A DNA stretch of 64,000 nt. Origin: Bimastos eiseni. Taxonomy: Eukaryota > Annelida > Clitellata > Crassiclitellata > Lumbricidae. The notes beneath the pieces were generated by a model, which was not told where the DNA came from, searched no databases, and was given only the letters and a program-made list of their open reading frames with translations. The DNA lies in contig OY365810.1 of NCBI GenBank assembly GCA_959347315.1, positions 5,909,857 to 5,973,856 of the forward strand, in the 5' to 3' direction. The position numbers were made by a program, and so were the translations under genes. This document shows, in pieces, positions 1-64,000 of this stretch; the first letter of the stretch is position 1, and each line of letters begins with the position of its first letter.

Positions 1-52
1 TGCTCGTTACATGTTCCATGGACACATGGATTTGACTTGCATTCGTCGATTT
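1..52 (-). CDS. EGF exon E00, partial (cut by left edge), E4 form
   Basis: Only residues 1-17 are in the window, including Cys5, Cys10 and Cys15 and the acidic run E1-I-D3-E4. It is identical over the shared bases to E11, which lies 10,717 bp to the right, so the missing part is probably like E11 (Gly23, Thr37). The acceptor AG lies just right of base 52. Confidence 0.88.
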
Positions 53-976
53 CTGTAAAGGAAAGCAATAACTATAAAGAATCGTTGGATTTATAACCTT
101 GACCATTGGAACAATGCGACGGGACCTCACCCCAGCTGCTAAGAGACAATGAAAATTTTCCTACCGATGTATTGGGCGTGGTAATTCTCCCAACGTGGTG
201 TTCTGAGGTGTTCCTGCCGACAACGCAATTTGGGCAATTTCTGCCATTTTTTTGCCAAATTTACCTTGTGTTATTACGTATTCTAACCTAAAATTCAATG
301 CATATCTACATGCGTCCATCAGTTATACAACTGAAGCTCGTCAGTGTGGAGATAAAAATGCCTGGAGTGGGGTCCCTCGCACGATGAGTTCACCTAATCA
401 GGGATATCATCCATCCAATTATCTTGCAAAAAATGATCAGTAACTCCGATCAGTAAACTACGTTTTCGGGAAGATATGGATCACTTATGAACTAATGGAA
501 CCAGTCAACTCTTAAGAATGTTTCGATCAACAATGGCATCAGTGTTACATGTCTATCGATTGTCATGAACAAGGTAATCACTAATCGATATAAAATAAAT
601 GTTCGTTAGGCCTACTCACAGATCAAGATTAACCATGTCTTGCAATGCTCATACATGCACCCCAGCAGATGTCCATAGGCCGTGATTGGATTTTAAGTAA
701 TGAAATAAGTCACAACAGTCGAATATTTCGTTTCATTAATTATTTTAAAATGCCTATATAAGTTTATCGAGTTATGTGAAGAGAGTGATACGACAGATGA
801 TTTATTTCGTACACGAGCCATAATTAACTTTTCCACCAGACATAATTCATTCATCGCGCTATTCAGATCTATTCCGATGCAAATAGCAATCTCAGTTTCC
901 AGTAAAATAACTCCGCGGTTACCATCGACTTGACTACAACGGATAAGATGACATCCTAGTAGACTTAAAGCCTGAC

Positions 977-1087
977 CTGATTCACAGTTTGAACCAGTGT
1001 ATCCCGATTCACAGATGCATGCGTAGTTGTTTAACTGCTCGTTACATGTTCCATGGACACATGGATTTGACTTGCATTTGTCGATTT
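977..1087 (-). CDS. EGF exon E01, K4 form
   Basis: Intact 111-bp exon with all six cysteines, Lys4 in place of Glu4, Ala23, Ser28 and Ser37. The acceptor tract is one A shorter than in most copies. It is preceded in transcription by a 1659-bp intron (1088-2746) containing two exon-loss scars. Its partner in the 10.7-kb duplication is E12. Confidence 0.92.
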
Positions 1088-2746
1088 CTGTAAAGGAAGC
1101 AATAGCTATAAAGAAGCGCCGGATTTATAACTTTGACTATTGGAACAATGCCACGGGACATCACGCCAAGGCCTGTGAGAAAATGACAATTCCCATACCG
1201 ATGTATTGGGTGTGGTAATTCTGCCAACGTGGTATTCAGAGGAGTTCCTGCTGACAACGCATTTTTACCATTTGCTGCCATTTAATTTTGCAAAATTTAC
1301 CTTGTGTAATTACGCATTCTAACCAAACATTAAAGGAATATCTTCATGGACCATCAGATATACAATTGAAGCACGTCAGTGTGGAGATAAAAACGCCCGC
1401 AGAAGGGGCCTATACAAGAGAAGTTCACCTAATTGAGGAAATCATCCTTCCAAGCATCTAGCAAACAATGCTTAGGTACTACGATGATTAAACTACGTTA
1501 TCGAGAAGACACGGACAATTTATGAACAGACAGAACCGGTCAACTCTTAAAAAGTTTCCATCGTCAATGGCATCAGTGTTATCAATCTATTTATTGATAG
1601 AGGATATAGATAGATAGATAATACAAAGGCCTTTAGAACGTTACAAACTTTTTGCATTACTTTGGGTGGGTAATTCTACCAAAGTGATCTTCGGCGGAAT
1701 TCCAGCAGCCAACGCCTTGTGAGCAGTTGCTGCATTTGTTGGCCAAATAAAACTTTTGTTATTGCGTACACTAACCAAATATTTAATCTATATCGACATG
1801 TGTCTAATCACTAATATAATCTAAGCACTTCAGAATGCAGATATAAACCACGACTTCAGTGCGACTTGGATCTCTCATGAACTGATAATATCAATCAACT
1901 CATGAGAAAGTTTCGATCGCCACGACATCAGACCTATCTCTCTCTTGATCAGTAAGTACAAGCCTATCAATTACGGATGACACTTAAATGTTCGTTAATC
2001 ATAAAAATCCATAAATAGCTTATATAACAAACGCAATTCGATCGTAATCCGCTTTGCGGATCTTCACCTACAATTAAGGACCTCGATTTCCAGCAAAGGA
2101 ACTCCGCGATCACCTCAAATTAGATTCCAACGGATCAGATAACAGCAGTATATAGCAAACAAAGCTCAGTAATTCCCACCAGTAAACTACGTTTTCGGGA
2201 AGATATGGATCACTTATGAATTGACGGAACCAATAAACTCTAATAAAGTTTCGATCGCAATGGCATCAGTGTGATGGTTCTTTCGATTTGCATGAACAAA
2301 CCAATCAATAATGGATGTGAAATTAATGTTCGTTCGGACTACACAGAGTTGAAGAATAACCATGTCATACATTGTTCATACATGCACCGCAGCAGTTGTC
2401 CATAGGCAATGATTGGCTTTTATGTGATTAAATAAGTCAAAACAGTCGACTATTTCATTTCATTAATTATTTAAAATACCTAAATATGCTAATTTAGTTA
2501 TTTGAAGAGAGTGATACGATGGACATTATAATTCGTTTACAAGCCATAATTATCTAGACCAGCAGACATATATCGTTCAAAGCGTTATTCGGATCCAATC
2601 CGATGCCAAAAGCAATCTCAAATTAGATTCCAACGGATCAGATAACAGCAGTATGTAGCAAACAATTTCCAATAAAAGAACTCCGCGGTCACCTTAAACT
2701 TGACTACAACGGATAAGATGACATCCTAGTAGACTTAAAGCCTGAC
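1088..2746 (-). repeat. Long intron with two exon-loss scars
   Basis: Within 1659 bp, a diverged acceptor-side module (about 1,640-1,850) and a second donor-side module (about 1,860-2,150) follow one another without any EGF exon. One junction lies near 1,600-1,640 at a TAGA repeat. The second lies at 2,131-2,170, where donor-side sequence runs straight into GCAAACAAAGCTCAGTAATT. I read it as three repeat units that lost two exons. Confidence 0.72.
1580..1622. repeat. Small hairpin plus TAGA repeat marking long introns
   Basis: TATCAAT and ATTGATA (1580-1586, 1593-1599) form a perfect 7-bp inverted repeat with a 6-base loop, followed by a short TAGA run. Copies start at 12,297, 48,195, 51,672, 55,528 and 59,389; diverged versions lie near 25,381, 42,633 and 61,443. 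It sits at the first exon-loss junction. Confidence 0.7.
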
Positions 2747-2857
2747 CTGTTTCACAGTTTGAACCAGTGTATCCCGATTCACAGTAGCATGCGTAGTTGT
2801 TTAACTGCTCGTTACATGTTCCATGAACACATGGATTTGACTTGCATTCGTCGATTT
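2747..2857 (-). CDS. EGF exon E02, E4 form with Tyr25
   Basis: All six cysteines are present and the frame is open. An AT-to-TA swap changes Ile25, between Cys24 and Cys26, to Tyr; only E13 shares this. Val11 uses GTT. The exon ends with Thr37. It lies between the 927-bp intron on its left and the 1659-bp intron on its right. Confidence 0.92.
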
Positions 2858-3784
2858 CTGTAAAGGAAAGCAATAACTATAAAGAATCGTTGGAATCATA
2901 ACCTTGACCATTGGAACAATGCCACGGGACCTCACGCCAAGGACTGTGAGAAAATGACAATTTCCATACCGATTTCTTGAATGTGGTAATTCTCCCAACG
3001 TGGTATTCAGAGGAGTTCCTGCTGACAACGCATTTTGAGCATTTGCTGCCATTTAATTTTGCCAAATTTACCTTGTGTTATTACGCAATCTAACCTAAAA
3101 TTAAATGCATATCTACATGGGTCCATCAGTTATACAATTGAGGCTCGTCAGTGTGGAGATCAAAACGCCCAGTATAGGGTCCCAAACACGACAAGTTCAC
3201 CTAAATAGGGAAATTATATATAAAATTTATCTAGCAAACAATGGTCAGCAACTCCGATCAGTAAACTACGTTTTCGGGAACATATGGATCACTTATGAAC
3301 TAATGGAACCAGTCAACTCTTTAAAAAGTCTCGATCAAAAATGGCATCAGTGTTACATGTCTATCGATTGTCATGAACAAGGTAATCACTAATCGATATG
3401 AAATAAATGTTCGTTAGGCCTACTCACAGATCAAGATTAACCATGTCTTGCAATGCTCATACATGCACCCCAGCAGATGCCCATAAGCCGTGATTGGCTT
3501 TTAAGTAGTGAAATAAGTCACAACAGTCGAATATTTCGTTTCATTAATTATTTTAAAATGCCTACATAAGTTTATCGAGCTAATTGAAGAAAGTGATACG
3601 ACAGATGATTTATTTCGTACACAAGAGATAGTTAGCTTTTCCACCAGACATAATTCATTCATCGCGCTATGCAGATCTATTCCGATGCAAATGACAATGT
3701 CAATTTCCAGCAAAAGAACTCCGCGGTTACCTTCGACTTGACTACAACGGATAAGATGACATCCTAGTAGACTTAAAGCCTGAC
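2858..3784 (-). repeat. Standard medium intron (about 925 bp), one of 34
   Basis: This stretch shows the basic non-coding unit. About 400 bp to the right of each exon (acceptor-side module) ends near the GCAAACAATG motif. It is followed by a donor-side module of about 520 bp running to the next exon. Other introns of 922-968 bp have the same layout, for example 4566-5490, 9065-9989, 14613-15171's neighbours, 31313-32237 and 62873-63799. I recognise no second gene, RNA gene or mobile-element protein in it. Confidence 0.8.
3501..3784 (-). other. In-frame open extension beyond the E03 donor (94 codons)
   Basis: If the E03 donor is not used, the frame continues for 94 codons before a stop. The same extension is open after E01, E05, E12, E14, E16, E27, E37 and others whose flank reads TTCGACTTGAC. 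Copies with TTAAACTTGAC stop after about 17 codons and short-intron types after about 19. It could be an intron-retention tail or chance; no domain is recognised. Confidence 0.4.
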
Positions 3785-3895
3785 CTGATTCACAGTTTGA
3801 ACCAGTGTATCCCGATTCACAGATGCATGCGTAGTTGTTTAACTGCTCGTTACATGTTCCATGGACACATGGATTTGACTTGCATTCGTCGATTT
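3785..3895 (-). CDS. EGF exon E03, canonical E4 form
   Basis: This copy represents the majority sequence: E1-I-D-E-C, Ala23, Ser28, Ser37. It is the downstream member of a close pair with E04, separated by a 559-bp intron. Past its donor the reading frame stays open for 94 more codons, to a stop at 3501-3503. Near-identical copies are E05, E14 and E16. Confidence 0.94.
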
Positions 3896-4454
3896 CTGTA
3901 AAGGAAAGCAATAACTAAAAAGAATCGTTGGAATTATAACCTTGACTATTGGAACAATGCCACGGGACCTCACGTCAAGGGCTGTGAGAAAATGACAATT
4001 CCCATACCGATGTATTGGGTGTGGTAATTCTTCCAACGTGGTATTCAGAAGAGTTCCTGCTGACAACGCATTGTTAGCATTTGCTGCCATTTAATTTTGC
4101 AAAATTTACCTTGTGTATTTACGCATTCTAACCACAAATTCAATGCATATCTACATGGACCATCAGATATACAATTGAAGCACGTCAGTATGGAGATAAA
4201 AACGCAAGCAGTAGGGAGGGGCCCATACTCGAAAAGTTCACCTAATTGAGGAAATCATCCTTCCAAGCATCTAGCAAACAATGCTTAGGTACTACGATGA
4301 TTAAACTACGTTCTTCCGAAGACATGGATCATCTACGAACTGATAGACCCAGTCAACTCTTAAAAAGTCCCATACACGATAAGTTCACCTCCGCGGTTAC
4401 CTTAAATTTCACAACAGCCCATAAGATGACATCCTCGTAGACTTAAAGCCTGAC
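3896..4454 (-). repeat. Short-intron class (554-559 bp), one of 15
   Basis: The acceptor-side module is complete, but the donor-side module is cut down. After CAACTCTTAAAAAGT it jumps to CCCATACACGATAAGTTCAC and the last 70 bp before the donor. About 370 bp of the medium intron is absent. The same junction occurs at 5602-6160, 8400-8953, 10101-10658, 14613-15171, 16319-16877, 19104-19662, 21847-22405, 27890-28448, 30647-31201, 32349-32906, 34054-34611, 39100-39658, 45999-46556 and 49474-50028. Confidence 0.82.
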
Positions 4455-4565
4455 CTGTTTCACAGTTTGAACCAGTGTATCCAAATTCACAGATGCAACC
4501 ATAGTTGTTTAACTGCTCGTTACATGTTCCATGGACACATGGATTTGACTTGCATTCGTCGATAT
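4455..4565 (-). CDS. EGF exon E04, D1/E4 form with Phe28
   Basis: The acceptor-side bases AT give Asp1, so this copy has the textbook calcium-EGF start D-I-D-E-C. It also has Gly23, Phe28 and Thr37. The acceptor reads CTCTACAG. It is the upstream member of the short-intron pair with E03; E06, E15 and E17 are the same type. Confidence 0.92.
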
Positions 4566-5490
4566 CTGTAGAGGAAAGCAGTAACTATAGAGAATCGTTG
4601 GATTTATAACCTTGACTATTGGAACATTGCGACGGGACCTCACGCCAGCTGCTAAGAGAGAATGTAAATTTCCCTACCGATGTATTGGGCGTGGTAATTC
4701 TCCCAACGTGGTTTTCTGAGGAGTTCCTGCCGACAACGCAATTTGGGCAATTTCTGCCATTTTTTTGCCAAATTTACCTTGTGTTATTACGCAATCTAAC
4801 CTAAAATTAAATGCATATCTACATGGGTCCATCAGTTATACAATTGAGGCTCGTCAGTGTGGAGATCAAAACGCCCAGTGTAGGGTCCCAAACACGACAA
4901 GTTCACCTAAATAGGGAAATTATATATAAAATTTATCTAGCAAACAATGGTCAGTAACTCCGATCAGTAAGCTACGTTTTCGGGAAGATATGGATCACTT
5001 ATGAACCAATGGAACCAGTCAACTCTTAAAAAAGTGTCGATCAACAATGGCATCAGTGTTACATGTCTATCGATTGTCATGAACAAGGTAATCACTAATC
5101 GATATGAAATAAATGTTCGTTAGGCCTACTCACAGATCAAGATTGACCATGTCTTGCAATGCTCATACATGCACCCCAGCAGATGCCCATAAGCCGTGAT
5201 TGGCTTTTAAGTAATGAAATAAGTCACAACAGTCGAATATTTCGTTTCATTAATTATTTTAAAATGCCTACATAAGTTTATCGAGCTAATTGAAGAAAGT
5301 GATACGACAGATGATTTATTTCGTACACAAGAGATAGTTAGCTTTTCCACCAGACATAATTCATTCATCGCGCTATGCAGATCTATTCCGATGCAAATGA
5401 CAATGTCAATTTCCAGCAAAAGAACTCCGCGGTTACCTTCGACTTGACTACAACGGATAAGATGACATCCTAGTAGACTTAAAGCCTGAC

Positions 5491-5601
5491 CTGATTCACA
5501 GTTTGAACCAGTGTATCCCGATTCACAGATGCATGCGTAGTTGTTTAACTGCTCGTTACATGTTCCATGGACACATGGATTTGACTTGCATTCGTCGATT
5601 T
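5491..5601 (-). CDS. EGF exon E05, canonical E4 form
   Basis: Same predicted residues as E03, from which it is offset by 1,706 bp as part of a tandem duplication. The donor-side frame is open for 94 codons, to 5207. It is paired with E06 across a 559-bp intron. Confidence 0.94.
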
Positions 5602-6160
5602 CTGTAAAGGAAAGCAATAACTAAAAAGAATCGTTGGAATTATAACCTTGACTATTGGAACAATGCCACGGGACCTCACGCCAAGGGCTGTGAGAAAATG
5701 ACAATTCCCATACCGATGTATTGGGTGTGGTAATTCTTCCAACGTGGTATTCAGAAGAGTTCCTGCTGACAACGCATTGTTAGCATTTGCTGCCATTTAA
5801 TTTTGCAAAATTTACCTTGTGTATTTACGCATTCTAACCACAAATTCAATGCATATCTACATGGACCATCAGATATACAATTGAAGCACGTCAGTATGGA
5901 GATAAAAACGCAAGCAGTAGGGAGGGGCCCATACTCGAAAAGTTCACCTAATTGAGGAAATCATCCTTCCAAGCATCTAGCAAACAATGCTTAGGTACTA
6001 CGATGATTAAACTACGTTCTTCCGAAGACATGGATCATCTACGAACTGATAGACCCAGTCAACTCTTAAAAAGTCCCATACACGATAAGTTCACCTCCGC
6101 GGTTACCTTAAATTTCACAACAGCCCATAAGATGACATCCTCGTACACTTAAAGCCTGAC

Positions 6161-6271
6161 CTGTTTCACAGTTTGAACCAGTGTATCCAAATTCACAGAT
6201 GCAACCATAGTTGTTTAACTGCTCGTTACATGTTCCATGGACACATGGATTTGACTTGCATTCGTCGATAT
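6161..6271 (-). CDS. EGF exon E06, D1/E4 form with Phe28
   Basis: A D-I-D-E-C start with Gly23, Phe28 and Thr37, as in E04 (1,706 bp to the left). The acceptor tract carries a G interruption relative to E04. It is preceded in transcription by a 968-bp intron. Confidence 0.92.
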
Positions 6272-7239
6272 CTGTAAAGGCAAGCAGTAACTATAGAGAA
6301 TCGTTCGATTTATAACCTTGACTATTGGAACAATGCCACGGGACTTCACGCCAGCTGCTAAGAGAGAATGTAAATTTCCCTACCGATGTATTGGGCGTGG
6401 TAATTCTCCCAACGTGGTTTTCTGAGGAGTTCCTGCCGACAACGCAATTTGGGCAATTTCTGCCATTTTTTTGCCAAATTTACCTTGTGTTATTACGTAT
6501 TCTAACCTAAAATTCAATGCATAGCTACATGGGTCTATCAGTTATACAACTGAAGCTCGTCAGTGTGGAGATAAAAATTCCCGGTGTGGGGTCCCTCGCA
6601 CAAGAAGTTCACCTAATCAGGGATATCATCCTTCCAATTATCTAGCAAAAAATGATCAGTAACTCCGTTCAGTAAGCTGCGTTTTCGGGAAGATATGGAT
6701 CACTTATGAACTAATGGAACCAGTCAACTCTTAAAAAAGTTTCGATCAACAATGGCATCAGTGTTACATGTCTATTGATTGTCATGAACAAGGTAATCAC
6801 TAATCGATATGAAGTGAATGTTCGTTAGGCCTACTCACAGATCAAGATTAACCATGTCTTGCAATATTCATACATGCACCCCAGCAGATGCCTAATGGCA
6901 GTGATTGGCTTTTATGTGATTAAATAAGTCAAAACAGTCGACTATTTCATTTCATTAATTATTTTAAAATACCTAAATATGCTAATTGAGCTATTTGAAG
7001 AGAGTGATACGATGGACATTATAATTCGTTTACAAACCATAATTATCTAGACCAGCAGACATATATCGTTCAAAGCGGTATTCGGATCCAATCCGATGTC
7101 AAAAGCAATCTCAAATTAGATTCCAACGGATCAGATAACAGCAGTATGTAGCAAACAATATCCAATAAAAGAACTCCGCGGTCACCTTAAACTTGACTAC
7201 AACGGGTAAGATGACATCCTAGAAGTCTTAAAGTCTGAC

Positions 7240-7350
7240 CTGTTTCACAGTTTGAACCAGTGTATCCCGATTCACAGATGCATGCGTAGTTGTTTAACTG
7301 CTCGTGACATGTTCCATGGACACATGGATTTGACTTGCATTCGTCGATTT
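7240..7350 (-). CDS. EGF exon E07, E4 form with His16
   Basis: All six cysteines are present. Asn16, just after Cys15, is changed to His; E18 and E38 share this. Ala23, Ser28 and Thr37 are kept. The donor flank has a C-to-T change compared with neighbours but keeps CAG|GTCAG. The near-identity of the 10.7-kb duplication ends shortly to its right. Confidence 0.92.
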
Positions 7351-8288
7351 CTGTAAAGGAAAGCAATAACTAAAAAGAATCGTTGGAATTATAACCTTGA
7401 CTATTGGAACAATGCCATGGGACCTCACGCCAAGGGCTGTGAGAAAATGACAATTTCCATACCGATTTCTTGAATGTGGTAATTCTCCCAACGTGGTATT
7501 CAGAAGAGTTCCTGCTGACAACGCATTTTCAGCAATTGCTGCCATTTAATTTTGCCAAATTTACCTTGTTATTACGCAATCTAACCTAAAATTAAATTCA
7601 TATCTACATGGGTCCATCAGTTATACAATTGAGACTCGACAGTGTGGAGATCAAAACGCCCGGTGTGGGGTCCCAAACACGACAAGTTCACCTAAATAGG
7701 GAAATTATATATAAAAATTATCTAGCAAACAATGGTCAGTAACTCCGATCTCTGACTACGTATTTGTGACTACGTTTTCGGGAAGATATGGATCACTTAT
7801 GAACTAATGGAACCAATCAACTCTTAAAAAAGTCTCGATCAACAATGGCATCAGTGTTACATGTCTATCGATTGTCATGAACAAGGTAATCACTAATCGA
7901 TATAAAATAAATGATCGTAAGGCCTACTCACAGATCAAGATTAACCATGTCTTGCAATGCTCATACATGTACCCCAACAGATGCCCATAGGCCGTGATTG
8001 GCTTTTAAGTAATGAAATAAGTCACAACAGTCGAATATTTCGTTTCATTAATTATTTTAAAATGCCTACATAAGTTTATCGAGTTATTTGAAGAGAGTGA
8101 TACGACAGATGATTTATTTCGTACACAAGCCATAATTAGCTTTTCCACCAGACATAATTCATTCATCGCGCCATGCAGATCTATTCCGATGCAAATAACA
8201 ATCTCAGTTTCCAGTAAAAGAACTCCGCGGTTACCTTCGACTTGACTACAACGGATAAGATGACATCCTAGTAGACTTAAAGCCTGAC

Positions 8289-8399
8289 CTGATTCACAGT
8301 TTGAACCAGTGTATCCCGATTCACAGATGCATGCGTAGTTGTTTAACTGCTCGTTACATGTTCCATGGACACATGGATTTGACTTGCATTTCTCGATTT
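8289..8399 (-). CDS. EGF exon E08, E3/K4 form
   Basis: The start reads E-I-E-K-C: Asp3 is replaced by Glu and Glu4 by Lys, the only copy with Glu3. Ala23, Ser28 and Ser37 are present. It is paired with E09 across a 554-bp intron. Calcium binding looks weakened, which is an inference. Confidence 0.9.
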
Positions 8400-8953
8400 C
8401 TGTAAAGGAAGCAATAACTATAAAGAAGCGCCGGATTTATAACTTTGACTATTGGAACAATGCCACGGGACCTCACGCCAAGGCCTGTGAGAAAATGACA
8501 ATTCCCATACCGATGTATTGGGTGTGGTAATTCTGCGAACGTGGTATTCAGAAGAGTTCTTGCTGACAACGCATTTTTACCATTTGCTGCCATTTCATTT
8601 TGCAAAATTTACCATGTGTATTTACGCATTCTAACCAAACATTAAATTCATATCTACATGGACCATCAGTTATACAATTGAAGCACGTCAGTGTGGAGAT
8701 AAAAACGCCCGCATTAGGGGCCTATACTCGAAAAGTTCACCTAATTGAGGAAATCATCCTTCCAAGCATCTAGCAAACAATGCTTAGGTACTACGATGAT
8801 TAGACTACGTTCTTGCGAAGACATGGATCATTTATGAACTGATAGACCCAGTCAACTCTTAAAAAGTCCCATACACGATAAGTTCACCTCCGCGGTTACC
8901 TTAAATTTCACAACAGCCCATAAGATGAGATCCTCGTACACTTAAAGCCTGAC

Positions 8954-9064
8954 CTGTTTCACAGTTTGAGCCAGTGTATCCCAATTCACAGATGCATCCA
9001 TAGTTGTTTAACTGCTCGTTACATGTTCCATGGACACATGGATTTGACTTGCATTTGTCGATTT
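8954..9064 (-). CDS. EGF exon E09, K4 form with Gly23/Leu28
   Basis: Combines Lys4 with Gly23, Leu28 and Thr37. In most short-intron pairs the upstream exon carries Glu4, so this looks like an exchange between classes within the exon. All cysteines and both splice sites are intact. Confidence 0.91.
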
Positions 9065-9989
9065 CTGTAAAGGAAAGCAATAACTATAAAGAATCGTTGG
9101 ATTTATAACATTGACCATTGGAACATTGCGACGGGACCTCACCCCAGCTGCTAAGAGACAATGAAAATTTCCTTCCCGATGTATTGGGCGTGGTAATTCT
9201 CCCAACGTGGTGTTCTGAGGTGTTCCTGCCGACAACGCATTTTGTGCAATTTCTGCCATTTTTTTCGCCAAATTTACCTTGTGTTGTTAAATATTCTAAT
9301 CTAAAATTCAATGCATAGCTACATGGATCCATCAGTTATACAACTGAAGCTCGTCAGTGTGGAGATAAAAATGCCCGGTGTGGGGTCCCTCGCGCGATAA
9401 GTTCACCTAATCAGAGAAATCAGCCTTCCAATTATTTAGCAAAAAATGATCTGTAACTCCGATCAGTAAACTACGTTTTCGGGAAGATATGGATCACTTA
9501 TGAACTAATGGAACCAGTCAACTCTTAAGAATGTTTCGATCAACAATGGCATCAGTGTTACATGTCTATCGATTGTCATGAACAAGGTAATCACTAATCG
9601 ATATGAAATAAATGTTCGTTAGGCCTACTCACAGATCAAGATTAACCATGTCTTGCAATGCTCATACATGCACCCCAGCAGATGCCCATAGGCCGTGATT
9701 GGATTTTAAGTAATGAAATAAGTCACAACAGTCGAATATTTCGTTTCATTAATTATTTTAAAATGCCTATATAAGTTTATCGAGTTATGTGAAGAGAGTG
9801 ATACGACAGATGATTTATTTCGTACACGAGCCATAATTAACTTTTCCACCAGACATAATTCATTCATCGCGCTATTCAGATCTATTCCGATGCAAATAGC
9901 AATCTCAGTTTCCAGTAAAATAACTCCGCGGTTACCATCGACTTGACTACAACGGATAAGATGACATCCTAGTAGACTTAAAGCCTGAC

Positions 9990-10100
9990 CTGATTCACAG
10001 TTTGAACCAGTGTATCCCGATTCACAGATGCATGCGTAGTTGTTTAACTGCTCGTTACATGTTCCATGGACACATGGATTTGACTTGCATTTGTCGATTT
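9990..10100 (-). CDS. EGF exon E10, K4 form
   Basis: E1-I-D-K-C, Ala23, Ser28, Ser37, with the shorter acceptor tract. It is paired with E11 across a 558-bp intron. That intron carries a variant stretch near 10,405 shared with the introns right of E32 and E34. Confidence 0.92.
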
Positions 10101-10658
10101 CTGTAAAGGAAGCAATAACTATAAAGAAGCGCCGGATTTATAACTTTGACTAATAGAACAATGCCACGGGACATCACGCCAAGGCCTGTGAGAAAATGAC
10201 AATTCCCATACCGATATATTGGGTGTGGTAATTCTGTCAACGTGGTATTCAGAGGAGTTCCTGCTGACAACGCATTTTTAGCATTTGCTGCCATTTAAAT
10301 TTGCAAAATTTACCTTGTGTATTTACGCATTCTAACCAAGAATTCAATGCATATCTACATGGACCATCAGATATACAATTGAAGCACGTCAGTATGGAGA
10401 TAAAAACGCCCGGAGTAAAGATGGGCCCATACTCGAAAAGTTCACGAAATTGAGGAAATCATCCTTCCAAGCATCTAGCAAACAATGCTTAGGTACTACG
10501 ATGATTAAACTACGTTCTTGCGAAGACATGGATCATTTATGAACTGATAGACCCAGTCAACTCTTAAAAAGTCCCATACACGATAAGTTCACCTCCGCGG
10601 TTACCTTAAATTTCACTATAACCCATAAGATGACATCCTCGTAGACTTAAAGCCTGAC

Positions 10659-10769
10659 CTGTTTCACAGTTTGAGCCAGTGTATCCCGATTCACAGATGC
10701 ATCCATAGTTGTTTAACTGCTCGTTACATGTTCCATGGACACATGGATTTGACTTGCATTCGTCGATTT
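10659..10769 (-). CDS. EGF exon E11, E4 form with Gly23
   Basis: Gly23, Ser28, Thr37 and a silent GGC at Gly32. Its right part equals the partial E00 base for base, marking where the second copy of the 10,717-bp duplication enters the window. Confidence 0.92.
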
Positions 10770-11693
10770 CTGTAAAGGAAAGCAATAACTATAAAGAATC
10801 GTTGGATTTATAACCTTGACCATTGGAACAATGCGACGGGACCTCACCCCAGCTGCTAAGAGACAATGAAAATTTTCCTACCGATGTATTGGGCGTGGTA
10901 ATTCTCCCAACGTGGTGTTCTGAGGTGTTCCTGCCGACAACGCAATTTGGGCAATTTCTGCCATTTTTTTGCCAAATTTACCTTGTGTTATTACGTATTC
11001 TAACCTAAAATTCAATGCATATCTACATGCGTCCATCAGTTATACAACTGAAGCTCGTCAGTGTGGAGATAAAAATGCCTGGAGTGGGGTCCCTCGCACG
11101 ATGAGTTCACCTAATCAGGGATATCATCCATCCAATTATCTTGCAAAAAATGATCAGTAACTCCGATCAGTAAACTACGTTTTCGGGAAGATATGGATCA
11201 CTTATGAACTAATGGAACCAGTCAACTCTTAAGAATGTTTCGATCAACAATGGCATCAGTGTTACATGTCTATCGATTGTCATGAACAAGGTAATCACTA
11301 ATCGATATAAAATAAATGTTCGTTAGGCCTACTCACAGATCAAGATTAACCATGTCTTGCAATGCTCATACATGCACCCCAGCAGATGTCCATAGGCCGT
11401 GATTGGATTTTAAGTAATGAAATAAGTCACAACAGTCGAATATTTCGTTTCATTAATTATTTTAAAATGCCTATATAAGTTCATCGAGTTATGTGAAGAG
11501 AGTGATACGACAGATGATTTATTTCGTACACGAGCCATAATTAACTTTTCCACCAGACATAATTCATTCATCGCGCTATTCAGATCTATTCCGATGCAAA
11601 TAGCAATCTCAGTTTCCAGTAAAATAACTCCGCGGTTACCATCGACTTGACTACAACGGATAAGATGACATCCTAGTAGACTTAAAGCCTGAC

Positions 11694-11804
11694 CTGATTC
11701 ACAGTTTGAACCAGTGTATCCCGATTCACAGATGCATGCGTAGTTGTTTAACTGCTCGTTACATGTTCCATGGACACATGGATTTGACTTGCATTTGTCG
11801 ATTT
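11694..11804 (-). CDS. EGF exon E12, K4 form
   Basis: Duplicate of E01, offset 10,717 bp: Lys4, Ala23, Ser28, Ser37. A 1659-bp intron (11805-13463) precedes it in transcription, again like E01. Confidence 0.92.
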
Positions 11805-13463
11805 CTGTAAAGGAAGCAATAGCTATAAAGAAGCGCCGGATTTATAACTTTGACTATTGGAACAATGCCACGGGACATCACGCCAAGGCCTGTGAGAAAA
11901 TGACAATTCCCATACCGATGTATTGGGTGTGGTAATTCTGCCAACGTGGTATTCAGAGGAGTTCCTGCTGACAACGCATTTTTACCATTTGCTGCCATTT
12001 AATTTTGCAAAATTTACCTTGTGTAATTACGCATTCTAACCAAACATTAAAGGAATATCTTCATGGACCATCAGATATACAATTGAAGCACGTCAGTGTG
12101 GAGATAAAAACGCCCGCAGAAGGGGCCTATACAAGAGAAGTTCACCTAATTGAGGAAATCATCCTTCCAAGCATCTAGCAAACAATGCTTAGGTACTACG
12201 ATGATTAAACTACGTTATCGAGAAGACACGGACAATTTATGAACAGACAGAACCGGTCAACTCTTAAAAAGTTTCCATCGTCAATGGCATCAGTGTTATC
12301 AATCTATTTATTGATAGAGGATATAGATAGATAGATAATACAAAGGCCTTTAGAACGTTACAAACTTTTTGCATTACTTTGGGTGGGTAATTCTACCAAA
12401 GTGATCTTCGGCGGAATTCCAGCAGCCAACGCCTTGTGAGCAGTTGCTGCATTTGTTGGCCAAATAAAACTTTTGTTATTGCGTACACTAACCAAATATT
12501 TAATCTATATCGACATGTGTCTAATCACTAATATAATCTAAGCACTTCAGAATGCAGATATAAACCACGACTTCAGTGCGACTTGGATCTCTCATGAACT
12601 GATAATATCAATCAACTCATGAGAAAGTTTCGATCGCCACGACATCAGACCTATCTCTCTCTTGATCAGTAAGTACAAGCCTATCAATTACGGATGACAC
12701 TTAAATGTTCGTTAATCATAAAAATCCATAAATAGCTTATATAACAAACGCAATTCGATCGTAATCCGCTTTGCGGATCTTCACCTACAATTAAGGACCT
12801 CGATTTCCAGCAAAGGAACTCCGCGATCACCTCAAATTAGATTCCAACGGATCAGATAACAGCAGTATATAGCAAACAAAGCTCAGTAATTCCCACCAGT
12901 AAACTACGTTTTCGGGAAGATATGGATCACTTATGAATTGACGGAACCAATAAACTCTAATAAAGTTTCGATCGCAATGGCATCAGTGTGATGGTTCTTT
13001 CGATTTGCATGAACAAACCAATCAATAATGGATGTGAAATTAATGTTCGTTCGGACTACACAGAGTTGAAGAATAACCATGTCATACATTGTTCATACAT
13101 GCACCGCAGCAGTTGTCCATAGGCAATGATTGGCTTTTATGTGATTAAATAAGTCAAAACAGTCGACTATTTCATTTCATTAATTATTTAAAATACCTAA
13201 ATATGCTAATTTAGTTATTTGAAGAGAGTGATACGATGGACATTATAATTCGTTTACAAGCCATAATTATCTAGACCAGCAGACATATATCGTTCAAAGC
13301 GGTATTCGGATCCAATCCGATGCCAAAAGCAATCTCAAATTAGATTCCAACGGATCAGATAACAGCAGTATGTAGCAAACAATTTCCAATAAAAGAACTC
13401 CGCGGTCACCTTAAACTTGACTACAACGGATAAGATGACATCCTAGTAGACTTAAAGCCTGAC
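11805..13463 (-). repeat. Long intron, duplicate of 1088-2746
   Basis: Same length and the same two exon-less junctions (near 12,320-12,360 and 12,848-12,890), offset 10,717 bp. Only isolated base differences were noticed, for example T2585 against G13302. Confidence 0.75.
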
Positions 13464-13574
13464 CTGTTTCACAGTTTGAACCAGTGTATCCCGATTCACA
13501 GTAGCATGCGTAGTTGTTTAACTGCTCGTTACATGTTCCATGAACACATGGATTTGACTTGCATTCGTCGATTT
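13464..13574 (-). CDS. EGF exon E13, E4 form with Tyr25
   Basis: Duplicate of E02, including the Tyr25 change between Cys24 and Cys26 and Thr37. Keeping this private change supports a recent origin for the large duplication. Confidence 0.92.
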
Positions 13575-14501
13575 CTGTAAAGGAAAGCAATAACTATAAA
13601 GAATCGTTGGAATCATAACCTTGACCATTGGAACAATGCCACGGGACCTCACGCCAAGGACTGTGAGAAAATGACAATTTCCATACCGATTTCTTGAATG
13701 TGGTAATTCTCCCAACGTGGTATTCAGAGGAGTTCCTGCTGACAACGCATTTTGAGCATTTGCTGCCATTTAATTTTGCCAAATTTACCTTGTGTTATTA
13801 CGCAATCTAACCTAAAATTAAATGCATATCTACATGGGTCCATCAGTTATACAATTGAGGCTCGTCAGTGTGGAGATCAAAACGCCCAGTATAGGGTCCC
13901 AAACACGACAAGTTCACCTAAATAGGGAAATTATATATAAAATTTATCTAGCAAACAATGGTCAGCAACTCCGATCAGTAAACTACGTTTTCGGGAACAT
14001 ATGGATCACTTATGAACTAATGGAACCAGTCAACTCTTTAAAAAGTCTCGATCAAAAATGGCATCAGTGTTACATGTCTATCGATTGTCATGAACAAGGT
14101 AATCACTAATCGATATGAAATAAATGTTCGTTAGGCCTACTCACAGATCAAGATTAACCATATCTTGCAATGCTCATACATGCACCCCAGCAGATGCCCA
14201 TAAGCCGTGATTGGCTTTTAAGTAATGAAATAAGTCACAACAGTCGAATATTTCGTTTCATTAATTATTTTAAAATGCCTACATAAGTTTATCGAGCTAA
14301 TTGAAGAAAGTGATACGACAGATGATTTATTTCGTACACAAGAGATAGTTAGCTTTTCCACCAGACATAATTCATTCATCGCGCTATGCAGATCTATTCC
14401 GATGCAAATGACAATGTCAATTTCCAGCAAAAGAACTCCGCGGTTACCTTCGACTTGACTACAACGGATAAGATGACATCCTAGTAGACTTAAAGCCTGA
14501 C

Positions 14502-14612
14502 CTGATTCACAGTTTGAACCAGTGTATCCCGATTCACAGATGCATGCGTAGTTGTTTAACTGCTCGTTACATGTTCCATGGACACATGGATTTGACTTGC
14601 ATTCGTCGATTT
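14502..14612 (-). CDS. EGF exon E14, canonical E4 form
   Basis: Duplicate of E03 in the second 10.7-kb block, with the same residues and an open frame past the donor down to 14218. It is paired with E15 across 559 bp. Confidence 0.94.
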
Positions 14613-15171
14613 CTGTAAAGGAAAGCAATAACTAAAAAGAATCGTTGGAATTATAACCTTGACTATTGGAACAATGCCCCGGGACCTCACGCCAAGGGCT
14701 GTGAGAAAATGACAATTCCCATACCGATGTATTGGGTGTGGTAATTCTTCCAACGTGGTATTCAGAAGAGTTCCTGCTGACAACGCATTGTTAGCATTTG
14801 CTGCCATTTAATTTTGCAAAATTTACCTTGTGTATTTACGCATTCTAACCACAAATTCAATGCATATCTACATGGACCATCAGATATACAATTGAAGCAC
14901 GTCAGTATGGAGATAAAAACGCAAGCAGTAGGGAGGGGCCCATACTCGAAAAGTTCACCTAATTGAGGAAATCATCCTTCCAAGCATCTAGCAAACAATG
15001 CTTAGGTACTACGATGATTAAACTACGTTCTTCCGAAGACATGGATCATCTACGAACTGATAGACCCAGTCAACTCTTAAAAAGTCCCATACACGATAAG
15101 TTCACCTCCGCGGTTACCTTAAATTTCACAACAGCCCATAAGATGACATCCTCGTAGACTTAAAGCCTGAC

Positions 15172-15282
15172 CTGTTTCACAGTTTGAACCAGTGTATCCA
15201 AATTCACAGATGCAACCATAGTTGTTTAACTGCTCGTTACATGTTCCATGGACACATGGATTTGACTTGCATTCGTCGATAT
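15172..15282 (-). CDS. EGF exon E15, D1/E4 form with Phe28
   Basis: Duplicate of E04: D-I-D-E-C start, Gly23, Phe28, Thr37 and the same CTCTACAG acceptor. Confidence 0.92.
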
Positions 15283-16207
15283 CTGTAGAGGAAAGCAGTA
15301 ACTATAGAGAATCGTTGGATTTATAACCTTGACTATTGGAACAATGCCACGGGACCTCACGCCAGCTGCTAAGAGAGAATGTAAATTTCCCTACCGATGT
15401 ATTGGGCGTGGTAATTCTCCCAACGTGGTTTTCTGAGGAGTTCCTGCCGACAACGCAATTTGGGCAATTTCTGCCATTTTTTTGCCAAATTTACCTTGTG
15501 TTATTACGCAATCTAACCTAAAATTAAATGCATATCTACATGGGTCCATCAGTTATACAATTGAGGCTCGTCAGTGTGCAGATCAAAACGCCCAGTGTAG
15601 GGTCCCAAACACGACAAGTTCACCTAAATAGGGAAATTATATATAAAATTTATCTAGCAAACAATGGTCAGTAACTCCGATCAGTAAGCTACGTTTTCGG
15701 GAAGATATGGATCACTTATGAACCAATGGAACCAGTCAACTCTTAAAAAAGTGTCGATCAACAATGGCATCAGTGTTACATGTCTATCGATTGTCATGAA
15801 CAAGGTAATCACTAATCGATATGAAATAAATGTTCGTTAGGCCTACTCACAGATCAAGATTGACCATGTCTTGCAATGCTCATACATGCACCCCAGCAGA
15901 TGCCCATAAGCCGTGATTGGCTTTTAAGTAATGAAATAAGTCACAACAGTCGAATATTTCGTTTCATTAATTATTTTAAAATGCCTACATAAGTTTATCG
16001 AGCTAATTGAAGAAAGTGATACGACAGATGATTTATTTCGTACACAAGAGATAGTTAGCTTTTCCACCAGACATAATTCATTCATCGCGCTATGCAGATC
16101 TATTCCGATGCAAATGACAATGTCAATTTCCAGCAAAAGAACTCCGCGGTTACCTTCGACTTGACTACAACGGATAAGATGACATCCTAGTAGACTTAAA
16201 GCCTGAC

Positions 16208-16318
16208 CTGATTCACAGTTTGAACCAGTGTATCCCGATTCACAGATGCATGCGTAGTTGTTTAACTGCTCGTTACATGTTCCATGGACACATGGATTTG
16301 ACTTGCATTCGTCGATTT
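16208..16318 (-). CDS. EGF exon E16, canonical E4 form
   Basis: Duplicate of E05, 1,706 bp right of E14. The frame stays open past the donor to 15924. It is paired with E17 across 559 bp. Confidence 0.94.
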
Positions 16319-16877
16319 CTGTAAAGGAAAGCAATAACTAAAAAGAATCGTTGGAATTATAACCTTGACTATTGGAACAATGCCACGGGACCTCACGCCA
16401 AGGGCTGTGAGAAAATGACAATTCCCATACCGATGTATTGGGTGTGGTAATTCTTCCAACGTGGTATTCAGAAGAGTTCCTGCTGACAACGCATTGTTAG
16501 CATTTGCTGCCATTTAATTTTGCAAAATTTACCTTGTGTATTTACGCATTCTAACCACAAATTCAATGCATATCTACATGGACCATCAGATATACAATTG
16601 AAGCACGTCAGTATGGAGATAAAAACGCAAGCAGTAGGGAGGGGCCCATACTCGAAAAGTTCACCTAATTGAGGAAATCATCCTTCCAAGCATCTAGCAA
16701 ACAATGCTTAGGTACTACGATGATTAAACTACGTTCTTCCGAAGACATGGATCATCTACGAACTGATAGACCCAGTCAACTCTTAAAAAGTCCCATACAC
16801 GATAAGTTCACCTCCGCGGTTACCTTAAATTTCACAACAGCCCATAAGATGACATCCTCGTACACTTAAAGCCTGAC

Positions 16878-16988
16878 CTGTTTCACAGTTTGAACCAGTG
16901 TATCCAAATTCACAGATGCAACCATAGTTGTTTAACTGCTCGTTACATGTTCCATGGACACATGGATTTGACTTGCATTCGTCGATAT
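16878..16988 (-). CDS. EGF exon E17, D1/E4 form with Phe28
   Basis: Duplicate of E06: Asp1, Gly23, Phe28, Thr37 and the same interrupted acceptor tract. Confidence 0.92.
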
Positions 16989-17956
16989 CTGTAAAGGCAA
17001 GCAGTAACTATAGAGAATCGTTCGATTTATAACCTTGACTATTGGAACAATGCCACGGGACTTCACGCCAGCTGCTAAGAGAGAATGTAAATTTCCCTAC
17101 CGATGTATTGGGCGTGGTAATTCTCCCAACGTGGTTTTCTGAGGAGTTCCTGCCGACAACGCAATTTGGGCAATTTCTGCCATTTTTTTGCCAAATTTAC
17201 CTTGTGTTATTACGTATTCTAACCTAAAATTCAATGCATAGCTACATGGGTCTATCAGTTATACAACTGAAGCTCGTCAGTGTGGAGATAAAAATTCCCG
17301 GTGTGGGGTCCCTCGCACAAGAAGTTCACCTAATCAGGGATATCATCCTTCCAATTATCTAGCAAAAAATGATCAGTAACTCCGTTCAGTAAGCTGCGTT
17401 TTCGGGAAGATATGGATCACTTATGAACTAATGGAACCAGTCAACTCTTAAAAAAGTTTCGATCAACAATGGCATCAGTGTTACATGTCTATCGATTGTC
17501 ATGAACAAGGTAATCACTAATCGATATGAAGTGAATGTTCGTTAGGCCTACTCACAGATCAAGATTAACCATGTCTTGCAATATTCATACATGCACCCCA
17601 GCAGATGCCTAATGGCAGTGATTGGCTTTTATGTGATTAAATAGGTCAAAACAGTCGACTATTTCATTTCATTAATTATTTTAAAATACCTAAATATGCT
17701 AATTGAGCTATTTGAAGAGAGTGATACGATGGACATTATAATTCGTTTACAAACCATAATTATCTAGACCAGCAGACATATATCGTTCAAAGCGGTATTC
17801 GGATCCAATCCGATGTCAAAAGCAATCTCAAATTAGATTCCAACGGATCAGATAACAGCAGTATGTAGCAAACAATATCCAATAAAAGAACTCCGCGGTC
17901 ACCTTAAACTTGACTACAACGGGTAAGATGACATCCTAGAAGTCTTAAAGTCTGAC

Positions 17957-18067
17957 CTGTTTCACAGTTTGAACCAGTGTATCCCGATTCACAGATGCAT
18001 GCGTAGTTGTTTAACTGCTCGTGACATGTTCCATGGACACATGGATTTGACTTGCATTCGTCGATTT
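17957..18067 (-). CDS. EGF exon E18, E4 form with His16
   Basis: Duplicate of E07, including His16 and the altered donor flank. It is the last exon inside the near-identical part of the 10.7-kb duplication; differences become denser from about 18,134. Confidence 0.92.
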
Positions 18068-18992
18068 CTGTAAAGGAAAGCAATAACTAAAAAGAATCGT
18101 TGGAATTATAACCTTGACTATTGGAACAATGCCACGGGACCTCACGCCAAGGGCTGCGAGAAAATTACAATTTCCATACCGATTTCTTGAATGTGGTAAT
18201 TCTCCCAACGTGGTATTCAGAGGAGTTCCTGCGGACAACGCATTTTCAGCAATTGCTGCCATTTAATTTTGCAAAATTTACCTTGTTATTACGCAATCTA
18301 ACCTAAAATTAAATGCATATCTACATGGGTCCATCAGTTATACAATTGAGGCTCGTCAGTGTGCAGATCAAGACGCCCGGTGTAGGGTCCCAAACACGAC
18401 AAGTTCACCTAAATAGGGAAATTATATATAAAAATTATCTAGCAAACAATGGTCAGTAACTCCGATCAGTAAACTACGTTTTCGGTAAGATATGGATCAC
18501 TTATGAACTAATGGAACCAGTCAACTCTTAAAAAAGTTTCGATCAACAATGGCATCAGTGTTACATGTCTATCGATTGTCATGAACAACGTAATCACTAA
18601 TCGATATGAAATAAATGTTCGTTACGCCTACTCACAGATCAAGATTAGCCATGTCTTGCAATGCTCATACATGCACCCCAGCAGATGCCCATAGGCCGTG
18701 ATTGGCTTTTAAGTAATGAAGTAAGTTACAACAGTCGAATATTTTGTTTAATTGATTATTTTAAAATGTCTACATAAGTTTATCGAGCCATTTGAAGAGA
18801 GTGATACGACAGATGATTTATTTCGTACACAAGCCATAATTAGCATTTCCACCAGACATAATTCATTCATCGCGCTATGCAGATCTATTCCGATGCAAAT
18901 AACAATCTCAATTTCCAGTAAATGAACTCCGCGGTTACCTTCGACTTGACTACAACGGATAAGATGACATCCTAGTAGACTTAAAGCCTGAC

Positions 18993-19103
18993 CTGATTCA
19001 CAGTTTGAACCAGTGTATCCCGATTCACAGATGCATGCGTAGTTGTTTAACTGCTCGTTACATGTTCCATGGACACATGGATTTGACTTGCATTTGTCGA
19101 TTG
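18993..19103 (-). CDS. EGF exon E19, A1/K4 form
   Basis: The acceptor-side bases CA give Ala1, so the start is A-I-D-K-C. Two of the acidic calcium-site positions (1 and 4) are lost while Asp3 stays. E30 and E48 are the same type. Acceptor CCATTACAG. Ala23, Ser28, Ser37. Confidence 0.92.
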
Positions 19104-19662
19104 CTGTAATGGAAAGCAATAACTATAAAGAAGCGGCGGATTTATAACTTTGACTATTGGAACAATGCCACGGGGTCTCATGCCAAGGCATGTCAAAAAA
19201 TGACAATTCCCATACCGATGTATTGGGTGTGGTAATGCTGCCAACGTGGTATTCAGAGGAGTTTCTGCTGACAGCGCAATTTTAGCATTTGCTGCCATTT
19301 AATTTTGCAAAATTTACCTTGTGTATTTACGCATTCTAACCAAAAATTAAATTCATATCTACATGGACCATCAGATATACAATTGAAGCACGTCAGTGTG
19401 GAGATAAAAACGCCCGGAGTAGGGAGGGGCCAATACTCGAAAAATTCACCTAATTGAGGAAATCATCCTTCCAAGCATCTAGCAAACAATGCTTAGGTAC
19501 TACGATGATTAAACTACGTTCTCCAGAAGACATGGATCATTTATGAACTGATAGATCCAGTCAACTCTTAAAAAGTCCCATACACGATAAGTTCACCAAT
19601 GCGGTCACCTTAAACTTGACTACAAAGCATCAGTTGACATCCTCGTAGACTTAAAGCCTGAC

Positions 19663-19773
19663 CTGTTTCACAGTTTGAACCAGTGTATCCCGATTCACAG
19701 ATGCATCGGGAGTTGTTTGACTGCTCGTTACATGTTCCATTGACACATGGATTTGACATGCTTTCGTCGATTT
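19663..19773 (-). CDS. EGF exon E20, degenerate: Cys5 lost
   Basis: The exon is still 111 bp, open and flanked by AG and GT, but Cys5 is Ser, Lys6 Met, His12 Asn, Leu19 Ser, Tyr22 Ser and Ala23 Arg. Losing Cys5 removes the first disulfide (5-15), and losing Tyr22 removes the conserved aromatic. The changes create N-G-T and N-N-S glycosylation sequons. It is probably a decaying exon that may be skipped; a variant fold is possible. E46 shares most changes. Confidence 0.82.
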
Positions 19774-20698
19774 CTGAAATGGAAAGCAATAACTATAAAG
19801 AATCGTTGGAATTATAACCTTGACTATTGCAACAATGCCACGTGACCTCACGCCAGCTGCTAAGAGAGACTGAAAATTTCCCTACCGATGTATTGGGCGT
19901 GGTGATTCTCCCAACGTCGTATTCCGAGAGAGTTCCTGCCGACAACCCATTTTCAGCATTTGCTGCCATTTAATTTTGCCAATTTTACCTTTTCTTTTTA
20001 CGCATTATATTCTAAAATTCAAGGCATATCTACGTGGGTCCATCAGTTATACAATTGATGCTCGTCAGTGTGGAAATAAAAACGCCCGGTGTAGTGTCCC
20101 ATACACGATAAGTTCACCTAAATAGGTAAATCATCCTTAAAAATCATCTGGAAAACAATGATCAGTAACTCCGATCAATAAGCTACGTTTTCGGGAAGAT
20201 ATGGATCATTTATGAACTAATGGATCCAGTCAACTCTTAAAAAAGTTTCGATCGTCAATGGCGTAAGTGTTATATGTCTATCGCATGTCATGAACAAACC
20301 AATCACTAATCGATATTAAAAAATTGTTCGTTAGGCCTACTCACAGATCAAGATTAACCATGTCATGCTTTGCTCATACATGCAACCCAGCAGATGTCCA
20401 TAGGCCGTGATAGGCTTTTAAGTAATGAAAAAAGCCACAACAATCGAATATTTCGTTTAATTTATTACTTTAAAATACCTATGTATGTTTATTGAGCTAG
20501 TTGAAGAGAGTGATACGACAGATTTTTTTGGTACACAAGCCATAATTAGCTTTTCCACGAGACATAATTCAGTCATCGCGCTATGCAGATCTATTCCGAT
20601 TCAAATAACAATCTCAATTTCCAGTAAAAGAACTCCGCGGTCACTTTCGACTTGAGTACAACGGAGGGGATGCCATCGTAGTAGACTAAAAGCCTGAC

Positions 20699-20809
20699 CT
20701 GTTTCACAGTTTGAACCAGTGTATCCCGATTCACAGATGCATCCATAGTTGTTTAACTGCTCGTTACATGTTCCATGGACACATGGATTTGACTTGCATT
20801 CGTCGATTT
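20699..20809 (-). CDS. EGF exon E21, E4 form with Gly23
   Basis: Gly23, Ser28, Thr37 and Glu4, with all cysteines. The donor flank contains a run of changes (20,664-20,690) not seen in most copies. Introns of about 925 bp lie on both sides. Confidence 0.92.
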
Positions 20810-21735
20810 CTGTAAAGGAAAGCAATAACTATAAAGACTCGTTGGATTTATAACTTTGACCATTGGAACAATGCCACGGGACCTCACCCAAGCTGCTGAG
20901 AGACAATGAAAATTTCACTACCGATGTATTGGGCGTGATTATTCTCCCAACGTGGTGTTCTGAGGTGTTCCTGCCGACAACGCATTTTGTGCAAATTCTG
21001 CCATTTTTTTTGCTAAATTTACCTTGTGTTATTACGTATTCTAATCTAAAAATCAATGCATAGCTACATGGATCCATCAGTTATACAACTGAAGCTCGTC
21101 AGTGTGGAGATCAAAACGCCCGGTGTAGTGTCCCAAACACGACAAGTTCACCTAAATAGGGAAATTATATATAAAAATTATCTAGCAAACAATGGGCAGT
21201 AACTCCGATCAGTAAACTACGTGTTCGAGAAGATATGGATCACTTATGAACTAATGGAACCAGTCAACTCTTTAAAAAGTTTCGATCAACAATGGCATCA
21301 GTGTTACATGTCTATCGATTGTCATGAACAAGGTAATCACTAATCGATATGAAATAAATGTTCGTTAGGCCTACTCACAGATCAAGATTAACCATGTCTT
21401 GCAATGCTCATACATGCACCCCAGCAGATGCTCATAGGCCGTGATTGGATTCTAAGTAATGAAATAAGTCACAACAGTCGAATATTTCGTTTAATTAATT
21501 ATTTTTAAATGCCTACATAAGTTTATCGAGCTATTTGAAGGGAGTGATACGACAGATGATTTATTTCGTACACAAGCCATAATTAGCTTTTCCACCAGAC
21601 ATAATTCATTCATCGCGCTATGCAGATCTATTCCGATGCAAATAACAATCTCAATTTCCAGTAAAAGAACTCCGCGGTTACCTTCGACTTGACTACAACG
21701 GATAAGATGACATCCTAGTAGACTTAAAGCCTGAC

Positions 21736-21846
21736 CTGATTCACAGTTTGAACCAGTGTATCCCGATTCACAGATGCATGCATAGTTGTTTAACTGCTCG
21801 TTACATGTTCCATGGACACATGGATTTGACTTGCATTTGTCGACTT
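21736..21846 (-). CDS. EGF exon E22, V2/K4 form
   Basis: The start is E-V-D-K-C, with Ala23 and Ser37. E27 and E39 have the same start and lie 6,043 and 17,253 bp to the right, in paralogous blocks. It is paired with E23 across a 559-bp intron. Confidence 0.92.
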
Positions 21847-22405
21847 CTGTAATGGAAAGCAATAACTATAAAGAAGCGCCGGATTTATAACTTTGACTAT
21901 TGGAACAATGCCACGGGACCTCACGCCAAGGGCTGTGAGAAAATGACAATTCCCATACCGATATATTGGGTGTGGTAATTCTTCCAACGTGGTATTCATA
22001 AGAGTTCCTGCTGACAACGCATTGTTAGCATTTGCTGCCATTTAATTTTGCAAAATTTACCTTGTGTATTTACGCATTCTAACCAAAAATTCAATGCATA
22101 TCTACATGGACCATCAGATATACAATTGAAGCACGTCAGTATGGAGATAAAAACGCCCGAAGTAGGGAGGGGCCCATACTCGAAAAGTTCACCTAATTGA
22201 GGAAATCATCCATCCAAGCATCTAGCAAACAATGCTTAGGTACTACGATGATTAAACTACGTTCTTGCGAAGACATGGATCATTTATGAACTGATAGACC
22301 CAGTCAACTCTTAAAAAGTCCCATACACGATAAGTTCACCTCCGCGGTTACCTTAAATTTCACTACAACCCATAAGATGACATCCTCGTAGACTTAAAAC
22401 CTGAC

Positions 22406-22516
22406 CTGTTTCACAGTTTGAGCCAGTGTATCCCAATTCACAGATGCATCCATAGTTGTTTAACTGCTCGTTACATGTTCCATGGACACATGGATTTGAC
22501 TTGCATTCGTCGATTT
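22406..22516 (-). CDS. EGF exon E23, E4 form with Gly23/Leu28
   Basis: Gly23, Leu28, Thr37 and silent GGC at Gly32. It is the upstream partner of E22. The corresponding exons in the other blocks are E28 and E40. Confidence 0.92.
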
Positions 22517-23454
22517 CTGTAAAGGAAAGCAATAACTATAAAGAATCGTTGGAATCATAACCTTGACCATTGGAACAATGCCACGGGACCTCACCCCAGC
22601 TGCTAAGAGACAATGAAAATTTCCCTACCGATGTATTGGCCGTGGTAATTCTCCCAACGTGGTGTTCTGAGGTGTTCCTGCCGACAACGCATTTTGTGCA
22701 ATTTCTGCCATTTTTTTTGACAAATTTACCTTGTGTTATTACGTATTCAAATCTAAAATTCAATGCATAGCTACATGGATCCATCAGTTATACAACTAAA
22801 GCTCGTCAGTGTGGAGATAAAAATGCCCGGTGTGGGGTCCCTCGCGCGATAAGTTCACCTAATCAGAGAAATCATCCTTCCAATTATTTAGCAAAAAATG
22901 ATCTGTAACTCCGATCAGTAAACTACGTTTTCGGGAAGACATGGATCATTTGTGGAGTTCCTGCCGACACCGCATTTTGAGAATTTGCTGCCATTTGCAT
23001 GAACAAACCAATCAATAATGGATGTGAAATTAATGTTCATTCGGACTACGCAGAGATGAAGAATAACCATGTCATACATTGTTCATACATGTACCGCAGC
23101 AGTTGTCCATAGGCAATGATTGGCTTTTATGTGATTAAATAAGTCAAAACAGTCGACTATTTCATTTCATTAATTATTTTAAAATACCTAAATATGCTAA
23201 TTGAGCTATTTGAAGAGAGTGATACGATGGACATTATAATTCGTTTACAAGCCATAATTATCTAGACCAGCAGACATATATCGTTCAAAGCGGTATTCGG
23301 ATCCAATCCGATGCCAAAAGCAATCTCAAATTAGATTCCAACGGATCAGATAACAGCAGTATGTAGCAAACAATTTCCAATAACAGAACTCCGCGGTCAC
23401 CTTAAACTTGACTACAACGGATAAGATGACATCCTAGTAGACTTAATGCCTGAC
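22517..23454 (-). repeat. Rearranged 938-bp intron class
   Basis: Near 22,940-23,000 a piece of acceptor-side module (TTCCTGCCGACACCGCATTT) is fused into donor-side sequence, and a fragment ending GTAGCAAACAA is inserted near 23,330-23,375. The same structure recurs at 28560-29497, 39770-40707, 43915-44852, 52954-53891 and 56810-57750. It looks like a chimera of two repeat units that lost the exon between them. Confidence 0.72.
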
Positions 23455-23565
23455 CTGTTTCACAGTTGGAACCAGTGTATCCCGATTCACAGATGCATGC
23501 GTAGTTGATTAACTGCTCGTTACATGTTCCATGGACACATGGATTTGACTTGCATTCGTCGATTT
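23455..23565 (-). CDS. EGF exon E24, E4 form with Ile20
   Basis: Asn20 is changed to Ile two residues before Tyr22, and Ser33 uses TCC. Both marks recur in E29 and E41. Ala23, Ser28, Thr37. The intron to its left is of the rearranged 938-bp class. Confidence 0.92.
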
Positions 23566-24492
23566 CTGTAAAGGAAAGCAATAACTATAAAGAATCGTTG
23601 GATTTATAACCTTGACTATTGGAACAATGCCACGGGACCTCACGCCAAAGGCTGTGAGAGAATATAAATTTCCCCACCGATGTATTGGGCATGGTAATTC
23701 TCCCAACGTGGTATTCAGAGGAGTTCCTGCTGACAACGCATTTTGAGCATTTGCTGCCATTTAAATTTGCCAAATTCACCTTGTGTTATTACGCAATCTA
23801 ACCTAAAATTAAATGCATATCTACATGGGTCCATCAGTTATACAATTGAGGCTCGTCAGTGTGGAGATCAAAACGCCCGGTGTAGGGTCCCAAACACGAC
23901 AAGTTCACCTAAATAGGGAAATTATATATAAAAATTATCTAGCAAACAATGGTCAGTAACTCCGATCAGTAAACTACGTTTTCGGGCAGATATGGATCAC
24001 TTATGAACTAATGGAACCAGTCAACTCTTAAAAAAGTTTCGATCAACAATGGCATCAGTGTTACATGTCTATCGAGTGTCATGAACAAGGTAATCACTAA
24101 TCGATATGAAATAGATGTTCGTTAGGCCTACTCACAGATCAAGATTAACCATGTCTTGCAATGCTCATACATGCACCCCAGCAGATGCCCATAGGCCGTG
24201 ATTGGCTTCTAAGTAATGAAATAAGTCACAACAGTCCAATATTTCGATTAATTAAATTATTTTAAAATACCTATTAAAGTTTATCGAGCTATTTGAAGAG
24301 AGTGAAACGACAGGTTTGTTTCTCGTACACAAGCCATAATTAGCTTTTCCACCAGACATAATTCATTCATCGCGCTATGCAGATCTATTCCGATGCAAAC
24401 AACAATCTCAATTTCCAGTAAAAGAACTCTGCGGTCACCTTAAACTTGACTACAACGGATAAGATGACATCCTAGTAGACTTAAAGCCTGAC

Positions 24493-24603
24493 CTGATTCA
24501 CAGTTTGAACCAGTGTATCCCGATTCACAGATGCATGCGTAGTTGTTTAACTGCTCGTTACATGTTCCGTGGACACATGGATTTGACTTGCATTTGTCGA
24601 TTT
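24493..24603 (-). CDS. EGF exon E25, K4 form
   Basis: Lys4, Ala23, Ser28, Ser37 and His12 as CAC; acceptor CCTTCACAG. The longest intron in the window (2138 bp, 24604-26741) precedes it in transcription. Its counterpart, E42, is also preceded by an extra-long intron. Confidence 0.92.
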
Positions 24604-26741
24604 CTGTGAAGGAAAGCGATAACTATAACTAAGCGCCGAATTTATAACTTTGACTATTGGAACAATGCAACGGGACCTCACGCCAAGGGCTGTGAGAAAA
24701 TGACAACTCCCATACCGATGTATTGGGTGTGGTAATTCTCCCAACGTGGTATTCTGAAAAGCTCCGTCCGACAACGCATTTTGAGCAATTTCTGCCATTT
24801 GTTTTCTAAATTTACCTTGTGTTATTACGTATTCTAACCTGAATTTCAATGCATAGCTACATGGGTCCATCAGTTATACAACTGAAGCTCGTCAGTGTGG
24901 AGATAAAAATGCCCGGTGTGCGGTCCCTCGCACGATAAGTTCACCTAATCAGAGAAATCATCCTTCCAATTTTCTAGCAAAAAATGATCAGTAACTCCGA
25001 TCAGTAAACTACGTTTTCGGGAAGACATGGATCATTTGTGGAATTCCTGCCGACAACGTATTTTGAGCATTTGCTGCCATTTATTTTTGCCAAATGTATC
25101 TGTGTTATTGCGCATTCTAACCTAAGATTCAATGCATTTCTCCATGGCTTCGTCATTTATACAATTGAAACTAATCAGTATGGAGATAAAAACGCCCGTA
25201 GAAGGGGCGTATACTCTATAGGTTCACCTGAATCGCGAAATCATCCTACCAAGCGTCTAGCAAACAATAGTTAGTAATGCCGATCATTAAACTACGTTCT
25301 CGAGAAGACATAGATCATTTATGAACTGATGGAACCAGTCAACTCTTATAAGGTTTCCATCGTCAATTGCATCAGTGTTATCTATCTATCTATTAATAGA
25401 GGTTTTAGTTAGATAGACAATACAATTGCCGTTCGAATATCAGAAACTCCTTTGCAATACCTTGGCTGGGGTTATTCACCCAAAGTGGTCTTCGGCGGAA
25501 TTCAAGCCAACAACGCATCTTGAGCACTTGCTGCATTTCTTAGCCAAATAAAACTTTTATCATTGCCCACACTAACCAAATATTTAATCTATATCTACAT
25601 GTGTCTAATCAATAATATAATCTAAGCACTTGAGAATGCAAATAAAAACTACGAATTCAGTGCGACTTGGATCTCTCATGAACTGATAATATCAATCAAC
25701 TCATGAGAAAGTTTCGATCGCCACGACATCAGTCTTTTCCCTCTCTTGATCTCTATGAACAAGCAAATCAATTACGGATGAGACCTAAATGTACGCTAAT
25801 CTTACTCAGTGATCATGATTGACCATGCGGTGCATTATTCGTACCTCCCTAAATATCCATGGGCCATCATAATCGGCCTTTATGTAAATAGTTACGAGAC
25901 AACAGTCGTATTTCTCGCTAAATTACTTACTTCAAAATCTACATCTGTTCATTGAGCGTTTTCAATTGAGTGACAAAACCAATATTTGCTTTCGTGCAAA
26001 AGCCATAATTAGCTTATATAGCAAACGCAATTCGTTCGTAATCCGCTTTGCTGACATATACCTACAATTAAGGACCTCGATTTATAGCAAACAGACACCG
26101 CGATCACCTTAAATGAGATTCCAACGGATCAGATAACAGCAGTATATAGCAAACAAAGCTCAGTAATTCCGATCAGTAAACAACGTTTCCGGGAAAATAT
26201 TGCTCATTTATGAACTGATGGAACCAGTCAACTCTAATAAAGCTTCGATCGCAATGTCATCAGCGTGATCGTTCTATCGATTTGCATAAACAAACCAATC
26301 AATAATGGATGTGAAATTAATGTTCGTTCGGACTACACAGAGATGAAGAATAACCATGTCATACATTGTTCACACATGCACCGCAGCAGTTGTCCATAGG
26401 CAATGATTGGCTTTTATGTGATTAAATAAGTCAAAACAGTCGACTATTTCATTTCATTAATTATTTTAAAATACCTAAATATGCTAATTGAGCTATTTGA
26501 AGAGAATGATACGATGGACATTATAATTCGTTTACAAGCCATAATTATCTAGACCAGCAGACACATATCGTTCAAAGCGGTATTCGGATCCAATCCGATG
26601 CCAAAAGCAATCTCAAATTAGATTCCAACGGATCAGATAACAGCAGTATGTAGCAAACAATTTCCAATAAAAGAACTCCGGGGTCAACTTAAACTTGACT
26701 ACAACGGATAAGATGACATCCTAGTAGACTTAAAGCCTGAC
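24604..26741 (-). repeat. Extra-long intron with three exon-loss scars
   Basis: After the normal acceptor-side module, two more acceptor-side modules follow (about 25,036-25,260 and the diverged 25,440-25,690) and then an exon-less donor module ending near 26,165. Besides the two scars of the long class there is one at about 25,028-25,045. This is the longest exon-free stretch in the window. Confidence 0.7.
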
Positions 26742-26852
26742 CTGTTTCACAGTTTGAACCAGTGTATCCCGATTCACAGATGCATGCGTAGTTGTTTAAC
26801 TGCTCGTTACATGTTCCATGGACACATGGATTTGACTTGCATTCGTCGATTT
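26742..26852 (-). CDS. EGF exon E26, E4 form
   Basis: Standard residues with Ala23, Ser28 and Thr37. It follows a flank of the type carrying the inserted 26,610-26,660 fragment. Both splice sites are intact. Confidence 0.93.
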
Positions 26853-27778
26853 CTGTAAAGGAAAGCAATAACTATAAAGAATCGTTGGAATTATAACCTT
26901 GACCATTGGAACAATGCCACGGGACCTCACGCCAAGGACTGTGAGAAAATGACAATTTCCATACCGATTTCTTGAATGTGGTAATTCTCCCAACGTGGTA
27001 TTCAGAGGAGTTCCTGCTGACAACGCATTTTGAGCATTTGCTGCCATTTAATTTTGCCAAATTTACCTTGTGTTATTACGCAATCTAACCTAAATTTAAA
27101 TGCATATCTACATGGTCCATCAGTTATACAAATGAGGCTCGTCAGTGTGGAGATCAAAACGCCCGGTGTGGGGTCTCAAACAGGACAGGTTAACCTTAAT
27201 AGGGAAATTATATATAAAAATTATCTAGCAAACAATGGTCAGTAACTCCGATCAGTAAACTACGTTTTTGGGAACATATGGATCACTTATGAACTAATGG
27301 AACCAGTCAACTCTTAAAAAAGTTTCGATCAACAATGGCATCAGTGTTACATGTCTATCGATTGTCATGAACAAGGTAATCACTAATCGATATGAAATAA
27401 ATGTTCGTTAGGCCTACTCACAGATCAAGATTAACCATGTCTTGCAATGCTCATACATGCACCCCAGCAGATGCTCATAGGCCGTGATTGGATTCTAAGT
27501 AATGAAATAAGTCACAACAGTCGAATATTTCGTTTCATTAATTATTTTTAAATGCCTACATAAGTTTATCGAGCTATTTGAAGAGAGTGATACGACAGAT
27601 GATTTATTTCGTACACAAGCCATAATTAGCTTTTCCACCAGACATAATTCATTCATCGCGCTATGCAGATCTCTTCCAATGCAAATAACAATCTCAATTT
27701 CCAGTAAAAGAACTCTGCGGTTACCTTCGACTTGACTACAACGGATAAGATGACATCCTAGTAGACTTAAAGCCTGAC

Positions 27779-27889
27779 CTGATTCACAGTTTGAACCAGT
27801 GTATCCCGATTCACAGATGCATGCGTAGTTGTTTAACTGCTCGTTACATGTTCCATGGACACATGGATTTGACTTGCATTTGTCGACTT
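27779..27889 (-). CDS. EGF exon E27, V2/K4 form
   Basis: E-V-D-K-C start, as in E22 and E39. The frame past the donor is open for 94 codons, to 27495. It is paired with E28 across 559 bp. Confidence 0.93.
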
Positions 27890-28448
27890 CTGTAATGGAA
27901 AGCAATAACTATAAAGAAGCGCCGGATTTATAACTTTGACTATTGGAACAATGCCACGGGACCTCACGCCAAGGGCTGTGAGAAAATGACAATTCCCATA
28001 CCGATGTATTGGGTGTGGTAATTCTTCCAACGTGGTATTCAGAAGAGTTCCTGCTGACAACGCATTGTTAGCATTTGCTGCCATTTAATTTTGCAAAATT
28101 TACCTTGTGTATTTACGCATTCTAACCAAAAATTCAATGCATATCTACATGGACCATCAGATATACAATTGAAGCACGTCAGTATGGAGATAAAAACGCC
28201 CGAAGTAGGGAGGGGCCCATACTCGAAAAGTTCACCTAATTGAGGAAATCATCCATCCAAGCATCTAGCAAACAATGCTTAGGTACTACGATGATTAAAC
28301 TACGTTCTTGCGAAGACATGGATCATTTATGAACTGATAGACCCAGTCAACTCTTAAAAAGTCCCATACACGATAAGTTCACCTCCGCGGTTACCTTAAA
28401 TTTCACTACAACCCATAAGATGACATCCTCGTAGACTTAAAACCTGAC

Positions 28449-28559
28449 CTGTTTCACAGTTTGAGCCAGTGTATCCCAATTCACAGATGCATCCATAGTT
28501 GTTTAACTGCTCGTTACATGTTCCATGGACACATGGATTTGACTTGCATTCGTCGATTT
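28449..28559 (-). CDS. EGF exon E28, E4 form with Gly23/Leu28
   Basis: Counterpart of E23 and E40: Gly23, Leu28, Thr37. The donor flank reads AAACC rather than AAGCC beyond GTCAG, shared within this trio. Confidence 0.92.
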
Positions 28560-29497
28560 CTGTAAAGGAAAGCAATAACTATAAAGAATCGTTGGATTTA
28601 TAACCTTGACCATTGGAACAATGCGACGGGACCTCACCCCAGCTGCTAAGAGACAATGAAAATTTCCCTACCGATGTATTGGGCGTGATTATTCTCCCAA
28701 CGTGGTGTTCTGAGGTGTTCCTGCCGACAACGCATTTTGTGCAATTTCTGCCATTTTTTTTGACAAATTTACCTTGTGTTATTACGTATTCTAATCTAAA
28801 ATTCAATGCATAGCTACATGGGTCCATCAGTTATACAACTGAAGCTCGTCAGTGTGGAGATAAAAATTCCCGGTGTGGGGTCCCTCGCGCGATAAGTTCA
28901 CCTAATCAGAGAAATCATCCTTCCAATTATTTAGCAAAAAATGATCTGTAACTCCGATCAGTAAACTACGTTTTCGGGAAGACATGGATCATTTGTGGAG
29001 TTCCTGCCGACACCGCATTTTGAGAATTTGCTGCCATTTGCATGAACAAACCAATCAATAATGGATGTGAAATTAATGTTCATTCGGACTACGCAGAGAT
29101 GAAGAATAACCATGTCATACATTGTTCATACATGTACCGCAGCAGTTGTCCATAGGCAATGATTGGCTTTTATGTGATTAAATAAGTCAAAACAGTCGAC
29201 TATTTCATTTCATTAATTATTTTAAAATACCTAAATATGCTAATTGAGCTATTTGAAGAGAGTGATACGATGGACATTATAATTCGTTTACAAACCATAA
29301 TTATCTAGACCAGCAGACATATATCGTTCAAAGCGGTATTCGGATCCAATCCGATGCCAAAAGCAATCTCAAATTAGATTCCAACGGATCAGATAACAGC
29401 AGAATGTAGCAAACAATTTCCAATAACAGAACTCCGCGGTCACCTTAAACTTGACTACAACGGATAAGATGACATCCTAGTAGACTTAATGCCTGAC

Positions 29498-29608
29498 CTG
29501 TTTCACAGTTGGAACCAGTGTATCCCGATTCACAGATGCATGCGTAGTTGATTAACTGCTCGTTACATGTTCCATGGACACATGGATTTGACTTGCATTC
29601 GTCGATTT
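29498..29608 (-). CDS. EGF exon E29, E4 form with Ile20
   Basis: Ile20 and TCC for Ser33, as in E24 and E41. Thr37. All cysteines and splice sites are kept. Confidence 0.92.
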
Positions 29609-30535
29609 CTGTAAAGGAAAGCAATAACTATAAAGAATCGTTGGATTTATAACCTTGACTATTGGAACAATGCCACGGGACCTCACGCCAAGGGCTGTGA
29701 GAGAATATAAATTTCCCCACCGATGTATTGGGCATGGTAATTCTCCCAACGTGGTATTCAGAGGAGTTCCTGCTGACAACGCATTTTGAGCATTTGCTGC
29801 CATTTAAATTTGCCAAATTCACCTTGTGTTATTACGCAATCTAACCTAAAATTAAATGCATATCTACATGGGTCCATCAGTTATACAACTGAAGCTCGTC
29901 AGTGTGGAGATCAAAACGCCCAGTGTAGGGTCCCAAACACGACAAGTTCACCTAAATAGGGAAATTATATATAAAAATTATCTAGCAAACAATGGTCAGT
30001 AACTCCGATCAGTAAACTACGTTTTCGGGCAGATATGGATTACTTATGAACTAATGGAACCAGTCAACTCTTAAAAAAGTTTCGATCAACAATGGCATCA
30101 GTGTTACATGTCTATCGAGTGTCATGAACAAGGTAATCACTAATCGATATGAAATAAATGTTCGTTAGGCCTACTCACAGATCAAGATTAACCATGTCTT
30201 GCAATGCTCATACATGCACCCCAGCAGATGCCCATAGGCCGTGATTGGCTTCTAAGTAATGAAATAAGTCACAACAGTCCAATATTTCGATTAATTGATT
30301 ATTTTAAAATGCCTACATAAGTTTATCGAGCAATTTGAAGAGAGTGATACGACAGATGATTTATTTCGTACACAAGCCATAATTAGCTTTTCCACCAGAC
30401 ATAATTCATTCATCGCGCTATGCAGATCCATTCCGATGCAAATAACAATCTCAGTTTCCAGTAAAAGAACTCCGCGGTTACCTTCGACTTGACTACAAGA
30501 GATAAGATGACATCCGAGTAGACTTAATGCCTGAC

Positions 30536-30646
30536 CTGTTTCACAGTTTGAACCAGTGTATCCCGATTCACAGATGCATGCGTAGTTGTTTAACTGCTCG
30601 TTACATGTTCCATGGACACATGGATTTGACTTGCATTTGTCGATTG
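30536..30646 (-). CDS. EGF exon E30, A1/K4 form with Thr37
   Basis: A-I-D-K-C start, as in E19 and E48, but ending in Thr37 instead of Ser37, so its donor end looks exchanged. The similarity of its left flank to the 41.5-kb block breaks near 30,297. It is paired with E31 across 555 bp. Confidence 0.92.
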
Positions 30647-31201
30647 CTGTAATGGAAAGCAATAACTATAAAGGAGCGCCGGATTTATCACTTTGACTAT
30701 TGGAACAATGCCACGGGGTCTCATGCCAAGGTATGTCAGAAAATCACAATTCCCATACCGATGTATTGGGTGTGGTAATGCTGCCAACGTGGTATTCAGA
30801 GGAGTTCCTGCTGACAGCGCAATTTTAGCATTTGCTGCCATTTAATTTTGCAAAATTTACCTTGTGTATTTACGCCTTCTAACCAAAAATTAAATTCATA
30901 TCTACATGGACCATCAGATATACAATTGAAGCACGTCAGTGTGGAGATAAAAACGCCCGCAGAACAGGCCTATACTCGAAAAGTTCACCTAATTGAGGAA
31001 ATCATCCTTCCAACCAACTAGCAAACAATGCTTAGGCACTACGATGATTAAACTACGTTCTCGAGAAGACATGGATCATTTATGAACTGATAGATCCAGT
31101 CAACTCTTAAAAAGTCCCATACACGATAAGTTCACCAATGCGGTCAACTTAAACTTGACTACAAAGCATCAGATGACATCCTCGTAGACTTAAAGCCTGA
31201 C

Positions 31202-31312
31202 CTGTTTCACAGTTTGAACCAGTGTATCCCGATTCACAGATGCATGCGTAGTTGTTTAACTGCTCGTTACATGTTCCATGGACACATGGATTTGACTTGC
31301 ATTCGTCGATTT
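31202..31312 (-). CDS. EGF exon E31, E4 form
   Basis: Although the upstream member of a short-intron pair, it carries Ala23 rather than Gly23, like E49. Ser28 and Thr37. The acceptor tract has one T/A difference (near 31,323) from E33. Confidence 0.92.
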
Positions 31313-32237
31313 CTGTAAAGGAATGCAATAACTATAAAGAATCGTTGGATTTATAACCTTGACCATTGGAACAATGCGACGGGACCTCACCCCAGCTGCT
31401 AAGAGACAATGAAAATTTCCTTACCGATGTATTGGGCGTGATAATTCTCCCAACGTGGTGTTCTGAGGTGTTCCTGCCGACAACGCATTTTGGGCAATTT
31501 CTGCCATTTTTTTCGCCAAATTTACCTTGTGTTATTACGTATTCTAACCTAAAATTCAATGCATATCTACATGCGTCCATCAGTTATACAACTGAAGCTC
31601 GTCAGTGTGGAGATAAAAATGCCCGGTGTGGGGTCCCTCGCACGATGAGTTCACCTAATCAGGGATATCATCCATCCAATTATCTTGCAAAAAATGATCA
31701 GTAACTCCGATCAGTGAACTACGTTTTCGGGAAGATATGGATCACTTATGAACTAATGGAACCAGTCAACTCTTAAGAATGTTTCGATCAACAATGGCAT
31801 TAGTGTTACATGTCTATCGATTGTCATGAACAAGGTAATCACTAATCGATATGAAATAAATGTTCGTTAGGCCTACTCACAGATCAAGATTAACCATGTC
31901 TTGCAATGCTCATACATGCACCCCAGCAGATGCCCATAGGCCGTGATTGAATTTTAAGTAATGAAATAAGTCACAACAGTCGAATATTTCGTTTCATTAA
32001 TTATTTTAAAATGCCTATATAAGTTTATCGAGTTATGTGAAGAGAGTGATACGACAGATGATTTATTTCGTACACGAGCCATAATTAACTTTTCCACCAG
32101 ACATAATTCATTCATCGCGCTATTCAGATCTATTCCGATGCAAATAGCAATCTCAGTTTCCAGTAAAATAACTCCGCGGTTACCATCGACTTGACTACAA
32201 CGGATAAGATGACATCCTAGTAGACTTAAAGCCTGAC

Positions 32238-32348
32238 CTGATTCACAGTTTGAACCAGTGTATCCCGATTCACAGATGCATGCGTAGTTGTTTAACTGCT
32301 CGTTACATGTTCCATGGACACATGGATTTGACTTGCATTTGTCGATTT
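32238..32348 (-). CDS. EGF exon E32, K4 form
   Basis: Lys4, Ala23, Ser28, Ser37, short acceptor tract. It sits in the first unit of a 1,705-bp tandem duplication; its copy is E34. Confidence 0.92.
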
Positions 32349-32906
32349 CTGTAAAGGAAGCAATAACTATAAAGAAGCGCCGGATTTATAACTTTGACTA
32401 TTAGAACAATGCCACGGGACATCACGCCAAGGGCTGTGAGAAAATGACAATTCCCATACCGATATATTGGGTGTGGTAATTCTGCCAACGTGGTATTCAG
32501 AGGAGTTCCTGCTGACAACGCATTTTTAGCATTTGCTGCCATTTAAATTTGCAAAATTTACCTTGTGTATTTACGCATTCTAACCAAGAATTCAATGCAT
32601 ATCTACATGGACCATCAGATATACAATTGAAGCACGTCAGTATGGAGATAATAACGCCCGGAGTAAAGATGGGCCCATACTCGAAAAGTTCACGAAATTG
32701 AGGAAATCATCCATCCAAGCATCTAGCAAACAATGCTTAGGTACTACGATGATTAAACTACGTTCTTGCGAAGACATGGATCATTTATGAACTGATAGAC
32801 CCAGTCAACTCTTAAAAAGTCCCATACACGATAAGTTCACCTCCGCGGTTACCTTAAATTTCACTACAACCCATAAGATGACATCCTCGTAGACTTAAAG
32901 CCTGAC

Positions 32907-33017
32907 CTGTTTCACAGTTTGAGCCAGTGTATCCCGATTCACAGATGCATCCATAGTTGTTTAACTGCTCGTTACATGTTCCATGGACACATGGATTTGA
33001 CTTGCATTCGTCGATTT
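32907..33017 (-). CDS. EGF exon E33, E4 form with Gly23
   Basis: Gly23, Ser28, Thr37 and silent GGC at Gly32. It is paired with E32 across 558 bp and duplicated as E35. Confidence 0.92.
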
Positions 33018-33942
33018 CTGTAAAGGAAAGCAATAACTATAAAGAATCGTTGGATTTATAACCTTGACCATTGGAACAATGCGACGGGACCTCACCCCAG
33101 CTGCTAAGAGACAATGAAAATTTCCTTACCGATGTATTGGGCGTGATAATTCTCCCAACGTGGTGTTCTGAGGTGTTCCTGCCGACAACGCATTTTGGGC
33201 AATTTCTGCCATTTTTTTCGCCAAATTTACCTTGTGTTATTACGTATTCTAACCTAAAATTCAATGCATATCTACATGCGTCCATCAGTTATACAACTGA
33301 AGCTCGTCAGTGTGGAGATAAAAATGCCCGGTGTGGGGTCCCTCGCACGATGAGTTCACCTAATCAGGGATATCATCCATCCAATTATCTTGCAAAAAAT
33401 GATCAGTAACTCCGATCAGTAAACTACGTTTTCGGGAAGATATGGATCACTTATGAACTAATGGAACCAGTCAACTCTTAAGAATGTTTCGATCAACAAT
33501 GGCATTAGTGTTACATGTCTATCGATTGTCATGAACAAGGTAATCACTAATCGATATGAAATAAATGTTCGTTAGGCCTACTCACAGATCAAGATTAACC
33601 ATGTCTTGCAATGCTCATACATGCACCCCAGCAGATGCCCATAGGCCGTGATTGAATTTTAAGTAATGAAATAAGTCACAACAGTCGAATATTTCGTTTC
33701 ATTAATTATTTTAAAATGCCTATATAAGTTTATCGAGTTATGTGAAGAGAGTGATACGACAGATGATTTATTTCGTACACGAGCCATAATTAACTTTTCC
33801 ACCAGACATAATTCATTCATCGCGCTATTCAGATCTATTCCGATGCAAATAGCAATCTCAGTTTCCAGTAAAATAACTCCGCGGTTACCATCGACTTGAC
33901 TACAACGGATAAGATGACATCCTAGTAGACTTAAAGCCTGAC

Positions 33943-34053
33943 CTGATTCACAGTATGAACCAGTGTATCCCGATTCACAGATGCATGCGTAGTTGTTTAA
34001 CTGCTCGTTACATGTTCCATGGACACATGGATTTGACTTGCATTTGTCGATTT
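33943..34053 (-). CDS. EGF exon E34, K4 form with Tyr34
   Basis: Copy of E32 with one replacement: Asn34, just before Cys35, becomes Tyr. This is one of the few differences between the two 1,705-bp units. Confidence 0.92.
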
Positions 34054-34611
34054 CTGTAAAGGAAGCAATAACTATAAAGAAGCGCCGGATTTATAACTTT
34101 GACTATTAGAACAATGCCACGGGACATCACGCCAAGGGCTGTGAGAAAATGACAATTCCCATACCGATATATTGGGTGTGGTAATTCTGCCAACGTGGTA
34201 TTCAGAGGAGTTCCTGCTGACAACGCATTTTTAGCATTTGCTGCCATTTAAATTTGCAAAATTTACCTTGTGTATTTACGCATTCTAACCAAGAATTCAA
34301 TGCATATCTACATGGACCATCAGATATACAATTGAAGCACGTCAGTATGGAGATAATAACGCCCGGAGTAAAGATGGGCCCATACTCGAAAAGTTCACGA
34401 AATTGAGGAAATCATCCTTCCAAGCATCTAGCAAACAATGCTTAGGTACTACGATGATTAAACTACGTTCTTGCGAAGACATGGATCATTTATGAACTGA
34501 TAGACCCAGTCAACTCTTAAAAAGTCCCATACACGATAAGTTCACCTCCGCGGTTACCTTAAATTTCACTACAACCCATAAGATGACATCCTCGTAGACT
34601 TAAAGCCTGAC

Positions 34612-34722
34612 CTGTTTCACAGTTTGAGCCAGTGTATCCCGATTCACAGATGCATCCATAGTTGTTTAACTGCTCGTTACATGTTCCATGGACACATGGA
34701 TTTGACTTGCATTCGTCGATTT
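34612..34722 (-). CDS. EGF exon E35, E4 form with Gly23
   Basis: Copy of E33 (Gly23, Ser28, Thr37). Similarity to the tandem unit falls off to its right, in a shorter 893-bp intron with an exon-loss scar. Confidence 0.92.
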
Positions 34723-35615
34723 CTGTAAAGGAAAGCAATAACTATAAAGAATCGTTGGATTTATAACCTTGACCATTGGAACAATGCGACGGGACCTCAC
34801 CCCAGCTGCTAAGAGACAATGAAAATTTCCCTACCGATGTATTGTGCGTGGTAATTCTCCCAACATGGTGTTCTGAGGTGTTCCTGCCGACAACGCATTT
34901 TGGGCAATTTCTGCCATTTTTTTGCCAAATTTACCTTGTGTTATTACGTATTCTAACCTAAAATTCAATGCATATCTACATGCGTCCATCAGTTATACAA
35001 CTGAAGCTCGTCAGTGTGGAGATAAAAATGCCCGGTGTGGGGTCCCTCGCACCATGAGTTCACCTAATCAGGGATATCATCCATCCAATTATCTTGCAAA
35101 AAATGAACAGTAACTCCGATCAGTAAACTACGTTTTCGGGAAGACATGGATCATTTGTGGAGTTCCTGCCGACACCGCATTTTGAGAATTTGCTGCCATT
35201 TGCATGAACAAACCAATCAATAATGGATGTGAAATTAATGTTCATTCGGACTACGCAGAGATGAAGAATAACCATGTCATACATTGTTCATACATGTACC
35301 GCAGCAGTTGTCCATAGGCAATGATTGGCTTTTATGTGATTAAATAAGTCACAACAGTCGATTATTTCGTTTCATTAATTATTTTAAAATGCCTATATAA
35401 GTTTATCGAGTTATCTGAAGAGAGTGATACGACAGATGATTTATTTCGTACACGAGCCATAATTACCTCTTCCACCAGACATAATTCATTCATCGCGCCC
35501 TGCAGATCTATTCCGATGCAAATAGCAATCTCAGTTTCCAGTAAAATAACTCCGCGGTTACCTTCGACTTGACTACAACGGATAAGATGACATCCTAGTA
35601 GACTTAAAGCCTCAC
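34723..35615 (-). repeat. 893-bp intron with one exon-loss scar
   Basis: Contains the fused piece TTCCTGCCGACACCGCATTT at about 35,162, as in the 938-bp class, but lacks the inserted fragment ending GTAGCAAACAA, which explains the shorter length. Confidence 0.7.
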
Positions 35616-35726
35616 CTGATTCACAGTTTGAACCAGTGTATCCCGATTCACAGATGCATGCGTAGTTGTTTAACTGCTCGTTACATGTTCCATGGACACA
35701 TGGATTTGACTTGCATTTGTCGATTT
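35616..35726 (-). CDS. EGF exon E36, K4 form, consensus donor
   Basis: Lys4, Ala23, Ser37. This is the only copy whose donor reads CAG|GTGAGG, closer to the general metazoan consensus than the CAG|GTCAGG used elsewhere. It may be spliced more efficiently, which is inference. Confidence 0.92.
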
Positions 35727-36652
35727 CTGTAAAGGAAGCAATAACTATAAAGAAGCGCCGGATTTATAACTTTGACTATTGGAACAATGCCACGGGACAT
35801 CACGCCAAGGCCTGTGAGAAAATGACAATTCCCATACCGATGTATTGGGTGTGGTAATTCTGCCAACGTGGTATTCAGAGGAGTTCCTGCTGACAACGCA
35901 TTTTGAGCATTTGCTGCCATTTAATTTTGCCAAATTTACCTTGTGTTATTACGCAATCTAACCTAAAATTAAATGCATATCTACATGGGTCCATCAGTTA
36001 TACAATTGAGGCTCGTCAGTGTGGAGATCAAAACGCCCAGTATAGGGTCCCAAACACGACAAGTTCACCTAAATAGGGAAATTATATATAAAATTTATCT
36101 AGCAAACAATGGTCAGTAACTCCGATCAGTGAACTACGTTTTCGGGAAGATATGGATCACTTATGAACTAATGGAACCAGTCAACTCTTTAAAAAGTTTC
36201 GATCAACAATGGCATCAGTGTTACATGTCTATCGAGTGTCATGAACAAGGTAATCACTAATCGATATGAAATAAATGTTCGTTAGGCCTACTCACAGATC
36301 AAGATTGACCATGTCTTGCAATGCTCATACATGCACCCCAGCAGATGCCCATAGGCCGTGATTGGCTTTTAAGTAATGAAATAAGTCACAACAGTCGAAT
36401 ATTTCGTTTCATTAATTATTTTAAAATGCCTACATAAGTTTATCGAGCTAATTGAAGAAAGTGATACGACAGATGATTTATTTCGTACACAAGAGATAGT
36501 TAGCTTTTCCACCAGACATAATTCATTCATCGCGCTATGCAGATCTATTCCGATGCAAATGACAATCTCAATTTCCAACAAAAGAACTCCGCGGTTACCT
36601 TCGACTTGACTACAACGGATAAGATGACATCCTAGTAGACTTAAAGCCTGAC

Positions 36653-36763
36653 CTGATTCACAGTTTGAACCAGTGTATCCCGATTCACAGATGCATGCGT
36701 AGTTGTTTAACTGCTTGTTACATGTTCCATGGACACATGGATTTGACTTGCATTCATCGATTT
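36653..36763 (-). CDS. EGF exon E37, E4 form with Lys17
   Basis: Glu17, at the position that is Asp/Asn in calcium-binding EGFs, is Lys here only. Asp3 uses GAT. Ser37. The frame past the donor is open to 36369. A hybrid 1187-bp intron precedes it. Confidence 0.92.
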
Positions 36764-37950
36764 CTGTAAGGGAAAGCAATAACTATAAAGAAGCGTTGGA
36801 ATTATAACCTTGACTATTGGAACAATGCCACGGGACCTCACGCCAAGGGCTGTGAGAAAATGACAATTCCCATACCGATGTATTGGGTGTGGTAATTCTG
36901 CCAACGTGCTATTCAGAAGAGTTCCTGCTGACACGCATTTTAGCATTTGCTGCCATTTAATTTTGCAAAAATTACCTTGTGTATTTGCGCATTCTAACCA
37001 AAAACTAAATGCATATCTATATGGACCATCAGATATACAATTGAAGCACGTCAGTGTGGAGATAAAAACGCCCGCAGAAGGTAAATTTCCCTACCGATGT
37101 ATTGGGCGTGGTAATTCTCCCAACGTGGTTTTCTGAGGAGTTCCTGCCGACAACGCAATTTGGGCAATTTCTGCCATTTTTTTGCCAAATTTACCTTGTG
37201 TTATTACGTATTCTAACCTAAAATTCAATGCATAGTTACATGGGTCCATCAGTTATACAACTGAAGCTCGTCAGTGTGGAGATAAAAATTCTTGGTGTGG
37301 GGTCCCGCGCACAAGACGTTCACCTAATCAGGGATATCATCCTTCCAATAATCTAGCAAAAAATGTTCAGTAACTCCGTTCAGTAAACAACGTTTTCGGG
37401 AAGATATGGATCACTTATGAACTAATGGAACCAGTCAACTCTTGAAAAAGTTTCGATCAACAATGGCATCAGTGTTACATGTCTATCGATTGTCATGAAC
37501 AAGGTAATCACTAATCGATATGAAGTGAATGTTCGTTAGGCCTACTCACAGATCAAGATTAACCATGTCTTGCAATATTCATACATGCACCCCAGCAGAT
37601 GCCTAATGGCAGTGATTGACTTTTATGGGAGTAAATAAGTCAAAACAGTCGACTATTTCATTTCATTAATTATTTTAAAATACCTAAATATGCTAATTGA
37701 GCTATTTGAAGAGAATGATACGATGGACATTATAATTCGTTTACAAGCCATAATTATCTAGACCAGCAGACACATATCGTTCAAAGCGGTATTCGGATCC
37801 AATCCGATGCCAAAAGCAATCTCAAATTAGATTCCAACGGATCAGATAACAGCAGTATGTAGCAAACAATTTCCAATAAAAGAACTCCGCGGTCACCTTA
37901 AACTTGACTACAACGGATAAGATGACATCCTAGTAGACTTAATGCCTGAC
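36764..37950 (-). repeat. Hybrid 1187-bp intron
   Basis: The acceptor-side module of E37 is broken at about 37,080, where CGCCCGCAGAAGG meets TAAATTTCCCTACCG from the middle of another acceptor-side module. Two modules therefore lie in tandem with no exon or donor-side part between them. Downstream, the sequence follows the 6.5-7.2 kb type. Confidence 0.72.
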
Positions 37951-38061
37951 CTGTTTCACAGTTTGAACCAGTGTATCCCGATTCACAGATGCATGCGTAG
38001 TTGTTTAACTGCTCGTGACATGTTCCATGGACACATGGATTTGACTTGCATTCGTCGATTT
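37951..38061 (-). CDS. EGF exon E38, E4 form with His16
   Basis: His16, as in E07 and E18, with Ala23, Ser28 and Thr37. This links the locus to the edge region of the 10.7-kb duplication. Confidence 0.92.
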
Positions 38062-38988
38062 CTGTAAAGGAAAGCAATAACTATAAAGAATCGTTGGAAT
38101 TAAAACCTTGACTATTGGAACAATGCCACGGGACCTCACGCCAAGGGCTGTGAGAAAATGACAATTTCCATACCGATTTCTTGAATGTGGTAATTCTCCC
38201 AACGTGGTATTCAGAGGAGTTCCTGCAGACAACGCATTTTGAGCATTTGCTGCCATTTAATATTGCCAAAGTTACCTTGTGTTATTACGCAATCTAACCT
38301 AAAATTAAATGCATATCTACATGGGTCCATCAGTTATACAATTGAGGCTCGTCAGTGTGGAGATCAAAACGCCCGGTGTAGGGTCCCAAACACCACAAGT
38401 TCACCTAAATAGGGAAATTATATATAAAAATTATCTAGCAAACAATGGGCAGTAACTCCGATCAGTAAACTACGTGTTCGAGAAGATATGGATCACTTAT
38501 GAACTAATGGAACCAGTCAACTCTTTAAAAAGTTTCGATCAACAATGGCATCAGTGTTACATGTCTATCGATTGTCATGAACAAGGTAATCACTAATCGA
38601 TATGAAATAAATGTTCGTTAGGCCTACTCACAGATCAAGATTAACCATGTCTTGCAATGCTCATACATGCACCCCAGCAGATGCTCATAGGCCGTGATTG
38701 GATTCTAAGTAATGAAATAAGTCACAACAGTCGAATATTTCGTTTAATTAATTATTTTTAAATGCCTACATAAGTTTATCGAGCTATTTGAAGAGAGTGA
38801 TACGACAGATGATTTATTTCATACACAAGCCATAATTAGCTTTTCCACCAGACATAATTCATTCATCGCGCTATGCAGATCTCTTCCAATGCAAATAACA
38901 ATCTCAATTTCCAGTAAAAGAACTCCGCGGTTACCTTCGACTTGACTACAACGGATAAGATGACATCCTAGTAGACTTAAAGCCTGAC

Positions 38989-39099
38989 CTGATTCACAGT
39001 TTGAACCAGTGTATCCCGATTCACAGATGCATGCGTAGTTGTTTAACTGCTCGTTACATGTTCCATGGACACATGGATTTGACTTGCATTTGTCGACTT
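38989..39099 (-). CDS. EGF exon E39, V2/K4 form
   Basis: E-V-D-K-C start; counterpart of E22 and E27. The open frame past the donor ends near 38,819 after a point change there, sooner than in E27. It is paired with E40. Confidence 0.92.
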
Positions 39100-39658
39100 C
39101 TGTAATGGAAAGCAATAACTATAAAGAAGCGCCGGATTTATAACTTTGACTATTGGAACAATGCCACGGGACCTCACGCCAAGGGCTGTGAGAAAATGAC
39201 AATTCCCATACCGATGTATTGGGTGTGGTAATTCTTCCAACGTGGTATTCAGAAGAGTTCCTGCTGACAACGCATTGTTAGCATTTGCTGCCATTTAATT
39301 TTGCAAAATTTACCTTGTGTATTTACGCATTCTAACCAAAAATTCAATGCATATCTACATGGACCATCAGATATACAATTGAAGCACGTCAGTATGGAGA
39401 TAAAAACGCCCGGAGTAGGGAGGGGCCCATACTCGAAAAGTTCACCTAATTGAGGAAATCATCCATCCAAGCATCTAGCAAACAATGCTTAGGTACTACG
39501 ATGATTAAACTACGTTCTTGCGAAGACATGGATCATTTATGAACAGATAGACCCAGTCAACTCTTAAAAAGTCCCATACACGATAAGTTCACCTCCGAGG
39601 TTACCTTAAATTTCACTACAACCCATAAGATGACATCCTCGTAGACTTAAAACCTGAC

Positions 39659-39769
39659 CTGTTTCACAGTTTGAGCCAGTGTATCCCAATTCACAGATGC
39701 ATCCATAGTTGTTTAACTGCTCGTTACATGTTCCATGGACACATGGATTTGACTTGCATTCGTCGATTT
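39659..39769 (-). CDS. EGF exon E40, E4 form with Gly23/Leu28
   Basis: Gly23, Leu28, Thr37, as in E23 and E28, with which it shares the AAACC donor flank. Confidence 0.92.
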
Positions 39770-40707
39770 CTGTAAAGGAAAGCAATAACTATAAAGAATC
39801 GTTGGATTTATAACCTTGACCATTGGAACAATGCGACGGGACCTCACCCCAGCTGCTAAGAGACAATGAAAATTTCCCTACCGATGTATTGGGCGTGATT
39901 ATTCTCCCAACGTGGTGTTCTGAGGTGTTCCTGCCGACAACGCATTTTGTGCAATTTCTGCCATTTTTTTTGACAAATTTACCTTGTGTTATTACGTATT
40001 CTAATCTAAAATTCAATGCATAGCTACATGGATCCATCAGTTATACAACTGAAGCTCGTCAGTGTGGAGATAAAAATTCCCGGTGTGGGGTCCCTCGCGC
40101 GATAAGTTCACCTAATCAGAGAAATCATCCTTCCAATTATTTAGCAAAAAATGATCTGTAACTCCGATCAGTAAACTACGTTTTCGGGAAGACATGGATC
40201 ATTTGTGGAGTTCCTGCCGACACCGCATTTTGAGAATTTGCTGCCATTTGCATGAACAAACCAATCAATAATGGATGTGAAATTAATGTTCATTCGGACT
40301 ACGCAGAGATGAAGAATAACCATGTCATACATTGTTCATACATGTACCGCAGCAGTTGTCCATAGGCAATGATTGGCTTTTATGTGATTAAATAAGTCAA
40401 AACAGTCGACTATTTCATTTCATTAATTATTTTAAAATACCTAAATATGCTAATTGAGCTATTTGAAGAGAGTGATACGATGGACATTATAATTCGTTTA
40501 CAAACCATAATTATCTAGACCAGCAGACATATATCGTTCAAAGCGGTATTCGGATCCAATCCGATGCCAAAAGCAATCTCAAATTAGATTCCAACGGATC
40601 AGATAACAGCAGAATGTAGCAAACAATTTCCAATAACAGAACTCCGCGGTCACCTTAAACTTGACTACAACGGATAAGATGACATCCTAGTAGACTTAAT
40701 GCCTGAC

Positions 40708-40818
40708 CTGTTTCACAGTTGGAACCAGTGTATCCCGATTCACAGATGCATGCGTAGTTGATTAACTGCTCGTTACATGTTCCATGGACACATGGATTTG
40801 ACTTGCATTCGTCGATTT
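40708..40818 (-). CDS. EGF exon E41, E4 form with Ile20
   Basis: Ile20 and TCC for Ser33, as in E24 and E29. Thr37. It follows the same rearranged 938-bp intron type on its left. Confidence 0.92.
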
Positions 40819-41744
40819 CTGTAAAGGAAAGCAATAACTATAAAGAATCGTTGGATTTATAACCTTGACTATTGGAACAATGCCACGGGACCTCACGCCA
40901 AGGGCTGTGAGAGAATATAAATTTCCCCACCGATGTATTGGGCATGGTAATTCTCCCAACGTGGTATTCAGAGGAGTTCCTGCTGACAACGCATTTTGAG
41001 CATTTGCTGCCATTTAAATTTGCCAAATTCACCTTGTGTTATTACGCAATCTAACCTAAAATTAAATGCATATCTACATGGGTCCATCAGTTATACAACT
41101 GAAGCTCGTCAGTGTGGAGATCAAAACGCCCAGTGTAGGGTCCCAAACACGACAAGTTCACCTAAATAGGGAAATTATATATAAAAATTATCTAGCAAAC
41201 AATGGTCAGTAACTCCGATCAGTAAACTACGTTTTCGGGCAGATATGGATTACTTATGAACTAATGGAACCAGTCAACTCTTAAAAAAGTTTCGATCAAC
41301 AATGGCATCAGTGTTACATGTCTATCGAGTGTCATGAACAAGGTAATCACTAATCGATATGAAATAAATGTTCGTTAGGCCTACTCACAGATCAAGATTA
41401 ACCATGTCTTGCAATGCTCATACATGCACCCCAGCAGATGCCCATAGGCCGTGATTGGCTTCTAAGTAATGAAATAAGTCACAACAGTCCAATATTTCGA
41501 TTAATTAATTATTTTAAAATACCTATTAAAGTTTATCGAGCTATTTGAAGAGAGTGAAACGACAGATTTGTTTCTCGTACACAAGCCATAATTAGCTTTT
41601 CCACCAGACATAATTCATTTATCGCGCTATGCAGATCTATTCCGATGCAAATAACAATCTCAATTTCCAGTAAAAGAACTCTGCGGTCACCTTAAACTTG
41701 ACTACAACGGATAAGATGACATCCTAGTAGACTTAAAGCCTGAC

Positions 41745-41855
41745 CTGATTCACAGTTTGAACCAGTGTATCCCGATTCACAGATGCATGCGTAGTTGTTT
41801 AACTGCTCGTTACATGTTCCGTGGACACATGGATTTGACTTGCATTTGTCGATTT
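41745..41855 (-). CDS. EGF exon E42, K4 form
   Basis: Lys4, His12 as CAC, Ser37, acceptor CCTTCACAG: the counterpart of E25. A 1948-bp intron precedes it. Confidence 0.92.
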
Positions 41856-43803
41856 CTGTGAAGGAAAGCGATAACTATAACTAGGCGCCGAATTTATAAC
41901 TTTGACTATTGGAACAATGCCACGGGACCTCACGCCAAGGGCTGTGAGAAAATGACAACTCCCATACCGATGTATTGGGTGTGGTAATTCTCCCAACGTG
42001 GTATTCTGAAAAGCTCCGTCCGACAACGCATTTTGAGCAATTTCTGCCATTTGTTTCCTAAATTTACCTTGTGTTATTACGTATTCTAACCTGAATTTCA
42101 ATGCATAGCTACATGGGTCCATCAGTTATACAACTGAAGCTCGTCAGTGTGGAGATAAAAATGCCCGGTGTGCGGTCCCTCGCACGATAAGTTCACCTAA
42201 TCAGAGAAATCATCCTTCCAATTTTCTAGCAAAAAATGATCAGTAACTCCGATCAGTAAACTACGTTTTCGGGAAGACATGGATCATTTGTGGAATTCCT
42301 GCCGACAACGTATTTTGAGCATTTGCTGCCATTTATTTTTGCCAAATGTATCTGTGTTATTGCGCATTCTAACCTAAGATTCAATGCATATCTCCATGGC
42401 TTCGTCATTTATACAATTGAAACTAATCAGTATGGAGATAAAAACGCCCGTAGAAGGGGCGTATACTCTATAAGTTCTCCTGAATCGCGAAATCATCCTA
42501 CCAAGCGTCTAGCAAACAATAGTTAGTAATGCCGATCATTAAACTACGTTCTCGAGAAGACATAGATCATTTATGAACTGATGGAACCAGTCAACTCTTA
42601 TAAGGTTTCCATCGTCAATTGCATCAGTGTTATCTATCTATCTATTAATAGAGGTTTTAGTTAGATAGACAATACAGTTGCCGTTCGAATATCAGAAACT
42701 CCTTTGCAATACCTTGGCTGGGGTTATTCACCCAAAGTGGTCTTCGGCGGAATTCCAGCCGACAACGCATCTTGAGCACTTGCTGCATTTCTTAGCCAAA
42801 TAAAACTTTTATCATTGCCCACACTAACCAAATATTTAATCTATATTTACATGTGTCTAATCAATAATATAATCTAAGCACTTCAGAATGCAGATAAAAA
42901 CTACGAATTCAGTGCGACTTGGATCTCTCATGAACTGATAATATCAATCAACTCATGAGAAAGTTTCGATCGCCACGACATCAGTCTTTTCCCTCTCTTG
43001 ATCTCTATGAACAAGCCTATCAATTACGGATGACACCTAATTGTTCGTTAATCTCAAAAAGCCATAATTAGCTTATATAACAAACGCAATTCGGTCGTAA
43101 TCCGCTTTGCGGATCTTCACCTACAACTAAGGACCTCGATTTCCAGCAAAGGAACTCCGCGATCACCTCAAATTAGATTCCAACGGATCAGATAACAGCA
43201 GTATATAGCAAACAAAGCTCAATAATTCCCACCAGTAAACTACGTTTCCGGGAAAATATGGATCATTTATGAATTGATGGAACCAATCAACTCTAAAAAA
43301 GTTTCGATCGCATTGGCATCAGTGTGATCGTTCTATCGATTTGCATGAACAAACCAATCAATAATGGATGTGAAATTAATGTTCGTTCGGACTACGCAGA
43401 GATGAAGAATAACCATGTCATACATTGTTCATACATGCACCGCAGCAGTTGTCCAAAGGCAATAATTGGCTTTTATGTGATTAAATAAGTCAAAACAGTC
43501 GACTATTTCATTTCATTAATTATTTTAAAATACCTAAATATGCTAATTGAGCTATTTGAAGAGAGTGATACGATGGACATTATAATTCGTTTACAAACCA
43601 TAATTATCTAGACCAGCAGACATATATCGTTCAAAAAGGTATTCGGATCCAATCCGATGCCAAAAGCAATCTCAAATTAGATTCCAACGGATCAACGGAT
43701 AACAGCAGTATGTAGCAAACAATTTCCAATAAAAGAACTCCGCGGTCACCTTCGACTTGACAACAACGGATAAGATGACATCCTAGTAGACTTAATGCCT
43801 GAC
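41856..43803 (-). repeat. Extra-long intron with three exon-loss scars
   Basis: Close relative of 24604-26741 up to about 43,010 (offset about 17,252). After that it switches to a version lacking roughly 190 bp and resembling the 47.7-49.4 kb long intron. Confidence 0.7.
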
Positions 43804-43914
43804 CTGATTCACAGTTTGAACCAGTGTATCCCGATTCACAGATGCATGCGTAGTTGTTTAACTGCTCGTTACATGTTCCATGGACACATGGATTTGACTT
43901 GCATTTGTCGATTT
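43804..43914 (-). CDS. EGF exon E43, K4 form
   Basis: Lys4, Ala23, Ser37, acceptor CCTTCACAG. Its donor flank joins a Ser37-type end to a flank of the other intron type, with a six-base ATCAAC-type duplication near 43,693. E51 and E54 have the same arrangement. Confidence 0.92.
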
Positions 43915-44852
43915 CTGTGAAGGAAAGCAATGACTATAAAGAATCGTTGGATTTATAACCTTGACCATTGGAACAATGCGACGGGACCTCACCCCAGCTG
44001 CTAAGAGAGAATGAAAATTTCCCTACCGATGTATTGGGCGTGGTAATTCTCCCAACGTGGTGTTCTTAGGTGTTCCTGCCGACAACGCATTTTGTGCAAT
44101 TTCTTCCATTTTTCTTGCCAAATTTACCTTGTGTTATTACGTATTCTAATCTAAAATTCAATGCATAGCTACATGGATCCATCAGTTATACAACTGAAGC
44201 TCGTCAGTGTGGAGATAAAAATGCCCGGTGTGGGGTCTCTCGCGCGATAAGTTCACCTAATCAGAGAAATCATCCTTCCAATTATTTAGCAAAAAATGAT
44301 CTGTAACTCCGATCAGTAAACTACGTTTTCGGGAAGACATGTATCATTTGTGGAGTTCCTGCCGACACCGCATTTTGAGCATTTGCTGCCATTTGCATGA
44401 ACAAACCAATCAATACTGGATGTGAAATTAAAGTTCGTTCGGACTACGCAGAGATGAAGAATAACCATGTCATGCATTGTTCATACATGCACCGCAGTAG
44501 TTGTCCATAGGCAATGATTGGCTTTTATGTGATTAAATAAGTCAAAACAGTCGACTATTTCATTTCATTAATTATTTTAAAATACCTAAATATGCTAATT
44601 GAGCTATTTGAAGAGAGTGATACGATGGACATTATAAATCGTTTACAAGCCATAATTATCTAGACCAGCAGACATATATCGTTCAAAGCGGTATTCGGAT
44701 CCAATCCGATGCCAAAAGCAACCTTAAATTAGATTCCAACGGATCAGATAACAGCAGTATGTAGCAAACAATTTCCAATAAAAGAACTTCGCGGTCACCT
44801 TAAACTTGACTACAACGGATAAGATGACATCCTAGTAGACTTAAAGCCTGAC

Positions 44853-44963
44853 CTGTTTCACAGTTTGAACCAGTGTATCCCGATTCACAGATGCATGCGT
44901 AGTTGTTTAACTGCTCGTTACATGTTCCATGGACACATGGATTTGACTTGCATTCGTCGATTT
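44853..44963 (-). CDS. EGF exon E44, E4 form
   Basis: Standard residues with Ala23, Ser28 and Thr37. Close counterpart of E52, including the flanking CTTCGCGG change. Confidence 0.93.
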
Positions 44964-45887
44964 CTGTAAAGGAAAGCAATAACTATAAAGAATCGTTGGA
45001 ATTATAACCTTGACCATTGGAACAATGCCACGGGAACTCACGCCAGCTGCTAAGAGAGAATGTAAATTTCCCTACCGTTGTATTGGGCGTGGTAATTCTC
45101 CCAACGTGGTTTTCTGAGGAGTTCCTGCTGACAACGCAGTTTGGGCAATTTCTGCCATTTTTTTGCCAAATTTACCTTGTGTTATTACGTATTCTAACAT
45201 AAAATTCAATGCATATCTACATGGGTCCATCAGTTATACAACTGAAGCTCGTCAGTGTGGAGATAAAAATGCCCGGTGTGGGGTCCCTCGCACGATAAGT
45301 TCACCTAATCAGGGAAATCATCCATCCAATTATCTTGCAAAAAATGATCAGTAACTCCGATCAGTAAACTACGTTTTCGGGAAGATATGGATCACTTATG
45401 AACTAATGGAACCAGTCAACTCTTAAGAATGTTTCGATCAACAATGGCATCAGTGTTACATGTCTATCGATTGTCATGAACAAGGTAATCACTAATCGAT
45501 ATGAAATAAATGTTCGTTAGGCCTACTCACAGATCAAGATTAACCATATCTTGCAATGCTCATACATGCACCCCAGCAGATACCCATAGGCCGTGATTGG
45601 CTTTTAAGTAATGAAATAAGTCACAACAGTCGAATATTTCGTTTAATTGATTATTTTAAAATGCCTACATAAGCTTATCGAGCTATTTGAAGAGAGTGAT
45701 ACGACAGATGATTTATTTCGCACACAAGCCATAATTAGCTTTTCCACCAGACATAATTCATTCATCGCGCTATGCAGATCTATTCCGATGCAAATAACAA
45801 TCTCAATTTCCAGTAAAAGAACTCCGCGGTTACCTTCGACTTGACTACAACGGATAAGATGACATCCTAGTAGACTTAAAGCCTGAC

Positions 45888-45998
45888 CTGATTCACAGTT
45901 TGAACCAGTGTATCCCGATTCACAGATGCATGCGTAGTTGTTTAACTGCTCGTTACATGTTCCATGGACACATGGATTTGACTTGCATTTGTCGATTT
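45888..45998 (-). CDS. EGF exon E45, K4 form
   Basis: Lys4, Ala23, Ser37, short acceptor tract. It is the downstream partner of the degenerate E46 across 558 bp. Confidence 0.92.
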
Positions 45999-46556
45999 CT
46001 GTAAAGGAAGCAATAACTATAAAGAAGCGCCGGATTTATAACTTTGACTATTGGAACAATGCCACGGGGTCTCATGCCAAGGCATGTCAGAAAATGACAA
46101 TTCCCATACCGATGTATTGGGTGTGGTAATGCTGCCAACGTGGTATTCAGAGGAGTTCCTGCTGACAGCGCAATTTTAGCATTTGCTGCCATTTAATTTT
46201 GCAAAATTTACCTTGTGTATTTACGCATTCTAACCAAAAATTAAATTTATATCTACATGGACCATCAGATATACAATTGAAGCACGTCAGTGTGGAGATA
46301 AAAACGCCCGGAGTAGGGAGGGGCCAATACTCGAAAAATTCACCTAATTGAGGAAATCATCCTTCCAAGCATCTAGCAAACAATGCTTAGGTACTACGAT
46401 GATTAAACTACGTTCTCCAGAAGACATGGATCATTTATGAACTGATAGATCCAGTCAACTCTTAAAAAGTCCCATACACGATAAGTTCACCAATGCCGTC
46501 ACCTTAAACTTGACTACAAAGCATCAGATGACATCCTCGTAGACTTAAAGCCTGAC

Positions 46557-46667
46557 CTGTTTCACAATTTGAACCAGTGTATCCCGATTCACAGATGCAT
46601 CGGGAGTTGTTTGACTGCTCGTTACATGTTCCATTGACACATGGATTTGACTTGCTTTCGTCGATTT
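46557..46667 (-). CDS. EGF exon E46, degenerate: Cys5 lost
   Basis: Like E20, Cys5 is Ser, His12 Asn, Leu19 Ser, Tyr22 Ser and Ala23 Arg, but Lys6 is kept. The exon is open and spliceable in principle (acceptor CCATTTCAG). Sharing these changes with E20, 26.9 kb away, shows the damage came before their duplication. Confidence 0.82.
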
Positions 46668-47591
46668 CTGAAATGGAAAGCAATAACTATAAAGAATCGT
46701 TGGAATTATAACCATGACTATTGCAACAATGCCATGTGACCTCACGCTAGCTGCTAAGAGAGACTGAAAATTTCCTTACCGATGTATTGGGCGTGGTAAT
46801 TCTCCCAACGTCGTACTCCGAGAGAGTTCCTGCCGACAACGCATTTTCAGCATTTGCTGCCATTTATATTTCCCAATTATACCTTTTGTTATTACGCATT
46901 ATATCCTCAAATTCAAAGCATATCTACGTGGGTCCATCAGTTATACAATTGATGCTCGTCAGTGTGGAAATAAAAACGCCCGGTGTAGGGTCCCATACAC
47001 GATAAGTTCACCTTAAAAAGTTAAATCATCCTTAAAAATCATCTAGAAACAATGATCAGTAACTCCGATCAATAAGCTACGTTTTCGGGAAGATATGGAT
47101 CATTTATGAACTAATGGAACCAGTCAACTCTTTAAAAAGTTTCGATCGTCAATGACGTAAGTGTTATATGTCTATCGCATGTCATGAACAAACCAATCAC
47201 TAATCGATATAAAAAATTGTTCGTTAGGCCTACTCACAGATCAAGATTAACCATGTCATGCTTTGCTCATACATGCAACCCAGCAGATGTCCATAGGCCG
47301 TGATTGGCTATTAAGTAATGAAAAAAGCCACAACACTCGAATATTTCGTTTAAATTTATTACTTTAAAATACCTATGTATGTTTATTGAGCTATTTGAAG
47401 AGAGTGATACGACAGATTTTTTGGTACACAAGCCATAATTAGCTTTTCCACCAGACATAATTCATTCATCGCGCTATGGAGATCTATTCCGATGCAAATA
47501 ACAATCTCAGTTTCCAGCAAAAGAACTCCGCAGTCACCTTCGCCTTGACTACAACGGATAAGATGACATTCTAGTAGACTTAAAGCCTGAC

Positions 47592-47702
47592 CTGATTCAC
47601 AGTTTGAACCAGTGTATCCCGATTCACAGATGCATGCGTAGTTGTTTAACTGCTCGTTACATGTTCCATGGACACATGGATTTGACTTGCATTTGTCGAT
47701 TT
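47592..47702 (-). CDS. EGF exon E47, K4 form
   Basis: Lys4, Ala23, Ser28, Ser37. A 1660-bp intron with two exon-loss scars precedes it, as for E01 and E12. Confidence 0.92.
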
Positions 47703-49362
47703 CTGTAAAGGAAGCAATAACTATAAAGAAGCGCCGGATTTATAACTTTGACTATTGGAACAATGCCACGGGACCTCACGCCAAGGCCTGCGCGAAAATG
47801 ACAATTCCCATACCGATGTATTGGGTGTGGTAATGCTGCCAACGTGGTATTCAGAGGAGTTCCTGCTGACAGCGCAATTTTAGCATTTGCTGCCATTTAA
47901 TTTTGCAAAATTTACCTTGTGTATTTACGCATTCTAACCAAAAATTAAATTCATATCTACATGGACCATCAGATATACAATTGAAGCACGTCAGTGTGGA
48001 GATAAAAACGCCCGCAGAAGGGGCCTATACTCGAAAAGTTCACCTAATTGAGGAAATCATCCTTCCAAGCATCTAGCAAACAATGCTTAGGTACTACGAT
48101 GATTAAACTACGTTATCGAGAAGACATGGATTATTTATGAACAGATAGAACCAGTCAACTCTTAAAAAGTTTCCATCGTCAATGGCATCAGTGTTATCAA
48201 TCTATTTATTGATAGAGGATATAGATAGATAGATAATACAAAGGCCGTTAGAACGTTAGAAACTCTTTGCATTACTTAGGGTGGGTTATTCTCCCAAAGT
48301 GGTCTTCGGCGGAATTCCAGCAGCCAACGCCTTGTGAGCAGTTGCTGCATTTGTTGGCCAAATAAAACTTTTGTTATTGCGCACACTAACCAAATATTTA
48401 ATCTATATCGACATGAGTCTAATCACTAATATAATCTAAGCACTTCAGAATGCAGATATAAACCACGACATCAGTGCGACTTGGATCTCTTATAAGCTGA
48501 TAAGATCAATCAACTCATGAGAAAGTTTCGATCGCCACGACATCAGTCCTATCTCTCTCTTGACATGTAAGTACAAGCCTATCAATTACGGATGACACCT
48601 AAATGTTCCTTAATCTTAAAAAGCCATAATTAGCTTATATAACAAACGCAATTCGGTCGTAATCCGCTTTGCGGATCTTCACCTACAACTAAGGACCTCG
48701 ATTTTCAGCAAAGGAACTCCGCGATCACCTCAAATTAGATTCCAACGGATCAGATAACAGCAGTATATAGCAAACAAAGCTCAGTAATTCCGATCAGTAA
48801 ATTACGTTTCCGGGAAAATATGGATCATTTATGAATTGATGGAACCAATCAACTCTAATAAAGTTTCGATCGCATTGGCATCAGTGTGATCGTTCTATCG
48901 ATTTGCATGAACAAACCAATCAATAATGGATGTGAAATTAATGTTCGTTCGGACTACGCAGAGATGAAGAATAACCATGTCATACATTGTTCATACATGC
49001 ACCGCAGTAGTTGTCCATAGGCAATGATTGGCTTTTATGTGATTAAATAAGTCAAAACAGTCGACTATTTCATTTCATTAATTATTTTGAAATACCTAAA
49101 TATGCTAATTGAGCTATTTGAAGAGAGTGATACGATGGACATTATAAATCGTTTACAAGCCATAATTATCTAGACCAGCAGACATATATCGTTCAAAGCG
49201 GTATTCGGATCCAATCCGATGCCAAAAGCAACCTTAAATTAGATTCCAACGGATCAGATAACAGCAGTATGTAGCAAACAATTTCCAATAAAAGAACTTC
49301 GCGGTCACCTTAAACTTGACTACAACGGATAAGATGACATCCTAGTAGACTTAAAGCCTGAC
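47703..49362 (-). repeat. Long intron with two exon-loss scars
   Basis: Same class as 1088-2746, with junctions near 48,215-48,240 and 48,739-48,790. No coding exon is visible. Confidence 0.7.
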
Positions 49363-49473
49363 CTGATTCACAGTTTGAACCAGTGTATCCCGATTCACAG
49401 ATGCATGCGTAGTTGTTTAACTGCTCGTTACATGTTCCATGGACACATGGATTTGACTTGCATTTGTCGATTG
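49363..49473 (-). CDS. EGF exon E48, A1/K4 form
   Basis: A-I-D-K-C start, as in E19 and E30, with Ser37. It is paired with E49 across a 555-bp intron that shares unique bases with the E30-E31 intron. Confidence 0.92.
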
Positions 49474-50028
49474 CTGTAATGGAAAGCAATAACTATAAAG
49501 AAGCGCCGGATTTATCACTTTGACTATTGGAACAATGCCACGGGGTCTCATGCCAAGGCATGTCAGAAAATGACAATTCCCATACCGATGTATTGGGTGT
49601 GGTAATGCTGCCAACGTGGTATTCAGAGGAGTTCCTGCTGACAACGCAATTTTAGCATTTGCTGCCATTTAATTTTGCAAAATTTACCTTGTGTATTTAC
49701 GCATTCTAACCAAAAATTAAATTCATATCTACATGGACCATCAGATATACAATTGAAGCACGTCAGTGTGGAGATAAAAACGCCCGCAGAAGAGGCCTAT
49801 ACTCGAAAAGTTCACCTAATTGAGGAAATCATCCTTCCAACCATCTAGCAAACAATGCTTAGGCACTACGATGATTAAACTACGTTCTCGAGAAGACATG
49901 GATCATTTATGCACTGATAGATCCAGTCAACTCTTAAAAAGTCCCATACACGATAAGTTCACCAATGCGGTCAACTTAAACTTGACTACAAAGCATCAGA
50001 TGACATCCTCGTAGACTTAAAGCCTGAC

Positions 50029-50139
50029 CTGTTTCACAGTTTGAACCAGTGTATCCCGATTCACAGATGCATGCGTAGTTGTTTAACTGCTCGTTACATG
50101 TTCCATGGACACATGGATTTGACTTGCATTCGTCGATTT
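50029..50139 (-). CDS. EGF exon E49, E4 form
   Basis: Ala23, Ser28 and Thr37; counterpart of E31 in the other A1/K4-containing pair. Confidence 0.93.
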
Positions 50140-51064
50140 CTGTAAAGGAAAGCAATAACTATAAAGAATCGTTGGAATTATAACCTTGACCATTGGAACA
50201 ATGCCACGGGACCTCACGCCAGCTGCTAAGAGAGAATGTAAATTTCCCTACCGATGTATTGGGCGTGGTAATTCTCCCAACGTGGTTTTCTGAAAAGTTC
50301 CTGCTGACAACGCAGTTTGGGCAATTTCTGCCATTTTTTTGCCAAATTTACCTTGTGTTATTACGTATTCTAACATAAAATTCAATGCATATCTACATGG
50401 GTCCATCAGTTATACAACTGAAGCTCGTCAGTGTGGAGATAAAAATGCCCGGTGTGGGGTCCCTCGCACGATAAGTTCACCTAATCAGGGAAATCATCCA
50501 TCCAATTATCTTGCAAAAAATGATCAGTAACTCCGATCAGTAAACTACGTTTTCGGGAAGATATGGATCACTTATGAACTAATGGAACCAGTCAACTCTT
50601 AAGAATGTTTCGATCAACAATGGCATCAGTGTTACATGTCTATCGAGTGTCATGAACAAGGTAATCACTAATCGATATGAAATAAATGTTCGTTAGGCCT
50701 ACTAACAGATCAAGATTAACCATGTCTTGCAATGCTCATACATGCACCCCAGCAGATGCCCATAGGCCGTGATTGGCATTTAAGTAATGAAATAAGTCAC
50801 AACAGTCGAATATTTCGTTTCATTAATTATTTTAAAATGCCTACATAAGCTTATCGAGCTATTTGAAGAGAGTGATACGACAGATGATTTTTTTTCGTAC
50901 ACAAGCCATAATTAGCTTTTCCACCAGACATAATTCATTCATCGCGCTATGCAGATCTACCCCGATGCAAATAACAATCTCAGTTTCCAGCAAAAGAACT
51001 CCGCAGTCACCTTCGCCTTGACTACAACGGATAAGATGACATCCTAGTAGACTTAAAGCCTGAC

Positions 51065-51175
51065 CTGATTCACAGTTTGAACCAGTGTATCCCGATTCAC
51101 AGATGCATGCGTAGTTGTTTAACTGCTCGTTACATGTTCCATGGACACATGGATTTGACTTGCACTTGTCGATTT
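51065..51175 (-). CDS. EGF exon E50, K4 form
   Basis: Lys4 is encoded by AAG here rather than AAA. Ser37. First exon at the left of the 3.86-kb triplicated block. Its 1667-bp intron has an extra four-base TTTA near 51,607 absent from E53 and E56. Confidence 0.92.
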
Positions 51176-52842
51176 CTGTAAAGGAAGCAATAACTATAAA
51201 GAAGCGCCGGATTTATAACTTTGACTATTGGAACAATGCCACGGGACCTCACGCCAAGGCCTGCGCGAAAATGACAATTCCCATACCGATGTATTGGGTG
51301 TGGTAATTCTGCCAACGTGGTATTCAGAGGAGTTCCTGCTGACAACGCATTTTTACCATTTGCTGCCATTTAATTTTGCAAAATTTTCATTGTCTATTTA
51401 CGCATTCTAACAAAACATTAAATGCATATCTTCATGGACCATCAGATATACAATTGAAGCACGTCAGTGTGGAGATAAAAACGCCCGCAGAAGGGGCCTA
51501 TACTCGAAAAGTTCACCTAATTGAGGAAATCATCCTTCCAAGCATCTAGCAAACAATGCTTAGGTACTACGATGATTAAACTACGTTATCGAGAAGACAT
51601 GGATTATTTATTTATGAACAGATAGAACCAGTCAACTCTTAAAAAGTTTCCATCGTCAATGGCATCAGTGTTATCAATCTATTTATTGATAGAGGATATA
51701 GATAGATAGATAATACAAAGGCCGTTAGAACGTTAGAAACTCTTTGCATTACTTAGGGTGGGTTATTCTCCCAAAGTGGTCTTCGGCGGAATTCCAGCAG
51801 CCAACGCCTTGTGAGCAGTTGCTGCATTTGTTGGCCAAATAAAACTTTTGTTATTGCGCACACTAACCAAATATTTAATCTATATCGACATGAGTCTAAT
51901 CACTAATATAATCTAAGCACTTCAGAATGCAGATATAAACCACGACATCAGTGCGACTTGGATCTCTCATAAGCTGATAATATCAATCAACTCATGAGAA
52001 AGTTTCGATCGCCATGACATCAGTCCTATCTCTCTCTTGACATGTAAGTACAAGCCTATCAATTACGGATGACACCTAAATGTTCGTTAATCCCAAAAAG
52101 CCATAATTAGCTTATATAACAAACGCAATTCGGTCGTAATCCGCTTTGAGGATCTTCACCTACAACTAAGGACCTCGATTTCCAGCAAAGGAACTCCGCG
52201 ATCACCTCAAATTAGATTCCAACGGATCAGATAACAGCAGTATATAGCAAACAAAGCTCAGTAATTCCGATCAGTAAACTACGTTTCCGGGAAAATATGG
52301 ATCATTTATGAATTGATGGAACCAATCAACTCTAATAAAGTTTCGATCGCATTGGCATCAGTGTGATCGTTCTATCGATTTGCATGAACAAACCAATCAA
52401 TAATGGATGTGAAATTAATGTTCGTTCGGACTACGCAGAGATGAAGAATAACCATGTCATACATTGTTCATACATGCACCGCAGTAGTTGTCCATAGGCA
52501 ATGATTGGCTTTTATGTGATTAAATAAGTCAAAACAGTCGACTATTTCATTTCATTAATTATTTTAAAATACCTAAATATGCTAATTGAGCTATTTGAAG
52601 AGAGTGATACGATGGACATTATAATTCGTTTACAAACCATAATTATCTAGACCAGCAGACATATATCGTTCAAAAAGGTATTCGGATCCAATCCGATGCC
52701 AAAAGCAATCTCAAATTAGATTCCAACGGATCAACGGATAACAGCAGTATGTAGCAAACAATTTCCAATAAAAGAACTCCGCGGTCACCTTCGACTTGAC
52801 TACAACGGATAAGATGACATCCTAGTAGACTTAATGCCTGAC
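51176..52842 (-). repeat. Long intron with two exon-loss scars
   Basis: Member of the 3.86-kb triplicated block; junctions near 51,690-51,715 and 52,210-52,262. It carries a four-base TTTA insertion near 51,607. Confidence 0.7.
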
Positions 52843-52953
52843 CTGATTCACAGTTTGAACCAGTGTATCCCGATTCACAGATGCATGCGTAGTTGTTTAA
52901 CTGCTCGTTACATGTTCCATGGACACATGGATTTGACTTGCATTTGTCGATTT
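52843..52953 (-). CDS. EGF exon E51, K4 form
   Basis: Lys4, Ala23, Ser37, acceptor CCTTCACAG. It matches E43 and E54, including the six-base duplication in the donor flank. Confidence 0.92.
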
Positions 52954-53891
52954 CTGTGAAGGAAAGCAATAACTATAAAGAATCGTTGGATTTATAACCT
53001 TGACCATTGGAACAATGCGACGGGACCTCACCACAGCTGCTAAGAGAGAATGAAAATTTCCCTACCGATGTATTGGGCGTGGTAATTCTCCCAACGTGGT
53101 GTTCTTAGGTGTTCCTGCCGACAACGCATTTTGTGCAATTTCTTCCATTTTTCTTGCCAAATTTACCTTGTGTTATTACGTATTCTAATCTAAAATTCAA
53201 TGCATAGCTACATGGATCCATCAGTTATACAACTGAAGCTCGTCAGTGTGGAGATAAAAATGCCCGGTGTGGGGTCTCTCGCGCGATAAGTTCACCTAAT
53301 CAGAGAAATCATCCTTCCAATTATTTAGCAAAAAATGATCTGTAACTCCGATCAGTAAACTACGTTTTCGGGAAGACATGTATCATTTGTGGAGTTCCTG
53401 CCGACACCGCATTTTGAGTATTTGCTGACATTTGCATGAACAAACCAATCAATACTGGATGTGAAATTAAAGTTCGTTCGGACTACGCAGAGATGAAGAA
53501 TAACCATGTCATACATTGTTCATACATGCACCGCAGTAGTTGTCCATAGGCAATGATTGGCTTTTATGTGATTAAATAAGTCAAAACAGTCGACTATTTC
53601 ATTTCATTAATTATTTTAAAATACCTAAATATGCTAATTGAGCTATTTGAAGAGAGTGATACGATGGACATTATAAATCGTTTACAAGCCATAATTATCT
53701 AGACCAGCAGACATATATCGTTCAAAGCGGTATTCGGATCCAATCCGATGCCAAAAGCAATCTCAAATTAGATTCCAACGGATCAGATAACAGCAGTATG
53801 TAGCAAACAATTTCCAATAAAAGAACTTCGCGGTCACCTTAAACTTGACTACAACGGATAAGATGACATCCTAGTAGACTCAAAGCCTGAC

Positions 53892-54002
53892 CTGTTTCAC
53901 AGTTTGAACCAGTGTATCCCGATTCACAGATGCATGCGTAGTTGTTTAACTGCTCGTTACATGTTCCATGGACACATGGATTTGACTTGCATTCGTCGAT
54001 TT
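53892..54002 (-). CDS. EGF exon E52, E4 form
   Basis: Standard residues, Thr37. The donor flank has CTCAAAG where neighbours have CTTAAAG. It corresponds to E44 and, by position, to E55. Confidence 0.93.
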
Positions 54003-54924
54003 CTGTAAAGGAAAGCAATAACTATAAAGAATCGTTGGAATTATAACCTTGACCATTGGAACAATGCCACGGGACCTCACGCCAGCTGCTAAGAGAGAAT
54101 GAAAATTTCCCTACCGATGTATTGGGCGTGGTAATTCTCCCAACGTGGTTTTCTGAGGAGTTCCTGCTGACAACGCAGTTTGGGCAATTTCTGCCATTTT
54201 TTTGCCAAATTTACCTTGTGTTATTACGTATTCTAACCTGAAAATCAATGCATAGCTACATGGGTCCATCAGTTATACAACTGAAGCTCGTCAGTGTGGA
54301 GATAAAAATGCCCGGTGTGGGGTCCCTCGCACGATAAGTTCACCTAATCAGGGATATCATCCTTCCAATTATCTAGCAAAAAATGATCAGTAACTCCGAT
54401 CAGTAAACTACGTTTTCGGGAAGATATGGATCACTTATGAACTAATGGAACCAGTCAACTCTTAAGAATGTTTCGATCAACAATGGCATCAGTGTTACAT
54501 GTCTATCGATTGTCATGAACAAGGTAATCACTAATCGATATGAAATAAATGTTCGTTAGGCCTACTCACAGATCAAGATTAACCATATCTTGCAATGCTC
54601 ATACATGCACCCCAGCAGATGCCAATAGGCCGTGATTGGCTTTTAAGTAATGAAAAAAGCCACAACACTCGAATATTTCGTTTAAATTTATTACTTTAAA
54701 ATACCTATGTATGTTTATTGAGCTATTTGAAGAGAGTGATACGACAGATTTTTTTGGTACACAAGCCATAATTAGCTTTTTCACCAGACATAATTCATTC
54801 ATCGCGCTATGCAGATCTATTCCGATGCAAATAACAATCTCAGTTTCCAGTAAAAGAACTCTGCGGTCACCTTCGCCTTGACTACAACGGATAAGATGAC
54901 ATCCTAGTAGACTTAAAGCCTGAC

Positions 54925-55035
54925 CTGATTCACAGTTTGAACCAGTGTATCCCGATTCACAGATGCATGCGTAGTTGTTTAACTGCTCGTTACATGTTCC
55001 ATGGACACATGGATTTGACTTGCATTTGTCGATTT
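54925..55035 (-). CDS. EGF exon E53, K4 form
   Basis: Lys4, Ala23, Ser37. It opens the second copy of the 3.86-kb block, 3,860 bp right of E50. Confidence 0.92.
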
Positions 55036-56698
55036 CTGTAAAGGAAGCAATAACTATAAAGAAGCGCCGGATTTATAACTTTGACTATTGGAACAATGCC
55101 ACGGGACCTCACGCCAAGGCCTGCGCGAAAATGACAATTCCCATACCGATGTATTGGGTGTGGTAATTCTGCCAACGTGGTATTCAGAGGAGTTCCTGCT
55201 GACAACGCATTTTTACCATTTGCTGCCATTTAATTTTGCAAAATTTTCATTGTCTATTTACGCATTCTAACAAAACATTAAATGCATATCTTCATGGACC
55301 ATCAGATATACAATTGAAGCACGTCAGTGTGGAGATAAAAACGCCCGCAGAAGGGGCCTATACTCGAAAAGTTCACCTAATTGAGGAAATCATCCTTCCA
55401 AGCATCTAGCAAACAATGCTTAGGTACTACGATGATTAAACTACGTTATCGAGAAGACATGGATTATTTATGAACAGATAGAACCAGTCAACTCTTAAAA
55501 AGTTTCCATCGTCAATGGCATCAGTGTTATCAATCTATTTATTGATAGAGGATATAGATAGATAGATAATACAAAGGCCGTTAGAACGTTAGAAACTCTT
55601 TGCATTACTTAGGGTGGGTTATTCTCCCAAAGTGGTCTTCGGCGGAATTCCAGCAGCCAACGCCTTGTGAGCAGTTGCTGCATTTGTTGGCCAAATAAAA
55701 CTTTTGTTATTGCGCACACTAACCAAATATTTAATCTATATCGACATGAGTCTAATCACTAATATAATCTAAGCACTTCAGAATGCAGATATAAACCACG
55801 ACATCAGTGCGACTTGGATCTCTCATAAGCTGATAATATCAATCAACTCATGAGAAAGTTTCGATCGCCACGACATCAGTCCTATCTCTCTCTTGACATG
55901 TAAGTACAAGCCTATCAATTACGGATGACACCTAAATGTTCGATAATATTAAAAAGCCATAATTAGCTTATATAACAAACGCAAATCGGTCGTAATCCGC
56001 TTTGCGGATCTTCACCTACAACTAAGGACCTCGATTTCCAGCAAAGGAACTCCGCGATCACCTCAAATTAGATTGCAACGGTGCAGATAACAGCAGTATA
56101 TAGCAAACAAAGCTCAGTAATTCCGATCAGTAAACTACGTTTCCGGGAAAATATGGATCATTTATGAATTGATGGAACCAATCAACTCTAATAAAGTTTC
56201 GATCGCATTGGCATCAGTGTGATCGTTCTATCGATTTGCATGAACAAACCAATCAATAATGGATGTGAAATTAATGTTCGTTCGGACTACGCAGAGATGA
56301 AGAATAACCATGTCATACATTGTTCATACATGCACCGCAGTAGTTGTCCATAGGCAATGATTGGCTTTTATGTGATTAAATAAGTCAAAACAGTCGACTA
56401 TTTCATTTCATTAATTATTTTAAAATACCTAAATATGCTAATTGAGCTATTTGAAGAGAGTGATACGATGGACATTATAATTCGTTTACAAACCATAATT
56501 ATCTAGACCAGCAGACATATATCGTTCAAAAAGGTATTCGGATCCAATCCGATGCCAAAAGCAATCTCAAATTAGATTCCAACGGATCAACGGATAACAG
56601 CAGTATGTAGCAAACAATTTCCAATAAAAGAACTCCGCGGTCACCTTCGACTTGACAACAACGGATAAGATGACATCCTAGTAGACTTAATGCCTGAC
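55036..56698 (-). repeat. Long intron with two exon-loss scars
   Basis: Second copy of the triplicated long intron; junctions near 55,550-55,570 and 56,065-56,115. No exon is visible inside. Confidence 0.7.
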
Positions 56699-56809
56699 CT
56701 GATTCACAGTTTGAACCAGTGTACCCCGAATCACAGATGCATGCGTAGTTGTTTAACTGCTCGTTACATGTTCCATGGACACATGGATTTGACTTGCATT
56801 TGTCGATTT
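56699..56809 (-). CDS. EGF exon E54, K4 form with Asp27
   Basis: Glu27, after Cys26, becomes Asp; Lys4 and Ser37 are kept. The third copy of the block has no exon equivalent to this one. Confidence 0.92.
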
Positions 56810-57750
56810 CTGTGAAGGAAAGCAATGACTATAAAGAAGCGCCGGATTTATAACTTTGACTATTGGAACAATGCGACGTGACCTCTCCCCAGCTGCTAAG
56901 AGACAATGAAAATTTCTCCACCGATGTATTGGGCGTGATTATTCTCCCAACGTGGTGTTTTTAGGTGTTCCTGCCGACAACGCATTTTGTGCAATTTCTT
57001 CCATTTTTTTTGCCAAATTTACCTTGTGTTATTACGTATTCTAATCTAAAATTCAATGCATAGCTACATGGATCCATCAGTTATACAACTGAAGCTCGTC
57101 AGTGTGGAGATAAAAATGCCCAGTGTGGGGTCTCTCGCGCGATAAGTTCACCTAATCAGAGAAATCATCCTTCCAATTATTTAGCAAAAAATGATCTGTA
57201 ACTCCGATCAGTAAATTACGTTTTCGGGAAGACATGTATCATTTGTGGAGTTCCTGCCGACACCGCATTTTGAGCGTTTGCTGCCATTTGCATGAACAAA
57301 CCAATCAATACTGTATGTGAAATTAAAGTTCATTCGGACTACGCAGAGATGAAGAATAACCATGTCATACATTGTTCATACATGCACCGCAGTAGTTGTC
57401 CATAGGCAATGATTGGCTTTTATGTGATTAAATAAGTCAAAACAGTCGACTATTTCATTTCATTAATTATTTTAAAATACCTAAATATGCTAATTGAGCT
57501 ATTTGAAGAGAGTGATACGATGGACATTATAATTCGTTTACAAGCCATAATTATCTAGACCAGCCGACATATATCGTTCAAAGCGGTATTCGGATCCAAT
57601 CCGATGCCAAAAGCAATCTCAAATTAGATTCCAACGGATCAACGGATAACAGCAGTATGTAGCAAACAATTTCCAATAAAAGAACTCCGCGGTCACCTTC
57701 GACTTCACTACAGCGGATAAGATGACATCCTAGTAGACTTAAAGCCTGAC

Positions 57751-57861
57751 CTGTTTCACAGTTTGAACCAGTGTATCCCGATTCACAGATGCATGCGTAG
57801 CTGTTTAACTGCTCGTTACATGTTCCATGGACACATGGATTTGACTTGCATTCGTCGATTT
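57751..57861 (-). CDS. EGF exon E55, E4 form with Ser21
   Basis: Asn21, next to Tyr22, becomes Ser, shared only with E57. Thr37. The acceptor tract is altered to TCATTTACAG. Confidence 0.92.
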
Positions 57862-58785
57862 CTGTAAATGAAAGCAATAACTAAAAAGAATCGTTGGAAC
57901 TATAACCTTGACTATTGGAACAATGCCACGGGACCTCGCGCCAAGGGCTGTGAGAAAATGACAATTTCCATACCGATTTCTTGAATGTGGTAATTCTCCC
58001 AACGTGGTATTCTGAGGAGTTCCTGCTGACAACGCATTTTGAGCATTTGCTGCCATTTAATTTTGCCAAATTTACCTTGTGTTATTACGTATTCTAACCT
58101 GAAAATCAATGCATAGCTACATGGGTCCATCAGTTATACAACTGAAGCTCGTCAGTGTGGAGATAAAAATGCCCGGTGTGGGGTCCCTCGCACGATAAGT
58201 TCACCTAATCAGGGATATCATCCTTCCAATTATCTAGCAAAAAATTATCAGTAACTCCGATCAGTAAACTACGTTTTCGGGAAGATATGGATCACTTATG
58301 AACTAATGGAACCAGTCAACTCTTAAGAATGTTTCGATCAACAATGGCATCAGTGTTACATGTCTATCGATTGTCATGAACAAGGTAATCACTAATCGAT
58401 ATGAAATAAATGTTCGTTAGGCCTACTCACAGATCAAGATTAACCATATCTTGCAATGCTCATACATGCACCCCAGCAGATGCCAATAGGCCGTGATTGG
58501 CTTTTAAGTAATGAAAAAAGCCACAACACTCGAACATTTCGTTTAAATTTATTACTTTAAAATACCTATGTATGTTTATTGAGCTATTTGAAGAGAGTGA
58601 TACGACAGATTTTTTTGGTACACAAGCCATAATTAGCTTTTCAACCAGACATAATTCATTCATCGCGCTATGCAGATCTATTCCGATGCAAATAACAATC
58701 TCAGTTTCCAGTAAAAGAACTCCGCGGTCACCTTCGACTTCACTACAACGGATAAGATGACATCCTAGTAGACTTAAAGCCTGAC

Positions 58786-58896
58786 CTGATTCACAGTTTG
58801 AACCAGTGTATCCCGATTCACAGATGCATGCGTAGTTGTTTAACTGCTCGTTACATGTTCCATGGACACATGGATTTGACTTGCATTTGTCGATTT
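58786..58896 (-). CDS. EGF exon E56, K4 form
   Basis: Lys4, Ala23, Ser37. Third copy of E50 and E53, 3,861 bp right of E53. Confidence 0.92.
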
Positions 58897-60559
58897 CTGT
58901 AAAGGAAGCAATAACTATAAAGAAGCGCCGGATTTATAACTTTGACTATTGGAACAATGCCACGGGACCTCACGCCAAGGCCTGCGCGAAAATGACAATT
59001 CCCATACCGATGTATTGGGTGTGGTAATTCTGCCAACGTGGTATTCAGAGGAGTTCCTGCTGACAACGCATTTTTACCATTTGCTGCCATTTAATTTTGC
59101 AAAATTTTCATTGTCTATTTACGCATTCTAACAAAACATTAAATGCATATCTTCATGGACCATCAGATATACAATTGAAGCACGTCAGTGTGGAGATAAA
59201 AACGCCCGCAGAAGGGGCCTATACTCGAAAAGTTCACCTAATTGAGGAAATCATCCTTCCAAGCATCTAGCAAACAATGCTTAGGTACTACGATGATTAA
59301 ACTACGTTATCGAGAAGACATGGATTATTTATGAACAGATAGAACCAGTCAACTCTTAAAAAGTTCCCATCGTCAATGGCATCAGTGTTATCAATCTATT
59401 TATTGATAGAGGATATAGATAGATAGATAATACAAAGGCCGTTAGAACGTTAGAAACTCTTTGCATTACTTAGGGTGGGTTATTCTCTCAAAGTGGTCTT
59501 CGGCGGAATTCCAGCAGCCAACTCCTTGTGAGCAGTTGCTGCATTTGTTGGCCAAATAAAACTTTTGTTATTGCGCACACTAACCAAATATTTAATCTAT
59601 ATCGACATGAGTCTAATCACTAATATAATCTAAGCACTTCAGAATGCAGATATAAACCACGACATCAGTGCGACTTGGATCTCTCATGAACTGATAATAT
59701 CAATCAACTCATGAGAAAGTTTCGATCGCAACGACATCAGTCCTATGTCTCTCTTGACATGTAAGTACAAGCCTATCAATTACGGATGACACCTAAATGT
59801 TCGTTAATCTTAAAAAGCCATAATTAGCTTATATAACAAACGCAATTCGGTCGTAATCCGCTTTGCGGATCTTCACCTACAACTAAGGACCTCGATTTCC
59901 AGCAAAGGAATTCCGCGATCACCTCAAATTAGATTCCAACGGATCAGATAACAGCAGTATATAGCAAACAAAGCTCAGTAATTCCGATCAGTAAACTACG
60001 TTTCCGGGAAAATATGGATCATTTATGAATTGATGGAACCAATCAACTCTAATAAAGTTTCGATCGCATTGGCATCAGTGTGATCGTTCTATCGATTTGC
60101 ATGAACAAACCAATCAATAATGGATGTGAAATTAATGTTCGTTCGGACTACGCAGAGATGAAGAATAACCATGTCATACATTGTTCATACATGCACCGCA
60201 GCAGTTGTCCATAGGCAATGATTGGCTTTTATGTGATTAAATAAGTCAAAACAGTCGACTATTTCATTTCATTAATTATTTTAAAATACCTAAATATGCT
60301 AATTGAGCTATTTGAAGAGAGTGATACGAAGGACATTATAATTCGTTTACAAACCATAATTATCTAGACCAGCAGACATATATCGTTCAAAAAGGTATTC
60401 GGATCCAATCCGATGCCAAAAGCAATCTCAAATTAGATTCCAACGGATCAACGGATAACAGCAGTATGTAGCAAACAATTTCCAATAAAAGAACTCCGCG
60501 GTCACCTTCGACTTCACTACAACGGATAAGATGACATCCTAGTAGACTTAAAGCCTGAC
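58897..60559 (-). repeat. Long intron with two exon-loss scars
   Basis: Third copy of the triplicated long intron; junctions near 59,410-59,430 and 59,930-59,980. No exon is visible inside. Confidence 0.7.
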
Positions 60560-60670
60560 CTGTTTCACAGTTTGAACCAGTGTATCCCGATTCACAGATG
60601 CATGCGTAGCTGTTTAACTGCTCGTTACATGTTCCATGGACACATGGATTTGACTTGCATTCGTCGATTT
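60560..60670 (-). CDS. EGF exon E57, E4 form with Ser21
   Basis: Ser21 and Thr37, as in E55, but lying directly next to the 1663-bp intron that precedes E56. Its left flank has the AAAAAGG and six-base-duplication marks of E54, and its right flank matches E55. This suggests a unit was deleted by recombination. Confidence 0.92.
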
Positions 60671-62761
60671 CTGTAAAGGAAAGCAATAACTAAAAAGAAT
60701 CGTTGGAACTATAACCTTGACTATTGGAACAATGCCACGGGACCTCGCGCCAAGGGCTGTGAGAAAATGACAATTTCCATACCGATTTCTTGAATGTGGT
60801 AATTCTCCCAACGTGGTATTCAGAGGAGTTCCTGCTGACAACGCATTTTGAGCATTTGCTGCCATTTAATTTTGCCAAATTTACCTTGTGTTATTACGTA
60901 TTCTAACCTGAAAATCAATGCATAGCTACATGGGTCCATCAGTTATACAACTGAAGCTCGTCAGTGTGGAGAGCAAAATGCCCGGTGTGGGGTCCCTCGC
61001 ACGATAAGTTCACCTAATCAGGAAAATCAACCTTCCAATTATCTAGCAAAAAATGATCAGTAACTCCGATCAGTAAACTACGTTTTCGGGATGACATGGA
61101 TCATTTGTGGAGTTCCTGCCGACAACGCATTTTGAGCATTCATTTAAATTTGCCAAATATATCTGTGTTATTGCGCATTCTAACCTAAAATTCAATGCAT
61201 ATCTCCATGGCTTCGTCATTTATACAATTGAAACTAATAAGTATGGAGATTAAAACGCCCGTAGTAGGGGCGTATACTCCATAAGTTCACCTGAAAAGTG
61301 AAATCATCCTACCAAGTATCTAGCAAACAATGGTTAGTAACTTCGATGATTAAACTACGTTCTCGAGAAGACATGGATCATTTATGAACTGATAGAACCA
61401 GTCAACTCTTAAAAAGTTTCCATCGTCAATGGCGTCAGTGTAATCAATCTATCTGTCGTAGAGGATATAGATAGATAGACAATACAGAGGTCGTAAGAAC
61501 GTCAGAAACCCTTTGCATTTCTTTGGGTGGGGTAATTGTCCCAAAGTGGTCCTCGGCGGAATTCCAGCCGACAACGCCTTTTGAGCACACGCTGCAGTTT
61601 TTTAGCCAAATAAAACTTTTGTTATTGAGCACACCAACCAAATATTTAATCTATATCTACATGTTTCTAATCAATAATACAATCTAAGCACTTCAGAATG
61701 CAAATAAAAACTACGACTTCAGTGCGACTTAGATCTCTCATGAACTGATAATATCAATCAACTCATGAGAAAGTTTCGATCGCCACGACATCAGTCTTAT
61801 CTCTCTCTCTTGATCTGTATGAACAAGCAAATCAATTACGGATGAGACTTAAAAGTTCGTTAATCTTACTCGGAGATCATGATTGACCATGCCGTGCATT
61901 TCTCGTACCTCAGCAAATATCCACAGGACATTATAATCGGCCTTTGTGTAAAAGGATACGAGACAACAGTCGTATTTCTCGCTAAATTACTTACTTCAAA
62001 ATCTACATCTGTTCATTGAGCGTTTTGAAGTGAGTGACATAACCAATATTTGCTTTCGTGCAAAAGCCATAATTAGCTTATATAGCAAACGAAATTCGTT
62101 CGTAATCCGCTTTGCAGACCTATACCTACAATTAAGGACCTCGATTTCCAGCAGACAGACACCTCCATCACCCCAAATGAGATTCCAACGGATCAGATAA
62201 CAGCAGTATATAGCAAACAAAGCTCAGTAATTCCGATCAGTAAACAACGTTTCCGGGAAAATATTGCTCATTTATGAACTGATGGATCCAGTCAACTCTA
62301 TAAAAGTTTCGATCGTAATGGCATCAGTGTGATCGTTCTACCTCTTTGCATGAACAAACCAATCAAAAATGGATGTAAAATTAATGTTCGTTACGACTAC
62401 CCAGAGATCAAGAATACCCAGGCCATGCAATGTTAACACATGCACCGCAGCAGTTGTCCATAGGCAATGATTGGCTTTTATGTTATGAAATGAGTCAAAA
62501 CGGTCGACTATTTCATTTCATTAATTATTTTAAAATACCTAAATATGCTAACTTAGCTACTTGAAGAGAGTGATACGACGGATAATTTATTTCGTACACA
62601 AGCCATAAATAGCTTGTCCAGCAAACATAATTCGTTCATAGCGGTATTCGGATCTATTCCGATGCAAATAACAATCTCAATTTCCAGTAAAAGAACTACG
62701 CGGTCACCTTAAACTTGACTACAACGGATAAGATGACATCCTAGTAGACTTAAATCGTGAC
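60671..62761 (-). repeat. Extra-long intron with three exon-loss scars
   Basis: Same order of modules as 24604-26741, but visibly more diverged. It contains a minus-strand open frame (61996-62220) that aligns with the open frame following intact exons. Confidence 0.7.
61996..62220 (-). pseudogene. Exon-less relic of the donor-side open frame
   Basis: A 74-codon open frame in an exon-less unit aligns without gaps, over roughly 60 residues, to the read-through tail that follows intact exons (shared L-L-E-I-E, N-E, K-L-I-M-A and S-L-x-S segments). The EGF exon itself is missing. It shows the unit is derived from a normal exon unit. Confidence 0.5.
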
Positions 62762-62872
62762 CTGTTTCACAGTTTGAACCAGTATATCCCGATTCACAGA
62801 TGCATCCGTAGTTGTTTAACTGCTCGTTACATGTTCCGTGGACACATGGATTTGATTTGCACTCGTAGATTT
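62762..62872 (-). CDS. EGF exon E58, Y3 form with Gly23
   Basis: Asp3 of the calcium motif becomes Tyr (E-I-Y-E-C). Gly23, Thr37, Glu4 as GAG and Lys6 as AAA. The donor is CAG|GTCACG, weaker than the others. It is the most diverged six-cysteine copy and is preceded by a 927-bp intron. Confidence 0.9.
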
Positions 62873-63799
62873 CTGTAAAGGAGTGCAATAACTATAAAGA
62901 ATCGTTGGAATTATAACCTTGAATCTTGGAACAATGCCACGAGACCTCACGCCAAGGGCTGTGAGAGAATGACAATTTCCCTACCGATGTTTTGGGCGTG
63001 GTAATTCTCCCAACGTAGTATTCTGAGGAGTTCCTGCCGACAACGCATTTTGAGCATTTGCTGCCACTTAATGTTGCCAAATTTACCATTTGTTATTACG
63101 CCTTTTAACCTAAAATTCAATGCATATCTACATGGGTCCATCAGTTATGCAATTGAAGCTCGTCAGTGTGGAGATAAAAACGCCAGGTGTAGGGTCTCAT
63201 ACACGATAAGTTCACCTAAATAGGGAAATCATCTTTAAAGATTATCTAGAAAACAATGATCAGTAACTCCGATCAGTAAAATACATTTTCGGGAAGATAT
63301 GGATCATTTATGAACTAATGGAACCAGTCAACTTTTAAAAAAGTTTCGATCGCCAATGGCATCAGTGTGATTGTTCTACCTCTTTGCATGAACAAACCAA
63401 TCAAAAATGGATGTAAAATTAATGTTCGTTAGGACTACCCAGAGATCAAGAATACCCAGGCCATGCAATGTTAATACATGCACCGCAGCAGTTGTCCATA
63501 GGCAATGATTGGCTTTTATGTTATCAAATGAGTCAAAACAGTCGACTATTTCATGTCAATAATTATTTTAAAATACCTAAATATGCTAACTGAGCTACTT
63601 GAACAGAGTGATACGACGGATAATTTATTTCGCACACAAGCCATAATTAGCTTGTCCAGCAAACATAATTCGTTCATAGCGGAATTCGGATCTATTCCGA
63701 TGCAAATAACAATCTCAATTTCCAGTAAAAGAACTACGCGGTCACCTTAAACTTGACTACAACGGATAAGATGACATGCTAGTAGACTTGAAGCCTGAC

Positions 63800-63910
63800 C
63801 TGTTTCACAGTTTGAACCAGTGTATCCCGATTCACAGATGCATCCGTAGTTGTTTAACTGCTCGTTACATGTTCCATGGACACATGGATTTGACTTGCAT
63901 TCGTCGATTT
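63800..63910 (-). CDS. EGF exon E59, E4 form with Gly23 (first transcribed in window)
   Basis: Gly23, Ser28, Thr37, all cysteines; acceptor CCTTGACAG. The bases from 63,911 to the window end match the intron flank seen right of other exons, so further exons are expected beyond the edge. Confidence 0.92.
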
Positions 63911-64000
63911 CTGTCAAGGAAAGCAATAACTGTAAAGAATCGTCGGAATTATAACCTTTACTGTTGGAACAATGCCACCGGACCTCACGCCAGCGGTTGT

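What the first reader, a model, noticed from the sequence alone, without database searches (positions are those of the whole stretch)
1..63910. Sixty near-identical, phase-symmetric EGF exons in one uninterrupted array
Every copy is exactly 111 bp, phase 1-1, on the same strand, with an AG acceptor, a GT donor and no stop or frameshift, and no other exon type intervenes over 64 kb. Many animal genes encode EGF domains by phase-1 exons, but such uniform copies with uniform introns over this length suggest very recent or continuing expansion, or concerted evolution. The protein would be an unusually homogeneous EGF rod of more than 2,200 residues.
Basis: partly seen in the sequence, partly recalled or inferred. 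Interest (0 to 1): 0.85.

Follow-up and report, generated by a model that had tools for sequence, protein, structure and literature searches.

The report
Giant near-identical EGF exon array
Part of what looks like one animal gene, in which a small protein-building exon (an EGF domain) is repeated at least 59 times in a row, grown by recent block copying while selection keeps the copies working; it is a large, clean example of a known kind of gene growth.

Summary
Confirmed: 59 complete 111-bp EGF exons plus a truncated sixtieth lie on the minus strand. All 59 donors are GT, all 60 acceptors AG, with no stop or frameshift. The introns are not uniform: lengths run from 554 to 2138 bp in several classes.

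It is most likely coding sequence under moderate purifying selection, not a satellite. Substitution events per site are 0.51 in exons against 1.41-1.52 in flanking introns; of 56 exon events none makes a stop, one hits a cysteine, and synonymous changes are in excess, dN/dS about 0.5. Collinear duplicates agree, although their latest changes look near-neutral.

Growth is by multi-exon blocks and is recent: six of seven introns after exons 42-48 match those after 53-59 at 99.7-100%, and a dimer pair reaches 99.8%. No trace of single-exon duplication.

Fibropellin-1-like EGF proteins of molluscs head the 592-residue search. The species is unknown. The known kind is the intragenic domain-exon array with concerted evolution (LPA KIV-2, SmPoMuc, dumpy). 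The calcium-binding EGF pattern is missing in all 59 units. Expression, gene ends and assembly correctness are untested.

The parts
1..63910 (-). Array of 59 complete EGF exons and one truncated exon; the coding strand runs from high to low coordinates; no first or last exon of the gene was recognised in the window
63800..63910 (-). First complete exon (exon 1), 111 bp, phase 1-1
977..1087 (-). Last complete exon (exon 59), 111 bp, phase 1-1
1..52 (-). Truncated exon 60, cut by the window edge
46557..46667 (-). Exon 14: diverged copy, first cysteine is serine and Tyr-Ala reads Ser-Arg; frame and splice sites intact
19663..19773 (-). Exon 40: close twin of exon 14 (following introns 98.6% alike), same loss of the first cysteine
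53..7350 (-). Recent block, exons 53-59 with the introns that follow them; matches 10770-18067. Six of seven introns match their partner as best hit at 99.7-100%; intron 56 (like intron 45) has intron 43 as best hit, 99.6%
10770..18067 (-). Partner of the block above, exons 42-48 with following introns
33018..34722 (-). Recent dimer unit, exons 25-26 with following introns; introns 99.8% to those of 31313-33017
31313..33017 (-). Partner dimer, exons 27-28 with following introns
39100..40818 (-). Exons 19-20 with following introns; intron 19 is 99.9% to intron 31, intron 20 is 99.5% to intron 32
27890..29608 (-). Partner, exons 31-32 with following introns

Best explanation
The window lies inside one large animal gene for a fibropellin-like extracellular protein built of repeated EGF domains. 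Shown by the sequence: each domain is one phase 1-1 exon; blocks of two or more exons with their introns have been duplicated repeatedly, some very recently; exons change more slowly than introns and keep frame, splice sites and (57 of 59) cysteines. Inferred: unequal exchange between mispaired introns adds and removes whole exon blocks. Because every exon is 111 bp and symmetric, any gain or loss keeps the reading frame, so the protein lengthens or shortens without damage, and turnover homogenises the copies. Inferred: the exons are spliced in series into a long secreted or membrane-tethered EGF chain, perhaps in matrix, coat or adhesive material where length and repeat number matter more than the identity of single domains. 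The chain is probably more flexible than Notch or fibrillin rods, since the calcium-site pattern is absent.
For: 59 of 59 exons intact with GT/AG. Parsimony events per site, 58 of 59 copies by the script's filter: exon 0.505, upstream intron 1.413, downstream 1.517; 35 non-synonymous, 21 synonymous, 0 stop, 1 cysteine; binomial P 0.006 (synonymous excess), 0.003 (cysteines), 0.008 (no stop), treating events as independent; no event at the AG and GT dinucleotides, against 14% of 387 upstream intron dinucleotides without events. A cruder count on all 59 agrees more weakly, P 0.038, 0.036, 0.046. In the 14 longest collinear duplicate pairs exon/intron divergence is 0-0.55, Fisher P 0.022 or less in each, exon indels 0 (0.3-2.3 expected per pair); the pairs overlap and are not independent. 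No exon remnant on the coding strand of the 10 long introns. Recent multi-exon blocks, with abrupt onset in or at the edge of an intron in three of six alignments made. Pfam EGF E 1.2e-15. First two of the 120 listed proteins in the 592-residue search: fibropellin-1-like of Crassostrea virginica and Haliotis rubra.
Against: No transcript, no gene ends, no second genome: splicing in series is unseen. In the recent duplicates changes are mostly non-synonymous (for example 13 of 16), close to the neutral mix, so protein-level constraint is weak or recent. Even synonymous changes fall below the intron rate (21 against about 34 expected from the figures), so part of the exon/intron contrast is not protein selection; intron counts may also be inflated by alignment error. 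Within interval classes the contrast is modest (670-bp class: exons 95.8% and 98.5%, intron 94.4%). Two short duplicate pairs gave no significant contrast (P 0.08 and 0.36, no exon change). Two copies have lost a cysteine. Copies recombine, so the tree used for counting is approximate. Near-identical neighbouring blocks could partly be assembly errors or two haplotypes joined.
Confidence: 0.75

Rival explanations
1. A satellite-like array that captured an EGF exon and is no longer coding; intactness only reflects youth of the copies.
For: Recent duplicates differ mainly by non-synonymous changes; copies 14 and 40 have lost a cysteine and several otherwise constant residues; block structure resembles higher-order satellite repeats.
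Against: Exons evolve at about a third of the flanking intron rate, with no stop in 56 events, cysteine depletion and synonymous excess; no indel in any exon and no exon remnant on the coding strand of the 10 long introns.
Confidence: 0.1
2. A bank of alternative exons: the exons are used one or a few at a time, as in Dscam-type arrays (recalled comparison), giving many isoforms.
For: Symmetric phase lets any subset be spliced in frame.
Against: 14 of 59 peptides are identical and mean identity is 92.5%, so choosing among them would give little diversity; the six homologous database proteins read carry their EGF units in series.
Confidence: 0.1
3. Several separate tandem genes, or a partly false array made by joining haplotypes of a very heterozygous genome.
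For: Consecutive introns nearly identical between neighbouring 10.7-kb blocks; strong repetitiveness makes assembly hard.
Against: Many divergence levels coexist, from 99.8% and more down to below 80% between intron stretches, which haplotypes alone would not give; no other protein domain was found in the 10 of 39 distinct intron reading frames searched.
Confidence: 0.15

Closest known systems
LPA kringle IV type 2 array (apolipoprotein(a))
   Same: Tandem array inside one gene; each unit's exons and introns repeat nearly identically; subtypes differ at three synonymous sites and at more than 100 intronic sites (PMC11201333, passages)
   Different: Kringle of two exons with introns of about 4 and 1.2 kb, and 2 to 36 units measured in one cohort; here a single 111-bp EGF exon per unit, at least 59 copies, mixed block sizes, copy number in populations unknown
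Fibropellin-1-like EGF proteins of molluscs (Haliotis, Crassostrea)
   Same: Runs of similar EGF units; Haliotis units share the short C2-C3 spacing CVNGTC/CVHGTC; single Haliotis and oyster units up to 68% identical to ours
   Different: Three of them (P0121, P0122, P0124) have 12, 9 and 7 equal-length units with internal identity 85, 84 and 77% (up to 86% with other unit bounds) against 92.5% here; they carry other domains (IgGFc-binding or vWA), which in our gene would lie outside the window if present
Drosophila dumpy
   Different: There the homogenised repeat is PIGSFEAST within one large exon, not one EGF per exon
Schistosoma SmPoMuc and Coccidioides SOWgp repeats
   Same: Repeated exons with their introns nearly identical, concerted evolution, repeat number differs between individuals or strains (PMC2576457, passages)
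   Different: Mucin-like or wall repeats rather than disulfide-rich EGF domains; for SmPoMuc the authors say unequal crossing over alone does not explain homogenisation across loci
Nebulin
   Same: Growth by duplication of multi-domain, multi-exon blocks (seven domains at a time in chicken; PMC1553488, passages)
   Different: Muscle protein (recalled) with one dominant block size; here block sizes vary

Membership tests
EGF-like domain (Pfam PF00008) | Profile match above the curated cut-off | tested here: met
   57.9 bits against 21.5, E 1.2e-15, on a three-unit joined query with two mistyped joint residues
EGF-like domain (Pfam PF00008) | Six cysteines in EGF spacing | tested here: met
   57 of 59 units; copies 14 and 40 lack the first cysteine
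Calcium-binding EGF | PROSITE-like pattern with D/N between C3 and C4 (pattern recalled) | tested here: not met
   0 of 59 units; the strict [DN]-x-[DN]-[EQ]-C start in 4 of 59
Fibropellin | Tandem EGF units in series in the protein | tested here: inconclusive
   Units are in series in the DNA; serial splicing not observed
Fibropellin | CUB and C-terminal avidin-like domains of sea-urchin fibropellin (recalled) | not testable with these tools
   Gene ends were not reached; own-genome search did not complete
Intragenic domain-exon array with concerted evolution (LPA KIV-2 type) | Many near-identical coding exon units with homologous introns in one orientation | tested here: met
Intragenic domain-exon array with concerted evolution (LPA KIV-2 type) | All units belong to one transcript | not testable with these tools
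   No RNA data
Intragenic domain-exon array with concerted evolution (LPA KIV-2 type) | Copy number differs between alleles | not testable with these tools
   One sequence only; species unknown
Satellite DNA | No coding constraint | tested here: not met
   Exon constraint, moderate in strength

The most novel reading that the evidence does not exclude
A hypervariable coding array: haplotypes of this species carry very different numbers of EGF exons, so that the length of a giant, non-calcium-stiffened EGF chain is a rapidly evolving quantitative trait (adhesion, egg coat or barrier), with O-glucose and O-GlcNAc motifs on nearly every unit (57 and 59 of 59; consensus recalled) as a regular sugar ladder.
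Probability: 0.3. Interest if true: 0.65.

Novelty: new member of a known kind. Interest (0 to 1): 0.5.

Why it matters
The array keeps blocks of many ages in one place, with exon and intron side by side, so it lets one measure how domain repeats grow (block sizes, edges, turnover) and how strongly selection acts on single copies. If copy number is polymorphic, it would be an animal counterpart of the LPA kringle array built on EGF domains. It also warns that such genes may be fragmented or missed in short-read assemblies and gene models (inference).

Tried and rejected
Considered and set aside: chance; non-coding satellite; decayed exons hidden in the ten long introns (none on the coding strand; the 13 weak matches listed are all antisense with E 0.58 or worse); other protein domains or transposon proteins in introns (10 of 39 distinct intron frames of 60 or more residues scanned, no Pfam family above its cut-off, two matches at E 0.08-0.09); structured RNA (no Rfam hit at gathering score); inverted repeats (none at E 1e-5). 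TRF reports only one row because its period limit is 500.

Led nowhere: exact exon patterns in viral contigs and genome contigs (0 matches each). Literature: ten searches in the PMC library; in the listings I saw no title or abstract opening that describes this array, which is weak evidence of absence. Papers seen only as passages: PMC11201333, PMC1553488, PMC9314366, PMC2930355, PMC2576457; none was read whole. No structure prediction was run, since the joined exons are not a contiguous translation of the window.

Full report
Observation. The window's minus strand holds 59 complete 111-bp EGF exons and a sixtieth cut by the window start. All 59 donors are GT (CAG|GTCAGG in 55 of 59) and all 60 acceptors AG. 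Each exon starts at codon position 2 and ends at position 1, so any number of them can be joined in frame; together they give 2183 residues without a stop. The exon DNA is 96.2% identical on average, 26 distinct sequences of 59. The six-cysteine pattern appears 57 times, against two hits in total over 100 Markov random sequences.

Is it coding? Counting changes on a tree of 58 of the 59 copies (the script's filter drops exon 1, too close to the window edge), exons have 0.505 events per site, the 400 bp upstream 1.413 and the 60 bp downstream 1.517. Of 56 exon events, 35 are non-synonymous, 21 synonymous, none a stop (P 0.008) and one hits a cysteine (P 0.003); synonymous changes are in excess (P 0.006), dN/dS about 0.52. 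These P values treat events as independent on an approximate tree. A cruder count of distinct variants in all 59 gives the same direction (36 events, dN/dS 0.56, P 0.038, 0.036, 0.046); without the two diverged copies there are 29 events, dN/dS 0.45, P 0.015, 0.015 and, for no stop, 0.084. In the 14 longest collinear duplicate pairs exon divergence is 0 to 0.55 of intron divergence and no exon indel occurs, where 0.3 to 2.3 would be expected per pair; two further short pairs show no exon change but are not significant. Simple pairwise counts agree, pN/pS 0.56. Against this, within interval classes the contrast is modest: identity of the two exons and the intron is 95.8, 98.5 and 94.4% for the 670-bp class, 98.4, 95.8 and 91.5% for the 1000-1040 class, 98.0, 95.5 and 91.3% for the 1045-1080 class. 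In the most recent pairs the mix of changes is close to neutral, for example 13 of 16 non-synonymous. Synonymous changes too are fewer than the intron rate predicts (21 against about 34). I read this as a real but moderate constraint, relaxed for any single copy, as expected when dozens of copies share the task.

How it grew. Intron similarity here is identical bases of the best aligned piece over the longer intron. No intron is more than 95% alike to its direct neighbour (0 of 58 pairs at lag 1), whereas lags 2, 3, 5, 11 and 12 give 8 of 57, 8 of 56, 7 of 54, 12 of 48 and 6 of 47 such pairs. Of the seven introns after exons 42-48, six have the introns eleven places on as best match at 99.7-100%; introns 45 and 56 both match intron 43 best, at 99.6%. 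Other recent units are exons 25-26 with 27-28 (99.8%), 19-20 with 31-32 (99.5-99.9%), and 3, 6 and 9 (98.9-99.1%). Of six block alignments, three show an abrupt onset of near-identity, lying within an intron or at its edge. The longest pair overall is 10.4 kb at 97.1%. Blocks are mosaics: neighbouring introns often have best partners in different places. Unequal exchange between mispaired introns explains this; gene conversion may add to it; neither was observed. The ten long introns contain pieces of the shorter classes but no exon remnant on the coding strand.

What it encodes. Pfam names the units EGF. Solved structures nearest by sequence are Delta-like 1 and Notch, and the list of the best 60 includes a mussel foot protein, PVFP-5, at E 1.3e-6 (query with two mistyped joint residues). 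In the 592-residue search (best 120 of 670 listed) the first two proteins are fibropellin-1-like of Crassostrea virginica and Haliotis rubra; in the 1295-residue search, where length limits favour long proteins, Notch, SNED1 and crumbs families lead. The closest single unit is 71% identical, from an unnamed source; at 68% stand units of Haliotis, an oyster and the brachiopod Lingula, besides unnamed ones. A molluscan origin is a lead, not a result. Among the 233 of 360 fetched proteins with four or more equal-length units, the highest internal identity was 84.8% (86.3% with other unit bounds over the first 240), against 92.5% over the 59 whole units here. The calcium-binding pattern is met by 0 of 59 units, O-fucose by 0, O-glucose by 57 and EOGT-type O-GlcNAc by 59 (patterns recalled). 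So a calcium-stiffened rod like Notch or fibrillin is unlikely.

Comparison. The kind is known. LPA KIV-2 repeats whole kringle exon pairs with introns (PMC11201333); SOWgp and SmPoMuc repeat near-identical exons with introns and vary in number (PMC2576457); [quoted passage not shown] nebulin grew by seven-domain blocks (PMC1553488). All four papers were seen as passages. What stands out here is the copy number in one stretch, at least 59 with neither end seen, one domain per exon, and the range of block sizes and ages. EGF repeats occur in mussel adhesive proteins (PMC9314366, passages), which makes an adhesive role thinkable but no more.

Verdict. A genuine, recently growing EGF exon array, most likely coding; new member of a known kind; moderate interest, higher if copy number is shown to vary. 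Expression, gene ends, species and assembly remain open.

Noticed in passing
46557-46667 and 19663-19773: Two related copies have lost the first cysteine and changed several otherwise constant residues, yet keep frame and splice sites; the diverged copy was itself duplicated.
   Followed up: partly
1088-2746, 11805-13463 and the other introns of about 1.66 kb: A middle stretch of roughly 500 bp in these introns has no match at E 1e-10 in the three typical introns used as a library; it may be an older insert.
   Followed up: no
exons throughout the array: Two exon types dominate and often alternate: Glu before the first cysteine with final Thr (30 of 59) and Lys with final Ser (22 of 59).
   Followed up: partly
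60825-61383: Two copies of a 277-bp unit in tandem inside an interval between exons (TRF).
   Followed up: no
whole window: CpG observed/expected is 0.93, so little CpG depletion; if the host methylates gene bodies, this gene may not be methylated in the germline.
   Followed up: no
P0123, a listed homologue: A database protein named 'DNA repair protein Rad9,Rhp9' of Dermatophagoides farinae reads as an EGF-repeat protein, so the name looks wrong.
   Followed up: no
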